Positions 1-64,000 of a DNA stretch of 64,000 nt are shown piece after piece. The DNA is taken from contig CM060852.1 in the NCBI GenBank assembly GCA_030737835.1, forward strand, positions 20,321,868 to 20,385,867, read 5' to 3'. The position numbers and the translations under genes are program-made. Each line of letters opens with the position of its first letter. The stretch's first letter is position 1. Under the pieces are notes generated by a model. That model had not been told where the DNA came from. It did no database searches and was given only the letters and a program-made list of their open reading frames with translations. This DNA comes from Acorus gramineus. Taxonomy: Eukaryota; Streptophyta; Magnoliopsida; Acorales; Acoraceae.

Positions 1-840
1 TAAATATGTATAAGTTCTACATATTTCAATAATATAAAAATAAATAAGTTATTTGAAGTGGTATAAAATTAAATAGCATATTTTTTAATGGTATTCATGA
101 AAAAAAAAAAAAAAAAAAACTTTTAAAAATTAGATACAAGCTATTAATCACGAGGTGATTCCACAATTAAAAAACGAGGGGCTCAGAGATCAACAAAAGT
201 ACAGTGTTAATACAAGATATCATGTGGTGTATGCCGTTGCAGTGTTTTTCTCTCTCCTTCTGTGTCTGGCCGTATCGTTTGCAACTTGTACTGAAAAGTC
301 CTGCATATAATATTAGCTGTTCTTCTCTGTCTCTCTCTCACTCTTTCTGAGATTGAATTTAATGCTCTGAGAGACCATATTTTTCTGCTTTTGTTTTTGT
401 TGAACGGTCACCATACAGAGAGAGCGGCTTGAACAACTCCATAAAATTTGTGTTGTATACACATACACTTCATAAATTGTAACGGCTGCATTAACTAATG
501 TACTATGAACTATATATTATAGTTATTTATTTATAATGATGTGTGATATTAAATACCAAAAGAAGAGTAGTGGAAAAAAACAGAGGGTACGTACGAATGG
601 ATCTTGGATACGCTCAATCCTGTAAAAAAGCTGGGTCGATTTTGTTTTGTTGGGATCTCCACTTCAAATCAAGTCGGCGCTTCAAAGCACAAGAGGAGGG
701 ACAAGTTGTAATGGCCGTGTTCATGAAAACAAAACAAGTCTATTTTTATTCTTGCTTTCTTTTATTTATGAAATGTTTGTTTTGGATCTATACGTGATAT
801 TTTTAGATATATAATTTGGTTGATTAAAAGTGATTATATA
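1..840. other. Intergenic, no gene seen
   Basis: AT-rich DNA with a pyrimidine-rich CT stretch around 245-350 and a TA dinucleotide run at about 834-855. A short open frame at 543-797 has no recognisable domain and AT-driven composition, so I do not call it a gene. Confidence 0.6.
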
Positions 841-1479
841 TATATATATATATTTAGGCAAAGATAGTCCATTTGTATTCAAATGAAAGAACTACAAAAG
901 GTCAAGATGACAAAGAGAGATAAAGAAACAAAACAAAATGGAAGGGGATAGGGGTGTTGTTATACACAGGGCATAAGATGTGCCGCTGATAGTACAAACG
1001 AGCGCCCCTCCTCATAGATGGAATTCTACTCATTCTAACGCAGCGTGAAACTGATAAAAAGATTCAATCAGCTTTGAGATTTCATAGATTTTTTGAATCC
1101 ACAAGTAAGAAAACCTCAAAAAAAAAAAAATTCAAAATATTATTGATAAAAAACTGTTTTTTTTTACAAAATATGGTGGCACTCATTATATAGGCCACAA
1201 ACATCAAATACATATTCATAATGTGAATTATGACTCTACTAAAAATAGTAAAGACACAATTACAATAACAATAATTAAAATTTAATAAAATAAAACATAA
1301 GATCCTAAAAATCCTAAATTCCTAATTCACCAATAAAAGGTGATTAATATGATTTTAAATAATGTATTGATAGGATTAATATGACTTTAAATAATGAGAT
1401 TTATTAATACATGACAAAATCTCATAAAACTTTATTTTGATAACAGATTTAAAATCAAATATTCTGCAATGATTTCTTT

Positions 1480-3027
1480 CTAAATCTGTCCTACATCACA
1501 CTCCATGATGTGAAAATGGCCACCGGAGAATTCGATCTTCCTCGCACTTGCGAGCGTCTGACCCCAGTCCATGATGAGGTTGACAACCTGCTCCCATAAG
1601 TTTTCCATGTAAGACCGCTGCCCCTTGAAGATCTTCTCATTTCTAGCCCTCCATATAGCCCACAAGACCGTAGGAATCATTCCTTGCTTTACCTGAGCAT
1701 GCACCTTCAACTCCCCACCCTGTATTTTCCTTGCCATGTGGTCCCACAGATCAGCCATGCTCGTCGTCGTAAATGGCAAACCCACAGCTGTCTCCATCAC
1801 CTGCCATATGCGACTAGTCGCTTGACAATGACAAAATAGGTGCTCTACTGTTGGTTCCTCCCGGTGCCATTTGGATTGATAAGGAGACGATTTTGCAGAG
1901 CCAACCAAAGAAAAATTTTGATTTTCAATGGTATTTTCCATTTCCATATTAGCACTGTCTTCGTCTCCATGTCCGGCACGTTTTTGAAGTTGTCTACAGA
2001 TGCTCCCCAGTTCTCTCGTACAATGTCTTCCAACTCCCCACACTCGGACCACCAAGATTCGAATTGAAAACGGTGTCTCTGTAACGGGTTCTTAAGCTTG
2101 AGCAAAATTGGCACGTGATCTAAGGTAGTTCTTGGGAGGCCCACAGCCGAGCAACTCGGGAACATCTCTTCCCATTCGGAATAGATGAGAATTCGGTCCA
2201 GCTTTGCCAGAGATGACGCTGCCCTTAAACTGCTCCACGTGAACGCATGGTTAGCAATGGGAATGTCCAACAAACCTTCTTGATCAATCCATTCCGAAAA
2301 AACGGCCTCCATATCCCCTGTTGTGGCATGCCTTGAATTTCTATCGCCTTCGAATTTAGTCACGTTGAAATCCCCCGAGGACACACCACGGGGCCTGCCA
2401 TGAGGCCTTGACTGCTGACAGTTCGGTCCATAATTCTTCCCTCTCCCTGCCTTCCTGCGGCCCATACACTCCGAAGACAATCCACTTCCATCCTGTGGTC
2501 ATGTCTTCCAGTAGCAGTGATAGAGAAAAGCATCCAATTGACCCGCCACTGGCTCGATTTCCATCCGATCAAAATCCCTCCTGATGCTCCCACCGATGGT
2601 TTGAATACCATTTTCTCTAGCTTTCCCGCGCACGCCACATTCAAATATGTCATCGAGACTTCTTCCAGTTTAGTTTCCTGTATACAACACAAATCCACTT
2701 TATGACGAACCACCATGTCCGCCAACGCACACTTTTTTGACCGGTCGTGCATGCCCCGTATATTCCATGTCATGCAATTGATCATGGGAGACGTGAACCC
2801 CCAACCAGATCAACATTGGGCAAGTCAAGACTTCCCAACTCCTTGTGTACTACACCGACCGTGACCACCTGAGTTCCCGGGGAAGATGGTCTATCTTTCT
2901 TTAAGAAGTGGATGAACTGGGGTTTCTCCCCACCAACGCCAACTTTAAGATCGATATCTTTTGCATACTTCCGCGTTTGGATCGTGGGGTTCATCCCCAT
3001 AGTCTCCTTCGGCCCCTGCCCATACAT
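1480..3027 (-). mobile_element. L1-type LINE fragment with the reverse transcriptase deleted
   Basis: Read on the minus strand, 3027-2785 looks like the end of an ORF1-type protein. From 2785 the frame opens with MINCMTWNIRG and continues through CCIQETK, the start of the apurinic-type endonuclease of plant L1 elements. The endonuclease continues in another frame (about 2480-2000) with GDFNV and the FTWSS region. It then passes directly, near 1980, into the zinc-knuckle RT-associated region (WKIPLKIKIFLWLA, then a Cys/His-rich part to 1480). The whole reverse transcriptase is absent between these parts, so this is an internally deleted, frame-broken copy. A 3' tail may extend below 1480 towards 850, but no poly-A or target-site duplication is clear. 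Domain identification is confident; outer limits are not. Confidence 0.85.
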
Positions 3028-3874
3028 ATATATAAATTAAGTTTTCATAACTGTGATTGTTCACGTAGTATTAATATATCATACAAACCCATATGATTTT
3101 ATAATATTATCAAAGTCAAATATCTTTTAGACGAAGATATACTGATATTCATCCTCTAAATATTCAAATATTAAAAAAAAATTATTTTTGGATACTGATG
3201 TTGAATGTTTTCAAAATATTTTAATAATTGAGTTTGAGTGAAGGTTTTTATGGGAGGATGAAAAGCGGTACAAATTTTTAATCTCATATCAATAATTAAG
3301 AAAAAAGTTTTTAAAATTTATAAGATGGGTATTTTCTTCTCCAGTGAATTGATTTTTATCAACATCTTATAATGAATCTTTAATACGCGTTGGAGCACAT
3401 GAGAGAATGAAGGTCAGCATATGTACAAAAAATTTGCATATATATATATATATATCACAATGCACATGGGAGTGTAGAAAAAAAATAATCAGAGATGTAC
3501 GTACGTGATGGTGGCAATTCAAACATGTACGGGGTTTCCTTTGTTTATTTTTTGTACTTTCTCTGTCTCTCAGTATAAGTCAAACACAAATTAAAAAAAA
3601 TGTTGATCATGCATGCAGATTTCCGTGGTCATTGTGTCTCTTCTGTCACGCTATGACCTTCGGAAAAAAAAAACAAACAAAAATTGATTTTGTGACTAAC
3701 AAAAGTTATAAAGTTATATATGTAAGAATTCATATTTGCAGATAGGTCTCTGTTAAAATTACAAATAGGTTTCTGTTAAAATTACAAACCATCCTTTCAT
3801 GTCTATAAATACATTCATTTGGTAGCAACACCTAATAATTTGTATAGTTAAAAGATCAATTAAATCTAAAACAC
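3028..3874. other. Intergenic, no gene seen
   Basis: AT-rich sequence with an AT dinucleotide run near 3440-3456. I see no exon-like island. Confidence 0.6.
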
Positions 3875-4339
3875 AACCTCCCTTTTGGATTGAGGAATTG
3901 AGTTATTCTGTATAGATAACTATACCAGTATAGATAACAATTCTACATGAATAAGAGATTTTCTGTTTGGTTGTGTTTTTTATTATTCTCATTAGAAAAC
4001 GTAAGAATAAATGTTGAGTTGTTTGGTTGATAAATAATAAAATATAAATAAAGTGTAAAAAAATTGATTTGACATGTGGGCCCTTTAATGTATAAGAGGT
4101 GTTGATAGGTGATTTGATGTGATAAGGTGTAAAAAGTTGATTTGGCATGTGGACCGATAAGAATAGATAAACTGAGTATAACTTATCATAGGGAGTTACT
4201 TAGAAGTGTTATATTCTCTTATACTCGTTTAAACTGGCTTAATAATACCAAGTTATACTCTGTAAACAAACAGTTATTTTTCCTATCCATTCTTATACCA
4301 CCCTTATCCAAGCTTAATCCGTTACCCGAACGGAGGCTT
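3875..4339. mobile_element. MITE-like element, family B copy 1
   Basis: The left end AACCTCCCTTTTGG and the reverse complement of the right end, AAGCCTCCGTTCGGG, form imperfect terminal inverted repeats. The interior is related, in opposite orientation, to 53101-53368: both contain the shared string CATTTATTCTTACGTTT and surrounding similarity. No clean target-site duplication was found, so the superfamily is open. Confidence 0.6.
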
Positions 4340-5156
4340 CATGTATTGTCTTCTTTCTAGAGTTAATGTTTGTCTCTTAACAATTTGTATGGGCATAATA
4401 TTATCTTGGATTATCCCCTTATCCTAAATTTTGATATATGAGAATAGTAAGCCCATCATTATTCTTCTAGCTCTATAAAAATTAGTAAAAAAAAAACTAC
4501 ACAAGGGTGTGAGGTTTATAAATTACAAATCAAAATAAATATGATTTATAAAAATAATTAAAATTGAGTGATTATTTTTTCCGTACAAGAGACGTAAGAA
4601 GTCTGTAACACATGATGAATTACATTATTATTAGTATCATATAATGGCATGAGTCATCATGGACTTAGAACAGATGATAGAATAAAAACCCACTTTATCA
4701 TAAAATGGTAGTCCTGCATGTTTTCAATAGGAATCCAAGTTAGGTTCCCTAAAAAGAGATATCTCATGTTAACCATTCGACTTGTAATCCGAATATTCTC
4801 GAAATAAATAGGCATACATTCGACTAAAAAAAAACTTATAAATAAGTTAGTCAGGTGTGGAACATCGTAAGACACGATCAGTTAAAAAGCTGACATCATG
4901 CGACATGATACGTTATTGATACGGTACAACATATCACTTTAGCACGTACTTCAGACCTTCACGAACTGTCATTCCACGTTTAGGTTTACAATTTAATTGG
5001 TGAACTTTGATAATTTTGTTGTTTAATAAAATAAAATAAGAGATCCTTCACTGTAATGTTTGCTGGTGCCCTGATGGTCCACCACCTGCTCGTCTACGTG
5101 GTAGATAAACAAGCCACCTTGTTCTCACAAAAAAGCTCTGTTTAGGATAAAACAAA
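4340..5156. other. Intergenic, no gene seen
   Basis: AT-rich sequence without coding signal. Its last ten bases (5147-5156) are the left target-site duplication of the next element. Confidence 0.6.
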
Positions 5157-5979
5157 GGGAGAAAATCCAAATAACCCCCCCTAAACGGCAAGAAATCCAT
5201 ATAAGCCCTTATTTTTCTTAAAATTTATATATAATCTCCTGAAAACACTTATATAAATCTAAATAACCCCTTTAGTTAAAATTCTATTGACATATATGCA
5301 AATATTCCGTTTGATTAACCCTGACTAAAAATACATTATATTAAAAAGGGTTTTTTTTTTTATTTTTAAGCCCCCATAAATTATAGAATTTAGTGATCGA
5401 TCCTTCACTTTTTCATATTTTAGTTTTAGTCCCCAGATTTAAGGATATGTTCATTTTTAGTTCCTCCCATAGACTAAAAAGAAAATAAAAAAATTTAGGG
5501 ATAGGTCCCTCCCAGGGAGTAAAAAGGAACATATTCTTTAAATCTGGGGACTAAAACCAAAATATGAAAAAGTGAGGGATCAATCACTAAATCCTATAGT
5601 TTGTGAGGACTTAAAAATAAAAAAACCTATTAAAAATCCCCCACAATTTGTTAAAAATGTGAAAAACCCTATGTAGATGGCAATTTTACCATTTCGGATA
5701 GATTATAAAATCTTATTCGATTGGAAAGGTAAAATAATCATTTATGGAAGATTTTACGTATTTTTAACACATTGAAGAGCTTTTCTGGAATACTATATTT
5801 TCAGCTCGGGTTAGCCAAAGAAAAATTTCATACAATAATTTTAATATGTCAATGAAAATTTAATTCATGAGATTATTTGTATTTACATAAGTGTTTTAAG
5901 GCGGTTATATGGACCTTAGGAAATATCAGGGAGTTATATGGATTTCAAACAGTTTATAGGGGGTAATATGGATTTTTCC
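5157..5979. mobile_element. Foldback MITE, family A copy 1 (Mutator-like), carrying a nested MITE
   Basis: Left end GGGAGAAAATCCAAATAACC and right end (reverse complement GGAAAAATCC) are inverted, and the two arms stay inverted-complementary for most of their length. It is flanked by a perfect 10-bp duplication ATAAAACAAA at 5147-5156 and 5980-5989. A 9-11 bp duplication with long inverted repeats points to Mutator-like elements. There is no coding capacity. The left half is split by another MITE at 5348-5627; without it the copy would be about 530 bp, like its relatives. Confidence 0.85.
5348..5627. mobile_element. 280-bp palindromic MITE nested in family A copy 1
   Basis: The arms are near-perfect inverted repeats (for example CTTCACTTTTTCATATTTTAG on the left, with its near complement on the right) around a short spacer. 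It is flanked by a perfect 9-bp duplication TATTAAAAA at 5339-5347 and 5628-5636. The 9-bp duplication and GGG/CC ends fit a Mutator-like MITE. It must be younger than its host element. Confidence 0.88.
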
Positions 5980-7809
5980 ATAAAACAAATGGTTTTCCCT
6001 TGCTCGGTTGGGTTGCTCTGGCGGATCACGCAAAACATACATGCGAAGGAATAATAACTCCATGAGATGCATTTACGTTTTATTTTTTGGAAGATAAAAA
6101 TCCGGAAGCCTGTCTTTAGCTATGAATTCATTCGAAATACAAAATGATGAAACCAATGATTGATATTTCGCTATCATAAGGATTTTGAAGAGGAGGGTTA
6201 CCCCTTCATGTCCCTGCAGAGACATATCTGGTTGTATTTCATATTACAAATTGAAGAATTTTATAACATTGAGGTATGTGATAGTGGACATATTTAAAAA
6301 TAAAAATAAAAAAAGTAATAGAATCTGAGTTAAATAAAAAATAGTAAAAAGTAAAATAACATGTGATAAAAAATGATAAAATTATTTTCTATCACATTCC
6401 CTCAAATTCTCTTTGAACTGAAAGAAAATTTTTGATATTCATTCCTTAATAACACTTGTAAAATTATGTTTAGGATATTTTATTTTTGGATTTATTTTAG
6501 GATATTTCAGATTTTTTTTTTTATGGAATTCACCAAAACTAAGATTGTTGAGAAGTAAAAATTTTCTTTTCGAATTAGAGTTATCAAATTAGTCTTTAAT
6601 ATATTGAATAAAAAAAAACATAAGTGAAGTACAAAATGAAAAAAAAAATCGATTTGAGTGAATTCAAAAAAATAAATACATAGTTCGAATGAGACCCTCC
6701 AAAATAAAATTTAAAATGAAAATGATGTTTTGTTTTATTTGGAGGGAAAATAAATTCCCATTTCGTGAAGAAAATGAAATCTTTTGGACTGATGTGGGCA
6801 AATATTCAAATCTGACATGGATGAAAGAATGTTACAAAAACTTGGCTGAGTGTATCAAAACTCTCTCAAAATGAAACATTCATCAAACAAGGTCATGGAA
6901 CCCATAAATTTTGTTGACAAATTAAATGCCCTGGATTTTAGGGTGTCCTTTTCAATTAACAATCATGAATTCCAAAACGCCCATACTCAATCATCCGAAG
7001 CTGAGCTTTAATTTATATGTGTCACGTAGGGTCACTATTCTGTCCTGTCTTTACATGTACAAATTATATGTACATGTATTTATGTGTATTTACATATGTG
7101 TGGGTTGCTTTTATATATTATTATTAAAAAAAGAAAAGGACGGTAGGGGACCATTAAAGAAGGGAAAAGAAGGTAGGAGAAAAGATATACCTACCACATG
7201 AGAGCTAAATATTGGAGATCTTTTGGTGAATCTATGTATGGGCCAAAGCCACCCCCCTTAACAGACATTGATTCTGCAACACTATTACCTAACCTTTTTA
7301 TTCATGTCACGCGACTTCCATGCTTTTTTCTTGTATTAAATTAATGAATATAAATCTTATCTGATATTTAAACGTGCATGCATGGATCATATGTCTCCAT
7401 GGGCTCCATCATTTCTTACTTGGGAGACAATTGCAAATTTATGGGGGGCTTGGCTGTCATGAAGGGCCCATATGTTAGTTAATTTTCACATGAAATATTT
7501 ATGTTCAGTCTCTTTTACCATCCGTTTGTAGTTCACTAACAAATATATTATTGTGTAAAGAATTAAATACATCTATACTTTTATGAATTGAATGTATATA
7601 TAAACTGCTAATAGATTGAATTAATATGTGATTTGCAAAAGAATGGTGTGAAACAATCTTACATGCAGTATTTTCATCCTCATATTCATATATAGTGATG
7701 TATATTTTTTTAAGCACAAAAACTTCCAAAAGATTATGGACTATATAAATTTTGTAATCATAGCATATGCGAACCGTTTTTTCTCTTTTATCTTTTAAGA
7801 TATCACTTA
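5980..7809. other. Intergenic, no gene seen
   Basis: AT-rich, with no domain-bearing frame on either strand. The frame at 6926-7201 is low-complexity and matches nothing I recognise. Confidence 0.55.
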
Positions 7810-8000
7810 ATGAATGAGTTACTATTCCAAGCTTATGACAATCTATTAAACACCAGTACTACCCACCGGGAGCTCCTGCGCCAATGTGTGAAGGACTGGG
7901 GCAAGTCAATCGCTGGTGCGGTGGGGATCCATTTCAAGGAAGATGGCTGGCATGTTTTTGGACTAGGGGGCAATCAGAAACAAGCGGCTTCACTGAATCC
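7810..8000 (+). pseudogene. Isolated coding-like fragment, family not recognised
   Basis: A sharply GC-richer island in AT-rich surroundings encodes THRELLRQCVKDWGKSIAGA followed by a Gly/Trp-rich stretch (GIHFKEDGWHVFGLGGN) and ends at ...ASLNP just before a possible GT donor (CCG|GTAGAA, near 8001). An AG dinucleotide at about 7857 could be the matching acceptor. Residue composition looks like a real protein exon, yet I find no second exon within several kilobases. It may be a leftover exon of a lost gene, a fragment carried by a transposon, or one exon of a gene with very long introns. I cannot name the family. Confidence 0.4.
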
Positions 8001-8040
8001 GGTAGAACTCTTTTCTACAGCAATTTTAGTTGATGTTTGA

Positions 8041-9480
8041 TGGTTGTTGTTGCTTGTTCTATTTTGACTTTTGCTTTTTTTTTTTTAGCATTTTTATTCT
8101 CTCTTATCTTTAATTCAGACATTTCTTTTATATTACGATTCATTTTTAAAGAGAAATGACTAAATGGAAAAAAAAATCAGTAATACTCACAAAAGTAAAA
8201 CCATTCATCTTATAAATGGTCCATCACATCCCTTCTCTCTCCCCCAATCTTCTTAGATTGCTTGTTTTATTTCAAGTGTTTCTACATTAACTTCATCACC
8301 ATATATGTCGGTTCTACTTTCTTCTCGGTTCAGACAATCATTTGCTTTTCTTTCTATTTTTTGCCCCATCTTTCAAACTCACTGCAGAACCGTAGGGCAT
8401 ATGCTGTTTTGTTGCCCATCTTCTTTGAGACTCTTTTCAATGTGGGGTCTTTGAAAATTTCTTTTGCTAAGAACACCTTTTCTTTTGTTGAAGGGGTTTG
8501 TTTAATTTTGATTTTTACAATTAGGAATTACCAATATATATATTTGTCAAGAGCTGTCATTCTTTATAAAGGGGGTTATGACTATTCTATATGTTTAACA
8601 TGTGAGACTATGTACATTTAGTTTTGGATTCATCACATCGGGTGGTCACATGTGAACACTTTATGCATTATTTGAGAGGTGGTAACTCATGCAATGCTAT
8701 TGATTAATAAATTTGTTCGGTTTAATTCATGACTTGAACTTATAAATTGAGTTCAATTCAATGATCATCATGATTTATAGACATCATCTAAGTAAGCAAT
8801 TCTCATGACAAGACAGTTGATGTAACAAATAAAGCTTTTAAATGCTGCACTAGGATATGTATCATCTTCCTCTCGTTGGAGATTGACTTGTGAATAAAAT
8901 TAATAATAAAAAGGTATTAAAAACTCATAAATTTAACATGAAATATATATTATTGTAGTTTAAGATTCTCCGCATTGTTTTGAATATAAACATACGTAGA
9001 ACATTGAGTATTGTATATCCAATCTTGTATATATCTAATTCTATATTTTTCTCTATGAAATGATATATAACATTTATTATTAGTATTTTATCTAACACTT
9101 ACATTTCACAACGGGTGTTATTACACACAGCTGAATCCTAAAGTGATATTGAGATGAAAAATATACAATTTAAATTTTTGAGTGAGTCCGCACAATTCAT
9201 TTGATTTCATAAGCGTGATACACGCACCCCCGTTTACAACCCGATACACTATGATAGTGTTGTACATACTTTGCTATTATAACATATAGCTTCTATTATA
9301 GTATCATCTATGATACGATTTTTATTTTATTTTTTCAACTAAAAAAAAAAAAACTATTATACTCAATATACACATCATTTCATATAATAACGTACATTTC
9401 AAAATGAGAGAGTATGATTTTTTTTTTAAAAAAAAAAAAAAACAGTATGGATTGTAATTGGGGTTAAAATGGGCTAGATG
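8041..9480. other. Intergenic, no gene seen
   Basis: AT-rich sequence with homopolymer runs. The frame at 8262-8621 is hydrophobic only because of T-rich codons and has no family match that I know. Confidence 0.55.
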
Positions 9481-9525
9481 TATTCTTTTTCCTTCCATAT
9501 ATCATATTCCTCTGAAGCCCTTATT

Positions 9526-9569
9526 TGGGCTTCTTCAGAAGCCCTAATTTTTTACTGGGCCTTAGCCCA
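9526..9569 (+). promoter_or_regulatory. Site II element cluster upstream of the CHCH gene
   Basis: TGGGCT at 9526-9531, TGGGCC at 9556-9561 and the reverse form AGCCCA at 9564-9569 are site II motifs (TGGGCY), directly followed by AAACCCTT. A true telo-box, AAACCCTA, lies at about 9696 in the probable leader. Site II plus telo-box combinations are known in plant promoters of nuclear genes for mitochondrial and ribosomal proteins and bind TCP-type factors. This fits the downstream product. Confidence 0.7.
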
Positions 9570-9756
9570 AACCCTTGAAAAGGGCTTTTCAATGAACTAC
9601 ACCGCCCACTGAAACAATGACCAGAAGTCCTTACAATGGGTCTTTGGCGGGCGAAGATTCAGATTTCGAGGGAGGGCATAAAGCAGAGCCCAACGAAACC
9701 CTAGAAGCCCCTCCTTCCCCTTCATCCAGGGTTTTTGAAATCCTCGCATATCCGCC

Positions 9757-12700
9757 ATGGAAAGACCTTCGCCGCAGCCCTTGTGCCCGAAAGAAGCCCT
9801 CGATCTGCTCAACTGCGCGACCGGCGCCGATTTCGATCCCGACAAGTGTCTCCGCTTCTTGAACGCCTTGCGTGCTTGCGTGCTCGAAAAGGTTTGCGAT
9901 CCTTCTAGTCCGAGTCCCGTTCAATTTATTTTTTCTTCATGCATTGATTCGATCTCTCACGGGTTTCACTGTTTCACGCAATGTGACGGTGATTTGAATT
10001 TCTCATCATTTCTTGAAGTTTTGTTTTAGCTTTTAATTATGTATCCAACTATCCAAGTGAACTCTGCAAGTTTGAAACACATTTTGTTGATTTTACGCGT
10101 TTGTAGGAATCAACTTAAAACATTTTTTCAATGATAGTGTTAGGTACAGCCCCAGATAGACAGTCCTCACATTTTTCCAATGCTTTGATGAAAAGTGCAA
10201 GTCGTTCTATTTTGAATTGATTGAACCCATTTTTAGTAAATGTACAAAATTAACGGGGTGTATACCTCATTTAAGGAGGTACATATATCGTTGGATGGCT
10301 AACAAGATGTATGCGACTGCATTTGGGGCTGTAAATAAGACTGTAACAACACTCTTTTTTCAACGCCCCAGACAGTCACAATTTATTTATTTAAAAATCT
10401 AAAATAACAACTTTTAGTTCTAAAAGTGTTCTAAAAAGTGGGATTAATTAAGTGACCGCCTACCGCCTGGGTGGAATTGGGTCTGGCCTGCCTCATCCCG
10501 AGGATTTAGTGGCCTTGGATTAAGCGGCTAATAGTGGTTAAGGAGGGTTTAATTGGATTAATTTGATACTTTTTCCTCTTCTATCCTATTTTATTGCATT
10601 TATTTTATATTTACTATTATGTATATGATGTATAATGTTTTAATTATTAAAAGAGTAGTTGATTAATCCCTGCTTATCACTTGACTAGGGCGTAGTGCTT
10701 TCTACACCATTGAGATACAATCATACGAACATGAAAAAAAAAATACTTATCAGGAATCTGATATAAGTATATTTCCTAAGAGTCTGATTCAAAAACTGCT
10801 TTCAGTAAAAAATTGCTTTTAAAATAGGTTTCTAAACATGAATCAGGATGGGATTGGGTAAAGAGTGCTTGATGGCTCAATCTATGCCTAACATAACCAT
10901 AAATTTGTTTGTGCTGATTAGGTGCCTAGCCCATTTCGCAAAAACCCTATTCAAGGTCAATGCACAATATATCATTTAAAGTGGTGTTGAATGTCATTCT
11001 AATATGTGATAGGTAGTGCAGGTGTTCTGCGATGGAGTTATGAATACTGTTCTGAATACCGTTCTGCATCTGATGTGTATTGAAATATGAAAAGGGAGAT
11101 TTTGTTGAAGTCAGATGCTTCAGGGTGTGTTCTTACCAGTATTGAATCAAAACTTTTGAAACCACATGCACACACCTTTTTTTTTTTAAAACTTCGCTAG
11201 ACTTAAGTTAGAGGGAAACACCTAAAATCAGGCTCATCAGTTTTCCCCTATGTGAGTTGGTTTTGGAGAAGAATTGGATTGCTTCATTCACCTACTCAAC
11301 CGTAATGTTGTGTGGGACTCAGATGATTTGGATGATTTATCAAATGGTCTAAAACGTTAAAACACACAGTTTTGTTAGGTCCGTAGAGTTTCATAATGTC
11401 AACCTGTCTGGGTACTATTCTTGTACGGTATTGGACATCAAGTGGCTTCCAGGAGGAACTAGATTTAATGGATGAAGGCCTCCTCCTCCCACGCTTCTCT
11501 CTGGTGTTTGTGGCTAATTGTGTTTTTGTTGTTTGTGTTTGTGAATGATTTTGTTGTTTGGGTTGTGAAAATTTATTGATTTGGGGGCGCAGATGAGGAG
11601 TCTCAATGAAATAATTTTCAACTGATGTTTCTCAGTGATGTTTTTTTTCACCTTGGAGAACTGATGCCCCCCATATTTGATTTTCATTAAAAGAAATATA
11701 TAATATATAATATATTTTTTGCACTCAAATTTAAATTTTATTATTTCCTGAAATTTCTGACAAATTAGAATTATAGAATGGGTTTGTGACTTCTTTTGTT
11801 CTGAGTTAAAAGACTTGCCTCAAAAGAGGTCACAGGCTGGTGCGTGGACATCACGTAAGGCACAGTTTTTCTGACTTTCTTAATTGTCAATAGTAGGGAT
11901 TCTAATTGTCTATGGTTCTTGACTCTTACCTCATTTGTGGAATTCCCTGATCCCTCGTATCAATCCCAGTTTTAAGTCAAAACATGACTTTGTTTTCCTC
12001 TATTTTTTTCCCGTATTTGTTTTTGTTTGCTGATTTGCTCTTAGGATTTATTTCCATGGGTCAGTTAATTCTCTCAGTTCCATTTGTGATTCCATCTTTC
12101 TGGTCTTGACCTATTAACTATTATGATGTATGGCTTACCAAAAAAATGGATATTACCTTGATTAACCAGTTTATTCTAACGGGCAAAAAAATGATGTATA
12201 GTTTCAACTTTCTTGTCTTTCCAAAGTCTATAATCTTTTTGTTGTCCTCATTCTCCTACTTACATTCCTTGAAGCAAATATGATCTCATTGTTTGCACAT
12301 GACAGTATTGGTCGATAAGAAAGGTAAAATGATGGTATGTCCTGGAGAAAAATTGTGATGTGGAAGGATTGGGAATATAATAGTAGATTAATTTGAATTT
12401 GTACCTTGAAAGATTTTAGCAAAATAGGAAAGGAAAGGTGGTTGAACAGGGGATAGATTTTTTTAAAAAAAAAAAACTTGTGGAACATAGAGAAAGGATT
12501 GAGATGTTTGACTTTGGATTATATAGATTGAGGTGTTGTATGGGGACGGTGATTGGCAGGTGGGAGAGATGTAAAGAAGGGAAAGTGATAAGAGAACATA
12601 AATGGTAAGATCAGATTTTTTTTCCCTGAGACCCTGTAAGGATTTATTGATTATGATCTCTCCCTTCTTTAGTAGGCTCATCATCTTTGCGGTACTAAAC

Positions 12701-13433
12701 GTGGTTTTGTAGATATTTGAGTTATCCTCAAGTATTCAAGTTAATGCAACTATAGCCTGGCATCTATACTTGTGAACCGGGCTCACGTGGTGTATTTGGG
12801 ATCAAATGAAGTAATGTTAGATTTCCTCTGATTTAGAAAGAAATTCATATTCTTTGATTTCTTTCTTCCATACCTGTTATTACCTTTTGGGCTTAAAATT
12901 GTGATACGGGGATAGACAATAATCAAATGATTTCCTATTTGGTTGCTATTCATTTTTTGGTTTTGATAATTTTTTACCTTTTGTATTCGTTCTACTAGAA
13001 TATGGTTATAGTTTTGGATGGATATGTGGGAACAAATTACACTAGTCTCCCCAAGTTTAATTATCAGCATTTAGTCTCACTTATCAAGTATCACTATTAC
13101 AGTTAACCATACTATCATATTCTATTGTTCACCACAACATGTGTGAGCATATCTTTCTGCCAAGGCCATTGAACTGAAATGAGTGCCACCACTGTATCAT
13201 TAATTCATTGCATGCCTATCATTCTACATATTATTTGACATAGACTCCCTTGATTTGTTCTACAAAACTCATGTCACTCAATACAAAATGTGCAACTTGA
13301 CCTAGTTCAAGTTGCTCACTTTCTGATTACACACTGAATTAGATTTTTTTTTCCCTAACAGAAAGTGAAGAAGTTCTCTCTATCTCAATCGATCGACAAG
13401 GAAGAGGCTCCAATTCATGAAGCGAAGAAATGA
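9757..13433 (+). CDS. Small twin-CX9C (CHCH) mitochondrial protein, Cox19-like family
   Basis: Two exons, 9757-9891 and 13362-13433, joined in phase 0 across a 3.47-kb GT-AG intron, give 68 residues. Cysteines at 10, 20, 31 and 41 form C-x9-C, a ten-residue loop, and a second C-x9-C. This is the twin CX9C signature of coiled-coil-helix-coiled-coil-helix proteins, which are oxidised and trapped in the mitochondrial intermembrane space by MIA40/ERV1 and often serve respiratory-complex assembly. The tail is short and lysine-rich (KVKKFSL, ending EAKK). The ATG at 9757 is the first that opens the cysteine frame, in context GCCATGG. The gene has no targeting presequence, as expected for this import route. 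I believe plants have a similar protein annotated as a Cox19 family CHCH protein, but the exact orthologue and client are not certain. Confidence 0.85.
10130..10400. repeat. Dispersed repeat in the CHCH intron, related to 45390-45510
   Basis: The segment around 10246-10370 (AAGGAGGT, TGGATGGCTAA, AAGATGTATG, ACTGCATTTG, TGTAACAACACTC in order) matches a segment at about 45400-45510 (AAGGAGGT, TGAATGGCTAA, AAGATATGCAG, ACTGCATTTG, TGTAACAACGCTC). This indicates a shared interspersed repeat. I see no terminal structure that fixes its class. Confidence 0.55.
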
Positions 13434-14854
13434 ATTACTATGCTGAAGAGTTACAAGAAATCCCAACATTGTGATACTTCGATTTGGAGGGAAAATTATT
13501 AACATGCAGCCTCAATAGTTTCAGCTGCATTCTTTGTAGAACAGCAAAAAGAGGAAGAAAGGTTCTACCACCATACCTGTTTCAGCTATTTCACATGAAT
13601 AAGTTATACTTGAATTGCAAGGGTTGAATTGGTCGATTCTCATTATGATTCAATGCTTGCCATTCATTCTTGGTGTCTGGAGACTTGCTTTCCAAGGCAG
13701 AGTCGTCGAATATATGTCCGGTCCACTGATGTGTTAAAGTATTTAATGTTGGTCTAAAACCCAAATGTCACGCGTGACGTGAAGCCAATGTTAGGTTCAG
13801 ACATTAGTACCACCTTCCAACCTTACCAGAAATTCGGAGAAAATATGACCACTTTATGCAAGTGTAGGTATAATATTTAAGTTATATACACATAAATAAT
13901 ATAATGATAATGATAATGACATTAAATTTGATAATTATGAAATAAATCATTTTGATTTGTGTATTTAAATGTGGAGTAAAAATAAGAGTATCTTAACTAA
14001 ATCCTTTTTGAGCTTTAGAGTTTACTTAAGAAGTTTTAGAAAAATTGCGGTTGTAAAAATAATCCACGTATATTTGAAAGTTTATAATGAATGTATACAT
14101 AATAGTATCACCGCATTCATTGATAATAATAATAATAGTTATCCAAGGATTATTTAAAACGTACATTAAAATTACATTTTTCTAAAATTAAGATCTTTAT
14201 CTGATTCAATGACATTTGTTGAATGCTTAATGTTATTCACTATTTCAAATTTTGAAATGAATATGGATATTATCAATAATAAGTTTAAAGAAAGTTGAAA
14301 CTCGTGGTTGATATAATAAATTGATAATAATTTTTTTTTAGAGAATGTAGATCTTGTTACTGGCACTTCCATTATTAAAAGTGGGTTACAAATCTGAATT
14401 GAGGATGAGAGGATACAGAGAAAAAATAAGAAGAAAAAAAAACAATCATGACACAGAAATAAAAGACGCGGGGGGATGGTTTGGATGATTAGTAAGCGTG
14501 GTATCTATCAATTACTCTAAGAGACTCCCCCCCCCATGCACTTTTATACCACTACAAGGTGATGTCTAAATGGCCTCCGTCAAGAGAAACCCTTACAATC
14601 CCTCCTCATCACTATGTGATAATAATTTATTTGAAGAATTTAAAATTCAATCTTATCATATATAGAGAGCGTGATGAAAGAACAAAGTCAAAAGCATTCA
14701 TTGATAATATAATATAATAGATAAATATACAAGGAATAATTAATAATGCATGAGATTTAACAGTGTACAAGTGATTCATAACAATGTATCAAAATAATAT
14801 ACAAGTAGTGGGTTGGAGAGTTCGAAATGGCCAGATATTCAAGAACCAAACGGT
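13434..14854. other. 3' flank of the CHCH gene and intergenic DNA
   Basis: The first few hundred bases after the stop probably include the 3' untranslated region. Beyond that it is AT-rich sequence with a C-run at about 14526. No further gene was seen. Confidence 0.5.
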
Positions 14855-15082
14855 TTATTTTGAGAACCTTTGAGAGGAGCTAACATCATTATTACATGAT
14901 TGGGGAATATATTTAGTGGGAGCTAAAGCAATTATCGTCTCTGAGAGGACGATCTCAGCTGAGACGTAGCTGGTGTCCTTTGTTCCTGAAGTGCGGATGG
15001 TCCCTGTTCGTCCCTTCGGATTAGGGAGGCACAGGCACGGCTTGTGTCTCTGGGACCTGACGGGGCCGTCCTTGAAGACCAT
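14855..15082 (-). other. Unidentified 75-residue open frame in a GC-richer island
   Basis: Minus-strand frame beginning MVFKDGPVRSQRHKPCLCLP and continuing with a Ser/Thr/Gly-rich middle (TGTIRTSGTKDTSYVSAEIV). Base composition differs from the AT-rich surroundings, which is the only reason to note it. There is no signal peptide, domain or family I recognise. It could be a fragment of a coding exon or of an old element. Confidence 0.25.
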
Positions 15083-15405
15083 CTTCTCTGCTCTATTTAT
15101 TTTCTTTTCTTCTTCTTGACATTTTGCATATACGTTTTATCTATTCTCTCCTCATTCAGCCCATTTGTAACTATTTTTAAGTTATAAATGAACCATCACT
15201 TTAAAAAAATATATATACAAGTAACATTGTATTTAGTTAATAATATAAAGAGAGTGAATAACAATATAAGGCTATTTTACGAGGTAACACCAAGCGACCC
15301 CCAAAAAAACATATAACCGCTGATTGTGAAAAATGATACGGAAAATTATTTTTGTGGAATATAAAACTAATTTAAGTAAACAATATGCTGCATATTTTTT
15401 TTTTC

Positions 15406-15867
15406 GGGGGAAATTCAAATAATCATGTCTGAAATTTATATAACCCTAACTTTTTTTATAAGTTCATATAACCCTCTTAAAACACTTATGTAAATTCAAA
15501 TAACTATCTGATTTAAATTTTTCGTTAACAAATTTAATTAATCTTGGATAAAAACATAGTATATCAAAAACACTCACAACGTGTTAAAAATACAAAAAAT
15601 ATATGTAAATGACGATTTTATCATTATGAATAATTCAAAATGATAAAGTCGTCATTTATGGATATTTTTTATAGTTTTAATATATTGTAAGGATTTTTTG
15701 GTATACTATATTTTTATCTGGAGTTATCCAAACAAAATATTTATAAAATATTCATTACCCTGTTAATCAAAATTTAACTCTAAAGTTTTTTTCAGAGGGT
15801 TAAATTAAAAGAAAATCAGGAAAATCAAGAGGTTACGTGGCTTTTCAACTGTTTACATGGATATTTC
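15406..15867. mobile_element. Foldback MITE, family A copy 2
   Basis: This shares the family A arms: a left arm with AAATTCAAATAATC and repeated ATATAACCC phrases, a central palindrome (AAATGACGATTTTATCAT and its complement), and a right arm ending GTTTACATGGATATTTC. The left end has decayed into a T-run and no target duplication is intact. The right flank, ATAAAACAAAT at 15868, is identical to the target duplication of copy 1 at 5.2 kb. Confidence 0.75.
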
Positions 15868-16240
15868 ATAAAACAAATATAAATGATTACGTAATAATTC
15901 TTTTAAAAATATTAATTCGATTTTTCCCCCAAAAAAAAAATGGAAAACCTCGTGAATCAGACACTGCCCGTCCTCCACGCATCTCTTCCCCCCCTTTCAT
16001 TCCTTCCACCACATTTTCGTCCATTTTTTTTGAAAGACCTAAAAAGTCCCAATTTTTAATGCAAACAAGAAAAAAAAACCCTCTGATTCTCTCTATTTAT
16101 AGATTTTCTTTGGTCACCTGAATTTATTTTATTAATTAATGTTTTGCTCTTGCGGGGGCCAATAAAAATTTATAAACTTTGTATTTCTTCGTTCATCTTG
16201 ATCGGACCCAAAACAGAAACCCTAGTTTTTGGAGGTTCCG

Positions 16241-19200
16241 ATGGTCGGCCCTAGACCGACTTGCCCTTCATGGATGAGCGCCGCTTCGAGGGTTGACGCG
16301 ATGTCTGAAACGATGTTCTCTTCATCGCCGCCGACCGGAGACAGGGAGGCCTCGGTTCACCACGTGGCGCTCTCCGACTACAGCATGGGTTTCGGCGAGC
16401 GCGCCTTGTCGGCGGCCGGCGCGGCGGTTCTCTCGGCAGTCCTTGTCAACCCCCTCGACGTCGTCAAGGTTCGGTTATTTTAGGGGTTGCCGTTTTGGTT
16501 TTGGTTTCGTTTGTTTAGTTGGTTTTCGAATCGGGAAATGATCGGTTGATCGTATGTTAATGTCTCTCTCTCTTTCCCTATTGAAGTGGATCCGTTGATT
16601 GTCTGATCGTGTTTGGCTTGGATTCTTTGATCTTATATTGTTTTTTTTTTTTTTTGAAACTAGGATCAAATTTGTGTTTTTATTGATTTTGATGCAGTGA
16701 TGGTCATTTTTTCAAAAAAAAAAAAAAAAAAAAACACTATATTTCATTGCTTAGAAGGATGGATATATCTGGGTTTTTTTTATTTTCCCTTGTTATGATT
16801 TTTCGCTTTGGAAATTTTTTAATTATTGAAGTGAGTTAGTTATTGTGATTTTTTGAAGCTATTTATTCATGAAGGGGGATACACATAAGCTCCTTGCGTT
16901 CTTTAAATTGTTGGTGTATCATTTTGAATCTTCTGTTATGTTTACTGCAACTTACACCTACAATAACTTATGATAGTTTGAAAATATTAATTTTTAAGGT
17001 GCTATTGTACTGTTTGATTATGACATGAGTTGATTTGACATCTTGTTCTCAACCAACAAACACCCCCCCCCCCCCATGAATAATTTGCATGAGTATTCAG
17101 ATTTTTACAGTTGTAATAAATGGGGGTAGTTAATTTATGATCTTCATTTCAGACAAGGTTGCAGGCTCAGGCAGCTGGAGTTCCAAATTCGCCCACAGAG
17201 CATGTTAGAAAGCGATTGGTGTCCCTTGGTCCATACACGGTAAGGAGAAGCTCTTTCTATTAGGTTATGGATTGTAGTGTGCAATAGATCCTGTTCTTTA
17301 TTTGTGCTAGATTTAGATTTATTGGAGCGTCTTTTGGTTAATTTTATGAGAACATCAGATGATCTAGATTCTAGAGATTAAGATGGCTTTCGTGTTCAGC
17401 TGTCATAGATAATATTAATCATAAAACAAGAGAAAATGTAATAATATCTTAAGTCCATGCAAGTGAGCATGTATGGAAGAAACATGTGGAGACCATGGGA
17501 TCCAAACTTATGAAAAGACTAGATAAGTCCAACATCTGTAAGGCCTTACATAATTCTTTGTGCAACTTAGATAAGAAGACTTAAGAAGGAGATTGCATGG
17601 GTACCTTTAAATAAGGGGAACAAAAAAGGCAGTTTAGATATATTCCCTTGAAAATAGATGACCACCTTGAATCTCGGAGAAGCCTGAGGTGATTGGCGGT
17701 CTGATATTGGTGGGAAGAGAGGAAACGGCAAGAAAAGAGGAAAGAATTTTATGTCATAGAGAATATCTTAGATGGAGAAGAGGTGAAAATCTGCAAGAGT
17801 TAGAAGCAGGAATAGAAGACCTTTTCCGCTAGTCCTTATTTTATCCTTGTAGAAAAGGGGTATTGACTATTTATAGTAGGATAATAATGCTAAGGGGGAA
17901 CAAGGTATGGTGTCATTATGCCTCTTGATTGCAATTTTTGTGTGTCAAAGAAGTTTGGTCTATAATTTACATAACAATTTTAGTTCTTGCATGGACTGTT
18001 ATGATGTGCATTTCAGCATACTGATCTTAATGATTTCTCACATGGTATGCACAAGGAAGCTGTTCCATATTGAATGTTCTGCGAAATATTACAAAATATA
18101 GTGTGTGTGTGTGTGTGTGTATCATCCTTAGTCTGCCCATCACTCTACCATCATAGACTTATTATTTGATATTAGTGATATATGTTTTGACAGTGCTTTT
18201 AGCTTCTTGATTGAATTATGGAACTGTTTTTTTCTTAGTTGAATGTCCGTATTTGTCCTTTAATGGACTTGGGCTATGCTTTCAGATGTTTTCAGAAGTG
18301 AGGTGTTCTCCATCATGTACTCGTGGGGGTGGACTTTTTGGCACTGCATACTTTTGTCCTGAAGAATGTTATCGATATAAAAGCACCTTGGATGTCTTCT
18401 ACAAAATCATTAGACAAGTGAGTGAGTGTGAATAGTTGAGTCTTGCTGGCCATGGATCTTTTTTTCCAGTTAACTTTAAAAATATGTATGCAGGAAGGGT
18501 TTACTAGATTATGGAGAGGCACAAATGCAGCTTTAGCGTTGGCAGTACCAACTGTGAGTTGCTTTAACTTCTCTACATATTTGATGTGAAGTATTTATTA
18601 CATTGGTCAAAAGAATTTTTTTTGCATATTTATGTTTGAAAGAACTGGGGATCTTTAAAAAATAAATGTAGATTATTGTGAAATAATAACTGTCAGCAGG
18701 AGGATATCCTTTAAATTTAGTCTACACTCTAAATCGATAGAAACTGTTCATCACCGTTTTATTTCTGGTTTTCTCACTTTTTATGCCTGGCCTCAAGGAT
18801 GCTTAGATGCCAAGATGGTTGTTATTTAGGTCCGGCTATCTATGCAACCCGTCGGGTGAGCTTTTCCATGCACTGATTATTAGGTCAGGCCAAATCTTGT
18901 GACCCTAGCCTGCAAGGCTGCAATTCTCTTTTCTTGTGTTGAACCTCCCTCAAAGTGGTGTGACTGTACATATTTTATTTATTTTGAGGGGTGGGGGTTG
19001 GATTTTGTAGTATGAAGTAGCTAACTGGAGAGTTTGAGCTTTTCCTTCATCACTTCAAGTTTTGATGGACTTGGGAGTTTTGTTTTCCCATGAGTGGTTT
19101 ATAATGCTGAGGCAGAACTCTAACTTTGTGTGATGTAATGATGGTTATTTGAACACTTGAACCTAAATCCAGGTCAGAAAGGGTGGTTGTCATAGTGAAC

Positions 19201-22200
19201 ATCTATGATGCCAGATTATATTGATGTCAATGAAATTGAGTTTCTTTCCTGCAGATTAATTACTTCAGCAAATTTTTTTTTTTGAAAGTTGGTGGGAACT
19301 CACCACCATAATTCATTAGAATCCATTGAGGTGCAGTTCAAAATAGACAAAAGGAATCGGGTCTTGTCAGTAGCTGGTGAGTCTATTAACAGAGAACCAG
19401 AAAGAAGAAGAAGAAGATATGTTACTCACCTGATCAGAAAATGAAACTTCCCAATCTTAATCTATAATCACCTCTCCTTTAAAACAGATCCACCACTTGA
19501 GCCCCAACACAATACTTTACCCATTCTATACATTATTGAAATAAGGATTGACAGTTTTGAATACTACCTCATTGTGCAGAAGCCATAGAATCCAACAACC
19601 CACATGAACAATTAAATACATTAGCAAAGTTGACATGAATATAGGACCATTTAGGCTGAATGTATCAGTCTAAAGAAAATCAATAGAATTTTAGGAATTT
19701 GCTCTCTTGTGTTCTATTTATTTTTCATTATAATGTTTTTTTAGTAGATTATTGTGTGTATGAAGAGTAGGGCTGAGAGTTGTATATATATTTTCCACTT
19801 GATTTGTATGATCTTCCATTTATGACTTAAGCCTGCGCCATTGTAATATCAATGGACACTTGGTATGAAACATGTGGATGCACGTTCTTTCTTTTGTTTA
19901 CATGTTGAGAAAATTTATATTGATACACAAATGTATTATATCTATTGGGTATTGCTTTTTACAGGTGGGTATATATTTACCTTGCTATGACATATTTCGC
20001 AACTGGATTGAGGGATTCACAAATCAGAATGCTCCCAGCTTAACACCATATGCACCATTAGTTGCTGGATCGGTTGCACGTTCATTAGCATGCATTTCGT
20101 GCTCTCCGATTGAGTTGGCAAGGACACGTATGCAGGTATTTACTTGATGTTTTCATTCTACAGTCCTTGAAGATGTAGATTGGTTATAAAAAAAATCAGT
20201 GTTTTAAATCACGAACGATATATCTATATATCGGTCGATATATCGTTTTCGGCGACGAAATCGCTATTTTGCGGTGATTTCGCGAAGTTTTATCGAAACC
20301 ACGCTGACGTCAGCGATATATCGACGATATGTTGAAATCCGACGATATATCAATGATATCGTCTCTTTTTTTTTTCCATGTGAGCCGGTCTTCTTTTGAG
20401 AAAGTGGGGTCACAAAGTAAGAAAGTTTTAATTGAGTACGTTTTTGGTGCTTCATGGATTGAATGGTGACTTCTGAGTTGGAGAGAGAGAGAGAGAGAGA
20501 GAGTGTGTGTGGGAAACCCATGTTATTATATCCTTATAATATTACAAAAAAGTGTTATCATATCCTTATAATTTTATGATCCAGTCTAGTATGTTTTTAT
20601 TAGTTATTATATTTTAACAAAATATATATTTTATTAAAAAAATGTACACCTTTTACAAATGATTTGATACCGTTTATTAGAATATATATATTTAAAAAAA
20701 AAAAACACAACTTATGGGATAAATATGAATGAGTCAATTTATTTGAGTATTTATTTTAATTAAAAAAAATAACTCATTGAATAAAATGTATTATTTATAT
20801 AAAAAAAGTGTGTACTCTGACCTTATATTCAATCCACGTCTAACATTTTTCAAATATTAACTTACAGTAATTAAAAAAAACACAATTTATCCTTTAAATC
20901 TCACATATATCTCCTTTTTTATAGTTTAAAATGTATTGAATTTAAAAAATGTTATTTATTTACTTAGTTATTTTTGTTATAGGATCCAATCAAGTTTGGT
21001 ACAATCAGTATAATCGTTATGGCACACCATTAGGTGGAACCCAAGGAGGGGATTTTGTAACCAATTCAATGGATTATCTATTTAAATAAAATTTCCTCAC
21101 TTTTATAGTTTTATGTTTTTTTGGTGGGTATATAGTTTTATGTTTTTTTGGTGGGTATATAATTTTATGTTGTAGTTAATTAGTTATGTATTTTTATTTC
21201 AAACCAAAACCATTGTAAAATTATTAATATCTTCATATCAAATTATTCTTATTCATTTTCATTATTTTCCACATTTTTCTATCTTTTTTTTTTTTTTTGC
21301 TGTTTTTTCAGTTTTTTTCCATTTTTTTTTCAAAAAGAAAATAAAAAAAATTCGGCCAATCGATATATCGATATTTAAAACACTGAAAAAAATAAGGTAT
21401 CAGCATTGTCATATGGATGGCAAATTGTCTTAGGTGTTATTAGTTTCCCGGATGCTTGACTGGTGTACATGTGACGCATGGCAAACAGAAGTTGCAGTGG
21501 AAAATTATTAGTGAATTTGCTTTCTTTCCTGATTGTTTATATTTATCTTTATCCACTGCTTTTGGGAAGAGGATTAGGAGACTAAATTGAGAAGAACATA
21601 TGTAAAAATATTTGATGAGATGAATACTAGTTCGCGGGGGGGGGGGGGAGGAGATAGTTGAATGTGAGCACACAGGGAATACAGGTCATGGTGTGTAGAT
21701 GTTTTTTTAATGAGATAAGGTGGTGTTTACCTAGTAATTTTAAAACTTGCTAACCATGGATATACAAAAATGAGTTGAGGAAAAAAGAGGTAAAGAGAAA
21801 ATAACAGAGAAAAGGGAAGGATTAAGAAATGCTCCCATCCCCAGACTCAGAGGAGGCCCTAGAAGCGCTTGCAGCCAGCCATCAGAGAGGGCTATTTAAG
21901 GTTACCATGATTGTGGGGGTGGTGTGTATGCAGAAAAATTGATTCCTCTTGCTCTGATGGTATTTTTTAAGTTTTAATTTTCATTCAGCTGTCTGTCCCC
22001 GCAATATATTTCATCAGTGGCTCACTAATAAACAGGCATATAAAGAGCTCCAAGGCACAAAGCCTCCTGGAATGTTGAAGACTTTACTTGGGGTTCTCAC
22101 ACCTATGAGGAGTACAAATAGCCTTCAAAGCTGTACGTTGTTCCTTTTCTTTCCCTTTTACGTATATTATACAAGTAATGTGGTGTGTAGTACTCATCCT

Positions 22201-23780
22201 CTGATTGTTAGTGTGGGGTAATTTAAATTTGAAAATTCAATCATCATTTGCCTTGCTGTATTTTGGTCTTTATCTTTCCTCTTCTTCTTTTTAATTTACT
22301 TTTGATCTATACCCCTTTCATTGAAATGAATTTGGTGGTAGAGTTCCTAACTGTTCTCGAAGAGAATATATAATTATCATTTGCCCCTTCCCCATCTATA
22401 TCTTTGGTATTAAAAGGGAATTAAGAATTTTTTAGTTGACTGGTTTCTTGAGATGCATTGAATTAAGTTACACTTTTCAATAGTTTGCATGATCAGCTGG
22501 TTGGTGAGAAAGGCAACTATTTGTTTCAACTGTGCCCCATCTGTTGGCCAAGTGAGAACGCCCCTCATTAGATTTAGAACGGGAGGAATTTTCTTGATTT
22601 TTGTCTCCCAAATCAATTTCATCTTCATCCAGTGATTTAGACATGACTTTCAAACAGCAAGATTTTACATTTCAGCATAGAAAACTTGCACTGGCATTTA
22701 CACAATTACAAATTTATGAGGATTTATATATAACATTTAAAATGAGTTTTCCTAATGCGAACAGTGAATAGCTACCGTGTCTTGTGGACGGGTGTTGGAG
22801 CACAACTAGCACGAGATGTTCCTTTTTCAGGGATTTGCTGGTCAACTCTTGAGCCTGTAAGAATCCTCTCTCTCTCAAACACTGCATCATTATGGTCTGA
22901 ACTCTGCCTCATCTTTCCCGGTCATATATTGAGCATTGATTATGTTATGCCATGTTCTGGAGTGAATTTATGCATTGGTTTGGCTGATGTTCTGCATTTC
23001 GTATTTCTAGATCAGGAGAAGATTACTTGGGTTGATAGGTGAGGATGGCAATGCAGCAAGTGTTCTGGGGGCAAATTTTACTGCTGGATTTGTCGCAGGA
23101 AGTCTTGCTGCTGCTGCCACATGCCCTCTTGATGTTGCGAAAACTCGAAGACAGATAGAGGTTAGTTCCAAACCATAGCCATCATTCCATTTGCCAAATG
23201 TTCTTTTTGTCAAATTGTATTAAAAGTGTTTTGAACCTCTTATTTATCTCCGTGTGTTGTAAATTTGTGCATTGTCACTGACGTGGTGGTTGGATGTTGA
23301 TAATTAGAAAGATCCAACCAGAGCATTGAAAATGACGACGAAGCAAACACTGCTTGAAATTTGGAGGTACTCTTTTTCTCCTCATTTTTGGCTTGATGTT
23401 TGTGATTGATTTTGATAAATGCATGTATCATATTATCTGTATCCATAATAAGCTGCTGGGAAGGCTTTGCTCTAAAGTGATGCCATATGTGAGACTACAT
23501 TCCCAATAAAGTAATTCGATCTTGGTCCACCTTGTGTTCATGCTTCCCATAAGTTCGATGAAAACTGCACATCATCACCATCTTCAATGTAGAAACCAAG
23601 ATCGAATTTACGATGTTTAAGTGGGTGATTTTAAACAGGGATGGTGGAGCGAAGGGACTCTTCATGGGTGTTGGACCGCGCGTTGCAAGAGCTGGACCTT
23701 CGGTTGGTATTGTAGTTTCCTTTTATGAAGTCGTCAAATACGCTCTCCATCAAAGGCAAATGAAATCTCAAGCATTTTAA
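16241..23780 (+). CDS. Mitochondrial carrier of the MTM1 / SLC25A39-40 type
   Basis: Ten exons (16241-16468, 17153-17239, 18286-18417, 18494-18553, 19965-20135, 22036-22132, 22765-22856, 23011-23160, 23308-23366, 23639-23780), all GT-AG, give 405 residues. Three carrier repeats carry the signature PxD/ExxK/R: P71-D73-K76 (PLDVVKTRLQ), P217-E219-R222 (PIELARTRMQ) and P328-D330-K333 (PLDVAKTRRQ). The first matrix loop has four cysteines at 112, 116, 129 and 133 (CSPSC, CPEEC), as in MTM1/SLC25A39. In animals these proteins import glutathione and the loop senses iron-sulphur status; in yeast and Arabidopsis MTM1 is tied to manganese activation of mitochondrial superoxide dismutase. Length is close to the Arabidopsis protein. 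The first ATG (16241) is used; ATG 16274 is an in-frame alternative. Intron 5 holds a hAT-like insertion. Confidence 0.93.
18102..18121. repeat. GT dinucleotide microsatellite in MTM1 intron 2
   Basis: About eight to nine GT units, following TATAGTGT and ending before ATCATCC. Confidence 0.8.
19266..19625 (-). mobile_element. Possible truncated LINE 3' tail in MTM1 intron 4
   Basis: The plus strand begins with a T-run followed by GAAAGTTGGTGGGAACTCAC, resembling the antisense 3' end of plant L1 copies (compare the end of the LINE near 32225, TTTTGAAAATGGTAGTTCAT). There is no coding part, and flanking repeats are only hinted at (AGCAAA on both sides). Low-confidence call. Confidence 0.3.
20197..21385. 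mobile_element. Non-autonomous hAT-like transposon in MTM1 intron 5
   Basis: The ends are CAGTGTTTTAAAT and its exact complement ATTTAAAACACTG (13 bp perfect). The flanks are an 8-bp duplication, AAAAAAAT at 20189-20196 and 21386-21393. Just inside the left end lie several copies of CGATATATCG-type motifs, and the same motif occurs inside the right end, as in the subterminal transposase-binding repeats of hAT elements. The 1189-bp interior has no transposase frame; it contains a 30-bp tandem duplication near 21105-21165 and a GA/GT microsatellite near 20481. It lies wholly within the intron between codons 226 and 227, so splicing can remove it. Confidence 0.85.
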
Positions 23781-24394
23781 GAAGACCTACTGATATAAAG
23801 ATCTAAAACCTCTGCTCTTCCCCTTCCACTCGGGCGCTTTGGTTCTTCACTTTTGAAGATCGTTTTTTTTTCTCTGCTGCGCTTGAGGAGGTGCTCATCT
23901 GAACTGTGGGCTGGTAGAGCAAAGAAATGGGGGAGGTGTAGCGATTCATCCACCAGTTTTGTGGTTAGTTCTAACGGCATTCGATTGATGAAAGATGAGC
24001 AATTTTTGAAACATTGTATTGGCTTTTGTGGTGTTTAATGCTGATACTATATTATAATAAAAAAAATGTGTAAAGTTTGGAATTTTGGCCTGATATACTT
24101 TGTCCAATTTTGAAAAGGAGTATAAAAACATGAGCGATATGGTTGTGGAGGAGAGGTTACATTCTTTAGCAATACAATTTTGTGACTCAATAAAATGAAG
24201 GCAATTTGGGAAAAGCCTTTTTGGGTTGAGGCTATTTTAATATGATAAAAATTCTTTGTTCTTATCCGGTTCCATTTTCATTGATCAAAATTGAACACAA
24301 ATGTAAGGGAAAGTTATACAAACAGTTTACACATATTTTAATTTTTTTTTAAATAAAATATTTCATTTAATAGAATATATGTTTGAATAAAAAA
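23781..24394. other. MTM1 3' untranslated region and flank
   Basis: The region after the stop carries likely AATAAA-type poly-A signals near 24055 and 24188. No other gene was seen. Confidence 0.55.
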
Positions 24395-24560
24395 ATGTAT
24401 ATCATTACATAGAATTGAATGAACCCATGGCTACATGATACATGGACTGTATAAAATGTATATCATTACATAGAATTGAATGAACCCATATGTGTTAGAA
24501 TTGAATGAACCCATGGCTACATGATACATGGACTGTATAAAATGTATATCATTACATAAA
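24395..24560. repeat. Tandem direct repeat, 61-86 bp period
   Basis: The phrase ATGTATATCATTACATA recurs at 24395, 24456 and 24542. It is followed by the block GAATTGAATGAACCCATGG-CTACATGATACATGGACTG in the first unit and again within the second unit, which carries an extra 25 bp. Confidence 0.88.
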
Positions 24561-24954
24561 ATGAATGTGTGTGTGTGACAACTGACAACAATAAAGATTT
24601 CATGATTTCATTCCATGTAATGTGGTCCGGACCTGAAGAGGCCACCAGTGGTAATGGTGACCCTACACAATCATGCTGTCCGACATTTTCATGTTATCAC
24701 AACCTGTAACTACGAAATGATGGCTGCATCAATCAATAGCTGTCAAAAAGGTTAGATATGGTGGGTGTCCATGGCCAAAAAAAAAAAAAAAGGAAAACAA
24801 CGAGTGTTGTTTGATGTTGGTTCAAAACAGATGAACAACCACCACCCATCCATCCGACAAGCAATAGAACGACACACCCTTCATCCCTGTGTCACATCTC
24901 TGGTTCTACACTTATTTTATTTTGCAAACCAACAATCTACAGTCTAATTATACA

Positions 24955-26000
24955 GTGACGGTGTAATATACATATCTGATTCTAGCGCTGATATACTCAA
25001 TCTATTTTGTAAACTAGTCTACAATCTCATAATACAGTGACAACACAATATACAAACTGCAATATCATAGTATACGTGTAACTATCATAATAATGCATGC
25101 CGTAATTTTTTTCATTTTTTTAAAACAACAAAATATATTATTATATCTTAATATATACTTTATTTAATATATTGATATATATTTTAAATAAAAAGTGTGA
25201 TTTAAAAAATAAATACATTCAGCGTAAACTGTAATTAGGGCTGCATAAAAATTATGTTTGGATAGAAGAATTAAACATGAAATAGGAATAAAAAATCTTA
25301 AAAACATCTTCATTTGCAAAATATGTGAATGTGGCTACACCAAAATAAATAAAAGAGAATAAAATAGCATTAATATTCCAACCCTCACGAAAGCGTGTAA
25401 TCCCACCCATTATAATCCACTAGGAAAACCACATGTTAAAACATTTAATTTACATTTTTTTATAAATAAAAATAACAAAAAATTGAATCAAACATAAATG
25501 AGGACGCACTGATACACTATTCATTTTGTAAACTAATATACAATCTCATGTACTACACTATTATAGTATATATATAACTATTATTGTGTATGACACAATT
25601 TTTTTTATTTTTTTAAAATAAAAATAAATATACTATTATTTCTCACTATCAACTTTATTTCATATAACAATATATATTTTAAACGAAGAGAATGTGATTT
25701 AAAAAATAAATACATTCATTGTAAAATGTAATGTAATTAGGGCAGTATAAGAGATTAGACAAATCATTTTCCCTCTCGCTCTCACCATATTTGCATAACA
25801 CTAAATCCATGTTTGTATAGAAAAATTATGTTTGAATAGAAGAATTAAACATGAAATAGGAATATAATCTGCAAAACATGTGAATGTGGTTACACCAAAA
25901 TAAAAGAGAATAAAATTGCATTGGTATAGTCCACTAGGAAACCCACGTGTTAAAACATTAAATTTATTTATTTTTAAATAAAAATAACTAAAAAGACAAC
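24955..26000. repeat. Diverged tandem duplication of about 0.5 kb
   Basis: Two direct copies, roughly 24990-25500 and 25510-26000, share in the same order: TTTTGTAAACTA, TACAATCTCAT, a T/A-rich block ending GTGATTTAAAAAATAAATAC, GAATAGAAGAATTAAACATG-like sequence, CACCAAAATAAA and CCACTAGGAAA. The copies differ by many small changes, so the duplication is not recent. No coding content. Confidence 0.75.
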
Positions 26001-26364
26001 GACATATATAAATGACTTATTCCACTTCTTTATAATGTAATAATTATCTATCATAAAAATAATTTATACAACAACCCAAACAGGAGTTTAAAACAGAAAT
26101 CACATAAACCAATGGAAAGGAACGAATAAAGGAAAGAATGGGTAAATCCACATTAAAATGCAGCAAATGACAACAACATGTTCCACAAAGAAGGAAGAAA
26201 AAAAAAAAATCAATCCATAGGGAACCAAACCAACCAACAACAGACAAAGGAAATACCAAACAAACAGAGTCATCAATCCTCAGATTTACACAGCCCCCAC
26301 TCACTGACTCAAACACACTCCTCCTGCACCCCCTAAACCATCCCAAATAGATCACTCAAAACAG

Positions 26365-27811
26365 TTAGAAGAGCTTGTAAGAAGAGGCGTCCAATGGGTG
26401 GATGAGGTATGTGAGAACCAGTGCCAACAACATCAGCACATATGCTATCCCTTGATCGATCGATGTTCCTGAAATTTTTTTCCAGTTTTAAAATGAGTTC
26501 GCGATTCAATACCCATTCAATACATAATATATACAAAATTATAAGCGCGTGCTGGTTTTAGAACACCCCCATTCATGGATCCTCTGATTATAAAACATGA
26601 TTTTTGTTATTCGAGACATTTCAAAATGTGACCGATATTGAATATAATTTCAAGATAGTATTTTTCGTTTATAATAATTCAAGTCAATTAATATATACTT
26701 GCATGGATTTTTTTTTTTTAAATCTTTATATATTAGAAAGTGAATTGTTAAATTAAGTTTTGAAAAAGAAATATTGGGTTGTCATATTATTTATTACATA
26801 TGATGCTCCAAAACACTTTTAAAGTAAACCTCCAACTTGGGATATTTTTTTTTTGAGAGACATAAAAACAAATGGAATCTCTTAAATAGAGATCCCACAT
26901 GGTGTAGAGTTGGACCACACACCATGTGCTATATTAATAAGTTACAGAAATCGTTGGAGATGCTCAAATATTGATTGAAAATGCTATAAATATTGATTTA
27001 AAATGTACTGTTATGTACTGCATGATTGTCCTAAAGTGATAAGGGCATTCATGTATTCCAGATTTTCAATTGGTTTTAAATACGAGAATATAATTTCAAT
27101 GCAAAATTAATGCAATTAAATACTTGATTAGTACGGCATGATTGTCCCAGAATCAAATGTTCAGGAATATCTTTGAAAATTTTATTTGTTTAGACAACTA
27201 ACACAATACAATAAAAAAAATAGTATAAAATCTTGAAATAAAAAAAAACACACAGAACTTAATCAAAAGATTACACGAAACAAAAACGGCCTTCAAAAAT
27301 ACTTGAAGAAGCCACAATCGTCTTTCGCATCGCGTGATTAAACACAAGAAACCGATCAACTCGTTTTCAAGAACTTCTGAAATGAATCAATCATTAAAAA
27401 AAAAAACGATGTCCAACCGATGAAACACGGACTTTAAAATGATTCGAAACTACTTTTCGCTAATGTATACATTGTGACATCCAAAAAATATACATTCGTC
27501 CAAAAATGCAGGTATTTCAAACACGTCCGAAGCAGATCCACAAACAAAACATAGAAAAACAGAAGAAACGACAGACGACATCAACAGATCCACAAGGATC
27601 GCAAACTTTCAGATCCAAAACGAATGAAGACATAAACGCACATCAGATCCGAAAAAAAGAGAGGGAGATCTGAAGAGAACGAACCGTCGCTAGCGGGCGC
27701 CGGAGCCGGGGCGTGGTTATGCCCGTCTTGGCCGTGGACGGCCGGGAAGACGACGGCGAGGATCAGGGCGGCGATCGCCATGACTGTGAACGAAGCCCTA
27801 ACGGCGGCCAT
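26365..27811 (-). CDS. GPI-anchored arabinogalactan peptide (AGP16/AGP20 type)
   Basis: Two exons on the minus strand, 27811-27685 and 26468-26365, joined across a 1.2-kb GT-AG intron inside the codon for Gly43, give 76 residues. Residues 1-27 are a hydrophobic signal peptide ending VHG. The mature part, about residues 28-42, holds QDGHNH followed by APAPAPAS, the Ala-Pro motif whose prolines (35, 37, 39) become hydroxyproline and carry type II arabinogalactan. The rest (DGTSIDQGIAYVLMLLALVL, then TYLIHPLDASS) is the strongly conserved hydrophobic GPI-anchor signal of the AGP16/20/41 group; cleavage is likely around Ser41-Gly43. Such peptides sit on the outer face of the plasma membrane. The HNH just before the AP repeat is a local peculiarity. 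A TATA box lies about 250 bases upstream. Confidence 0.92.
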
Positions 27812-28057
27812 CTCCGCTCAGTCTCTGTCGCTCCGACTCAAAATGGAAACCCTAATCAACGGAGATCCTCTCTCTGTCCCCCCTCCCTGGAGTGGCTCTT
27901 GAGGAGCCAAAACAGAGAAATCGAAGGAGAGAGAGCGAGAGAGATCTGGAAACCCTAGAAGCGAATGAGGTCCTCTTTTTATGAGACGGTTTGGGCTTCT
28001 TTTTCTGTTTTCGCTGGCGATTTTGTGTTTATTTTTGGGTTTGTGAGGATGTGTTGG
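27812..28057 (-). promoter_or_regulatory. Probable 5' untranslated region of the AG-peptide gene
   Basis: Purine/pyrimidine-skewed leader between the TATA box and the ATG at 27811, with AAACCCTA-type motifs near 27846 and 27950 and a GA-rich stretch on the plus strand (27920-27945). Confidence 0.55.
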
Positions 28058-28066
28058 CCTTTTATA
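28058..28066 (-). promoter_or_regulatory. TATA box of the AG-peptide gene
   Basis: The minus strand reads GAGTATAAAAGGCC, a strong TATA match about 250 bases before the ATG. It predicts a transcription start near 28030 and a leader of roughly 220 bases. Confidence 0.65.
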
Positions 28067-28143
28067 CTCGTCCCGGTTTAGGTTTGCAGGAGAGCGACAG
28101 ACCCGCTCGTCTTCTATTTTGATTTTTTTTTAATTAAAAATAA

Positions 28144-29393
28144 GGGAAAATTTCATAGAACCCCCTGTAAACTGTATGAAATCTATAAATCTATATTACC
28201 CCTGACTTTTCATGAAGTTATATTCTGCTAAAAACACATGTGTAAATCTAAATAATTTTTCCGAGTTTAATTTCTATTAATAATGAAGAATATTTTATTT
28301 AGTTAACACTGACTGAAAACACAGTATATTTAAAACCATCTAAAATGTCTTAAAATGTGTGTAAATGATAGTTTTATTTTATAATCTATTCATCAGATAA
28401 ATAAAATCATCATTTATAGATGATTTTTTACATTTTTAACATATTACAGAAATTTTTTTGCATACTTTGTATTTTTAGCCAAGTTAAACAAATGAAAATA
28501 TTCACATAATATTTCTTATCTATCAACGAAAACTTAACTAATTATTTATTTAATTATTTATATAAGTGTTTTAAGTAGGCCTATCAATGGGTGACAGGTC
28601 GATCCAGACCCAACCTGATAAAAGACGTAAAATATCAGACCCGAAAAACCCAAGACCCGATATGGACCCAACCAGAGACCTGATCCCATGGACTTGTTGG
28701 ACCGGATACTATTTTAAAGCTTGGTTAAGAATCTAGTAATAAGTAAAAACCATATTAAGTTTTTTCTTTTCTTAAGGATAGTTTCGTGCAACAAAAGAGT
28801 ACCATCATGTGCAAATATTGACCCGTCCATTCAAACCCAAAAAGAAACTCCTGATATTTGCAAAAATTCCACCGCATCCATCGTCCCCAATTAATAACCA
28901 AAACGAAACTAAAACCCTAGAATCGGAGGAGATGAAAGCATCCCAATTTGAAGTTCTGCAATGACCGTTGAAGGTCCCCTTAAGCATCCTTGGCTTCCCC
29001 TTCCCCTCTGCCGTCTCCTCCGACAACCCCCAAGCCTCTGCCTCTCCTACCGCCTCAATGACCCTTCCAACGATCCCATTGCATTTGGGTTTTTGAGGGT
29101 GTGTTCCCCATCCAGCGCTCCCATATCTATCTCCGTTGAATTCGGCCTCATCGGTAGAGGAGGTCGGAGCCCCACTTTCCTCCTCCAGCTCAAGCCCTGA
29201 TCAAGCCTTGGCTGCCTGTTCTTGTGGCAGGTCGACCCGGACCTGACTGATCCGGACCAGGGTCCTTATTTGGCTAGGTTTGCCAGGACCTAGCTCGGAT
29301 CCGACCCATTGATTAGCTTAGTTTTAAGGGGTTACATGGATTTTAGAAAAGATAAAAGGGGTTATACGGATTTTGAAGGTTATTTGAATTTTT
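28144..29393. mobile_element. Foldback MITE, family A copy 3, split by a hAT-like insertion
   Basis: Left arm GGGAAAATTTCATAGAACCC and the inverted right arm (GGGGTTACATGGATTTT, then GGGGTTATACGGATTTT) match family A, as does the central palindrome around 28370-28430. The right arm is interrupted at 28576-29320 by another transposon. Without it the copy is about 0.5 kb. Outer target duplication is not clear because both flanks are A/T homopolymers. Confidence 0.82.
28576..29320. mobile_element. hAT-like element nested in family A copy 3, with possible captured exon
   Basis: Ends TAGGCCTATCAATGGGT and (complement of right end) TAAGCTAATCAATGGGT are inverted. The flanks are a perfect 8-bp duplication GTTTTAAG at 28568-28575 and 29321-29328, the hAT hallmark. 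The interior from about 28900 to 29210 is much GC-richer and begins like a plant 5' leader (AAACCCTAG, then ATG), with Ser/Pro-rich translations in more than one frame. This suggests a host gene fragment carried by the transposon. No intact protein frame is evident and the source gene was not recognised. Confidence 0.8.
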
Positions 29394-31564
29394 TTTTTTA
29401 AATAATAATTTTAAATCTTTTTGAAATTTGAATTGGTGGACCCCCACGATTTCATCATCATCTTCGCCAACCCCATGTGACTCCCAATTGACGGCCAGAC
29501 TGGCTTGTCAGCTGTCTGCCGATGATGGGGCCCACTTCAGGCCACGTGGGATGGGTGAGATGACATTTGTGCCCTTCGTGCTCCAACGGCACTCTTTACG
29601 TGATCATTGGATGCTCCAAATTTAAAGATTTCAATTTTTCAATTTTTCTTCTGGCATTTGTCATCCGATAGCTCACGAGACATTATTGTTATTTTTAAAA
29701 TTACAGGAGTAAGTTTAAAAACATAAACAAAAACATGAGTGAGTTTGAAAACATTATTGTTATTTTTAAAATTACATGAGTAAGCCCCATTCATCTCATG
29801 GGGCTTAGGATAGAGTCTATCAATTGGGGTCCAAAAATCATTATTGTTATTTTTATTAATATATATATTTAGTAATGTATTTTGTTTTTTTTTTTTTTTT
29901 ACTCACATGATATAAAATATGAATAACTTAAAAAAAAATTAAAAATATCAAGTCTACCATTTCTATTAAAGGAGCATTAATATTGTTGATTTTGATTTTA
30001 TAAAGTTTTTGTTTTTTTGAGAAGGGCAATCATAAATGTTGTTCATGTTTTACAAAATGAGGTTACAAAATTGAGATAAAGTTTATTCTACGTTTTATCT
30101 AGAACAAAATATCCCGACTTTTTTTTCTCAAAATACGGACAATTGTCCATGTTTTATCCTTTTTTTTCTTATGCCATATGGAATAACATATGATTTAATC
30201 TAATTATTTCTTTATCCCAACTCTTTATCCCAATGCAAAACCTGGCATTTGGAAATAGTTTTTATTTTTATACACAGGCTTTTAGAATGTATTTATGAGG
30301 ACTGCTTTTTAATTAATCATAGCATCACATTTATTGTTGATAAAAGAAGTTTTTATTAAAATAAACACAATTTTTTAAACATTTTTTTTTATTGTAATCA
30401 TAAGAACATCTTTCCAATTAAGTGGACTTGTTTGATAATCTGTTTGGGACTCTTAGTTTTTAAAGAAGCTAAAAGTAGCTCAAAACGGTTTGCTAAATGA
30501 GGCCTAAGTTTTGTTACGAAAATCTAATTATTATTAAATTGGGTTTTTTCTTTTTAGTAGAAAAACTATGTATTCAAAGCATAAAAGTACGGACTACAGA
30601 CTATCAGACATTGAACAATCAAACTACAGAGCTTATTAACGAATAAATATTTTTTTCATAAGTAAATAGTTTATGCTTATTTAAAAAGTATCTTACTTAT
30701 TGATTGTTAAAAAAATATTTTACCTAGAATCCTTTTATTTTATAAAAAATGATAATATTAATAATTTTTTTTTACAAAATAAACATAAATACCTTTATAT
30801 AAGCATAAAAAATAATAATTTATTATTTTTGTTAAAAAACACAGTTTTTCACTTTAAGCTATCAGCACATATATCATTTAAAATAAAAATAAATAAAGCT
30901 TTTTAAAATTAGCAATCCGTCAAACAAAACGCTCCTAAAAGTTTTTGAGGGTAATATAGTAATTCAAGCTACTGAATCGGTGTATCCATGTGCGAGGTAC
31001 TCCCAGCTTCGGGAGTCGGCGATGACGTGGACCCCATCGCCACCGTAAACAGGACAGATTCGTAACGGAAAAAAAAAAAACATAAACTCCCGCTCTTTTA
31101 CGTTAAATTTTTTTAATTTAAATCAGATCCAACGGTCGTCTTCAACGTCTTTAACGGTCACGAGTCCATCACGCACCGTCCACGTCCATTGAATGCTACA
31201 CCTATAATTTAACGGCTGTCTCCCTTTTTGCGATTCAAGTTGGTGGAACCGTTCACCGATAATAAAAAAAAAGGACCACCGTCAACAGCGGTCCATTTAT
31301 TAACTGATGGGTCTGATTTCCGGGAGGGGGTTCTTCACCTGTTCACATCAAAATATCTTGGGTGATTTGATTAGGACAGGTATTGATTGAATAAGATCAG
31401 AATTAGAATATGGTCTTCTCCCTTATTATGGATGGGATGACCCAATCAAATGCATGGTTTGCATTAATCACCTGTATCTTTATGATGTGACGTCCAAGAT
31501 ATTAAAAAGAAAGAATGAGATGAAAAAAATCCTATTTTTAAATCTTATCATCATTTATTTAAAA
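29394..31564. other. Intergenic; GC-richer promoter-like patch at about 30960-31330
   Basis: Mostly AT-rich without coding signal. Between 30960 and 31330 the sequence is richer in GC. It contains ACGTGG-type motifs and four AACGG cores (CCAACGGTCG near 31130, TTAACGGTCA near 31153, TTAACGGCTG near 31210 and the inverted CCGTT near 31249). No open frame follows on either strand. Confidence 0.5.
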
Positions 31565-31793
31565 GGTGCGTTTGGTAATGCGATTGCACAACTGATTTCA
31601 TAAGAATATAAGTTTTAAAATTGATTCGGTAGAAAGCTCATTTTCTCAGTTTTTTGAAATCGTAGCTTTTGAATACTATTTATCAGAAATCTGTGTGTAT
31701 GAAGCTGCTACAGTAAAACTGTTTGGTTGCACGATTACAAACATAGCTTTCTGCAATCGCAAACGCTGCGCAATCACGCAACCAAACACACCC
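31565..31793. mobile_element. 229-bp foldback MITE
   Basis: The left end GGTGCGTTTGGTAATGCGAT and the complement of the right end, GGGTGTGTTTGGTTGCGTGA, are inverted repeats that continue inward. This is the widespread plant form with a GTTTGG terminal motif. No clear target duplication. Confidence 0.6.
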
Positions 31794-31804
31794 TAAGTGT
31801 CCTA

Positions 31805-32055
31805 GGAATGCGTTTGCAAACACAGTTTACAAAACAATTTTAAGTTTTATATACTTATTTTTAAAATATAACGATGAGATCTGTTTTTTAATTAATAAAG
31901 GAATCATATTTGTTATTGATAACATAAGCTACTTTTGTTGGCATAAACACAATATTTGAACTACTTTTTTTGTGTAATGATGATGACTGTTTTTCAATTA
32001 AATGAGCTTGTTTAATTGAAGTTAAAAGCAACACCAATCATATTGCAAACGCACC
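31805..32055. mobile_element. 251-bp MITE next to the previous one
   Basis: Left end GGAATGCGTTTGCAA, right end complement GGTGCGTTTGCAA; CTA flanks both sides (31802-31804 and 32056-32058). A 3-bp duplication and these ends suggest a PIF/Harbinger-type MITE, tentatively. Confidence 0.5.
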
Positions 32056-32224
32056 CTAAAACTAATAAAATATATATAAAAAAAAAGTAAATTGGAACAC
32101 AGTCACAAAGGATATGAGGAGAACTCTACGATCCAGTGCCCAGGTTCGATTCAACCTTATATACCTCATTTATATAAAATTCATTTGTTAGAGTGTGTGT
32201 ATATATATATGTATATATATTTTG

Positions 32225-34800
32225 AAAATGGTAGTTCATTCATAACTCAAATATGATTACAAATGGGCTAAAACAGGGGAGAATAGAATGAAAGACAAGC
32301 ATACAAAGTAAATGCAAAGAAAGCTGTAAAAATAAACACGATGCTCCGTGGCTACACGAGGTATGCCACCATGAGACAACACAACATCACGTTGGGAGGG
32401 TCCCTAGCCCCCGTACCGCCCGTCACTCCTCAATTCTAATCCTCCCCCTGATGGTGTTTATCGCTCTAGCGCCCGCGAGGAACCTCCCCCAATCTTTAAT
32501 GAGAGATATCACATCCTCTTAAAGGTTTTTCATGTATATCGGTTGGCGTCTGAAAATCGCACTATTGCGAAGTCGCCATACCGCCCACTGTCCCGCTGGG
32601 ATCACTACTCGCCGAACTTCCCCCCTGATAGATTTGTCTCCCTGTGTGACACAAGCAACCATAGCCTCCCATAACTCCTGTAGGTTTCTGAATTTGCAAG
32701 ACATCCCTGTTGCCGCCTCGAGACGTCCCCAAAAGCTGGTCGTGAATGAGCAGTTAAGAAGTAAATGCTCTATCGATTCAGGGGCCGTTCCACCTAAGTC
32801 ACAGACAATCGATGCCTTCGGGCGCCAATGAGCACAGTATACTTTGGTTAGTGTTTTGCCCTGGAGTGCGAGCCAAAGAAAGATCTTGATTTTGCATGGT
32901 ATCTTCCAACTCCAAATCAGCGGGGAACGGTCAACCATGCTCTGGTTGCTACTCAACGATCTCGACTACCATTTATAACCCTGCTTGACGGAGAAGTTGT
33001 CATGAGGCGGAGCACCTCACATCAAGATATCCACCCTCTCCGACACAGGCCCTTGCTCCGGAAGGCCATGTACTAGGGTCGCGAATTCGGAGACCTGCCT
33101 GTCCTCCACGAATCTCCGTAGGTTCATATGCCAGTCCCCTCCTACGCCACTATTCTGCCATACCTCACTAACCCTCTCCTCCTTAGCTTCGGCCACTGTA
33201 AAAAGGTGTGGAAATTGTGCCTTGAACGGAGCTACGCCGCACCAATTATCCATCTAGAACCGGATCTGCTCTCCATTCCCCAGTTTCCATCTAAGCCCAC
33301 CGGTAAACTCCTCACTTAGATTCAACCAACCTTTAAATAAGAACGACGTTTTCTGCGAGATGCTAGGGAACATGGAAGGTGCATTTCTAGCGTTGTATCT
33401 CTCGCGGAGTACTCTTGCCCACATCGAGTTATCGTTGGATGCCCACTTCCAAAGCCATTTGGATAGAAGCGCATGATTCATCGAGTTAAGATCAAGAGTA
33501 CTCAGTCCGCCTTTCTCGCGCGGGTGGCATATCATGTCCCACCTGACCAAACATGGGTTGTTCGCTCCCATACTCGACCCATTCCAAAAGAACCAACATC
33601 TGATGGATTCCAACATTTTAAGAATGCCTTTGGGAACCCGAAATGTCGAGAAGTAGAACAGAGGGAGATTAGAAATAACTGTATGCAGAAGTGTAAACTT
33701 TCCTCCCATACTCAGCGCTCTGTTCTGCCATCCGTCAAGCCTTTTTTGGACCCTTTCCACGAGCGGTGCCCAAGTCTTTGCGAAGAAGAATGTTCTGGAC
33801 CAGGGGCAACCCAAGATGTACTGCGGGGAAGCTTTTTTCTGCTGGTAGCCCAGAATAGATGCTAGATCTGCAGCCAGTGTGGGTTCCACGTTAATTGTAA
33901 GAAGGATGCGCTTCGACCACTTTATGTGCGGTCCCGACTCTAGCGCATAACAATGGAGGATGAATCTGATACCTGCGATTACACACACTGAAGGAGAAGT
34001 AAAGACCATCGTGTCGTTGGCATACTATAAATGGGCTATGGGCGTGCCGCCTCCAGAGCACGCCAAGCCTTCGATCCATCCGTCGTTTGCCGCCTCCTCA
34101 CACATTCTGCTAAGTGCCTTCGCCACAAGTGTGAATAGGAGCGGGGAGAGCGGGTCTCCTTGCCTCAGCTCATGATTGATGGGGAAAAAACAATACGTTG
34201 CTCCATTTATAGCCACCGAGGTGCGCGCCGTTGTAATGCAGTTTGTCACCATCTTCAGCCACTGTGGGGGGAAACCATGCAAGCAAAAGATGTGAAAGAG
34301 AAAATTCTAGTCTACCTGATCGTAGGCCTTGGAGAAGTCCAACTTCAGAATAGCCCCGCTTCACTGATCCTTATGCAGACTTGAAATGATTTCCTGTGTG
34401 ATAGCGTAGCCTTCATGAAGACTTCTACCTGACAAGAAGGCGGACTGGTTATCTTCAACCAGTAGCGCGCATGCCGTGTGGAACCACTTCGCCATCAACT
34501 TAGGCACGATCATGTAACCCCCATTTACTAGATAAATGGGCCGAAAGTCATTTATTGATTTTGCTCCTTTTTTCGGGGTAAGCACGAAGAGAGATGCGTT
34601 TAAGCCTCCCTTTCCCTAACCGTCCCTCTGAAAGTCTGTGCACATAGTCACCACATCGTCCTGCACGATCGTCCAGTAACGCTGATAAATGCCATACCAA
34701 ACCCGTCCGGCCCGGGAGATTTGTCTCCATCGGCGCTGAAGACCGCCCTTCGCACTTCTTCAACCCCAAACGGTGCAACAAGTTGTCGAGAGATCGTTAG
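32225..34800 (-). mobile_element. 5'-truncated L1-type LINE with reverse transcriptase and zinc-knuckle region
   Basis: Minus strand from about 34795: the reverse transcriptase opens with SADGDKSPGPDGFGMAF, then LRQGDPLSPLLFTLVAKAL, a stop just before the catalytic box, and YANDTMVF where the family has YADD. The rest of the reverse transcriptase and connection domain runs to 33254, and the zinc-knuckle part is at 32956-32519 (WKIPCKIKIFLWLALQG, then CAHWRP and HLLLNC). The endonuclease half is absent, typical of incomplete target-primed reverse transcription. Several frame changes and stops show it is dead. It is related to the LINE at 1.5-3.0 kb but retains the part that one lacks. The exact 3' end near 32225 is a guess from the end motif. 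Confidence 0.88.
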
Positions 34801-37800
34801 AGTATATATTTTAAATTGATGTTTTAAAAAAAAAAACAGATTCAATGTATCAATATGACAATGTTTGAATAATAAATGCATTTCTATTTTTACGGGACCA
34901 GACATTTATACCAAGTATAATTTATAATGATAATGCTAGGAACAGTTTAACACGAAATTGAGTTCCTCATATATTGCACATATTTGTAGTTCCCATGAGT
35001 TGTAATTTTTTTTTAAGGTCCATGCTTTATATAACGATTTATATGTTTTTTAGAATATGAATGTTGTAATCCAATCAATTCCCTTTCCGTAAAAATATAA
35101 AAAAATATTTTCACTACTAATTAAACATAACTTAATATTTTAATATAGAATTTGTAACTACACGGATTGTGTGTAACGTCTACCAAATAATTTTATTTGT
35201 TTTTGTGGTTGATTATTTATTAGTTCACGAATGAACTAGGAATTTTATATCAGTGTTAGACTGCTGCTACCTGTGCCCCAGAAATTAAGTCCTATTTGTG
35301 AACCTCAATAGGTGGCACTCTTCTATTAGTTCTCTATTTAACTTTTTCTAACCACAAAAAATGACAATGATAAGACTACCTTCTCATAATTTTAAAAATT
35401 GGTTCCAACCAGCTATCTTAACTGAATCCCACAAAGAGTGGCACCATTAAGACCCAACATGTTTTTAAAAAATTTAAATTTTAGAGTTCCGATTTGGGCG
35501 AAACCATATAAACGAAAAAAATGGGATGAAATTCAAATTCAGATACAAGTGTATCTGGAATCTGAATTAACAAATACATTAAAAAAATGGGTTGAAATTC
35601 AAATTCAGATACAAGTGTATCTGAATTTGAATTAACTAATACACATTCCTTACGAGTGAATGTGTACTGTATTTGAAAATCTTGAATCTGAATGAGTCGA
35701 ATAATGCTGATACAAAGCTAAAAAATATGATGAATGACACATTATGCATAATTATACACAAAACACACAATCATAAATGATTGTATAGATCATACTTGGT
35801 ACACAACAATGCAGGTAAATCAAGATACATGCCATATATCTGAATTTAAAATGAAATTCAGATTCAATACATTTCAAACAAAGCTAAAAAATATAATCAA
35901 AATTAGAAAATCTAAAGAGTCAAAACTGAATCAGAAGAACTGAAACTTAATACATCTTATTTTAACAAAAAAAAAAAAAAACTGTCAAATAAAGCTTTTC
36001 ATTAGAACTCCAGAAACAAAATCCAATTTTTTTACCTACCAAGATCATAAAATCTGTCTTTTCAAACTCACCGTCAATTGATCTTCATCCACAGAACTTC
36101 CAAAACCCATAACACATGAAAAAATTGATCGTCAATTGATTTTTCCACTCACCATAAATTGATCTTTAATTGGAAGAGATTATACAAGAAAAAATTTAAA
36201 AAACAAATGGGATTGATGCAATTATTTTAAATTGTAACCACCTTCTCAAAATATAGGGAGCAATAATAGCAAAAATGGAATACAAGAGTATAATGTGTAT
36301 TGTACATGTATCAACTTATGGGGCTTTTGATGGGGCTTAAAATTTGAAACTTAAAAATCATTATTGATTTTATATTTTATATCGCTTTTTCTTTTCTCGT
36401 TTTGGTAAGATATATTCTATAGATCTTGATCATTGTCTTTGGTTGTTTCTAGCAAGAAATCATTATTTGATTATCTAGAGGCACTTTTGCAAAATTTGTA
36501 TGAATATTTACAAAAATTAAACATAAAACGTGATGTTTTAGTTAGTAAAATTATCCAAAGTATTAAATTTCAATTTTTATGAATCTTATTTTTTTTATAA
36601 GGTTTTGTTAACGAGTGCCCTAAGGGCACTTGTTAACTCACATTTATTGTTAACTTTTTAGGCAACCCAACAAATTTAACTATGATATGAATCAATAAAT
36701 TGAAAGATTTTTTTTAAATTCCAACAATATCCCTAATAAATTCATCACTTCTTTTTCTTCTTCCCTTCCATACCCAATTTTTCTTTTCCCATACCTAAAT
36801 TTTTCCCTCATCTCCCACAGAAGTTTTATTCGAAAATATAAAAATGAAAAAAGAAATGTGTTTTGTAATTTTGTTTCTAGAATAGACATTAAAATTTAAC
36901 TTTTACGTCTTTCCGAGTTGATATCATAGATTGTGCATTAAAAAAACGTATTAATAAAAATTAAATTATAAGAAATACATGTAAAAATAAATGTTGTTTT
37001 AATAAGAAATTATGGTATGGGAGAAAAAATTGGATTTGAGAGGGAAGAAAAAAAATAGTGAATTTATTAAGGGTATTGTTGAAATTTAATATTTTTTTTT
37101 AATTTATTGATTCATATCATCATTATATTTGTTGAATTATTTAAATATTTAATAATAAAATTTAATAATAAATATAAATTAACAAATATTTTAAAAGGAC
37201 ATTAGTTAAAGAATGCCTAGACAATGCATGATGAACACTTTTAAAAATGAACCTGACTGTTGAATTGGTTAAAGGCAATAATTAAAATTAAATACAAACA
37301 ATAATGACAATGATTCGGTGGAACAAACTTCAAAGTTAAATAAAACCAATTTCCAGCAGTCACATGGGCATTGTTGTACTTTATATACGCGTGGATTCCA
37401 ATTTAAAGCCCAAGCTGGATTGTACAAATTTGACAAGTTGACAGATGTTTTAAGTAATGCATAAAGAGGACATTAATCAAGATCATACACGGATACACCT
37501 GTTACGAATAAACAAAAAAAGAAAAAGAAAAGGGAGACTGGGATTGATTGAATGTTCCAAAGGAGAGAATATATGACACCATGCATATAAAATACAAATC
37601 ATCACAAGAGATAAAGTGGATAATTTCATTCAGCACAAACGTTTGTGTTCTAATTTTTAATTAATTTTATAATTGTTGATTTTTTTTATCTCACATGTAA
37701 AATTCTTTTTATACCCTCTAAGGCCTCTTAAGTCATCCACTATTTTAAAAAATCATTTCAGACAGCATGCTCATCTCTGATGATCGGTATCACCATCATT

Positions 37801-38271
37801 GAATTTCTCTCGCTACCTACTATCATATGAGAGGTGGATCGGCTACTTTTCGAGCCTTCCTTTGACCTCTACCTCCTTCGATTTCAACCTTCACTTTTTT
37901 TTTTTTAAATTCAGATACATTTTAAATGTATCTGATAAACAAACCAGTTGCCTTAATTTATTTAAGTTTTTTTTTCATATATTTTTGTGATTTTATATAA
38001 TGTTATTTAATTAATGACTATTTTATCATGTTAGCTATATAATTTTAAGTTATGCTTAATGAACGAGGTCCACTATATGCTTAATTTTTTTGGTTTAAGT
38101 TCAGAAAAAGTATCAAAAGCCTATGCAAATATATGATTTGTACTAAGAGTAATAGTTTTTGTCTCTCCTCTATTTTGGTTTTTTAATCTTCTGGGGTCTT
38201 GCGATAAATTTAAATTGAATGGTTATGCAATGCAAATCATTTACTTTTTCATATATTAAGCTACATTGTTT
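34801..38271. other. AT-rich intergenic region with repeated ATTCAGATAC phrases
   Basis: No gene seen. A direct repeat of about 60 bp at 35525-35637 repeats GAAATTCAAATTCAGATACA plus AGTGTATCTGAAT, which is also a local palindrome. The ATTCAGATAC phrase recurs near 37910 and throughout the array that follows. AT-rich inverted segments occur at 36690-37140. Confidence 0.5.
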
Positions 38272-38655
38272 AGTTACATTATAATTTTGTTATAAATGAA
38301 ATTCAGATACATTATTCTATATCCAGTTACATTTTTATGAAAATTAGATATATGTGCATTTTGAAAACTAAGTTACATTCAGATTGATTGGTCCGTAAAC
38401 AGTTACATTCTATGAAATTCAGATACATTGCTTTAAATATAGTTACATTTCTATGAAATCTATATAATGTTACATATGAAATTCAGATACATTGTTTCAA
38501 ATCCAGTTACATTTTATGAAATATGCATACTTATAGTTACATTATATAAAGTTCAGATACGTTGTTCTAGATACAGTTACATTTTAGAAAATTTACATAA
38601 TGTTACATATAAATTCAGATACATTGTTCCAGATCTAGTTACATTATATGAAATT
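38272..38655. repeat. GTTACAT minisatellite-like array
   Basis: The word GTTACAT occurs about ten times in 380 bp, spaced 27-53 bp. Every second unit carries ATTCAGATACATTGTT, giving a higher-order unit of about 65-75 bp (for example GTTACATATGAAATTCAGAT at 38470). Units vary in length and sequence, so this is an old, diverged array. Confidence 0.8.
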
Positions 38656-39859
38656 AAGATGCATGTTTATATTTGAAAATTACCATCGTTGCGGTGGGGC
38701 TAAACAATTTTACCATTTTAACAATATATTTCTCTTTTTCGGGTTATGTTTTCCCTTTTACTTTTTTTTTTTTACTTTGCTTTGTATTCGGAATTTATCC
38801 TTAATTTATAAAATTTTGGAAGCTGTATGTCTATCATTTTCTCGGGAAAAAAAAATTAACAATATTTTTGGATTTAATAAAACCAAAATTTTAAACTTTA
38901 ATTTCCATAAATAAGAAGTGCTTGACTAGAAAAAATCCCATATAATTCTAAAAATCGGAAAACAAATAGAAGAAGTCATGAAAACATCTTTGAGAATATT
39001 TTATCTAACAGGGAACTGAAACAGTGCTACAGACATTCAAATTTGGGTTTTTTTTTTTTTTCTAGATACAGTGGATTCTTTGGAAGTTACAATTAAAAAG
39101 AATTTAAAAAATCCTCCATATTTTGGTGCTTATTATAACCAAAACGTAAATAAATAAATAAATGGTAAACCCTCTCACCCAGCTATTATTTTATTTACGG
39201 AAATGAAAAAGAAAAACGGTGCAGGCGGTTGACCAAGAAAGAAATTGAGTGGGTACAAGGGGTAGTTTAATATTTTACTTTTTTTAACATTTTTTTTAAA
39301 GTTAAACAGTCATCCAATTAAAACTTGACACTTAATCAGGCTTCAAAACTTGAGGCGCACTCAGAATACAAATCATCCCAAGAGATAAAGTTGATAATTT
39401 CATTCAACACATATGTTTGTGTTCTAATTTCAATGAATTTTATAACTGTTGATTCCACAAACCAACTTTTGTCTACTGCTAATAACAATTTAGAGGGTTA
39501 ATTTTTAAAAAAGAATTTATTATAATCAAACTCTTTATTTGAAATTTGTTGAATGGGCTGAGTGTTTAATTTACATATATACTCTGTAGTTGGCAAAATC
39601 TCATCTTTGTTATATAAATCCTTACAGGATTCATTTCTTTTTTATTTTTATTTCTTTTTTAAAACATACCACAGTTTTAGATATTTGATGCATGAAAGGT
39701 GAATCCAAGTTCTAAAGAACTTACCACATATTTAAATAAAGAGTTGGCGCATGTTGTTATCAATGCTTTAACTTGTTCACCATGTTGCCTCCCCTCCTTC
39801 AGCACGTTCTAAACAAGATGGGATCCAGTCAGTACTAGATCTCATCAATACTTATTAGT
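38656..39859. other. Intergenic, no gene seen
   Basis: AT-rich, with T-runs at 38764 and 39047. The sequence near 37560-37670 (AAATCATC.CAAGAGATAAAGT, TTTGTGTTCTAATTT) recurs at 39365-39440, indicating a short dispersed repeat. Confidence 0.5.
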
Positions 39860-39953
39860 TTTCAATTAAGAACTGACATGTGTCCCATCACATGATAATT
39901 ATATGAGATTTTAAGATGATTTGGGACACATGTCAGCCACTAATTGAAGACTG
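39860..39953. repeat. Hairpin-forming inverted repeat
   Basis: AACTGACATGTGTCCCATCA on the left is mirrored by TGGGACACATGTCAG on the right across a spacer of about 35 bp, with imperfect pairing outward (TTTTCAATTA / TAATTGAAGA). It may be a decayed MITE or a foldback; a small-RNA precursor is possible but unsupported. Confidence 0.6.
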
Positions 39954-40740
39954 ACATGAACTGATGAATGAAGCACTAATTGAATCAATCTCGTTTTGAA
40001 TGCCTTTGATCTTTGATGTCGTCAAGTTCATCAGTAGCTGTTGGATGGTGGTGGTCATCGAGCCTTCAAATGTCTCCACCATATGAATGTGGCAAATCAT
40101 AGAAATGACCGCCTACCAACAACAAACTCATGAACCCTGATGAAGTTGTATTTAAGCAATACAAGACCGCCTCGGCCATACCTTGAAATCATGCCTTGCC
40201 CAAGAGAGTTTTGTCATTGTGGGCTTCGAAAACATGTTGAAAAAGTATGATTTTGAATAAAGTAGATTAAATAAACTCAATTTTTAGGGATATTTTCTAC
40301 GCTATTTAAAAAGTATACATTTAAGTTTGCTTTTGGGAAGAAATTCGAAAACATGTTTGCACTTTTCGCTTTTTTAAAAGCAAAAGTGTGTTCAAATGCA
40401 TTTCCGAATTCTACCTTGGCCGTTGATGGTTGAGAATGACCAACCATGTGCCATGCACAACACTGAGTTGTTTAAGATCGGATATGTAGCCAACATGGGC
40501 TCACTCGAGGATCTGCGGGGTTTCATCAACTAAAGGGCGGGGCAAGGCAGGATCAACAACCGACAAGTGGACCAAAAAAATTCAAATTCTTCTTCAGCAA
40601 GTGCTTTCCCTTTTTGAGAGTAAAGGAATGGAGACACTCTCTTCCTGGTGCCTCCTCTTTAGCATTGGCTGGCGGGACCCAAACCCCAATTCTGTGTTCG
40701 ACGAAGTAGGATCTTCAATAGGTGACAACATCAATTTTTA
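39954..40740. other. Intergenic, no gene recognised
   Basis: Somewhat GC-richer than its neighbours with no sustained frame. It may be worn transposon sequence, but I cannot assign it. Confidence 0.4.
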
Positions 40741-41079
40741 GGGTGTATTTGTGTACAAATTTGAAGGGAAAATAAAAGAAAGTGACAAAATTTGAGTCAA
40801 AGAGAAAGTGATGAAGGTAAATTTTTTTTCCCCTTTGACTAACTTTCATTGTGTTTGTACATGTGGTGAAAAAAATTTCCATCACTTATTCTCAAATTCT
40901 CACCTATGGGAAGAAAAAAGTTTTTTCACTTTTTTTAATAAGACAAAATAGAAGAGAGAAAGTGACGAAATTTTTTTTCCCTCCATTGTTTGACACAAAC
41001 ACTAGATTTTGGGATGGTTAAAGAAAAAATTTTCACTTTCCATTACTTTCCTCACTTTCCTTTTAGCACAAACACACCT
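40741..41079. mobile_element. 339-bp Tourist-like (PIF/Harbinger) MITE
   Basis: Terminal repeats GGGTGTATTTGTG and (complement) AGGTGTGTTTGTG. Target duplication TTA at 40738-40740 and 41080-41082, the preferred Harbinger site. The arms are rich in GAAAGTGA and its complement, so the element folds on itself. No coding capacity. Confidence 0.78.
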
Positions 41080-41131
41080 TTATAGGCGGGTTGATGAAAT
41101 GACATCATGTGAGCGCATGTGAGTTATCTAA

Positions 41132-41210
41132 GGGTTCGTTTGGAAGTGAGATTGGTCAGCTTCTGCGCTGTTTAATCCCTCAAAATGCCAATCTCACTTC
41201 CAAATGGCCC
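41132..41210. mobile_element. 79-bp hairpin MITE remnant
   Basis: GTTTGGAAGTGAGATTGG on the left is matched by CCAATCTCACTTCCAAA on the right across a spacer of about 30 bp. The GTTTGG-type ends link it to the common small plant MITEs. Probably an internally deleted copy. Confidence 0.7.
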
Positions 41211-42420
41211 ATCGTATCTTATAAGCGCGGAAAACCCCCTTGCGTTTACAGTGTTAAATGTCCCTTTTTAAAATGCCTCTAAAGAATGCTTCGTAGAAGT
41301 GGGAGAGAAAACGCAGAAACAAAGGGTGTATTTTACCATCCTGTCCGTCCACTTTGCAAAGCATTATAGGCTTTGTCCCCAACACTTTTTAAAAAAACCC
41401 TAGACACACATTCACTTCTCATTGCTGCCCCCCCCCCTTTCAATCACAAAGGGGTCTCCATCGTCGCCAAGCCACCAAACTAGTTCCTTTCCGTTTAGGT
41501 AAGGTTTTCACCCAAGTCGATTTGTTATATTGATTTGTTCTTCCTTGATTTTTCGTCCTCGCCAACCTCCAATCTTCATAACAGTTGAGGTGATCGAATC
41601 ACATGGAGATAGGTCGAGATGGAGGTACCTGATCTTGATGACCGAAGAGGAGGTCGAAAAAGATGACGTGGCACCCCCAAAAGTAGTCTAACTTTTTTGT
41701 GTTACCCTCTTTTTTGGAAGTGTAACAGGGGGTATACTTGTAATCCACCAATCTCCATAAACCAAACACAGAGGTGTAACCAAACATCATATCCCTTTCC
41801 ACGCTCCTCCTCGAAACACTGCATATGTGAGACGTGGGGTTGTGAAACACGCGTCCAAAAAGGCTCTAAGGCTCTGTTTGGATATGAGTTTAGGTAGATT
41901 ATGCGTTTAAAAAGCTATAAATCTATCTTCCATTTTAGACCAAAAAATCTTGCGGTTAAAAATCTAATAAAACATAATTTTTCAAAAGCTGAGTTTAAAA
42001 CATAAAATTTTAAAAATCTTAGTATTTCGATCTCATACTAAACACAACTTAATAAAAGAATATGACCGTGACCAGAACCCAAGATCATAAAAATGTTTTG
42101 AATTATGACCAAAGGTTTGGGTGCGCAAAAATAAAATTGAGACGTTGAGGTTCCTAAGGAGACCGGATCTAGTCAGGATTGGATCCGGCCAGTTCAGTTA
42201 ATACCAAACTGGACCACGTGAAAATCGAACTGGAGTACTTATAAATCGAACTGCACAACCAATTGGTGGGTATATATTTCACTATCTTATTAGATCCAAT
42301 CAACTATTGGAGAAAATATGAATTCCTAAGTATCATCAATATCCAATAAGAGAGTAAAATATATACCCAACAAATGATTGTACAGTTCAATTTATAGGTG
42401 ATCCAATTCCGATTTACACT
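41211..42420. other. Intergenic, no gene seen
   Basis: Contains a C-run near 41430, and an inverted pair near 42250-42370 (ATATATTTCACTATCTTATT and AAGAGAGTAAAATATATACC). Confidence 0.5.
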
Positions 42421-42616
42421 CACCCAACAAACCAAAAGGAAAACCAACGGCCAAGACAGTGAGCGTCCACCACCCAATCTTAAAATCCCTCACAAAGACA
42501 ACCGCAGTTGATATTGTCCTTCTTACCCACCCATAAAGAAAGAAAAACCCCTCTCATCAATTCAGCGGCGCCCAATTTTTTTATTCTTTATCGAAATCTA
42601 TGGTTTCGATTTCGCC

Positions 42617-43173
42617 ATGGACGGCGAGGACGAGAGGAGGGACAGCTGGGAGATCCCCGAATTGATCTGCACCGTCAGATCGTCCTTCCTGAACGACATC
42701 GAGAGGGTCCAGGGGATGCTTGTTTCGAGGGAGGCGAAGAAGGACCTCCAGATCGAGAGGCTCGCGGAACAGCTACAATTGTCCGAGGCGAGGTGCTTCA
42801 GAAGATATACAGTCTACAGATATTGGAGTCAAGAAAGGAAATATCCGTACTGCAACTCAAAGAGCCCATCCATTGCGCATTCATGATGGGTACACTGGTG
42901 TTCTAAAACCCAAACCAAAATTGACCATACATATTGATGACAGCGACAACAAGTCGAATTATAATTCTAAGGAAGTTGGTAATTCCAACTATAATGAAAC
43001 TGCAGATGTGATAGTGGATGATGCAGTGAAGAAAAAATGTGGATGATAAGAAAAGAGGTGACCTCTTTTTATCAGTTTCAATGCGCAAAAGAAAGAGTGC
43101 TTCAAAAGTAATTGTAAGTGATAGCGAGAGTGATGATGATGATATTCCCATTGATGAACTGGTGAGGAAATAA
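42617..43173 (+). pseudogene. Broken, intron-less copy of the coiled-coil gene at 47405
   Basis: Starts MDGEDERRDSWEIPELICTV and runs to LSEARC in the frame of the downstream gene. About 120 bases corresponding to the end of that gene's exon 1 are then missing, and the sequence continues directly with the counterpart of exon 2 (TATTGGAGTCAAGAAAGG, then the KPKLTIHIDDSD region) in a different frame. The 2.1-kb intron of the relative is absent. A stop follows at KKKCG and the last part (KRKSASKVIVSDSESDDDD) is again in another frame. Upstream sequence is also similar (AACGGCCAAGA, AAATCCCTCA, ACCGCAG), about 190 bp before each ATG. That favours a DNA duplication with later deletions, or a retrocopy of a transcript with a long leader. 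Confidence 0.75.
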
Positions 43174-43201
43174 CCTCAAAAGAATATCAGGGGGGATTAA
43201 A

Positions 43202-43561
43202 ATGGAGCCCGCCGAGCTTTCAGTGAAACAATATTCTAGAGAACCAATGGTCTATCCTGATAGTATCACCAATGCACCAATTACCCTGTGTGATGGAGGT
43301 GGTGGTCATGTGGGCTCAGGTGAGAGATGTGTGCAACCTGTGTTGGGTGAAGGTGAAGGGGTTGGTGTTGCAGTGTTGGCTGTGGATGGTGGTGTAGAGG
43401 CGGCGGCTGGGGATGTCGGGGCAGCAAGGGATGAGGACGTGTTGGCTGCGGGTAGTAGTGGTGATGACCCGGTGGACGAGGCAACTGAGAGAGATGTGGG
43501 GGTGGACGATCGGGATGAGGCTGATGTGGGTGCGCGCGAGGTTAAAAGAGCAAAGGTATAA
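43202..43561 (+). CDS. Open frame for an acidic Gly/Val/Asp-rich segment, possibly the start of the mobile-domain gene
   Basis: 119 residues from MEPAELSVKQYSREP, rich in Gly, Val, Ala, Asp and Glu (GEGEGVGVAVLAVDGG, then DDPVDEATERDVG), ending REVKRAKV before a stop. The composition is unlike the intergenic DNA but is low-complexity, so it is hard to judge. It lies just upstream of, and in the same direction as, the mobile-domain coding pieces and could be their N-terminal exon or an unrelated leftover. There is no recognised domain. Confidence 0.35.
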   Translation: MEPAELSVKQYSREPMVYPDSITNAPITLCDGGGGHVGSGERCVQPVLGEGEGVGVAVLAVDGGVEAAAGDVGAARDEDVLAAGSSGDDPVDEATERDVGVDDRDEADVGAREVKRAKV

Positions 43562-44229
43562 CCAACACACCCTTTTTTCTATGTTATGAAATGCATGAAT
43601 ATAAGTATGCCTCTAGGATTGAAACAAATTTTGTGCAATGCTTATACTAATTTCAAAAGGTCATGCAATTATATAGGAGCAATGCTTTTTTGAGACCCGT
43701 AGTATTTTATTTTATTTTAATAGTTTGCATGCAATGTGTGCCCAAATGGATTAGTGATTTGAAATTCTCAAGAAACAAAGCAAGTTTTGAAAGGGCAATT
43801 TCTCTTTTTTACCTCAAATTTTTCACAAAATTGGCCCCTTGCATAACATTGTTATGAATTGTATGCAAGTGTTGCTCATTGTTTGTGTTTTTGATTGAGT
43901 GAATTACTTGTAACCAAAATGATATTAATGAATAAATGATTGAATGGTTATTTTATATTTTGCTCATAATTGTGAGCTTGTATATATTACAGACGATAAC
44001 AGCGAGAGACTGACATGGACCTATTGTAGATGATTTATTATTTTTGCAGAACCATCATAGGTCTGAGCGCAGCTTTAGGGGAGAGGTATTATTTGCATTC
44101 AATGCTGTTATATATTTGATTCCTATTTATTGATATATCTATTGAAGTATTTTCTTATGCTACAGACGGATATTATAATGGTCACCGGGCATTTATTAGC
44201 ATTGCAACATTGGCCCATGGATTCACGTA

Positions 44230-46131
44230 TTGAGCCATAGGTCAGGCCTGTATTACTTGTCATGTCTTAGTTACGTCAGATGTGCCAGACGATTACTCAC
44301 TGCGTTGATTGAGAGATGGAGGTCAGAGACCAACACTTTTCACATGCGTCGGGGAGAGATGACGATTACCCTGCAGGATGTTGGTGTTCTTTTGGGTCTT
44401 CGCATCGATGGCATAGCGGTCATTGGGAGCACAGACTGTGATGATTGGCGACCATTATGTGTAGAGCTTCTTGGTGTTGCCCTCTTGCAAATAGGATCAA
44501 AGGTGGGAGAATTTTGCTTTCTTGGTTGAGAGAGACTTTCCATGATATACCAGATGGTGAGGTAGGAGAAGATGCTTTGCTGCAGTATGCTCGTGGGTAT
44601 CTATTATTTCTACTTGGCTGCACTATATTTGTTGATTCCACGGGGAATAGAATCCATGCTTGTTATCTACCTCTATTGAGAGACCTTCTGTATTCTTGGG
44701 GATCAGCCATATTGGCCCCCATGTACAGGGCACTATACAAGGGTAGTCTAACTTCGAATAAGGAGGCTGCTGGATATCTCACTTTGCTTCAGGTTATTTA
44801 GATACAATGTTAGTTTTTTAATATCATTTGATATTTATTCACTGTTAAGTTCAGATAGCATCCTACTTATTGTCTTGCATCAGTTATGGTCATAGGAGCT
44901 ATTACATGTTGGTCGACCTGACTTACATCATGAAGGATTTGTGCTTGGTGACATGCCCATTAGGATGTAGGTATTGTTCATTCCATGGGCGGAGCCATGA
45001 GTGGGCTCGGCCGGGCTGTAGCTCGGTCGAGATTTGTGAAAATCAATTTATTTTTTTTATTTTTAATTTATTTTAAAGAGGTTATAAAACTTATTTTACG
45101 ATTATTAATCTCTTGCATATTAGATGATTATCTGTATTGAAAAAGGAGTTTGATAAAAAAAATATAGATCCAAATTTGATAACAAGTTATTTTTATTATT
45201 TGAAACATTATAGGGCTCAATTTTAATAGGAAATACTAGGGTGTCATGTGGATAGTCCCACAGATAGTCCGTACAATTTTTAATTTTTTAAAATTAGTAA
45301 ACATCATTTAATGAAATATATATTTTAATAAAAAATTGAAATTACTTCATTTCTAGGTTTCAACATATTTTAAAAAAATGTAATTTTTTTTATTGAGGTA
45401 TATACTTACCTAAGGAGGTATACATCCCTCTGAATGGCTAATAAGATATGCAGAACTGCATTTGAGACTAACCACAGAATGCATGTAACAACGCTCAATT
45501 TAATAGTGTCATTTTACTATATATATTTTGTGTATATATATTGATTTTACTAGATATATAATGTTCATTATAAATATGAACTTATTTAATTTATAGACAT
45601 TTCAAATTTTGTATTTTTTTAACATCGATTAAAAGTTTTACTAAATTTTAACTTAGCCCACTCTAAAATTAAACGCTGGCTCGGCCCCGGGTTCATTCTT
45701 TGTATTATGAACAATTCAATTAATTTTTTGGTAAATGTGAGGACCTTCCACCACTATGCAGGGAAAAGTGTGAGTTGTGGAGCGTAAGGGTCCCTCTGAT
45801 ATGTTTCAATATCTTAGAGACGCATGTGCCTGATAGAGTTGCATATTAGTTTTGGTACGAGCAAAAGATACCTGTAGACGTGGAAAGTATAGAGCGAGGT
45901 ACTAGACGAGGTCAACACAAACTCAATTGGACAGCCTTACATAGCACATATATTGAGCGTTGGGATAGACGCTTGGATAACATTCGTGAGTTTCCACAAA
46001 CTCAGAGCTCTGCAAGGTATATGGAGTGGTATTGGCAGCAGACAGTGAGGTATCTCACCCCACCTCTCCCTTCGCATCCCCCTTTTATGCGAAGTCAATC
46101 TCACATATATGGTAGGGAGCCTGGTAAGTTT
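44230..46131 (+). pseudogene. Decayed MAIN-like gene (plant mobile domain)
   Basis: Coding pieces at 44230-44510, 44510-44800, about 44880-44975 and 45850-46131 match the aminotransferase-like plant mobile domain: LIERWRSETNTFHMRRGEMT and LQDVGVLLGLRIDG, then ARGYLLFLLGC and SWGSAILAPMYRALY, and near the end LNWTALHSTYIERWDRR. MAIN and MAIL proteins of this family act in the nucleus in meristem maintenance and silencing of repeats; the same domain also occurs inside plant transposons. This copy has several breaks and is interrupted by a hAT-like insertion at 44984-45690, so it is very likely inactive. No long terminal repeats were seen around it, so I cannot say whether it was a host gene or element-borne. 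Confidence 0.75.
44984..45690. mobile_element. 707-bp hAT-like element inside the mobile-domain gene
   Basis: An 8-bp duplication GTTCATTC lies at 44976-44983 and 45691-45698. The ends are imperfect inverted repeats: CATGGGCGGAGCCATG and (complement) CCGGGGCCGAGCCAGC. The interior is AT-rich with no transposase and includes the repeat shared with the CHCH intron (about 45400-45510). Confidence 0.75.
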
Positions 46132-46134
46132 TAA

Positions 46135-47200
46135 ATTTCTTTATGTTGAATATATATATATTTTAAAGTTTTATGACATTTTGTTGTAAGACTTTTCTTC
46201 ACAGAACATGATAGGTGAAAACACAAATGAACTGCATTTGGAATGGAAATGGGACTGAGTGTAAGTTTTCAAAAGAGACTAGCCCTTGATTGGTCCATAG
46301 ATGTGAATAGGTGTTGGCCAAGGACCAGTTCTACAACTAAAATATGGACAGATTCCTTTTTGCGAAATCTTTAAGGTAAAAAAACTTCCTTTTGAAACAA
46401 TACAATGCAGACTCTGGATAAGGTGTATGTGGATGACATGGGAATCTTTTTTAATCCAATGCATGCTTTAATGAATGGCATTGCAAAGGGATTGAGGCCT
46501 CTGCGAGCAATATGCAAACTTGGAATGATTGTTTTTTAGAAATTCAGGTGTTTGAATCTTTGAATGGTCACATTTTGGAATAGTCATATAATCATTTCCA
46601 ATCTTGAATGGGGATGTGGGAGGGGTTGGAGAAGAACACGGGACATCCAAATCAGACAATGCCCATCTGGTTGAGAGGGGTGGCTGGCTGATCTGCTGGG
46701 GGAATTAATTGCAGCAGGTACAGACTAGTAACTAAGCCATGGACTCAGTTGTATGATTGCAAGGAGGAGATGGTGGAGAAGGCATGCACATGAAAAATCT
46801 CCCTTGGGCGAGGAGGGTGAAAAAGATTTATTTTATCTGGCTCTCTTATTATAATTGAGTAGGAAGCCTACTCGTTTTTTTTTTTTTTTTTGTTTTAGTA
46901 AAGAAGCCTACCGACTACCGTTTATAAAAAAAAAGAAAAGAAAATATTAATGTGGCTTTTTTTTGTGCATTTCAAGCTTGAACATCAATGTATAACAAAG
47001 TTATTATTTTCAAACTCAATATTTACCAAAACTTTTCAAATAATCCAATATATGATATGACAGTATATCAACCGTCCATTTAACGTGACTCAAATTCCAA
47101 CCAGAAAAAACCGCCATCATGAGCAGTCAATTCACCACGCCGTTTACACTTCCCCCATGGAACTCTCCTGCTCTCCCCTTGAAACTAGTTTCACTTTACA
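46135..47200. other. Intergenic, no gene seen
   Basis: No recognised frames. T-run near 46876 and A-run near 46930. The last part approaches the promoter of the next gene. Confidence 0.5.
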
Positions 47201-47404
47201 CTCCCCAACATAAAACAAAACCAACGGCCAAGATCGTAAACACCCATTATCTACCAAGTTCAAAAATCCCTCAAATATAACCGCAGGTAACCTTATTGTT
47301 CCAATCCCTCCCCTCTCACACGCTCTGATGAGTCACTCCAAAATCGCCCAAAACCGCACCAAAAAAAACAGGTCTTCGAAATTGTTTAGGGTTTCGATCT
47401 CGCC

Positions 47405-50349
47405 ATGGACGGAGAGGATGAGAGGAAAGATTGGAAGATCCCCGAATTGATCTGTTCCATCCGATCGTCCTTTCTAAAGTCGGATTTCGAGAGGGTCCAG
47501 GGGATACTGGTTTCGAGGGAGGCGAAGAAGGACCTCCAGATCGAGAGTCTCGCGGAGCAGCTCCAATCGTCGGAGGCGGCCAGAGCGGAATCCGAGGCGC
47601 GGTGCGCGAATCTCGAGGCGGAGATGGGGATCCTCCGGCGCAGGTGCACGGACGTCGAAGCGAGGGTCGCGGAATTGAAGGCGCCGATGTTGAGATTGGG
47701 AGATGAGAACACCATCTTGAAAGGTATGGAAACATTTGTGTTTTCTTGTTGTTTCCATGTGCTGATTCATATGCAAGTTAGTTAATACAAGATATAATTG
47801 TGTACATGGGATGCATAATAATGTAAGAGGTTGATATGACAACATATGAGAATGGATAACTGTGTGTGATACAGAAGGAGGGTTAGGTCCATTTGTGATC
47901 GTGTTTATGACAGTTAGATTTTATCACATCAAGATGGGCGTATCCATAATTATTGTGATTGAGATATTTTATCATTAAATTCTTTTTTAAATGGTAATTA
48001 CACGTTATAACTTTTAATATGTTATTTGAAAATTGAAATGATACGATCTGATGGTCATAAACACATTGGACAATTAAATTTTCCAACTCGAGTTGGACCT
48101 CACCCGATTCCATGTTGAAAAAGCCCATTAATTAATTTTCTTAAGGGAAAAATTCATACAACCTCCTGAAATCTGATTGAAATCCATATAACCCCCTGAA
48201 AACACCTAATAAAACCAAACAACCCTCTGAATAAAATTTTCGTTAGTAAATGATAAATATTTTGTGAATATTTCGTTTGATTAACCCTTATTGAAAACAT
48301 AATATACTAAAAAACTAATACAATGTGTTAAAAATGTGAAAAATCCTATAAAAATGACGATTTTACCCTCGTTGGATATATTATAAAGCCCTATCTGAAA
48401 GGGTAAAATCATCATTTATAGAAGATTTTTCACATTTTTAACACATTGTAGGGTTTTTTTGATATATTGTGTTTTATATTAGGGTTAAGTGGTTAACCAA
48501 ATATAATATTTACAAAATATTCTGCATCTATAAACATAAATTTTATTCAGGGGGTTATTTGGATTTATTAGGGGTTTTTAGGGGGTTATATGGATTTTAA
48601 GAAAAGTCAGGGGGTTATATGGATTTCAGTCAGTTTACATGGGGTTATATGGATTTTTCCTTTTTCTTAAAAAAGAAAGGGAAGAATGCATCCTTTGTCA
48701 CCCAGATTTGATATAACCCGAAGTCTCTCTGCACTAACCCCAAACCTGCTCCGCCCTATTTCGGATTTTCAAACTTGTAAACACGTCCTATTTTGAAACC
48801 CACCAAGCCCGACCCGCCCTGCCTATGTGTTGGGTCACACAAGGGTTGGTCGGATCACAAATTAGAAATAAAATCTATTGTTTTGTTGAAACACATAAAC
48901 ATATATAAAGCTATTTTTAAAAAGTATGATACTTAAAATATGTTTCAACATAAATAGAAAGTTAGATTGATTTCTTAAATATAAACTTCTTACAAGTCTA
49001 ATCTGAGCTCAGATTCAGCATGAGGCAGGTTTTCGGTGGCAGGTATGAAAATCAAGGAGTCCTTACCCTCCCGATAATGTTGAGGCAGGCCAGGTTAACC
49101 CCAACCCAAAAAAAAAAAAAAGAAGAAGAAAAACCTGCCCCAGTAACATCCTTACCACTTGTATATCGACTGTTATAATTATAAGTGGAATAATATTCTA
49201 ATATTTTTTGGCATTGCACAACAAAAGATTAAAAAAACATCTTTATTGTACATCCTCAAGCATTGGTTTGTGTAGTGGATTGATAATGTTCTAATTGTAC
49301 ATCCTCTAATATTTTCATCTACTTGTGAAAACATTTTTGTTGGTCAATTTTTTGAAGTGGACTGACAGTGTTCTAAATGAAGATCAGTGGCTAAAGAAAT
49401 GTATGTTCGAATGAACTGGTCTGCATAATATTTCATGGTTTTTAAGGCTTCCGTAGAATTATTTGATTTCTCACTCATTTCCTGAAAATTTGATAGAATT
49501 ACTACATCAAGTATATAGTTAATTCATCTTTTTGTTGTTTAGTCCATTTGTCTTCCGATCTCGTATGTAATGCGTGCATACTATTGTTTGAGCTGCTCAG
49601 TTTCTGTTCTGATTATAATTTTCTTAGGTGGCATTGAAACACGTTAGATGATTCTTGTTTTCTAGGAAGACTCGGAAGTGTTTCCAAACGCCCCAAGTAC
49701 TTTTGAGAAAGAAAAAAAGCTGCTTTTAGAAACAGTAAAACATGAGTTTTTTTTAGGATCTCACAAAAGTATGCTTCCAGGGAACTAATTCTTAAAGCAG
49801 TTTTAAGTGAAAATCTCCATTTCAAAAACCCGTTTCCAAATGCTACCTTAGCTTGTCTCTTTGTTATCAGGTTCACACCAGCGAGGAAAGTCTGCAAAAG
49901 TTGGAGTCATGGAAGGAAATAACTCTCTTGCAACTGAAAAAACCCAACACTTGGGCAGACCTGAAGGGACCTATGATGGAGCTAGTTATGGAAATACAAC
50001 TGGGTGTGTAAAACCCATGACAGAACTGGTTATATCTATTGATGACGATGACGACGAGACGAGTTATAATTCTACAAAAGCTGGTGATGTTAACTCAGGT
50101 GAGGATGTTGTGATACTGGATGACATGGTAAAAGTTGTGGAAAACAAGAAAAAAAGTGGTTCGCAAAAGAAATTGAAGTCACTTTCGGACATCTTTGATG
50201 ACTTCAACTACGGCAGGGGTTTTTTATCTGTACCAACGCCCAAAAGAAAGAGTGCTTCAGTGGTAACTATAAGTGATAGTGATGCTGATGTTACCATTGC
50301 TGAGATGAAGAGGAAACAACATCAGAAGACTATTTCATCTAAACATTGA
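47405..50349 (+). CDS. Plant coiled-coil protein with acidic SUMO-interaction-like motifs, function unknown
   Basis: Exons 47405-47723 and 49871-50349 join within a Gly codon across a 2.15-kb GT-AG intron and give 265 residues. Exon 1 starts MDGEDERKDWKIPELICSIR and becomes a long amphipathic helix (about residues 30-105) rich in Glu, Arg, Ala and Leu. Exon 2 is hydrophilic and has three hydrophobic-then-acidic stretches, LVISIDDDDDE, VVILDD and VVTISDSDAD, each like a SUMO-interacting motif, among basic patches (KRKSAS, KKKSGSQKK). This suggests a nuclear protein, but that is inference. The frame ends QKTISSKH. Sequence after the stop still resembles further exons of the same family, so this locus may itself encode a truncated form. 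Intron 1 contains family A copy 4. Confidence 0.65.
48145..48660. mobile_element. Foldback MITE, family A copy 4, in the coiled-coil gene intron
   Basis: The best-preserved copy, 516 bp. The left arm starts GGGAAAAATTCATACAACC and the complement of the right end reads GGAAAAATCCATATAACC. Repeated CCATATAACCCC phrases sit in both arms, and a central palindrome is built on ATGACGATTTTACC and GGTAAAATCATCAT. Ten-base target copies ATTTTCTTAA (48135-48144) and TTTTTCTTAA (48661-48670) differ at one position. Confidence 0.87.
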
Positions 50350-51975
50350 GACTAAGTTACCCAACATATGGAAGCTCCGAGGATAGGCTATGTGAAGGGG
50401 ATGAAAGAAGGCAGGTATGCTTTCTGCATTTTTAAACTATCCTGTGCTTTTGTGTGGAGCCTTTTTGTACTCTTTATAGGCAACAATCAGCTGAGGAAAA
50501 ATCAGTGAAACATATGATGTTTATCAATTATCGAGGGTTAAACACAATCTATGCAGACAGGTTAGAATGAAATATGAAAACTTACTTGTATACCTTGTGT
50601 CTATTGGGTCAAACCTTATATCCTGCTGTCTCTTTAAGAAAATTTGATAGCTTATCATATTCAGACATTAACTTTATGTACAATATGTTTTGATTTTGTA
50701 TCTTCTTTTGATTATTTGTTGGTTTATACGGGAAGCACTTGTTTTCTATTCCACTGCATTGATTTAAGAAAATCTAGTAGTACAAATAGGTTTGTCTATT
50801 TTTATTTAAATGTGCAGGAAAATTAAAATATTTGCTATAACACAAACCAATGAAACTTGAAGGTTTCTTCTCTCTTTTATGGATACACAAATAAGAATAT
50901 ACGTGCATATTTTTTAATGTGACAATCACAATCACATGAATCTTTTCACCTGAAAAGAGGAATATAGTTGCATCTGAGGAGGTCAGGCTCCATGTTGTGG
51001 TTGCTTGTCAAAAGTAGAACTCTAATTTTTAAAATAGGTTGCAAATCGAGAAGGGAAAAATCTCTCAAAACACAGGAGACAAGATTTTGCCTACATTCAT
51101 GGTTAGAGAATAGGGTTTTTTTTTTCTTCTGTATTATAGATCCGCGGGGGGGGGGGGGGGGGGGGTCGCTATATGACTCTCCTTTTCAAAACTTTAGGGC
51201 TGGTCATACATGACAGTGTCATTAAATTTTATCAGAAAAATGTCTATATAGCCAGATATATTGACATAATGTGCTCTTCACTCATAACACAAAAATTAGA
51301 GAACTGACATTACTCCTGCACAACAATAAGACCTGTGCTGCAGTTCTTCCTTAATGTCCAACCACCATAATGCAGGACATGAACGGATGAACCCAACATT
51401 ATAAAACACCATTCAATTATTTGAAAACAAGCTGTCCCCTGGCTTTATTGTGTTTAAGAAAAATGTTGTCCACTTTAATTCATGCTGTGCTAATGATTAA
51501 AATCGGAACCAGATGGTAAGATGGAACTTGAAATGCTCCATCTTTTTCATTGACATGAACTTATTATTCTCTCTTGATCAATCCATTTAAAGTCCTCTTT
51601 TTTTTTTTCCTAATGCTTTATAACAAAATCACCGATAAAGGAAATGCTAAAGATCAGGTGCTTTTTTGTTTTTTGAAGAAATGGCAGTCTCTCGCCCTTA
51701 TATTCAATAAGAGAGAGCCTAAAAAGGGAATACACAAGCAAAAACAAAAACACGACAAGCCTCTGTAGATGAGGCTTGTATTCATTATCCAAGTCATGGT
51801 TGTGTATTTTAGTTGCTCCAACATTGGTTATTTGTCATTTTAAGTCGCTCTCCTAAATTTCTAGTTCTATAATCTTGTTTTCTTTATTGCATTGCCATCT
51901 AGTGTGATAAACAGGCCTTTTTTTCAGGTTTTTGTGGCTGAATTTTTGTTGGAGGGTGATCCTTTGAAGCATATG
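50350..51975 (+). pseudogene. Leftover 3' exons of the coiled-coil gene family
   Basis: After the stop at 50349, a piece at 50480-50560 flanked by AG and GT encodes QQSAEEKSVKHMMFINYRG. A further piece from 51928, after an AG acceptor, encodes VFVAEFLLEGDPLKHM in a frame that does not follow from the first. From memory, longer plant relatives carry a C-terminal region with RQQTxEEK and an AEFLxxGDP motif in this order. Here in-frame stops follow 50349 (TGA then TAA within three codons) and the second piece is out of frame. The family C-terminus therefore appears lost or decaying. Confidence 0.5.
51146..51165 (+). repeat. Run of 20 guanines
   Basis: An uninterrupted G homopolymer between TCCGC and TCGC, capable of G-quadruplex formation and prone to assembly length errors. 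Confidence 0.85.
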
Positions 51976-52924
51976 GTTTATATTTTTCACCCTCAAATCT
52001 GTCACTCTCTTGATGTATGTGCATATGACCTTTTTTGTATCTTCTGTAACCATGTAGACCTGCATCCAATACTGTAATTGTGTACATAAGCAGTTTGTGC
52101 TTGTGTTTCTTTTTGTCTGAGTGGACACTAGGAGACTATGATTATGTCAGAGGTGGATGGAAAACGTTGGGGTATTCATTTTTGGAGTTAATTTTGCAGT
52201 CTAAACATGTTTTGAATTTTTTTTTATGAAGGTATATATTTGTTTAATGAAATACATTTCTTTATGAAAAAATAAATACATATGCGAATCTTTTTGCATT
52301 TCTCCTAAAACTTGCTCAATTCCATTAGGTGTTGTCAGTTTCCAAATTGAAAAATATTGTAAGAATCTCACATATTCTCCATGAGACATTGTCACTCGAC
52401 TGATTGTCAGTCGTAAAAGATTTTTTTTCCTGAAAAATCTGATTTTGGATTTCTAAAATGCATCATATAAGATGGGTTCACTCCAGCTTAGAAAATAAAC
52501 CTTTCTTAACTCTGTCTATCACCATGCATGCTGGATACTTCGATATTCCGGTAAGATCTTCATAGCTCACAAAAGTTTTTTTTGTTTTGGATGACTAAAC
52601 AGTTTGTATTTATGTGATGATCTATTGTTGTCAATAAATTAAACCATCTTTTCATTTTTTTTAAAAAAAAAATCATGTAAATCATAAAGTAACCTCAAAA
52701 CATACGGTGATGATATACCCAATTATTTATGTAATCCTAAGTCCTGAAATTTCAAATGGAGTATGCAAGTCCAGTTATTGGAATATTTACTTTTTTTTAT
52801 AAATGTTAACACACACACACACAGACCCCTGATCATGTGGCCTATGTGAAATTTTTTAAAACAATTGGTTTTTGGTGTACCCAGTTTAACCAGTCATTGA
52901 GTCAAACAAAACCCATGAAACCAA
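51976..52924. other. Intergenic, no gene seen
   Basis: AT-rich with a CA dinucleotide run near 52810. No coding signal beyond the decayed exon pieces listed before it. Confidence 0.5.
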
Positions 52925-53100
52925 ACCAAGTTTTCTCTCTCTGTCTGGTACATTCTTCTTCGACTCATACACCCAAGTAACTCCATCTCCCTTTCATCCT
53001 GTCTGTCTCCATCTCCAAATCACTCCCTTACCCGAACTCTTCACGCTAAAACCCTAGATCCAACCCTCTCCCTCTTTCGATGTAACTCCGACGCAAAGAA
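52925..53100 (+). other. Promoter/leader-like fragment without a gene
   Basis: CT-rich leader-like sequence (TCTCTCTCTGTCTGG, then CTCCATCTCCCTTTCATCC) ending with AAAACCCTAGATCC and an ATG followed at once by a stop. It looks like the 5' end of a plant gene whose body is replaced by the MITE-type sequence that follows. Confidence 0.4.
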
Positions 53101-53368
53101 TATGTGGGTCTACTGTCAAATCAACTGTCATCACCTTTTATAAATCACTTGTCAAATCAACTATCATTAATATTTTACCTTTTTAAATCCTTATTAATAT
53201 TTTATTTACATTTTACATAAACAACAAAACATTTATTCTTACGTTTATCCACAAGAATAATTCAAAACACAATCAAATACAACATCACTTTATCCTTATT
53301 TATACTCATTTATGCTTGAATAAATGTATACCCTGTCATAAATCATATCCCTGTTCTAAACGGGGGCT
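53101..53368. mobile_element. MITE-like element, family B copy 2 (partial)
   Basis: In the opposite orientation to the copy at 3875-4339. Shared blocks include CATTTATTCTTACGTTT and CAAATCAACT/GTCAAATCA repeats. The right end reads GTTCTAAACGGGGGCTTA, equivalent to the GTTTGG-type terminal motif. The left end is not clear. Confidence 0.55.
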
Positions 53369-53586
53369 TATAAAATGTGTGTGTATATATATATATAACT
53401 GATAGAAAAAATCAAATCATGTTATAACTTGAATGTTTGAACGCAAAATTTTTATTTCAATCTATGTAAAATATTCTATTGTCATTTAAAATGTTATAAA
53501 TCATTTTTATATTTTAATAAATGATAAAAAATAAATGCATGTTCTTAATATAATCTATTATTATCGTAGATTGATGACATATTAAA

Positions 53587-54695
53587 GGGCATGCCTATTT
53601 TCACTAACCAATTAACTAATATCATCAACCAAAAAAATGAAAAAATCATAATTTGAACAACACTAATCCCACCAACCATTCGATAGTTTCCCTGTCAACC
53701 GCTGTTTAAACTATTCGATGGCCTCCCTATCAATCACTGTTTAAACCATTCGACAGGTGCTCTGTCAACCTTTCTTTAAAAACTTCAATGATTGGTTTGT
53801 CGACTTGAGAAGACTGTTTAAATTTGTTCGGCTCTGTTGTTGTTTGCATTCGATGTTGGTTAATTGGTTGGGCTTTGTATAGAGAACTTTTGGGTTGAAC
53901 AAATCACATGTATTGGTTGGATTTGGAGCTGTGATAGATTTTGAATGCGATTTTGTGTATGGTATGACGAATGGGTTGTTGCATTGAGTATTTCAACTTC
54001 CTTTGTTGTTTGCATAATGCATTCAGTTGGATTTAGGGTTAATGGTATTTAAGAATAACAAATTTGGATAGATTTATATGATGATTTGATGATTGGTTGT
54101 CAATTGAATATGATTTTTTTATATTTTTTGAGGTGCATGACTAAACTCTTTGTCTTGAATTGAATATGGTTTTATTAGATTTTTTAGGTGCGTGACTAAC
54201 TTCATTATTTTTTCTCTCATATAATGGTAATTTTGATTTGTCTATCATTTAGTTTAACTGAAATGCCTGGTTGTGATGCTTTGTTGTAATTATGTTCATG
54301 TTTTTTTTAATATACTAAAAGTTGAGTGAATATATTGTAAATGTTGAATGAAATATAAATGTGAATGTGTTGATATTTTAATGTACATTGAATGTTGAAT
54401 AGAATCTAATGTGTCTCAGTTCTTTTATTAAAAAAAAATATATATACAACTCAATACCGTTACGATCGAACAGATCTTCTCAGGTCGACAGATCAACTGT
54501 CGAACATTTTAAAAGAAGATTGACATATAATTTATTAAATATTTTAAACGGTGATTGACAGACATCTATCTATTGTTCTAAATAAATATTGACAGAAAGA
54601 AAAATTATTGAATGATTGATGGAATTAGTGTAGATCATGAGTTTTTCACGTTTTTGATTGGTGACATAATTGGTGGGTGGACGTAAAACGTGCCC
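53587..54695. mobile_element. 1.1-kb non-autonomous Mutator-like element with about 120-bp terminal repeats
   Basis: The left end GGGCATGCCTATTTTCACTA and the complement of the right end, GGGCACGTTTTACG, begin inverted repeats. These remain alignable for over 100 bp (CACTAATCCCACCAACCATTC against CACTAATTCCATCAATCATTC). Flanking 9-mers CATATTAAA (53578-53586) and AGTATTAAA (54696-54704) agree at seven of nine positions. The interior has no transposase frame. Confidence 0.75.
53678..53782. repeat. Three 35-bp subterminal units in the Mutator-like element
   Basis: ATTCGATAGTTTCCCTGTCA, ATTCGATGGCCTCCCTATCA and ATTCGACAGGTGCTCTGTCA start at 53678, 53713 and 53748, each followed by a CTGTTTAAA-like end. 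Related units occur inverted near 54480-54570. Confidence 0.8.
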
Positions 54696-54704
54696 AGTAT
54701 TAAA

Positions 54705-56910
54705 ACGTTTAAATGAACCTCTTAAGTTATCCTCATCGTGCATTAAATGAAGCTGGGTTGAATCTTCCCTTCCAATCATATATTATGTAAAAATCACATA
54801 AGAATACGATCTAATTATTGACACCGACTACACGTGCAATCCTTATCTTTCACTATTTCAGGTCATCCAAACAGCCCACCTGTCGAGCAGGGCTTCACTT
54901 TTCACAAGAGCAACCCCACTTGAAATGACCATATGCCCCCCGCCACGTCATCCGTCAGTTTCGGATCTCGCTGACGTTTTCAAAAAGCAAAAACCGGTCC
55001 CCACTCGGGAATAGTAACAAAGTTCGTGTACGGTAAATATTCGGTCAATGTTATGTTCGATACGGTACGTGTACATTCGTAAATCATACGGGATAAATAC
55101 GAAAAAGTACGGGGATAATTAGACAATTTTCTAGATAATTTAAGCATTAGTATGTATTAATGAATTTAATATGCATTATGTTCGGTACGGTACGTTTTGT
55201 ACGTTTGATCTCGGGACGGACCGGTCCACGTGAACCGGCCCCGCCAGCCGTGACGTGTCACGTGGGCGCGGCGTCACCCCCACGAGGTCCGGCACGTGCG
55301 GGTTGCCACGTAGGATGATGATGTTGCCCTGCGATCACATCAGCTGACCAACCGGGTGATGTCGACCGCTGCTGGACAAAAGAAACGTACGTCCATTCAT
55401 ATATTAGGGCAAATTATTAAATAATAAGTTTATAATATGTCATACCCAAATTGCCACTCATTTTTTTTATAAATCTCCATAACTTGTATTGTAGTGATGT
55501 GCAAAAATTTTATTGTTTTAGGTAGCGTTTGATTGATTGCGTAGTTATAAATTTTTTTTTTTTTTTCTCTCAACTTTTGAAATACACTGTTTTTAAATAC
55601 TATTTATTTGAATTTTATCTTTAAAAAACTACTCCAAATTTTTTGTTTTATTACATGATTACGTAATTCAGTTTCTTACAAACGCACCCCACCTTTGATT
55701 TTATGATAATTGTTTTAGAACAAAAAAAAAAAAATATGATCTTGAGATATTTTCAGTTTCAATGAATTGATAATTAAGCCCCAATGGAATAGAAGGGGGA
55801 ACATGGAGGAATTGAGAGAATTGTACCAAAAAATTTGATACACCTAGTTTCAAAAATCACATCCGGATTACATATATGCTTATTTGGAGATTATATACAT
55901 TTTAAAATACTTAAATCACGTGTTAACACATTTTATAAATCAAATGATTCACATATCAAATTATTCTTTTTATATCTTTTATAAATCCACGTCTTATTCA
56001 CTTTTTATCAATGTCTAATTTATGTTCAAACATACAATAAAAACTTCATCATTACATTTTTTAACTAGAATAACAAAAAAACACAAATAAATTAAAAAAT
56101 GATTTATTTTTTATATATTTGAAATAGTTATCTATCCTATAACATTTTATGTTGCTACCCAAATTTGAGTAAAATACGTAAATGCGTGATCATATGAATA
56201 TAGTTCTATAGGGGGTCATTTCTGGGTTGAATCACAGTGCGCAACATGTTCAACCTCCTAGTCGTCTGATTGATTTGCGATATATATGCACATAGGTCCT
56301 GTCGATCCACGAACATCCGATGATCAAGTCAATCCCAAAGTCAGATTAGTGCTAGATCAAAAAATAAAATAAAATAGATTTGAGGAGATCAATGCAGATC
56401 CGCAACATCTCCTAAAATCAAATGGATCAGTAGATTTCTTTCCATCTGATGGGATCATAGAAAAATCCCATATCAATCCATGGGATAAAACGCCAATGCT
56501 ATAAATAGAGAACCAATTAAGGTCTTGATGCGCTCCATCATCACCATCAATCAGTCAAATAGCAGCATAGACGGATCTAATTATCCGAACCCGGTTATTA
56601 TGATTTTGTCCCCTCTAAATTGATTAGTTATGATCAGTTTTTATTAACCCTTGGTGTTGGTGTGACTTGTGTCACACGAAGAGTACATACTATAATGTAA
56701 CAAATCAGATATGTACCACGTAGAAGGACAGAACATCACCCACTTTGTGAACTCTCAATCAATTACGTTTATTTTAATGGGATGAGCCATGAGTGAATAG
56801 AGGGATGGCATTTTCGTAGTTCTGCAATAAAACAGTGGCAATAAGTACCTCACCAGAGATCATATTCTCATATATAAGATCATATTCTCATATATATATA
56901 TATATATATA
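54705..56910. other. Intergenic; GC-rich stretch at about 54870-55380
   Basis: No coding frame. The GC-rich stretch includes the G-box cluster listed separately. The segment 55020-55200 repeats ATGTTCGATACGGTACG and ATGTTCGGTACGGTACG, which looks like worn transposon sequence. A TA microsatellite lies at 56890-56910. Confidence 0.5.
55227..55298. promoter_or_regulatory. G-box / ABRE-like cluster without an adjacent gene
   Basis: CACGTG occurs at 55227-55232, 55259-55264 and 55293-55298, with TGACGTGTCA at 55251-55260 and CCACGTAGG at 55307. Such ACGT cores bind bZIP and bHLH factors (light and abscisic-acid responses). No start codon with a credible frame lies nearby, so the function is unproven. 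Confidence 0.45.
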
Positions 56911-57436
56911 GGAAATATCCATACAATACCTTTACTAAAATCTATAGAACCCCCGACTTTTCTTGAAAATCCAAATAACCCCTTGTAACATTTAGTAAAT
57001 CTAAGTAATCTCTTGAATAAAATTTATGTTTACAGATGATGAATATTTTATGAATGTTCTGTTTAATTAATTTTGGATAAAAATGCAGTATACAAAAAAT
57101 CTTATAATATGCTAAAAATGTAGAAAATCATTTGTAAATGATGATTTTATTCATCCGAATAGGATTTTATAATTTATTCAAATGAATAAAATCGTCTTTT
57201 TCATAGAATTTTTCACATTTTTAATACATTGTATGGAGTTTTTAGTATATTGTATTTTCAATCAGGGTTAATCTAACAGAATATTTATAAAATATTCATT
57301 ATCTGTCAACATAAATTTCATTTAGGGGGGTTATATGAATTTACTAGGTATTTTTAAGGGGCTATATAAATTTTAAGAAAAGTCAATGGGTAACATGGAT
57401 TTCAATAAGTTTAGAGGGGTTATTTGGATGTTTCCC
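56911..57436. mobile_element. Foldback MITE, family A copy 5
   Basis: Left end GGAAATATCCATACAATACC and right end GGTTATTTGGATGTTTCCC are inverted. It contains the family A arms and a central ATGATGATTTTATTC / GAATAAAATCGTC palindrome. It is inserted at a TA microsatellite, so the target duplication cannot be delimited. It sits about 0.75 kb upstream of the SPA start codon. Confidence 0.8.
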
Positions 57437-58115
57437 ATTATATATTTATTCATCCAAACGTTTATTTCGAGTGTTGGCCAATGTTAAATCCACACAATTC
57501 CAATACGGCGGGCGCAATTGGATTACCAGAAATTCATTATTCTTGTTCATTCAATCTTATTAACACTCTTATTCCTACTTTTATTCAGGTTTTTATTGTT
57601 CACACTCCACATACACGAACATGACATAAAATAAAAATCAAAACACAGTCAATCTGAGAAGTTTCGTTAGTGAAAAACACGATATCTTTTTCTCTCCTTT
57701 AATTGCTTCGTCTCCAAGAAATATCAGAGCGAGAAATCCAGAAACCCAAACTGTTACCGCCATTTTTGGTAAATCCATCTCTCTAATAAGTCTTTTTGGG
57801 TTGTTTTTGATGGGTGAAATTTTGTTTCGAGGTTCAAAATTCGATTTTGGTTTCTGGAAAGTTGTGAAAATCTTCTTTTAGGGTTCTGATTTGAGGGTTT
57901 GCAGAGATTATGCGCGGGTTTTGCTTCCTGAACTTTTAGGGTGTGTAAAATTGATATCTTTGGTTGAGTTGATGCCAAAGTTTCAATTTTTATTTTGAAT
58001 TCAGTACTGCATTCCTCAATCAGCTCATTTTTGTTCGACTTTATTGAATTCATTCATCCATTCATCTCTGTTTATAGATATTTGTTGCTCAAATTTATCA
58101 CAACTTGAGCTGAGA
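57437..58115 (+). promoter_or_regulatory. Promoter and 5' leader region of the SPA gene
   Basis: Lies between the foldback element and the first upstream ATG considered. It includes further short upstream ATGs (for example near 57809) and AG/GT pairs compatible with a leader intron, as known in SPA genes, but the splice pattern cannot be settled by eye. Confidence 0.4.
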
Positions 58116-58184
58116 ATGGATAATCTCAAATTTTGGGTTGCGCCGTTTAATTCATGGAGTGGGTCTAGTAGTTTAACCGGATGA
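58116..58184 (+). promoter_or_regulatory. 22-codon upstream open frame overlapping the SPA start
   Basis: Opens MDNLKFWVAPFNSWSGSSSL and stops with TGA at 58182-58184, overlapping the ATG at 58181 as ATGA. If present in the mature mRNA, it would make initiation at 58181 depend on reinitiation or leaky scanning, and would favour ATG 58205 as the effective start. Confidence 0.5.
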
Positions 58185-61100
58185 AGTTTGAGTTGGGTCA
58201 TTTCATGGAAGCGATGGGCGGCGTAAACGATTCAGCGGAGGATGCCACGGAGGCTCCCCAACTTAAGAGGAAAGAGAGAGAGCGATCCCCGCGACCCGCT
58301 ATCATCAATTCATTATCTTCCTCTGCAACCCATGCTTCCAGAGAGAGGATTTGGTCCGATAGCCTCGCCGATGCATTGCAGGGCAATGTGAGGTGTGCAA
58401 GCTCGCAAGGGTCTGAACACCCTTCGGTGGGTCTTCACTCTTTGGATGAGGCCGATGCGACTGTGGCAGAGTTGACCCTCAAAAATTACAGGTCGGCAGT
58501 AGGAGCCCAAGGCGGGAGTTCTCAGGGAGATTCAGGGTCCGAGGAAGCGAGGAATATGTTCCCAATACCTTTTTGGGTTCGAAGGCCTTCGCCACACAAG
58601 CAATCTGAGGGAACTCGGAGAAGAATGCAAGAAAATCTGATTGATCATGGAAAATCTGGTGCGTCTAGTGATGAATTCACGGGATTTCCTGGTGGAATCC
58701 GTACGAAGGTCCTTCCAGCATCTGGGTTTTCACAGTTTCTTGTCAGAGACAGTCTGAAGGAGAAGGCGATCGCGCTGACACATTCAGTAGTATCTCGCGA
58801 GATGCCTGCCTGTGGTCAAAACAAAGGTAAAACTGTGGGTGATACCGGGTTGGCTTCGGAAACATCATGGGGTTCTGGTGGTGATAGGGCTGCAAAGGTG
58901 TCCCTATATGGGGGTGGAAGTTTTGGGACTGGTAAAGATTTACTACATGATGGAATCAGCTTGAGAGAATGGCTTAGCTCTAATCATTGTCAAAAAAATA
59001 AAGCTCATTGTTTGGCTGTGTTTAGACAGGTTGTGGAGATCGTAGATGCTGCGCATTGTCAGGGAGTTGTTCTACATAATCTTCGGCCATCTCATTTTAA
59101 GTTATTCCCATTGAACAAAGTTAAGTATACCGGATCAGTTGATTCCCCAGGGAAGATTCCGTTTTCAGAAAGTTTGATAAATGATGATATGGAATGCTCT
59201 GAGAATTATCTAAAAAGAAAAGGTCATTCAGAAGGTCATATGGAAATGAATGCTACATCATCAGTCAAACATCAGAAGCATAAAGAGAATCATAGATTAG
59301 TGGGACGAATTTCTATGTTTCCTTCTCAACAAGGCTTTAGAGGTGACGTGGTTGAAGAAGTGAGTCTGAACAATTTGAGATATCAAAATTATGGTTGTGA
59401 TTTTAGATTATCACAGAATGCAGATGCAGAATGTATGCGATGGAGGCAGCAACCAGCGGTTGAAATAACACAGTCAGAGGAGAGGTGGTATGCTAGTCCG
59501 GAGGAACTGGATGAGAGGGAATTGATGTTTTCATCAAATATCTACAGCCTGGGTGTTCTTCTATTTGAGGTGAAGCTCTCATCGTCTACCCATTGTAGTT
59601 TTGATAATTTTATTGTTCGAAGACCATTTTTTTGTGACAAATGCATTTATCTCGTTGAAAATTCTTTCGATCCTGGTTTGTTATGGCAGTTTATTCCATT
59701 GTAGAGCCTGCCAATAGAGTATTATCAACATGAGGTGTATCCTTAAAAACAACTTAATGATATCTTTTTATTTTTATACTTCGTAGGTGTAGAATAGTAC
59801 AAAGTTTCACAAACAAAACACAGAATTTTTTCAAGCTGCAGTTATTGTCAAATGTTGGCTATATTTATGTTAAATTAAACCGCAATAGTTGCACTTAATA
59901 AGTAGCCAATCTAGATGGTCAAGATGGTTGAGAAATTTCTAAAGTTCATTTTTGAAAATGGGATGGGTTGGCTGGAGGTTGTTGGTCTGGATCTGAAAGT
60001 AAAACTCTGATTAGCATCTTCTGTTCTAATATTTACCTAGGAAGAAAAGTGGAAAAGAATAACCTACCGTTAAATGAAAGGATGTGAAAGGGAGATGCTC
60101 CAAAAACAACTATGATATTTTGTTTTTTTTTTAACAGAACTTTGATATTTTGGTCCAATTGTTTATTTCATATTTGACTTATCAACCTTCATTGAACTGT
60201 TTTCAAGTATCTTAAGTTATATCTCTGTACTTATTTCAGTCTCATCTACCCATATAACTGGTAGCCATTCTTTAACCAATGTCCCTATGGAACCCCTAAA
60301 TTCTGCACTCTATTGAGTGGACAACATGAAACTCAGTCCTATAAGTTTGCAGGGTTGCAACACTTGAGTCAATTTTCCCTAAAAATGGGCATCATGAGAT
60401 CACCTGGTAGCAGCAGCATGAGAATGACTGTTGTTCCCAATTGATTATCAGTTTAGAACAAATGGGCCAAACTGATCCATTTGGATCCAAATTAATGGGT
60501 TAGAGTGGAAGTAGCTATATGAATTTTAGTGTGGTTCATGAACTTGTTTCTATGGAGCTATTGCAAACAAGAAGGGTCAGGTGCTGTATCTCAAAACTAT
60601 CAAGAATTCACCATACATGCTCGATCGGGATACTTGATAAATCCCAATGGCCAGAAATGGTCATTGCTGAGATTTGTTACATAAAAAACAATAAATTTGT
60701 TACAGAAACCAAAAGGAACCTTCCGCCCTAAAAGTGCTTCATAAACTTAAAGATGGAAAACATTTAGGCATCCATTTTTTTAAAAATGGTTTTACTGGTA
60801 GATCCCTCATCTATTGCTATGTGAAAAGATGGTGAGCAAGAACAACAAATTGTATTTGATTATTACAATGAACATGTTTTTTTAAGGTTTTTCATGTCGA
60901 AAGAGTGTAGGAAGCTGCATGAAATCACAATTTGGGACTCTGGTTGTGGGGATGTCTGTGCTACTAGAACACTATTTGATCTTTGTTTTATGGATCAATT
61001 TTGTCATTCATTGCAATGTCATTTTATAGGAATAGAGGGAATTGTTGCAAACTGTTTGAATAAAAGTGTTAAAGAGGGCTATGGTGATTGTGCTTCGTGT

Positions 61101-63827
61101 CCAACTTTATAGAGAGGCTCTTTAATCTATGCATAAGAAAACCATCCAAGCCTTATTTGTTATGGGCTCAAAATGAATTCATAAATAATCCACGAAAAGT
61201 GATCGTAAGCTGCAGCATGCAGTATTTCTTTTGGAAGAAGTAAGAAATTGTGTCGTAGGGGATGGGGCCACTGACTGTTCACACTATATCAGGCTAATCC
61301 TAGATAAGTCAGGACAGGAGGCAAGAGCTTAGGCTAATCCTAGATGAGTCAGGACAGGAGGCAAGAGCTTGCTCTCAGATTATGCATTTAGTATCAGACT
61401 ATCAGTGCCATCTTATAACCCTGAAGTTTCACCCTTTTTTCTGACAAGTGTCAGCAGGTATCAATGCCTTTCTCATATTTTACAGAAGTTCTTTTTGTGT
61501 ACATTATGTCTTAGTTCTTGATTTTGGAGGATTATTTTAATTTTTTAAATTCTATGGAGTGAATTTTTTTCCTTGTATCAAGTTGGTTTGGCATGACTGA
61601 TGCCTCTGCATAGAAAAACTATGCTTCTCTACTTTCTTTAATCTTTCTGCTTAAATCTAATAAATTTTTTCCATGCTCTTTTTCTTCCCCACAATTCTTC
61701 TTTATTCAAAGATATTTTTTTTCTTTTTTCAACTATTTACATTGCATAAACTCCTTTGAACATGTGTATTATCACTGATTAACTTTGTCGGGCTGATATT
61801 CTTTTCAGTTAGTCTGCATTTTTGGGTCGTCAGAAGGACATGCTGCAGCCATGAAAGGTATTCGCCATCGGATCCTTCCTCCAAACTTTCTTTCAGAGAA
61901 TCCTAAAGAGGCAGGTTTCTGCCTATGGCTGCTTCATCCAGAGCCTTCATCACGCCCCAAGTCAAGGTACCCATTACACGAAAATGTGATTCTTGGACTG
62001 CAGATTTGGCTTTTATGATATAAAATGCAAACAGGTAACAACATGAATTGTTGTTTTAACCTAGGCTACTTAAATACGGCGAAGTCATATTCATCATGTT
62101 AGTTTTATTTATATCTTGCTAATGGTAGAAGTAGAATAGAAAGCTATACCCAAACATCCAATTATGGTTGGTAAGTGTACAAGAGATGCTGATTGATACT
62201 AGGAGGTGAAAGTCAAGACTCCATATGAGATTTTAGAATTTTTTTCCCCCATGTTATGAAGGTGTCATCATTGGTTGAAATTATGTATGTAATGCTTTTT
62301 TGTCAAGGAGTTCACATTTCTTTTTAAAGTCGTAGGACCATGATACAAACTGCTGTTTGTAATTTTAAATTGTAATTTTTAGATGCCAAATCAGTCAAAC
62401 TATTCTGTAAACCTGTTTGCAAGTGGAAATAATATGGTCCACAGAATGACAGATCAAACATCAGATTCTTCCATATAAAAATGATTCGAAACTTTACAAT
62501 GTACATGTTTTCCATGATATCTATCACCAATCTTCTGATATATGTCTCAACACGTTGAACCATGATGCGGATGATGCGAACACAGCCTTCAATTTCCAGC
62601 AGGGAAATATGCTTCACTGATTTGATAATGCAAACCCATGGATGTTGATTATGTGATTTGATCATAATTTTGTTGGAAACAGCATGCTTTGGACTACAGC
62701 ATAATTTGTCTGTGTTTATAACCATATTGTCCGAATCATTTAAAAAATGAATGCCCTCAGTTCCTCTCCTCCTAAAATCATTCCGTTCATATGTTTTCTT
62801 TTGGAGAATGTAGACTGAATATTCAATTTGTGCAAAAAAATTCCAGTCCTTTTGATAAATAAAATTTCTTTTTTTTTTAATGTATTATTAATCTTGTTCC
62901 GTGGGAGAACATTTTGATTTCTATTTTGATTTTAAATGTTATTTTTATATCTAGGCTTTGTCTATTCATTAGATTGGTGATCATATAAATTTTGTTACTT
63001 TTGTTGGCAGGGAAATCCTAAAATGTGACCTACTATGTGAATCTTGGGACTTCCCTTCCGTGGATCGTTCATCAGAATTCTTTGATGAAGAAGATGCTGA
63101 AGCAGATCTTTTGTTGCATTTTCTCTTGACCCTGAAGGAAGAAAAGGGGAAAAAAGCGTCGAAATTAGTTGACGACATTGGGTGCTTAAAAGCAGACATC
63201 GAGGAGGTCGAGAAAAGACACTTGTTGAGATCCAAATTTCTTTCAAATGAAAAAGATGCATCGAGTGACTTAAATGAAGTATCTGACAAGTTCAATGTGA
63301 AGCTGTCCACACCAATTTTGAATGAGGAGAGGTGGATGAGAAATACCAAAATTGAAAATGCATATTTTTCTATGAGATCTAAGGTTGCTCTTTCCGAGTC
63401 TCGACCTGCAACACGATCAGACATAGATGTCATTAAGGGCCGAGATGGACGGGCCTCGGCCTCAAATGATGTTGAAGAGTGGTGTTCAGAGGAGACCAAT
63501 GATCGCCTTGGAGACTTCTTTGATGGTCTATGTAAATATGCTCGTTACAGTAAGTTTGAAGTACGTGGTGTGCTAAGAAATGGGGATATTCTGAACTCTG
63601 CAAATGTTATATGCTCTTTAAGCTTTGATCGGGACGAGGATTACTTCGCAACAGCTGGGGTATCAAAGAAAATCAAGATTTTTGAGTTTGACGCTCTCTT
63701 AAAGGACACCATGGATATCCATTACCCTGTGATTGAGATGTCAAGCAAATCTAGGCTCAGTTGTATTTGTTGGAATAATTACATAAAGAATTATTTAGCT
63801 TCAACAGATTATGATGGTATTGTTCAG
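58181..63827 (+). CDS. SPA1/SPA2-type photomorphogenesis repressor (3' part outside the window)
   Basis: Exons 58181-59569, 61809-61966 and 63011-63827 give 788 residues before the gene continues past the right edge. SPA proteins join COP1 in a CUL4-DDB1 ubiquitin ligase that destroys light-signalling factors such as HY5 in the dark nucleus. Residues about 255-515 form a kinase-like domain (SLREWL; LHNLRPSHFKLF in place of the HRDLKxxN loop; RWYASPEEL; FSSNIYSLGVLLFE; RHRILPPNFLSENPKEAGFC). A coiled coil follows at about 541-590 (LLLHFLLTLKEEKGKKASKL), and the first WD40 repeat starts near 713 (CSLSFDRDEDYFATAG). The long N-terminus and the YASPEEL/GGIRTKVL phrases fit SPA1/SPA2 rather than the shorter SPA3/SPA4, and I lean to SPA2. 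Start: first ATG 58181, or ATG 58205 (MEAMGGVND), which aligns better with the family. Confidence 0.9.
61291..61370. repeat. 40-bp tandem duplication in SPA intron 1
   Basis: Two adjacent units, 61291-61330 and 61331-61370, start AGGCTAATCCTAGAT and end GGCAAGAGCTT; they differ at one base (AAGTC against GAGTC). Very recent or length-variable. Confidence 0.92.
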
Positions 63828-64000
63828 GTTAGTTTTCCTTGTTCATTCTATTTGAGCATTATCAATTGCTAGCTCTGTCCCCACTTAATTAAGCTGTTAC
63901 AGGAGTTATTCGTTGAAAGCACTGCAGTGTCATATTTATGTCCACAGGCATTCATTACACTTTGTTGCCAACAATTCTTTCAATTCCTTGAAAGATAAAT

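Follow-up and report, generated by a model that had tools for sequence, protein, structure and literature searches.

A high-copy palindromic foldback element family with Mutator-like features in Acorus gramineus

By searching the window (the whole 64,000-nucleotide stretch of Acorus gramineus DNA analyzed here) with an nhmmer profile, we found the five copies of a palindromic repeat, family A, that the original prediction had described from the sequence, each with matches on both strands and with E-values from 3e-158 to 7.7e-42; neither the reversed window nor ten reversed random loci gave a profile hit at E 0.001. All five loci were as proposed, but the ends of three copies shifted to 5980, 15868 and 48661, and copies 1 and 3 carry insertions of 280 bp and 745 bp. 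Copy 4 (48145-48661, plus strand), which probably sits in an intron, is the best preserved in the window, with 93.1% identity to the consensus and E 3e-158, a value obtained with copy 4 itself in the search profile. It is the only window copy of near-consensus sequence, the other four having lower profile scores, and it lacks one left-arm unit when compared with the consensus. Copy 1 (5157-5980, plus strand; about 535 bp net) is interrupted by a second element and matches the profile at 5158-5349 and 5623-5979 (best E 2.8e-69). Copy 2 (15406-15868; E 6.8e-45) is degraded, while copy 3 (28144 to about 29393; about 497 bp net, best E 7.7e-42) is split by a hAT-like element and has a degraded right end, with profile segments at 28144-28536 (E 7.8e-41) and 29322-29373 (E 9.4e-05). 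Copy 5 (56911-57436; E 1.9e-105) adjoins a TA run. No open reading frame of at least 110 amino acids overlaps any family A copy in the window.

The family A consensus, built like the profile from 36 genomic copies including copy 4, is 538 bp long and runs from GGGAAAAATCC to GGATTTTTCCC. It is 92.9% identical to its own reverse complement, and this palindrome spans the entire consensus, in agreement with the near-palindromic unit of about 0.5 kb that had been proposed. Each arm contains four direct units of about 30 bp (at 9, 39, 68 and 99) and four repeats of a TCCATATAACCCCCTG box. The copies share sharp common ends, with inverted terminal repeats, as is characteristic of Mutator-like elements (MULEs), which here are G-rich at the outer end (GGGAAAAATCC.../...GGATTTTTCCC), and their long inverted repeats are made of direct sub-repeats, as in foldback elements. 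At 538 bp, non-coding and with high copy number, family A also has the properties of a MITE, for which a length of 50-800 bp is described as typical (PMC12550479).

Exact 9-bp target-site duplications flank copy 1 (TAAAACAAA at 5148-5156 and 5981-5989, 9/9) and copy 4 (TTTTCTTAA at 48136-48144 and 48662-48670). Duplications at these two copies had been predicted with a length of 10 bp; their presence is borne out but that length is not, since the tenth base matches, fully or nearly, only because these two copies end in A or T where the consensus ends in C. Copies 2 and 3 have no convincing duplication, nor does copy 5, where none is resolvable. Copies 1 and 2 have a 3' flank in common (TAAAACAAA), an unexplained coincidence; a degenerate pattern for an end with this flank matched four genomic places, including copy 1 and excluding copy 2, whose end does not fit the pattern. 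A search for an empty site via a similar stretch at 42.6 kb yielded none, because the blocks in common are separated by sequence that cannot be aligned.

MULE target duplications range from 8 to 11 bp and are usually 9 bp. We scored 40 genomic copies, which are well preserved since they were chosen as the most similar to copy 4; 30 carry a 9-bp duplication with zero or one mismatch (18 of them exact), compared with 29 of 1560 mismatched flank pairs used as a control. Other lengths were rare, with 5, 7 and 6 of the 40 copies matching at 6, 7 and 8 bp, and 3, 1 and 0 at 10, 11 and 12 bp. Four copies with damaged ends (L014, L027, L029 and L040) were left out of the consensus once the damage was noticed but retained in this count. 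The 30 duplications are 96.3% A+T against 68.5% in the flanks, with T first in 24 and A last in 20; several of them, being runs of A or T, are weak evidence. Two pairs of copies, L015/L033 and L081/L082, have common flanks (the latter over the bases compared), and therefore look like duplicated segments rather than independent insertions. At fixed boundaries, 10 of the 40 genomic copies lack a clear 9-bp duplication, as do three of the five in the window. Among 20 more diverged copies, 10 have a 9-bp duplication at fixed boundaries, and six further copies match if the boundaries are shifted by a total of one to three bases, a count that has no control. The original prediction had named two outcomes that would speak against it, namely genomic copies lacking consistent duplications of 9-11 bp and arms that are not inverted-complementary; neither was seen, given the duplication count at 9 bp and the self-complementarity of the consensus.

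Family A numbers in the thousands in this genome, as its density in the window had implied. A pattern for its ends has 4102 genome matches (control 0). Separate counts gave 532 exact right-end matches and 1409 left-end matches, and 50 kb of random sequence, made up of the opening 5 kb at the first 10 of 40 places drawn, contained two copies.

Transcripts of family A had been expected to fold into a long double strand, and this holds in prediction for some copies. Copies 1, 4 and 5 are predicted to fold strongly, with copy 4 at -230.4 kcal/mol (z -23.6, 20 shuffles) and copy 5 at z -13.8. Taken by itself, the left part of copy 3 (28144-28557) folds no better than its shuffles (z -1.3), and we therefore consider copy 3 a weak hairpin. 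Co-change of the arms was scored on 248 of 267 paired positions, those complementary in the consensus. The number of co-mutated cells was 104 against 95.8 expected in the 36-copy set, 180 against 179.6 in the 20-copy set and 284 against 245.9 in the pooled 56 copies; complementary changes were 80 against 68.8, 141 against 139.1 and 221 against 179.5, respectively. Six shifted pairings all gave an excess as well (for example, 169 against 141.3 and 133 against 129.8). We read the pooled excess as reflecting subfamily structure. Homogenization of the arms was considered and set aside, with no co-change detectable beyond column expectation within either set, though there may be weak co-change in the 36-copy set.

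The insertions in copies 1 and 3 are elements B and H, respectively. Element B (5348-5627), a second palindromic element of 280 bp within copy 1, is 81.3% identical to its own reverse complement and has its own 9-bp duplication (TATTAAAAA, 9/9), this insertion being the one instance of its duplication evidence; 2986 first-look genome candidates were found, of which 40 were scored. Element H (28576-29320) is a 745-bp hAT-like insertion with an 8-bp duplication (GTTTTAAG) and inverted ends containing ATCAATGGGT, and its interior has 10 first-look genome candidates, H itself counted. From their nested position, B and H arrived after their host copies.

We consider family A to be a non-autonomous MULE MITE of foldback form, in which two long inverted repeats make up nearly the whole element, with a probability of about 90% on the sequence evidence. 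Mutator-like mobilization, as originally suggested, is the best-supported reading, based on the 9-bp duplications, G-rich ends and long composite inverted repeats. The superfamily is assigned by duplication length and end sequence because no transposase partner was found, and this dependence, with no partner in the MULE loci searched, leaves some room for a MITE of another superfamily with 8-9 bp duplications. Duplications are 8 bp in hAT and 8-9 bp in Merlin elements. The family A peak lies at exactly 9 bp (30 of 40 copies versus 6 of 40 at 8 bp) and its GGGAAAAATCC ends are unlike those of the hAT-like element H, so we regard such an origin as improbable. That copies 1, 4 and 5 are predicted to fold strongly would also suit a feature of the host itself, for instance a regulatory hairpin in repeated copies or an RNA gene. 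We give this reading almost no credence: the ends are sharp and flanked by 9-bp duplications in 30 of 40 cases, end matches run into the thousands, no copy matches Rfam at the gathering score, and the co-mutated pair cells of both copy sets are close to expectation. A more elaborate scheme, which we judge unlikely, starts from the palindromic structure, GGG ends and 9-bp duplications that A and B have in common: both would be foldback satellites, in parallel, of a single Mutator-type source, with A reduced to arrays of transposase-binding boxes and intronic copies like copy 4 also yielding self-silencing small RNAs.

MULE domains are abundant in the genome (1162 MULE, 471 DBD and 751 SWIM first-look candidates, with 150, 150 and 149 scored), and a partner for family A was sought among them. 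None of 30 MULE loci with 1.5-kb flanks (of the 1162 candidates) contained a family A match, and none of seven with flanks of about 4 kb was bounded by family A ends. In a comparison restricted to C1-C5, of 178 listed ends with 122 listed places that have a MULE or DBD match, two pairs lie within 7 kb (0.94 expected, P 0.25). The nearest lead is a MULE gene remnant on the minus strand of C1, with a DBD match at 18642633-18642827 (one stop) and a SWIM match at 18641465-18641542, about 1.9 kb from a perfect family A end at 18644687; it is not significant (pairs within 2.5 kb: 0.34 expected, P 0.27). The three domains thus gave no significant link to family A ends. End pairs about 0.9 kb apart also occur, for example at C1:25249384 and C1:32526578. 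Two left-right end pairs, in the intervals C2:11817397-11822874 and C3:13610949-13616326, have spacings of 5.36 and 5.46 kb where 0.065 such pairs are expected, for a 5-6 kb class picked post hoc after the pairs had been seen, using 100 of the 532 exact right-end and 100 of the 1409 left-end matches and with C3 approximated as 20 Mb in the random placement. As candidates for a long transposase partner these are leads only. We lean towards seeing them as MITEs interrupted by some 4.9 kb of unrelated inserted DNA: in the window, copies 1 and 3 likewise hold nested insertions, and neither interval has a MULE, DBD or SWIM match among those listed (150 of 1162, 150 of 471 and 149 of 751). The nearly equal length of the intervals argues for long partners instead, as does the size of AutoMuTAnT, the putative autonomous element of the Medicago family MuTAnT (4873 bp; PMC4486113).

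Family A looks like an ordinary element of a type already known from other plants. A literature text search for the box sequence returned only papers with unrelated titles, and family A may still be published. The closest relatives found, compared by description and not by sequence, are MuTAnT of Medicago truncatula and FARE of Arabidopsis. As described in PMC4486113, where 9-nt duplications are typical of MULEs, MuTAnT is likewise a short palindromic foldback MULE MITE with G-rich ends (GGGG/CCCC) and 9-nt duplications, and it has copies in the UTRs or introns of transcribed regions, comparable to the probably intronic copy 4. It is smaller and less numerous (292 bp and 218 related copies, versus 538 bp with end matches in the thousands) and targets (TA)n microsatellites, whereas family A uses A/T-rich sites more generally. 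FARE (Windsor and Waddell 2000, as cited in PMC4486113 and PMC3169594) is also a plant foldback element with long palindromic ends, classed among MULEs in PMC4486113. Tm1 of root-knot nematodes, assigned to Mutator/Foldback, shares composite inverted repeats of tandem units and 9-bp duplications (45 of 53 measure 8-10 bp). Its units vary in number and are about 14 bp long, against about 30 bp in family A; it further differs in having asymmetric motifs of 7 bp that lie beyond the inverted repeat, and in that a transposase-coding group is known (all PMC3169594).

We propose that a transposase encoded elsewhere on another element, presumably a MULE, would bind family A ends, probably at the TCCATATAACCCCCTG boxes, and that the element would be cut out and inserted at an A/T-rich 9-bp target, which would thereby be duplicated. 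Family A transcripts may fold to double-stranded RNA that feeds small-RNA silencing. For the annotation of a plant genome, these results contribute a palindromic MITE family of Mutator type and high copy number, together with its exact ends, the length of its duplications and the anatomy of its units; its nested copies supply an order of insertion events. Confirmation of a 5.4-kb partner would allow a direct test of what the repeated boxes do in long foldback arms.

Searching the genome (398.6 Mb in 137 numbered contigs, with the window at C6:20321868-20385867) with copy 4 of family A, a palindromic foldback MITE family of probable Mutator-like (MULE) type, returned 4430 first-look candidates, the best 40 of which, copy 4 included, were scored; the 39 others were taken with 300-bp flanks and aligned to copy 4. 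The aligned copies have sharp, common ends (left GGGAAAAATCC, right GGATTTTTCCC), and 36 of the 40 yielded a consensus of 538 bp. When this consensus is aligned with its reverse complement, 496 of 534 positions agree (92.9%), in keeping with the near-palindromic units with inverted arms that had been described from the window. Each consensus arm holds four direct units, marked by the box TCCATATAACCCCCTG, either exact or with one base changed, and starting 9, 39, 68 and 99 from either end; copy 4 itself is without the second left unit. Each of the 36 has 90-95% identity with the consensus and is 80-89% self-complementary; compared pairwise, they are 86.8% identical on average (maximum 95.9%). 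Because the 40 genome places scored with the consensus as query are only 91-95% identical to it, there is no near-identical, very recent burst among them. A family A profile detects all five proposed window copies, each on both strands, whereas neither the reversed window nor reversed random loci give a match at E 0.001.

The observation behind the original prediction was good, and its main interpretation, Mutator-like mobilisation, is supported by 9-bp target duplications. Copies 1 and 4 had been credited with duplications of 10 bp; these are present but are exactly 9 bp long. The longer reading goes back to the element's terminal base, a C in the consensus, which copy 1 has as A and copy 4 as T. 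At the window flanks of copies 2, 3 and 5, no target duplication stands out. In the genome-wide set, with boundaries fixed, 30 of 40 copies have 9-bp flanks that agree with no more than one mismatch (18 of them perfectly), compared with 6 of 40 at 8 bp, 3 of 40 at 10 bp and 29 of 1560 mismatched flank pairs at 9 bp; two copy pairs have common flanks, and those copies are thus not independent. In a second set of 20, drawn from the closest relatives of copy 5, fixed boundaries give 10 matches, and an uncontrolled count adds six more if the boundary is shifted by a total of one to three bases. The 30 duplications are 96.3% A+T (68.5% in the flanks), with T first in 24 and A last in 20. The same 9-mer, TAAAACAAA, follows both copy 1 (5981-5989) and copy 2 (15869-15877), which lie 10 kb apart and whose flanks differ past it.

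Two of the window copies carry nested elements. Copy 1 (5157-5980) is split by element B (5348-5627), a 280-bp palindromic element with a GGG end, 81.3% self-complementarity and its own exact 9-bp duplication, TATTAAAAA; it belongs to another abundant family, separate from family A (2986 candidates, with 39 other scored places 87-93% identical). Copy 3 is split by the 745-bp element H (28576-29320), which is flanked by an exact 8-bp duplication, GTTTTAAG, and contains ATCAATGGGT in its inverted ends. Element H is hAT-like, judging from the duplication length and from end features of the hAT kind. Its interior, gene-like by eye, has 10 first-look candidates genome-wide, among them C57:589223-589912 (82% and 69%) and C7:6259955 and C7:6150023 (64%), and is possibly a captured gene piece. 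For copy 5, the nearest other genome place is 84% identical.

That the family is very abundant, as originally proposed, is borne out by 4102 genome places matching the right-end 22-mer with up to two mismatches (532 exactly), compared with none in the reversed control for either count. Since the consensus left end is one position off this 22-mer, a copy can be counted twice, making about 2000 a floor. The left-end 28-mer with up to three mismatches has 1409 places (control 0). Ten random 5-kb loci contained two copies, a density that scales to about 16,000 copies genome-wide with a very wide error; the window, with five in 64 kb, had been picked for holding copies.

Relative to 20 dinucleotide shuffles per copy, predicted folding gave z of -17.6 for copy 1 (element B included), -23.6 for copy 4, -13.8 for copy 5, -9.8 for copy 2 and -4.4 for copy 3 with its insertion, the left part of copy 3 alone giving -1.3; folding of copies 1, 4 and 5 is thus much stronger than that of their shuffles. 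The predicted fold of copy 4 reaches -230.4 kcal/mol, compared with -55.5 to -137.6 in five random 520-base window pieces. None of the five copies matched an Rfam family at the gathering score. Co-mutation of the two arms within copies is about the column expectation in either copy set, so nothing strong suggests that pairing has been kept up after insertion.

Copy 4 lies between blocks common to two stretches of the window, good ones at 42599-42790/47387-47578 (85%) and 43066-43124/50221-50279 (83%), and weaker ones at 42413-42456/47195-47233 and 42932-42969/50037-50074. As the interval is about 0.3 kb in one stretch and 2.6 kb in the other, copy 4 is likely intronic in the gene model that we infer. 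Elsewhere in the window, an ORF at 58181-59704, whose kinase match stays under the cut-off, appears to resemble plant SPA proteins and would point to a plant genome; a snoZ101 small nucleolar RNA lies at 11584-11672 (Rfam RF00358, 62.9 bits); and two minus-strand ORFs with zf-RVT matches, at 32519-32956 (53.4 bits) and 1845-2480 (25.6 bits, below cut-off), are probably LINE-like remnants. Seven diverged 44-nt repeats cluster at 38299-38654, and a 67-nt repeat pair, 99% identical with starts 86 nt apart, occupies 24410-24562.

MULE domains are numerous genome-wide (PF10551, 1162 candidates; PF03108, 471), and we sought among them a transposase-bearing partner with family A ends. Thirty MULE loci with 1.5-kb flanks contained no family A match, and family A ends bound none of seven loci taken with flanks of about 4 kb. 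Of these seven, two (L113 and L114) have a complete, separate family A copy near by, and three (L111, L112 and L113) have other inverted repeats either side of the domain. Those of L113 (2232-6618) are 330 bp at 96%, with CTCAAGAGTC flanking both sides, and those of L112 (2085-7859) are 898 bp at 92%.

Among 142 distinct listed family A ends on contigs C1-C3, the lists being partial, left-right pairs number 10 in the 0.3-0.7 kb class, 7 in the 0.7-1.3 kb class and 2 in the 5-6 kb class, with a single one at 9.1 kb; pairs in other orientations number 1, 4, 0 and 0 in the same classes, and 2 at 1.3-5 kb. The seven at 0.84-1.21 kb form a longer size class (e.g. C1:25249384, C1:32526578, C2:22509351 and C2:23348090). 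The two pairs at 5-6 kb compare with 0.065 by random placement (P 0.0014), for a class chosen after being seen. Their spacings, 5.36 and 5.46 kb, are near the 4873 bp of AutoMuTAnT (PMC4486113); however, a MITE with an insertion inside would look the same, and none of the listed MULE, DBD or SWIM matches falls within either interval.

Our literature search found no published description of family A, such consensus sequences being mostly kept outside papers. According to PMC4486113, MuTAnT of Medicago truncatula is likewise a palindromic MULE MITE with 9-nt duplications, with GGGG ends, although it is 292 bp long rather than 538 bp. The nematode Tm1, as described in PMC3169594, shares with family A arms built of repeated units, in tandem in Tm1, and 9-bp duplications. 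The Mutator superfamily is reported to make up 41.5% of MITEs across 207 surveyed plant genomes (PMC12550479). Family A is a member of a well-known kind, and the surprise is small.
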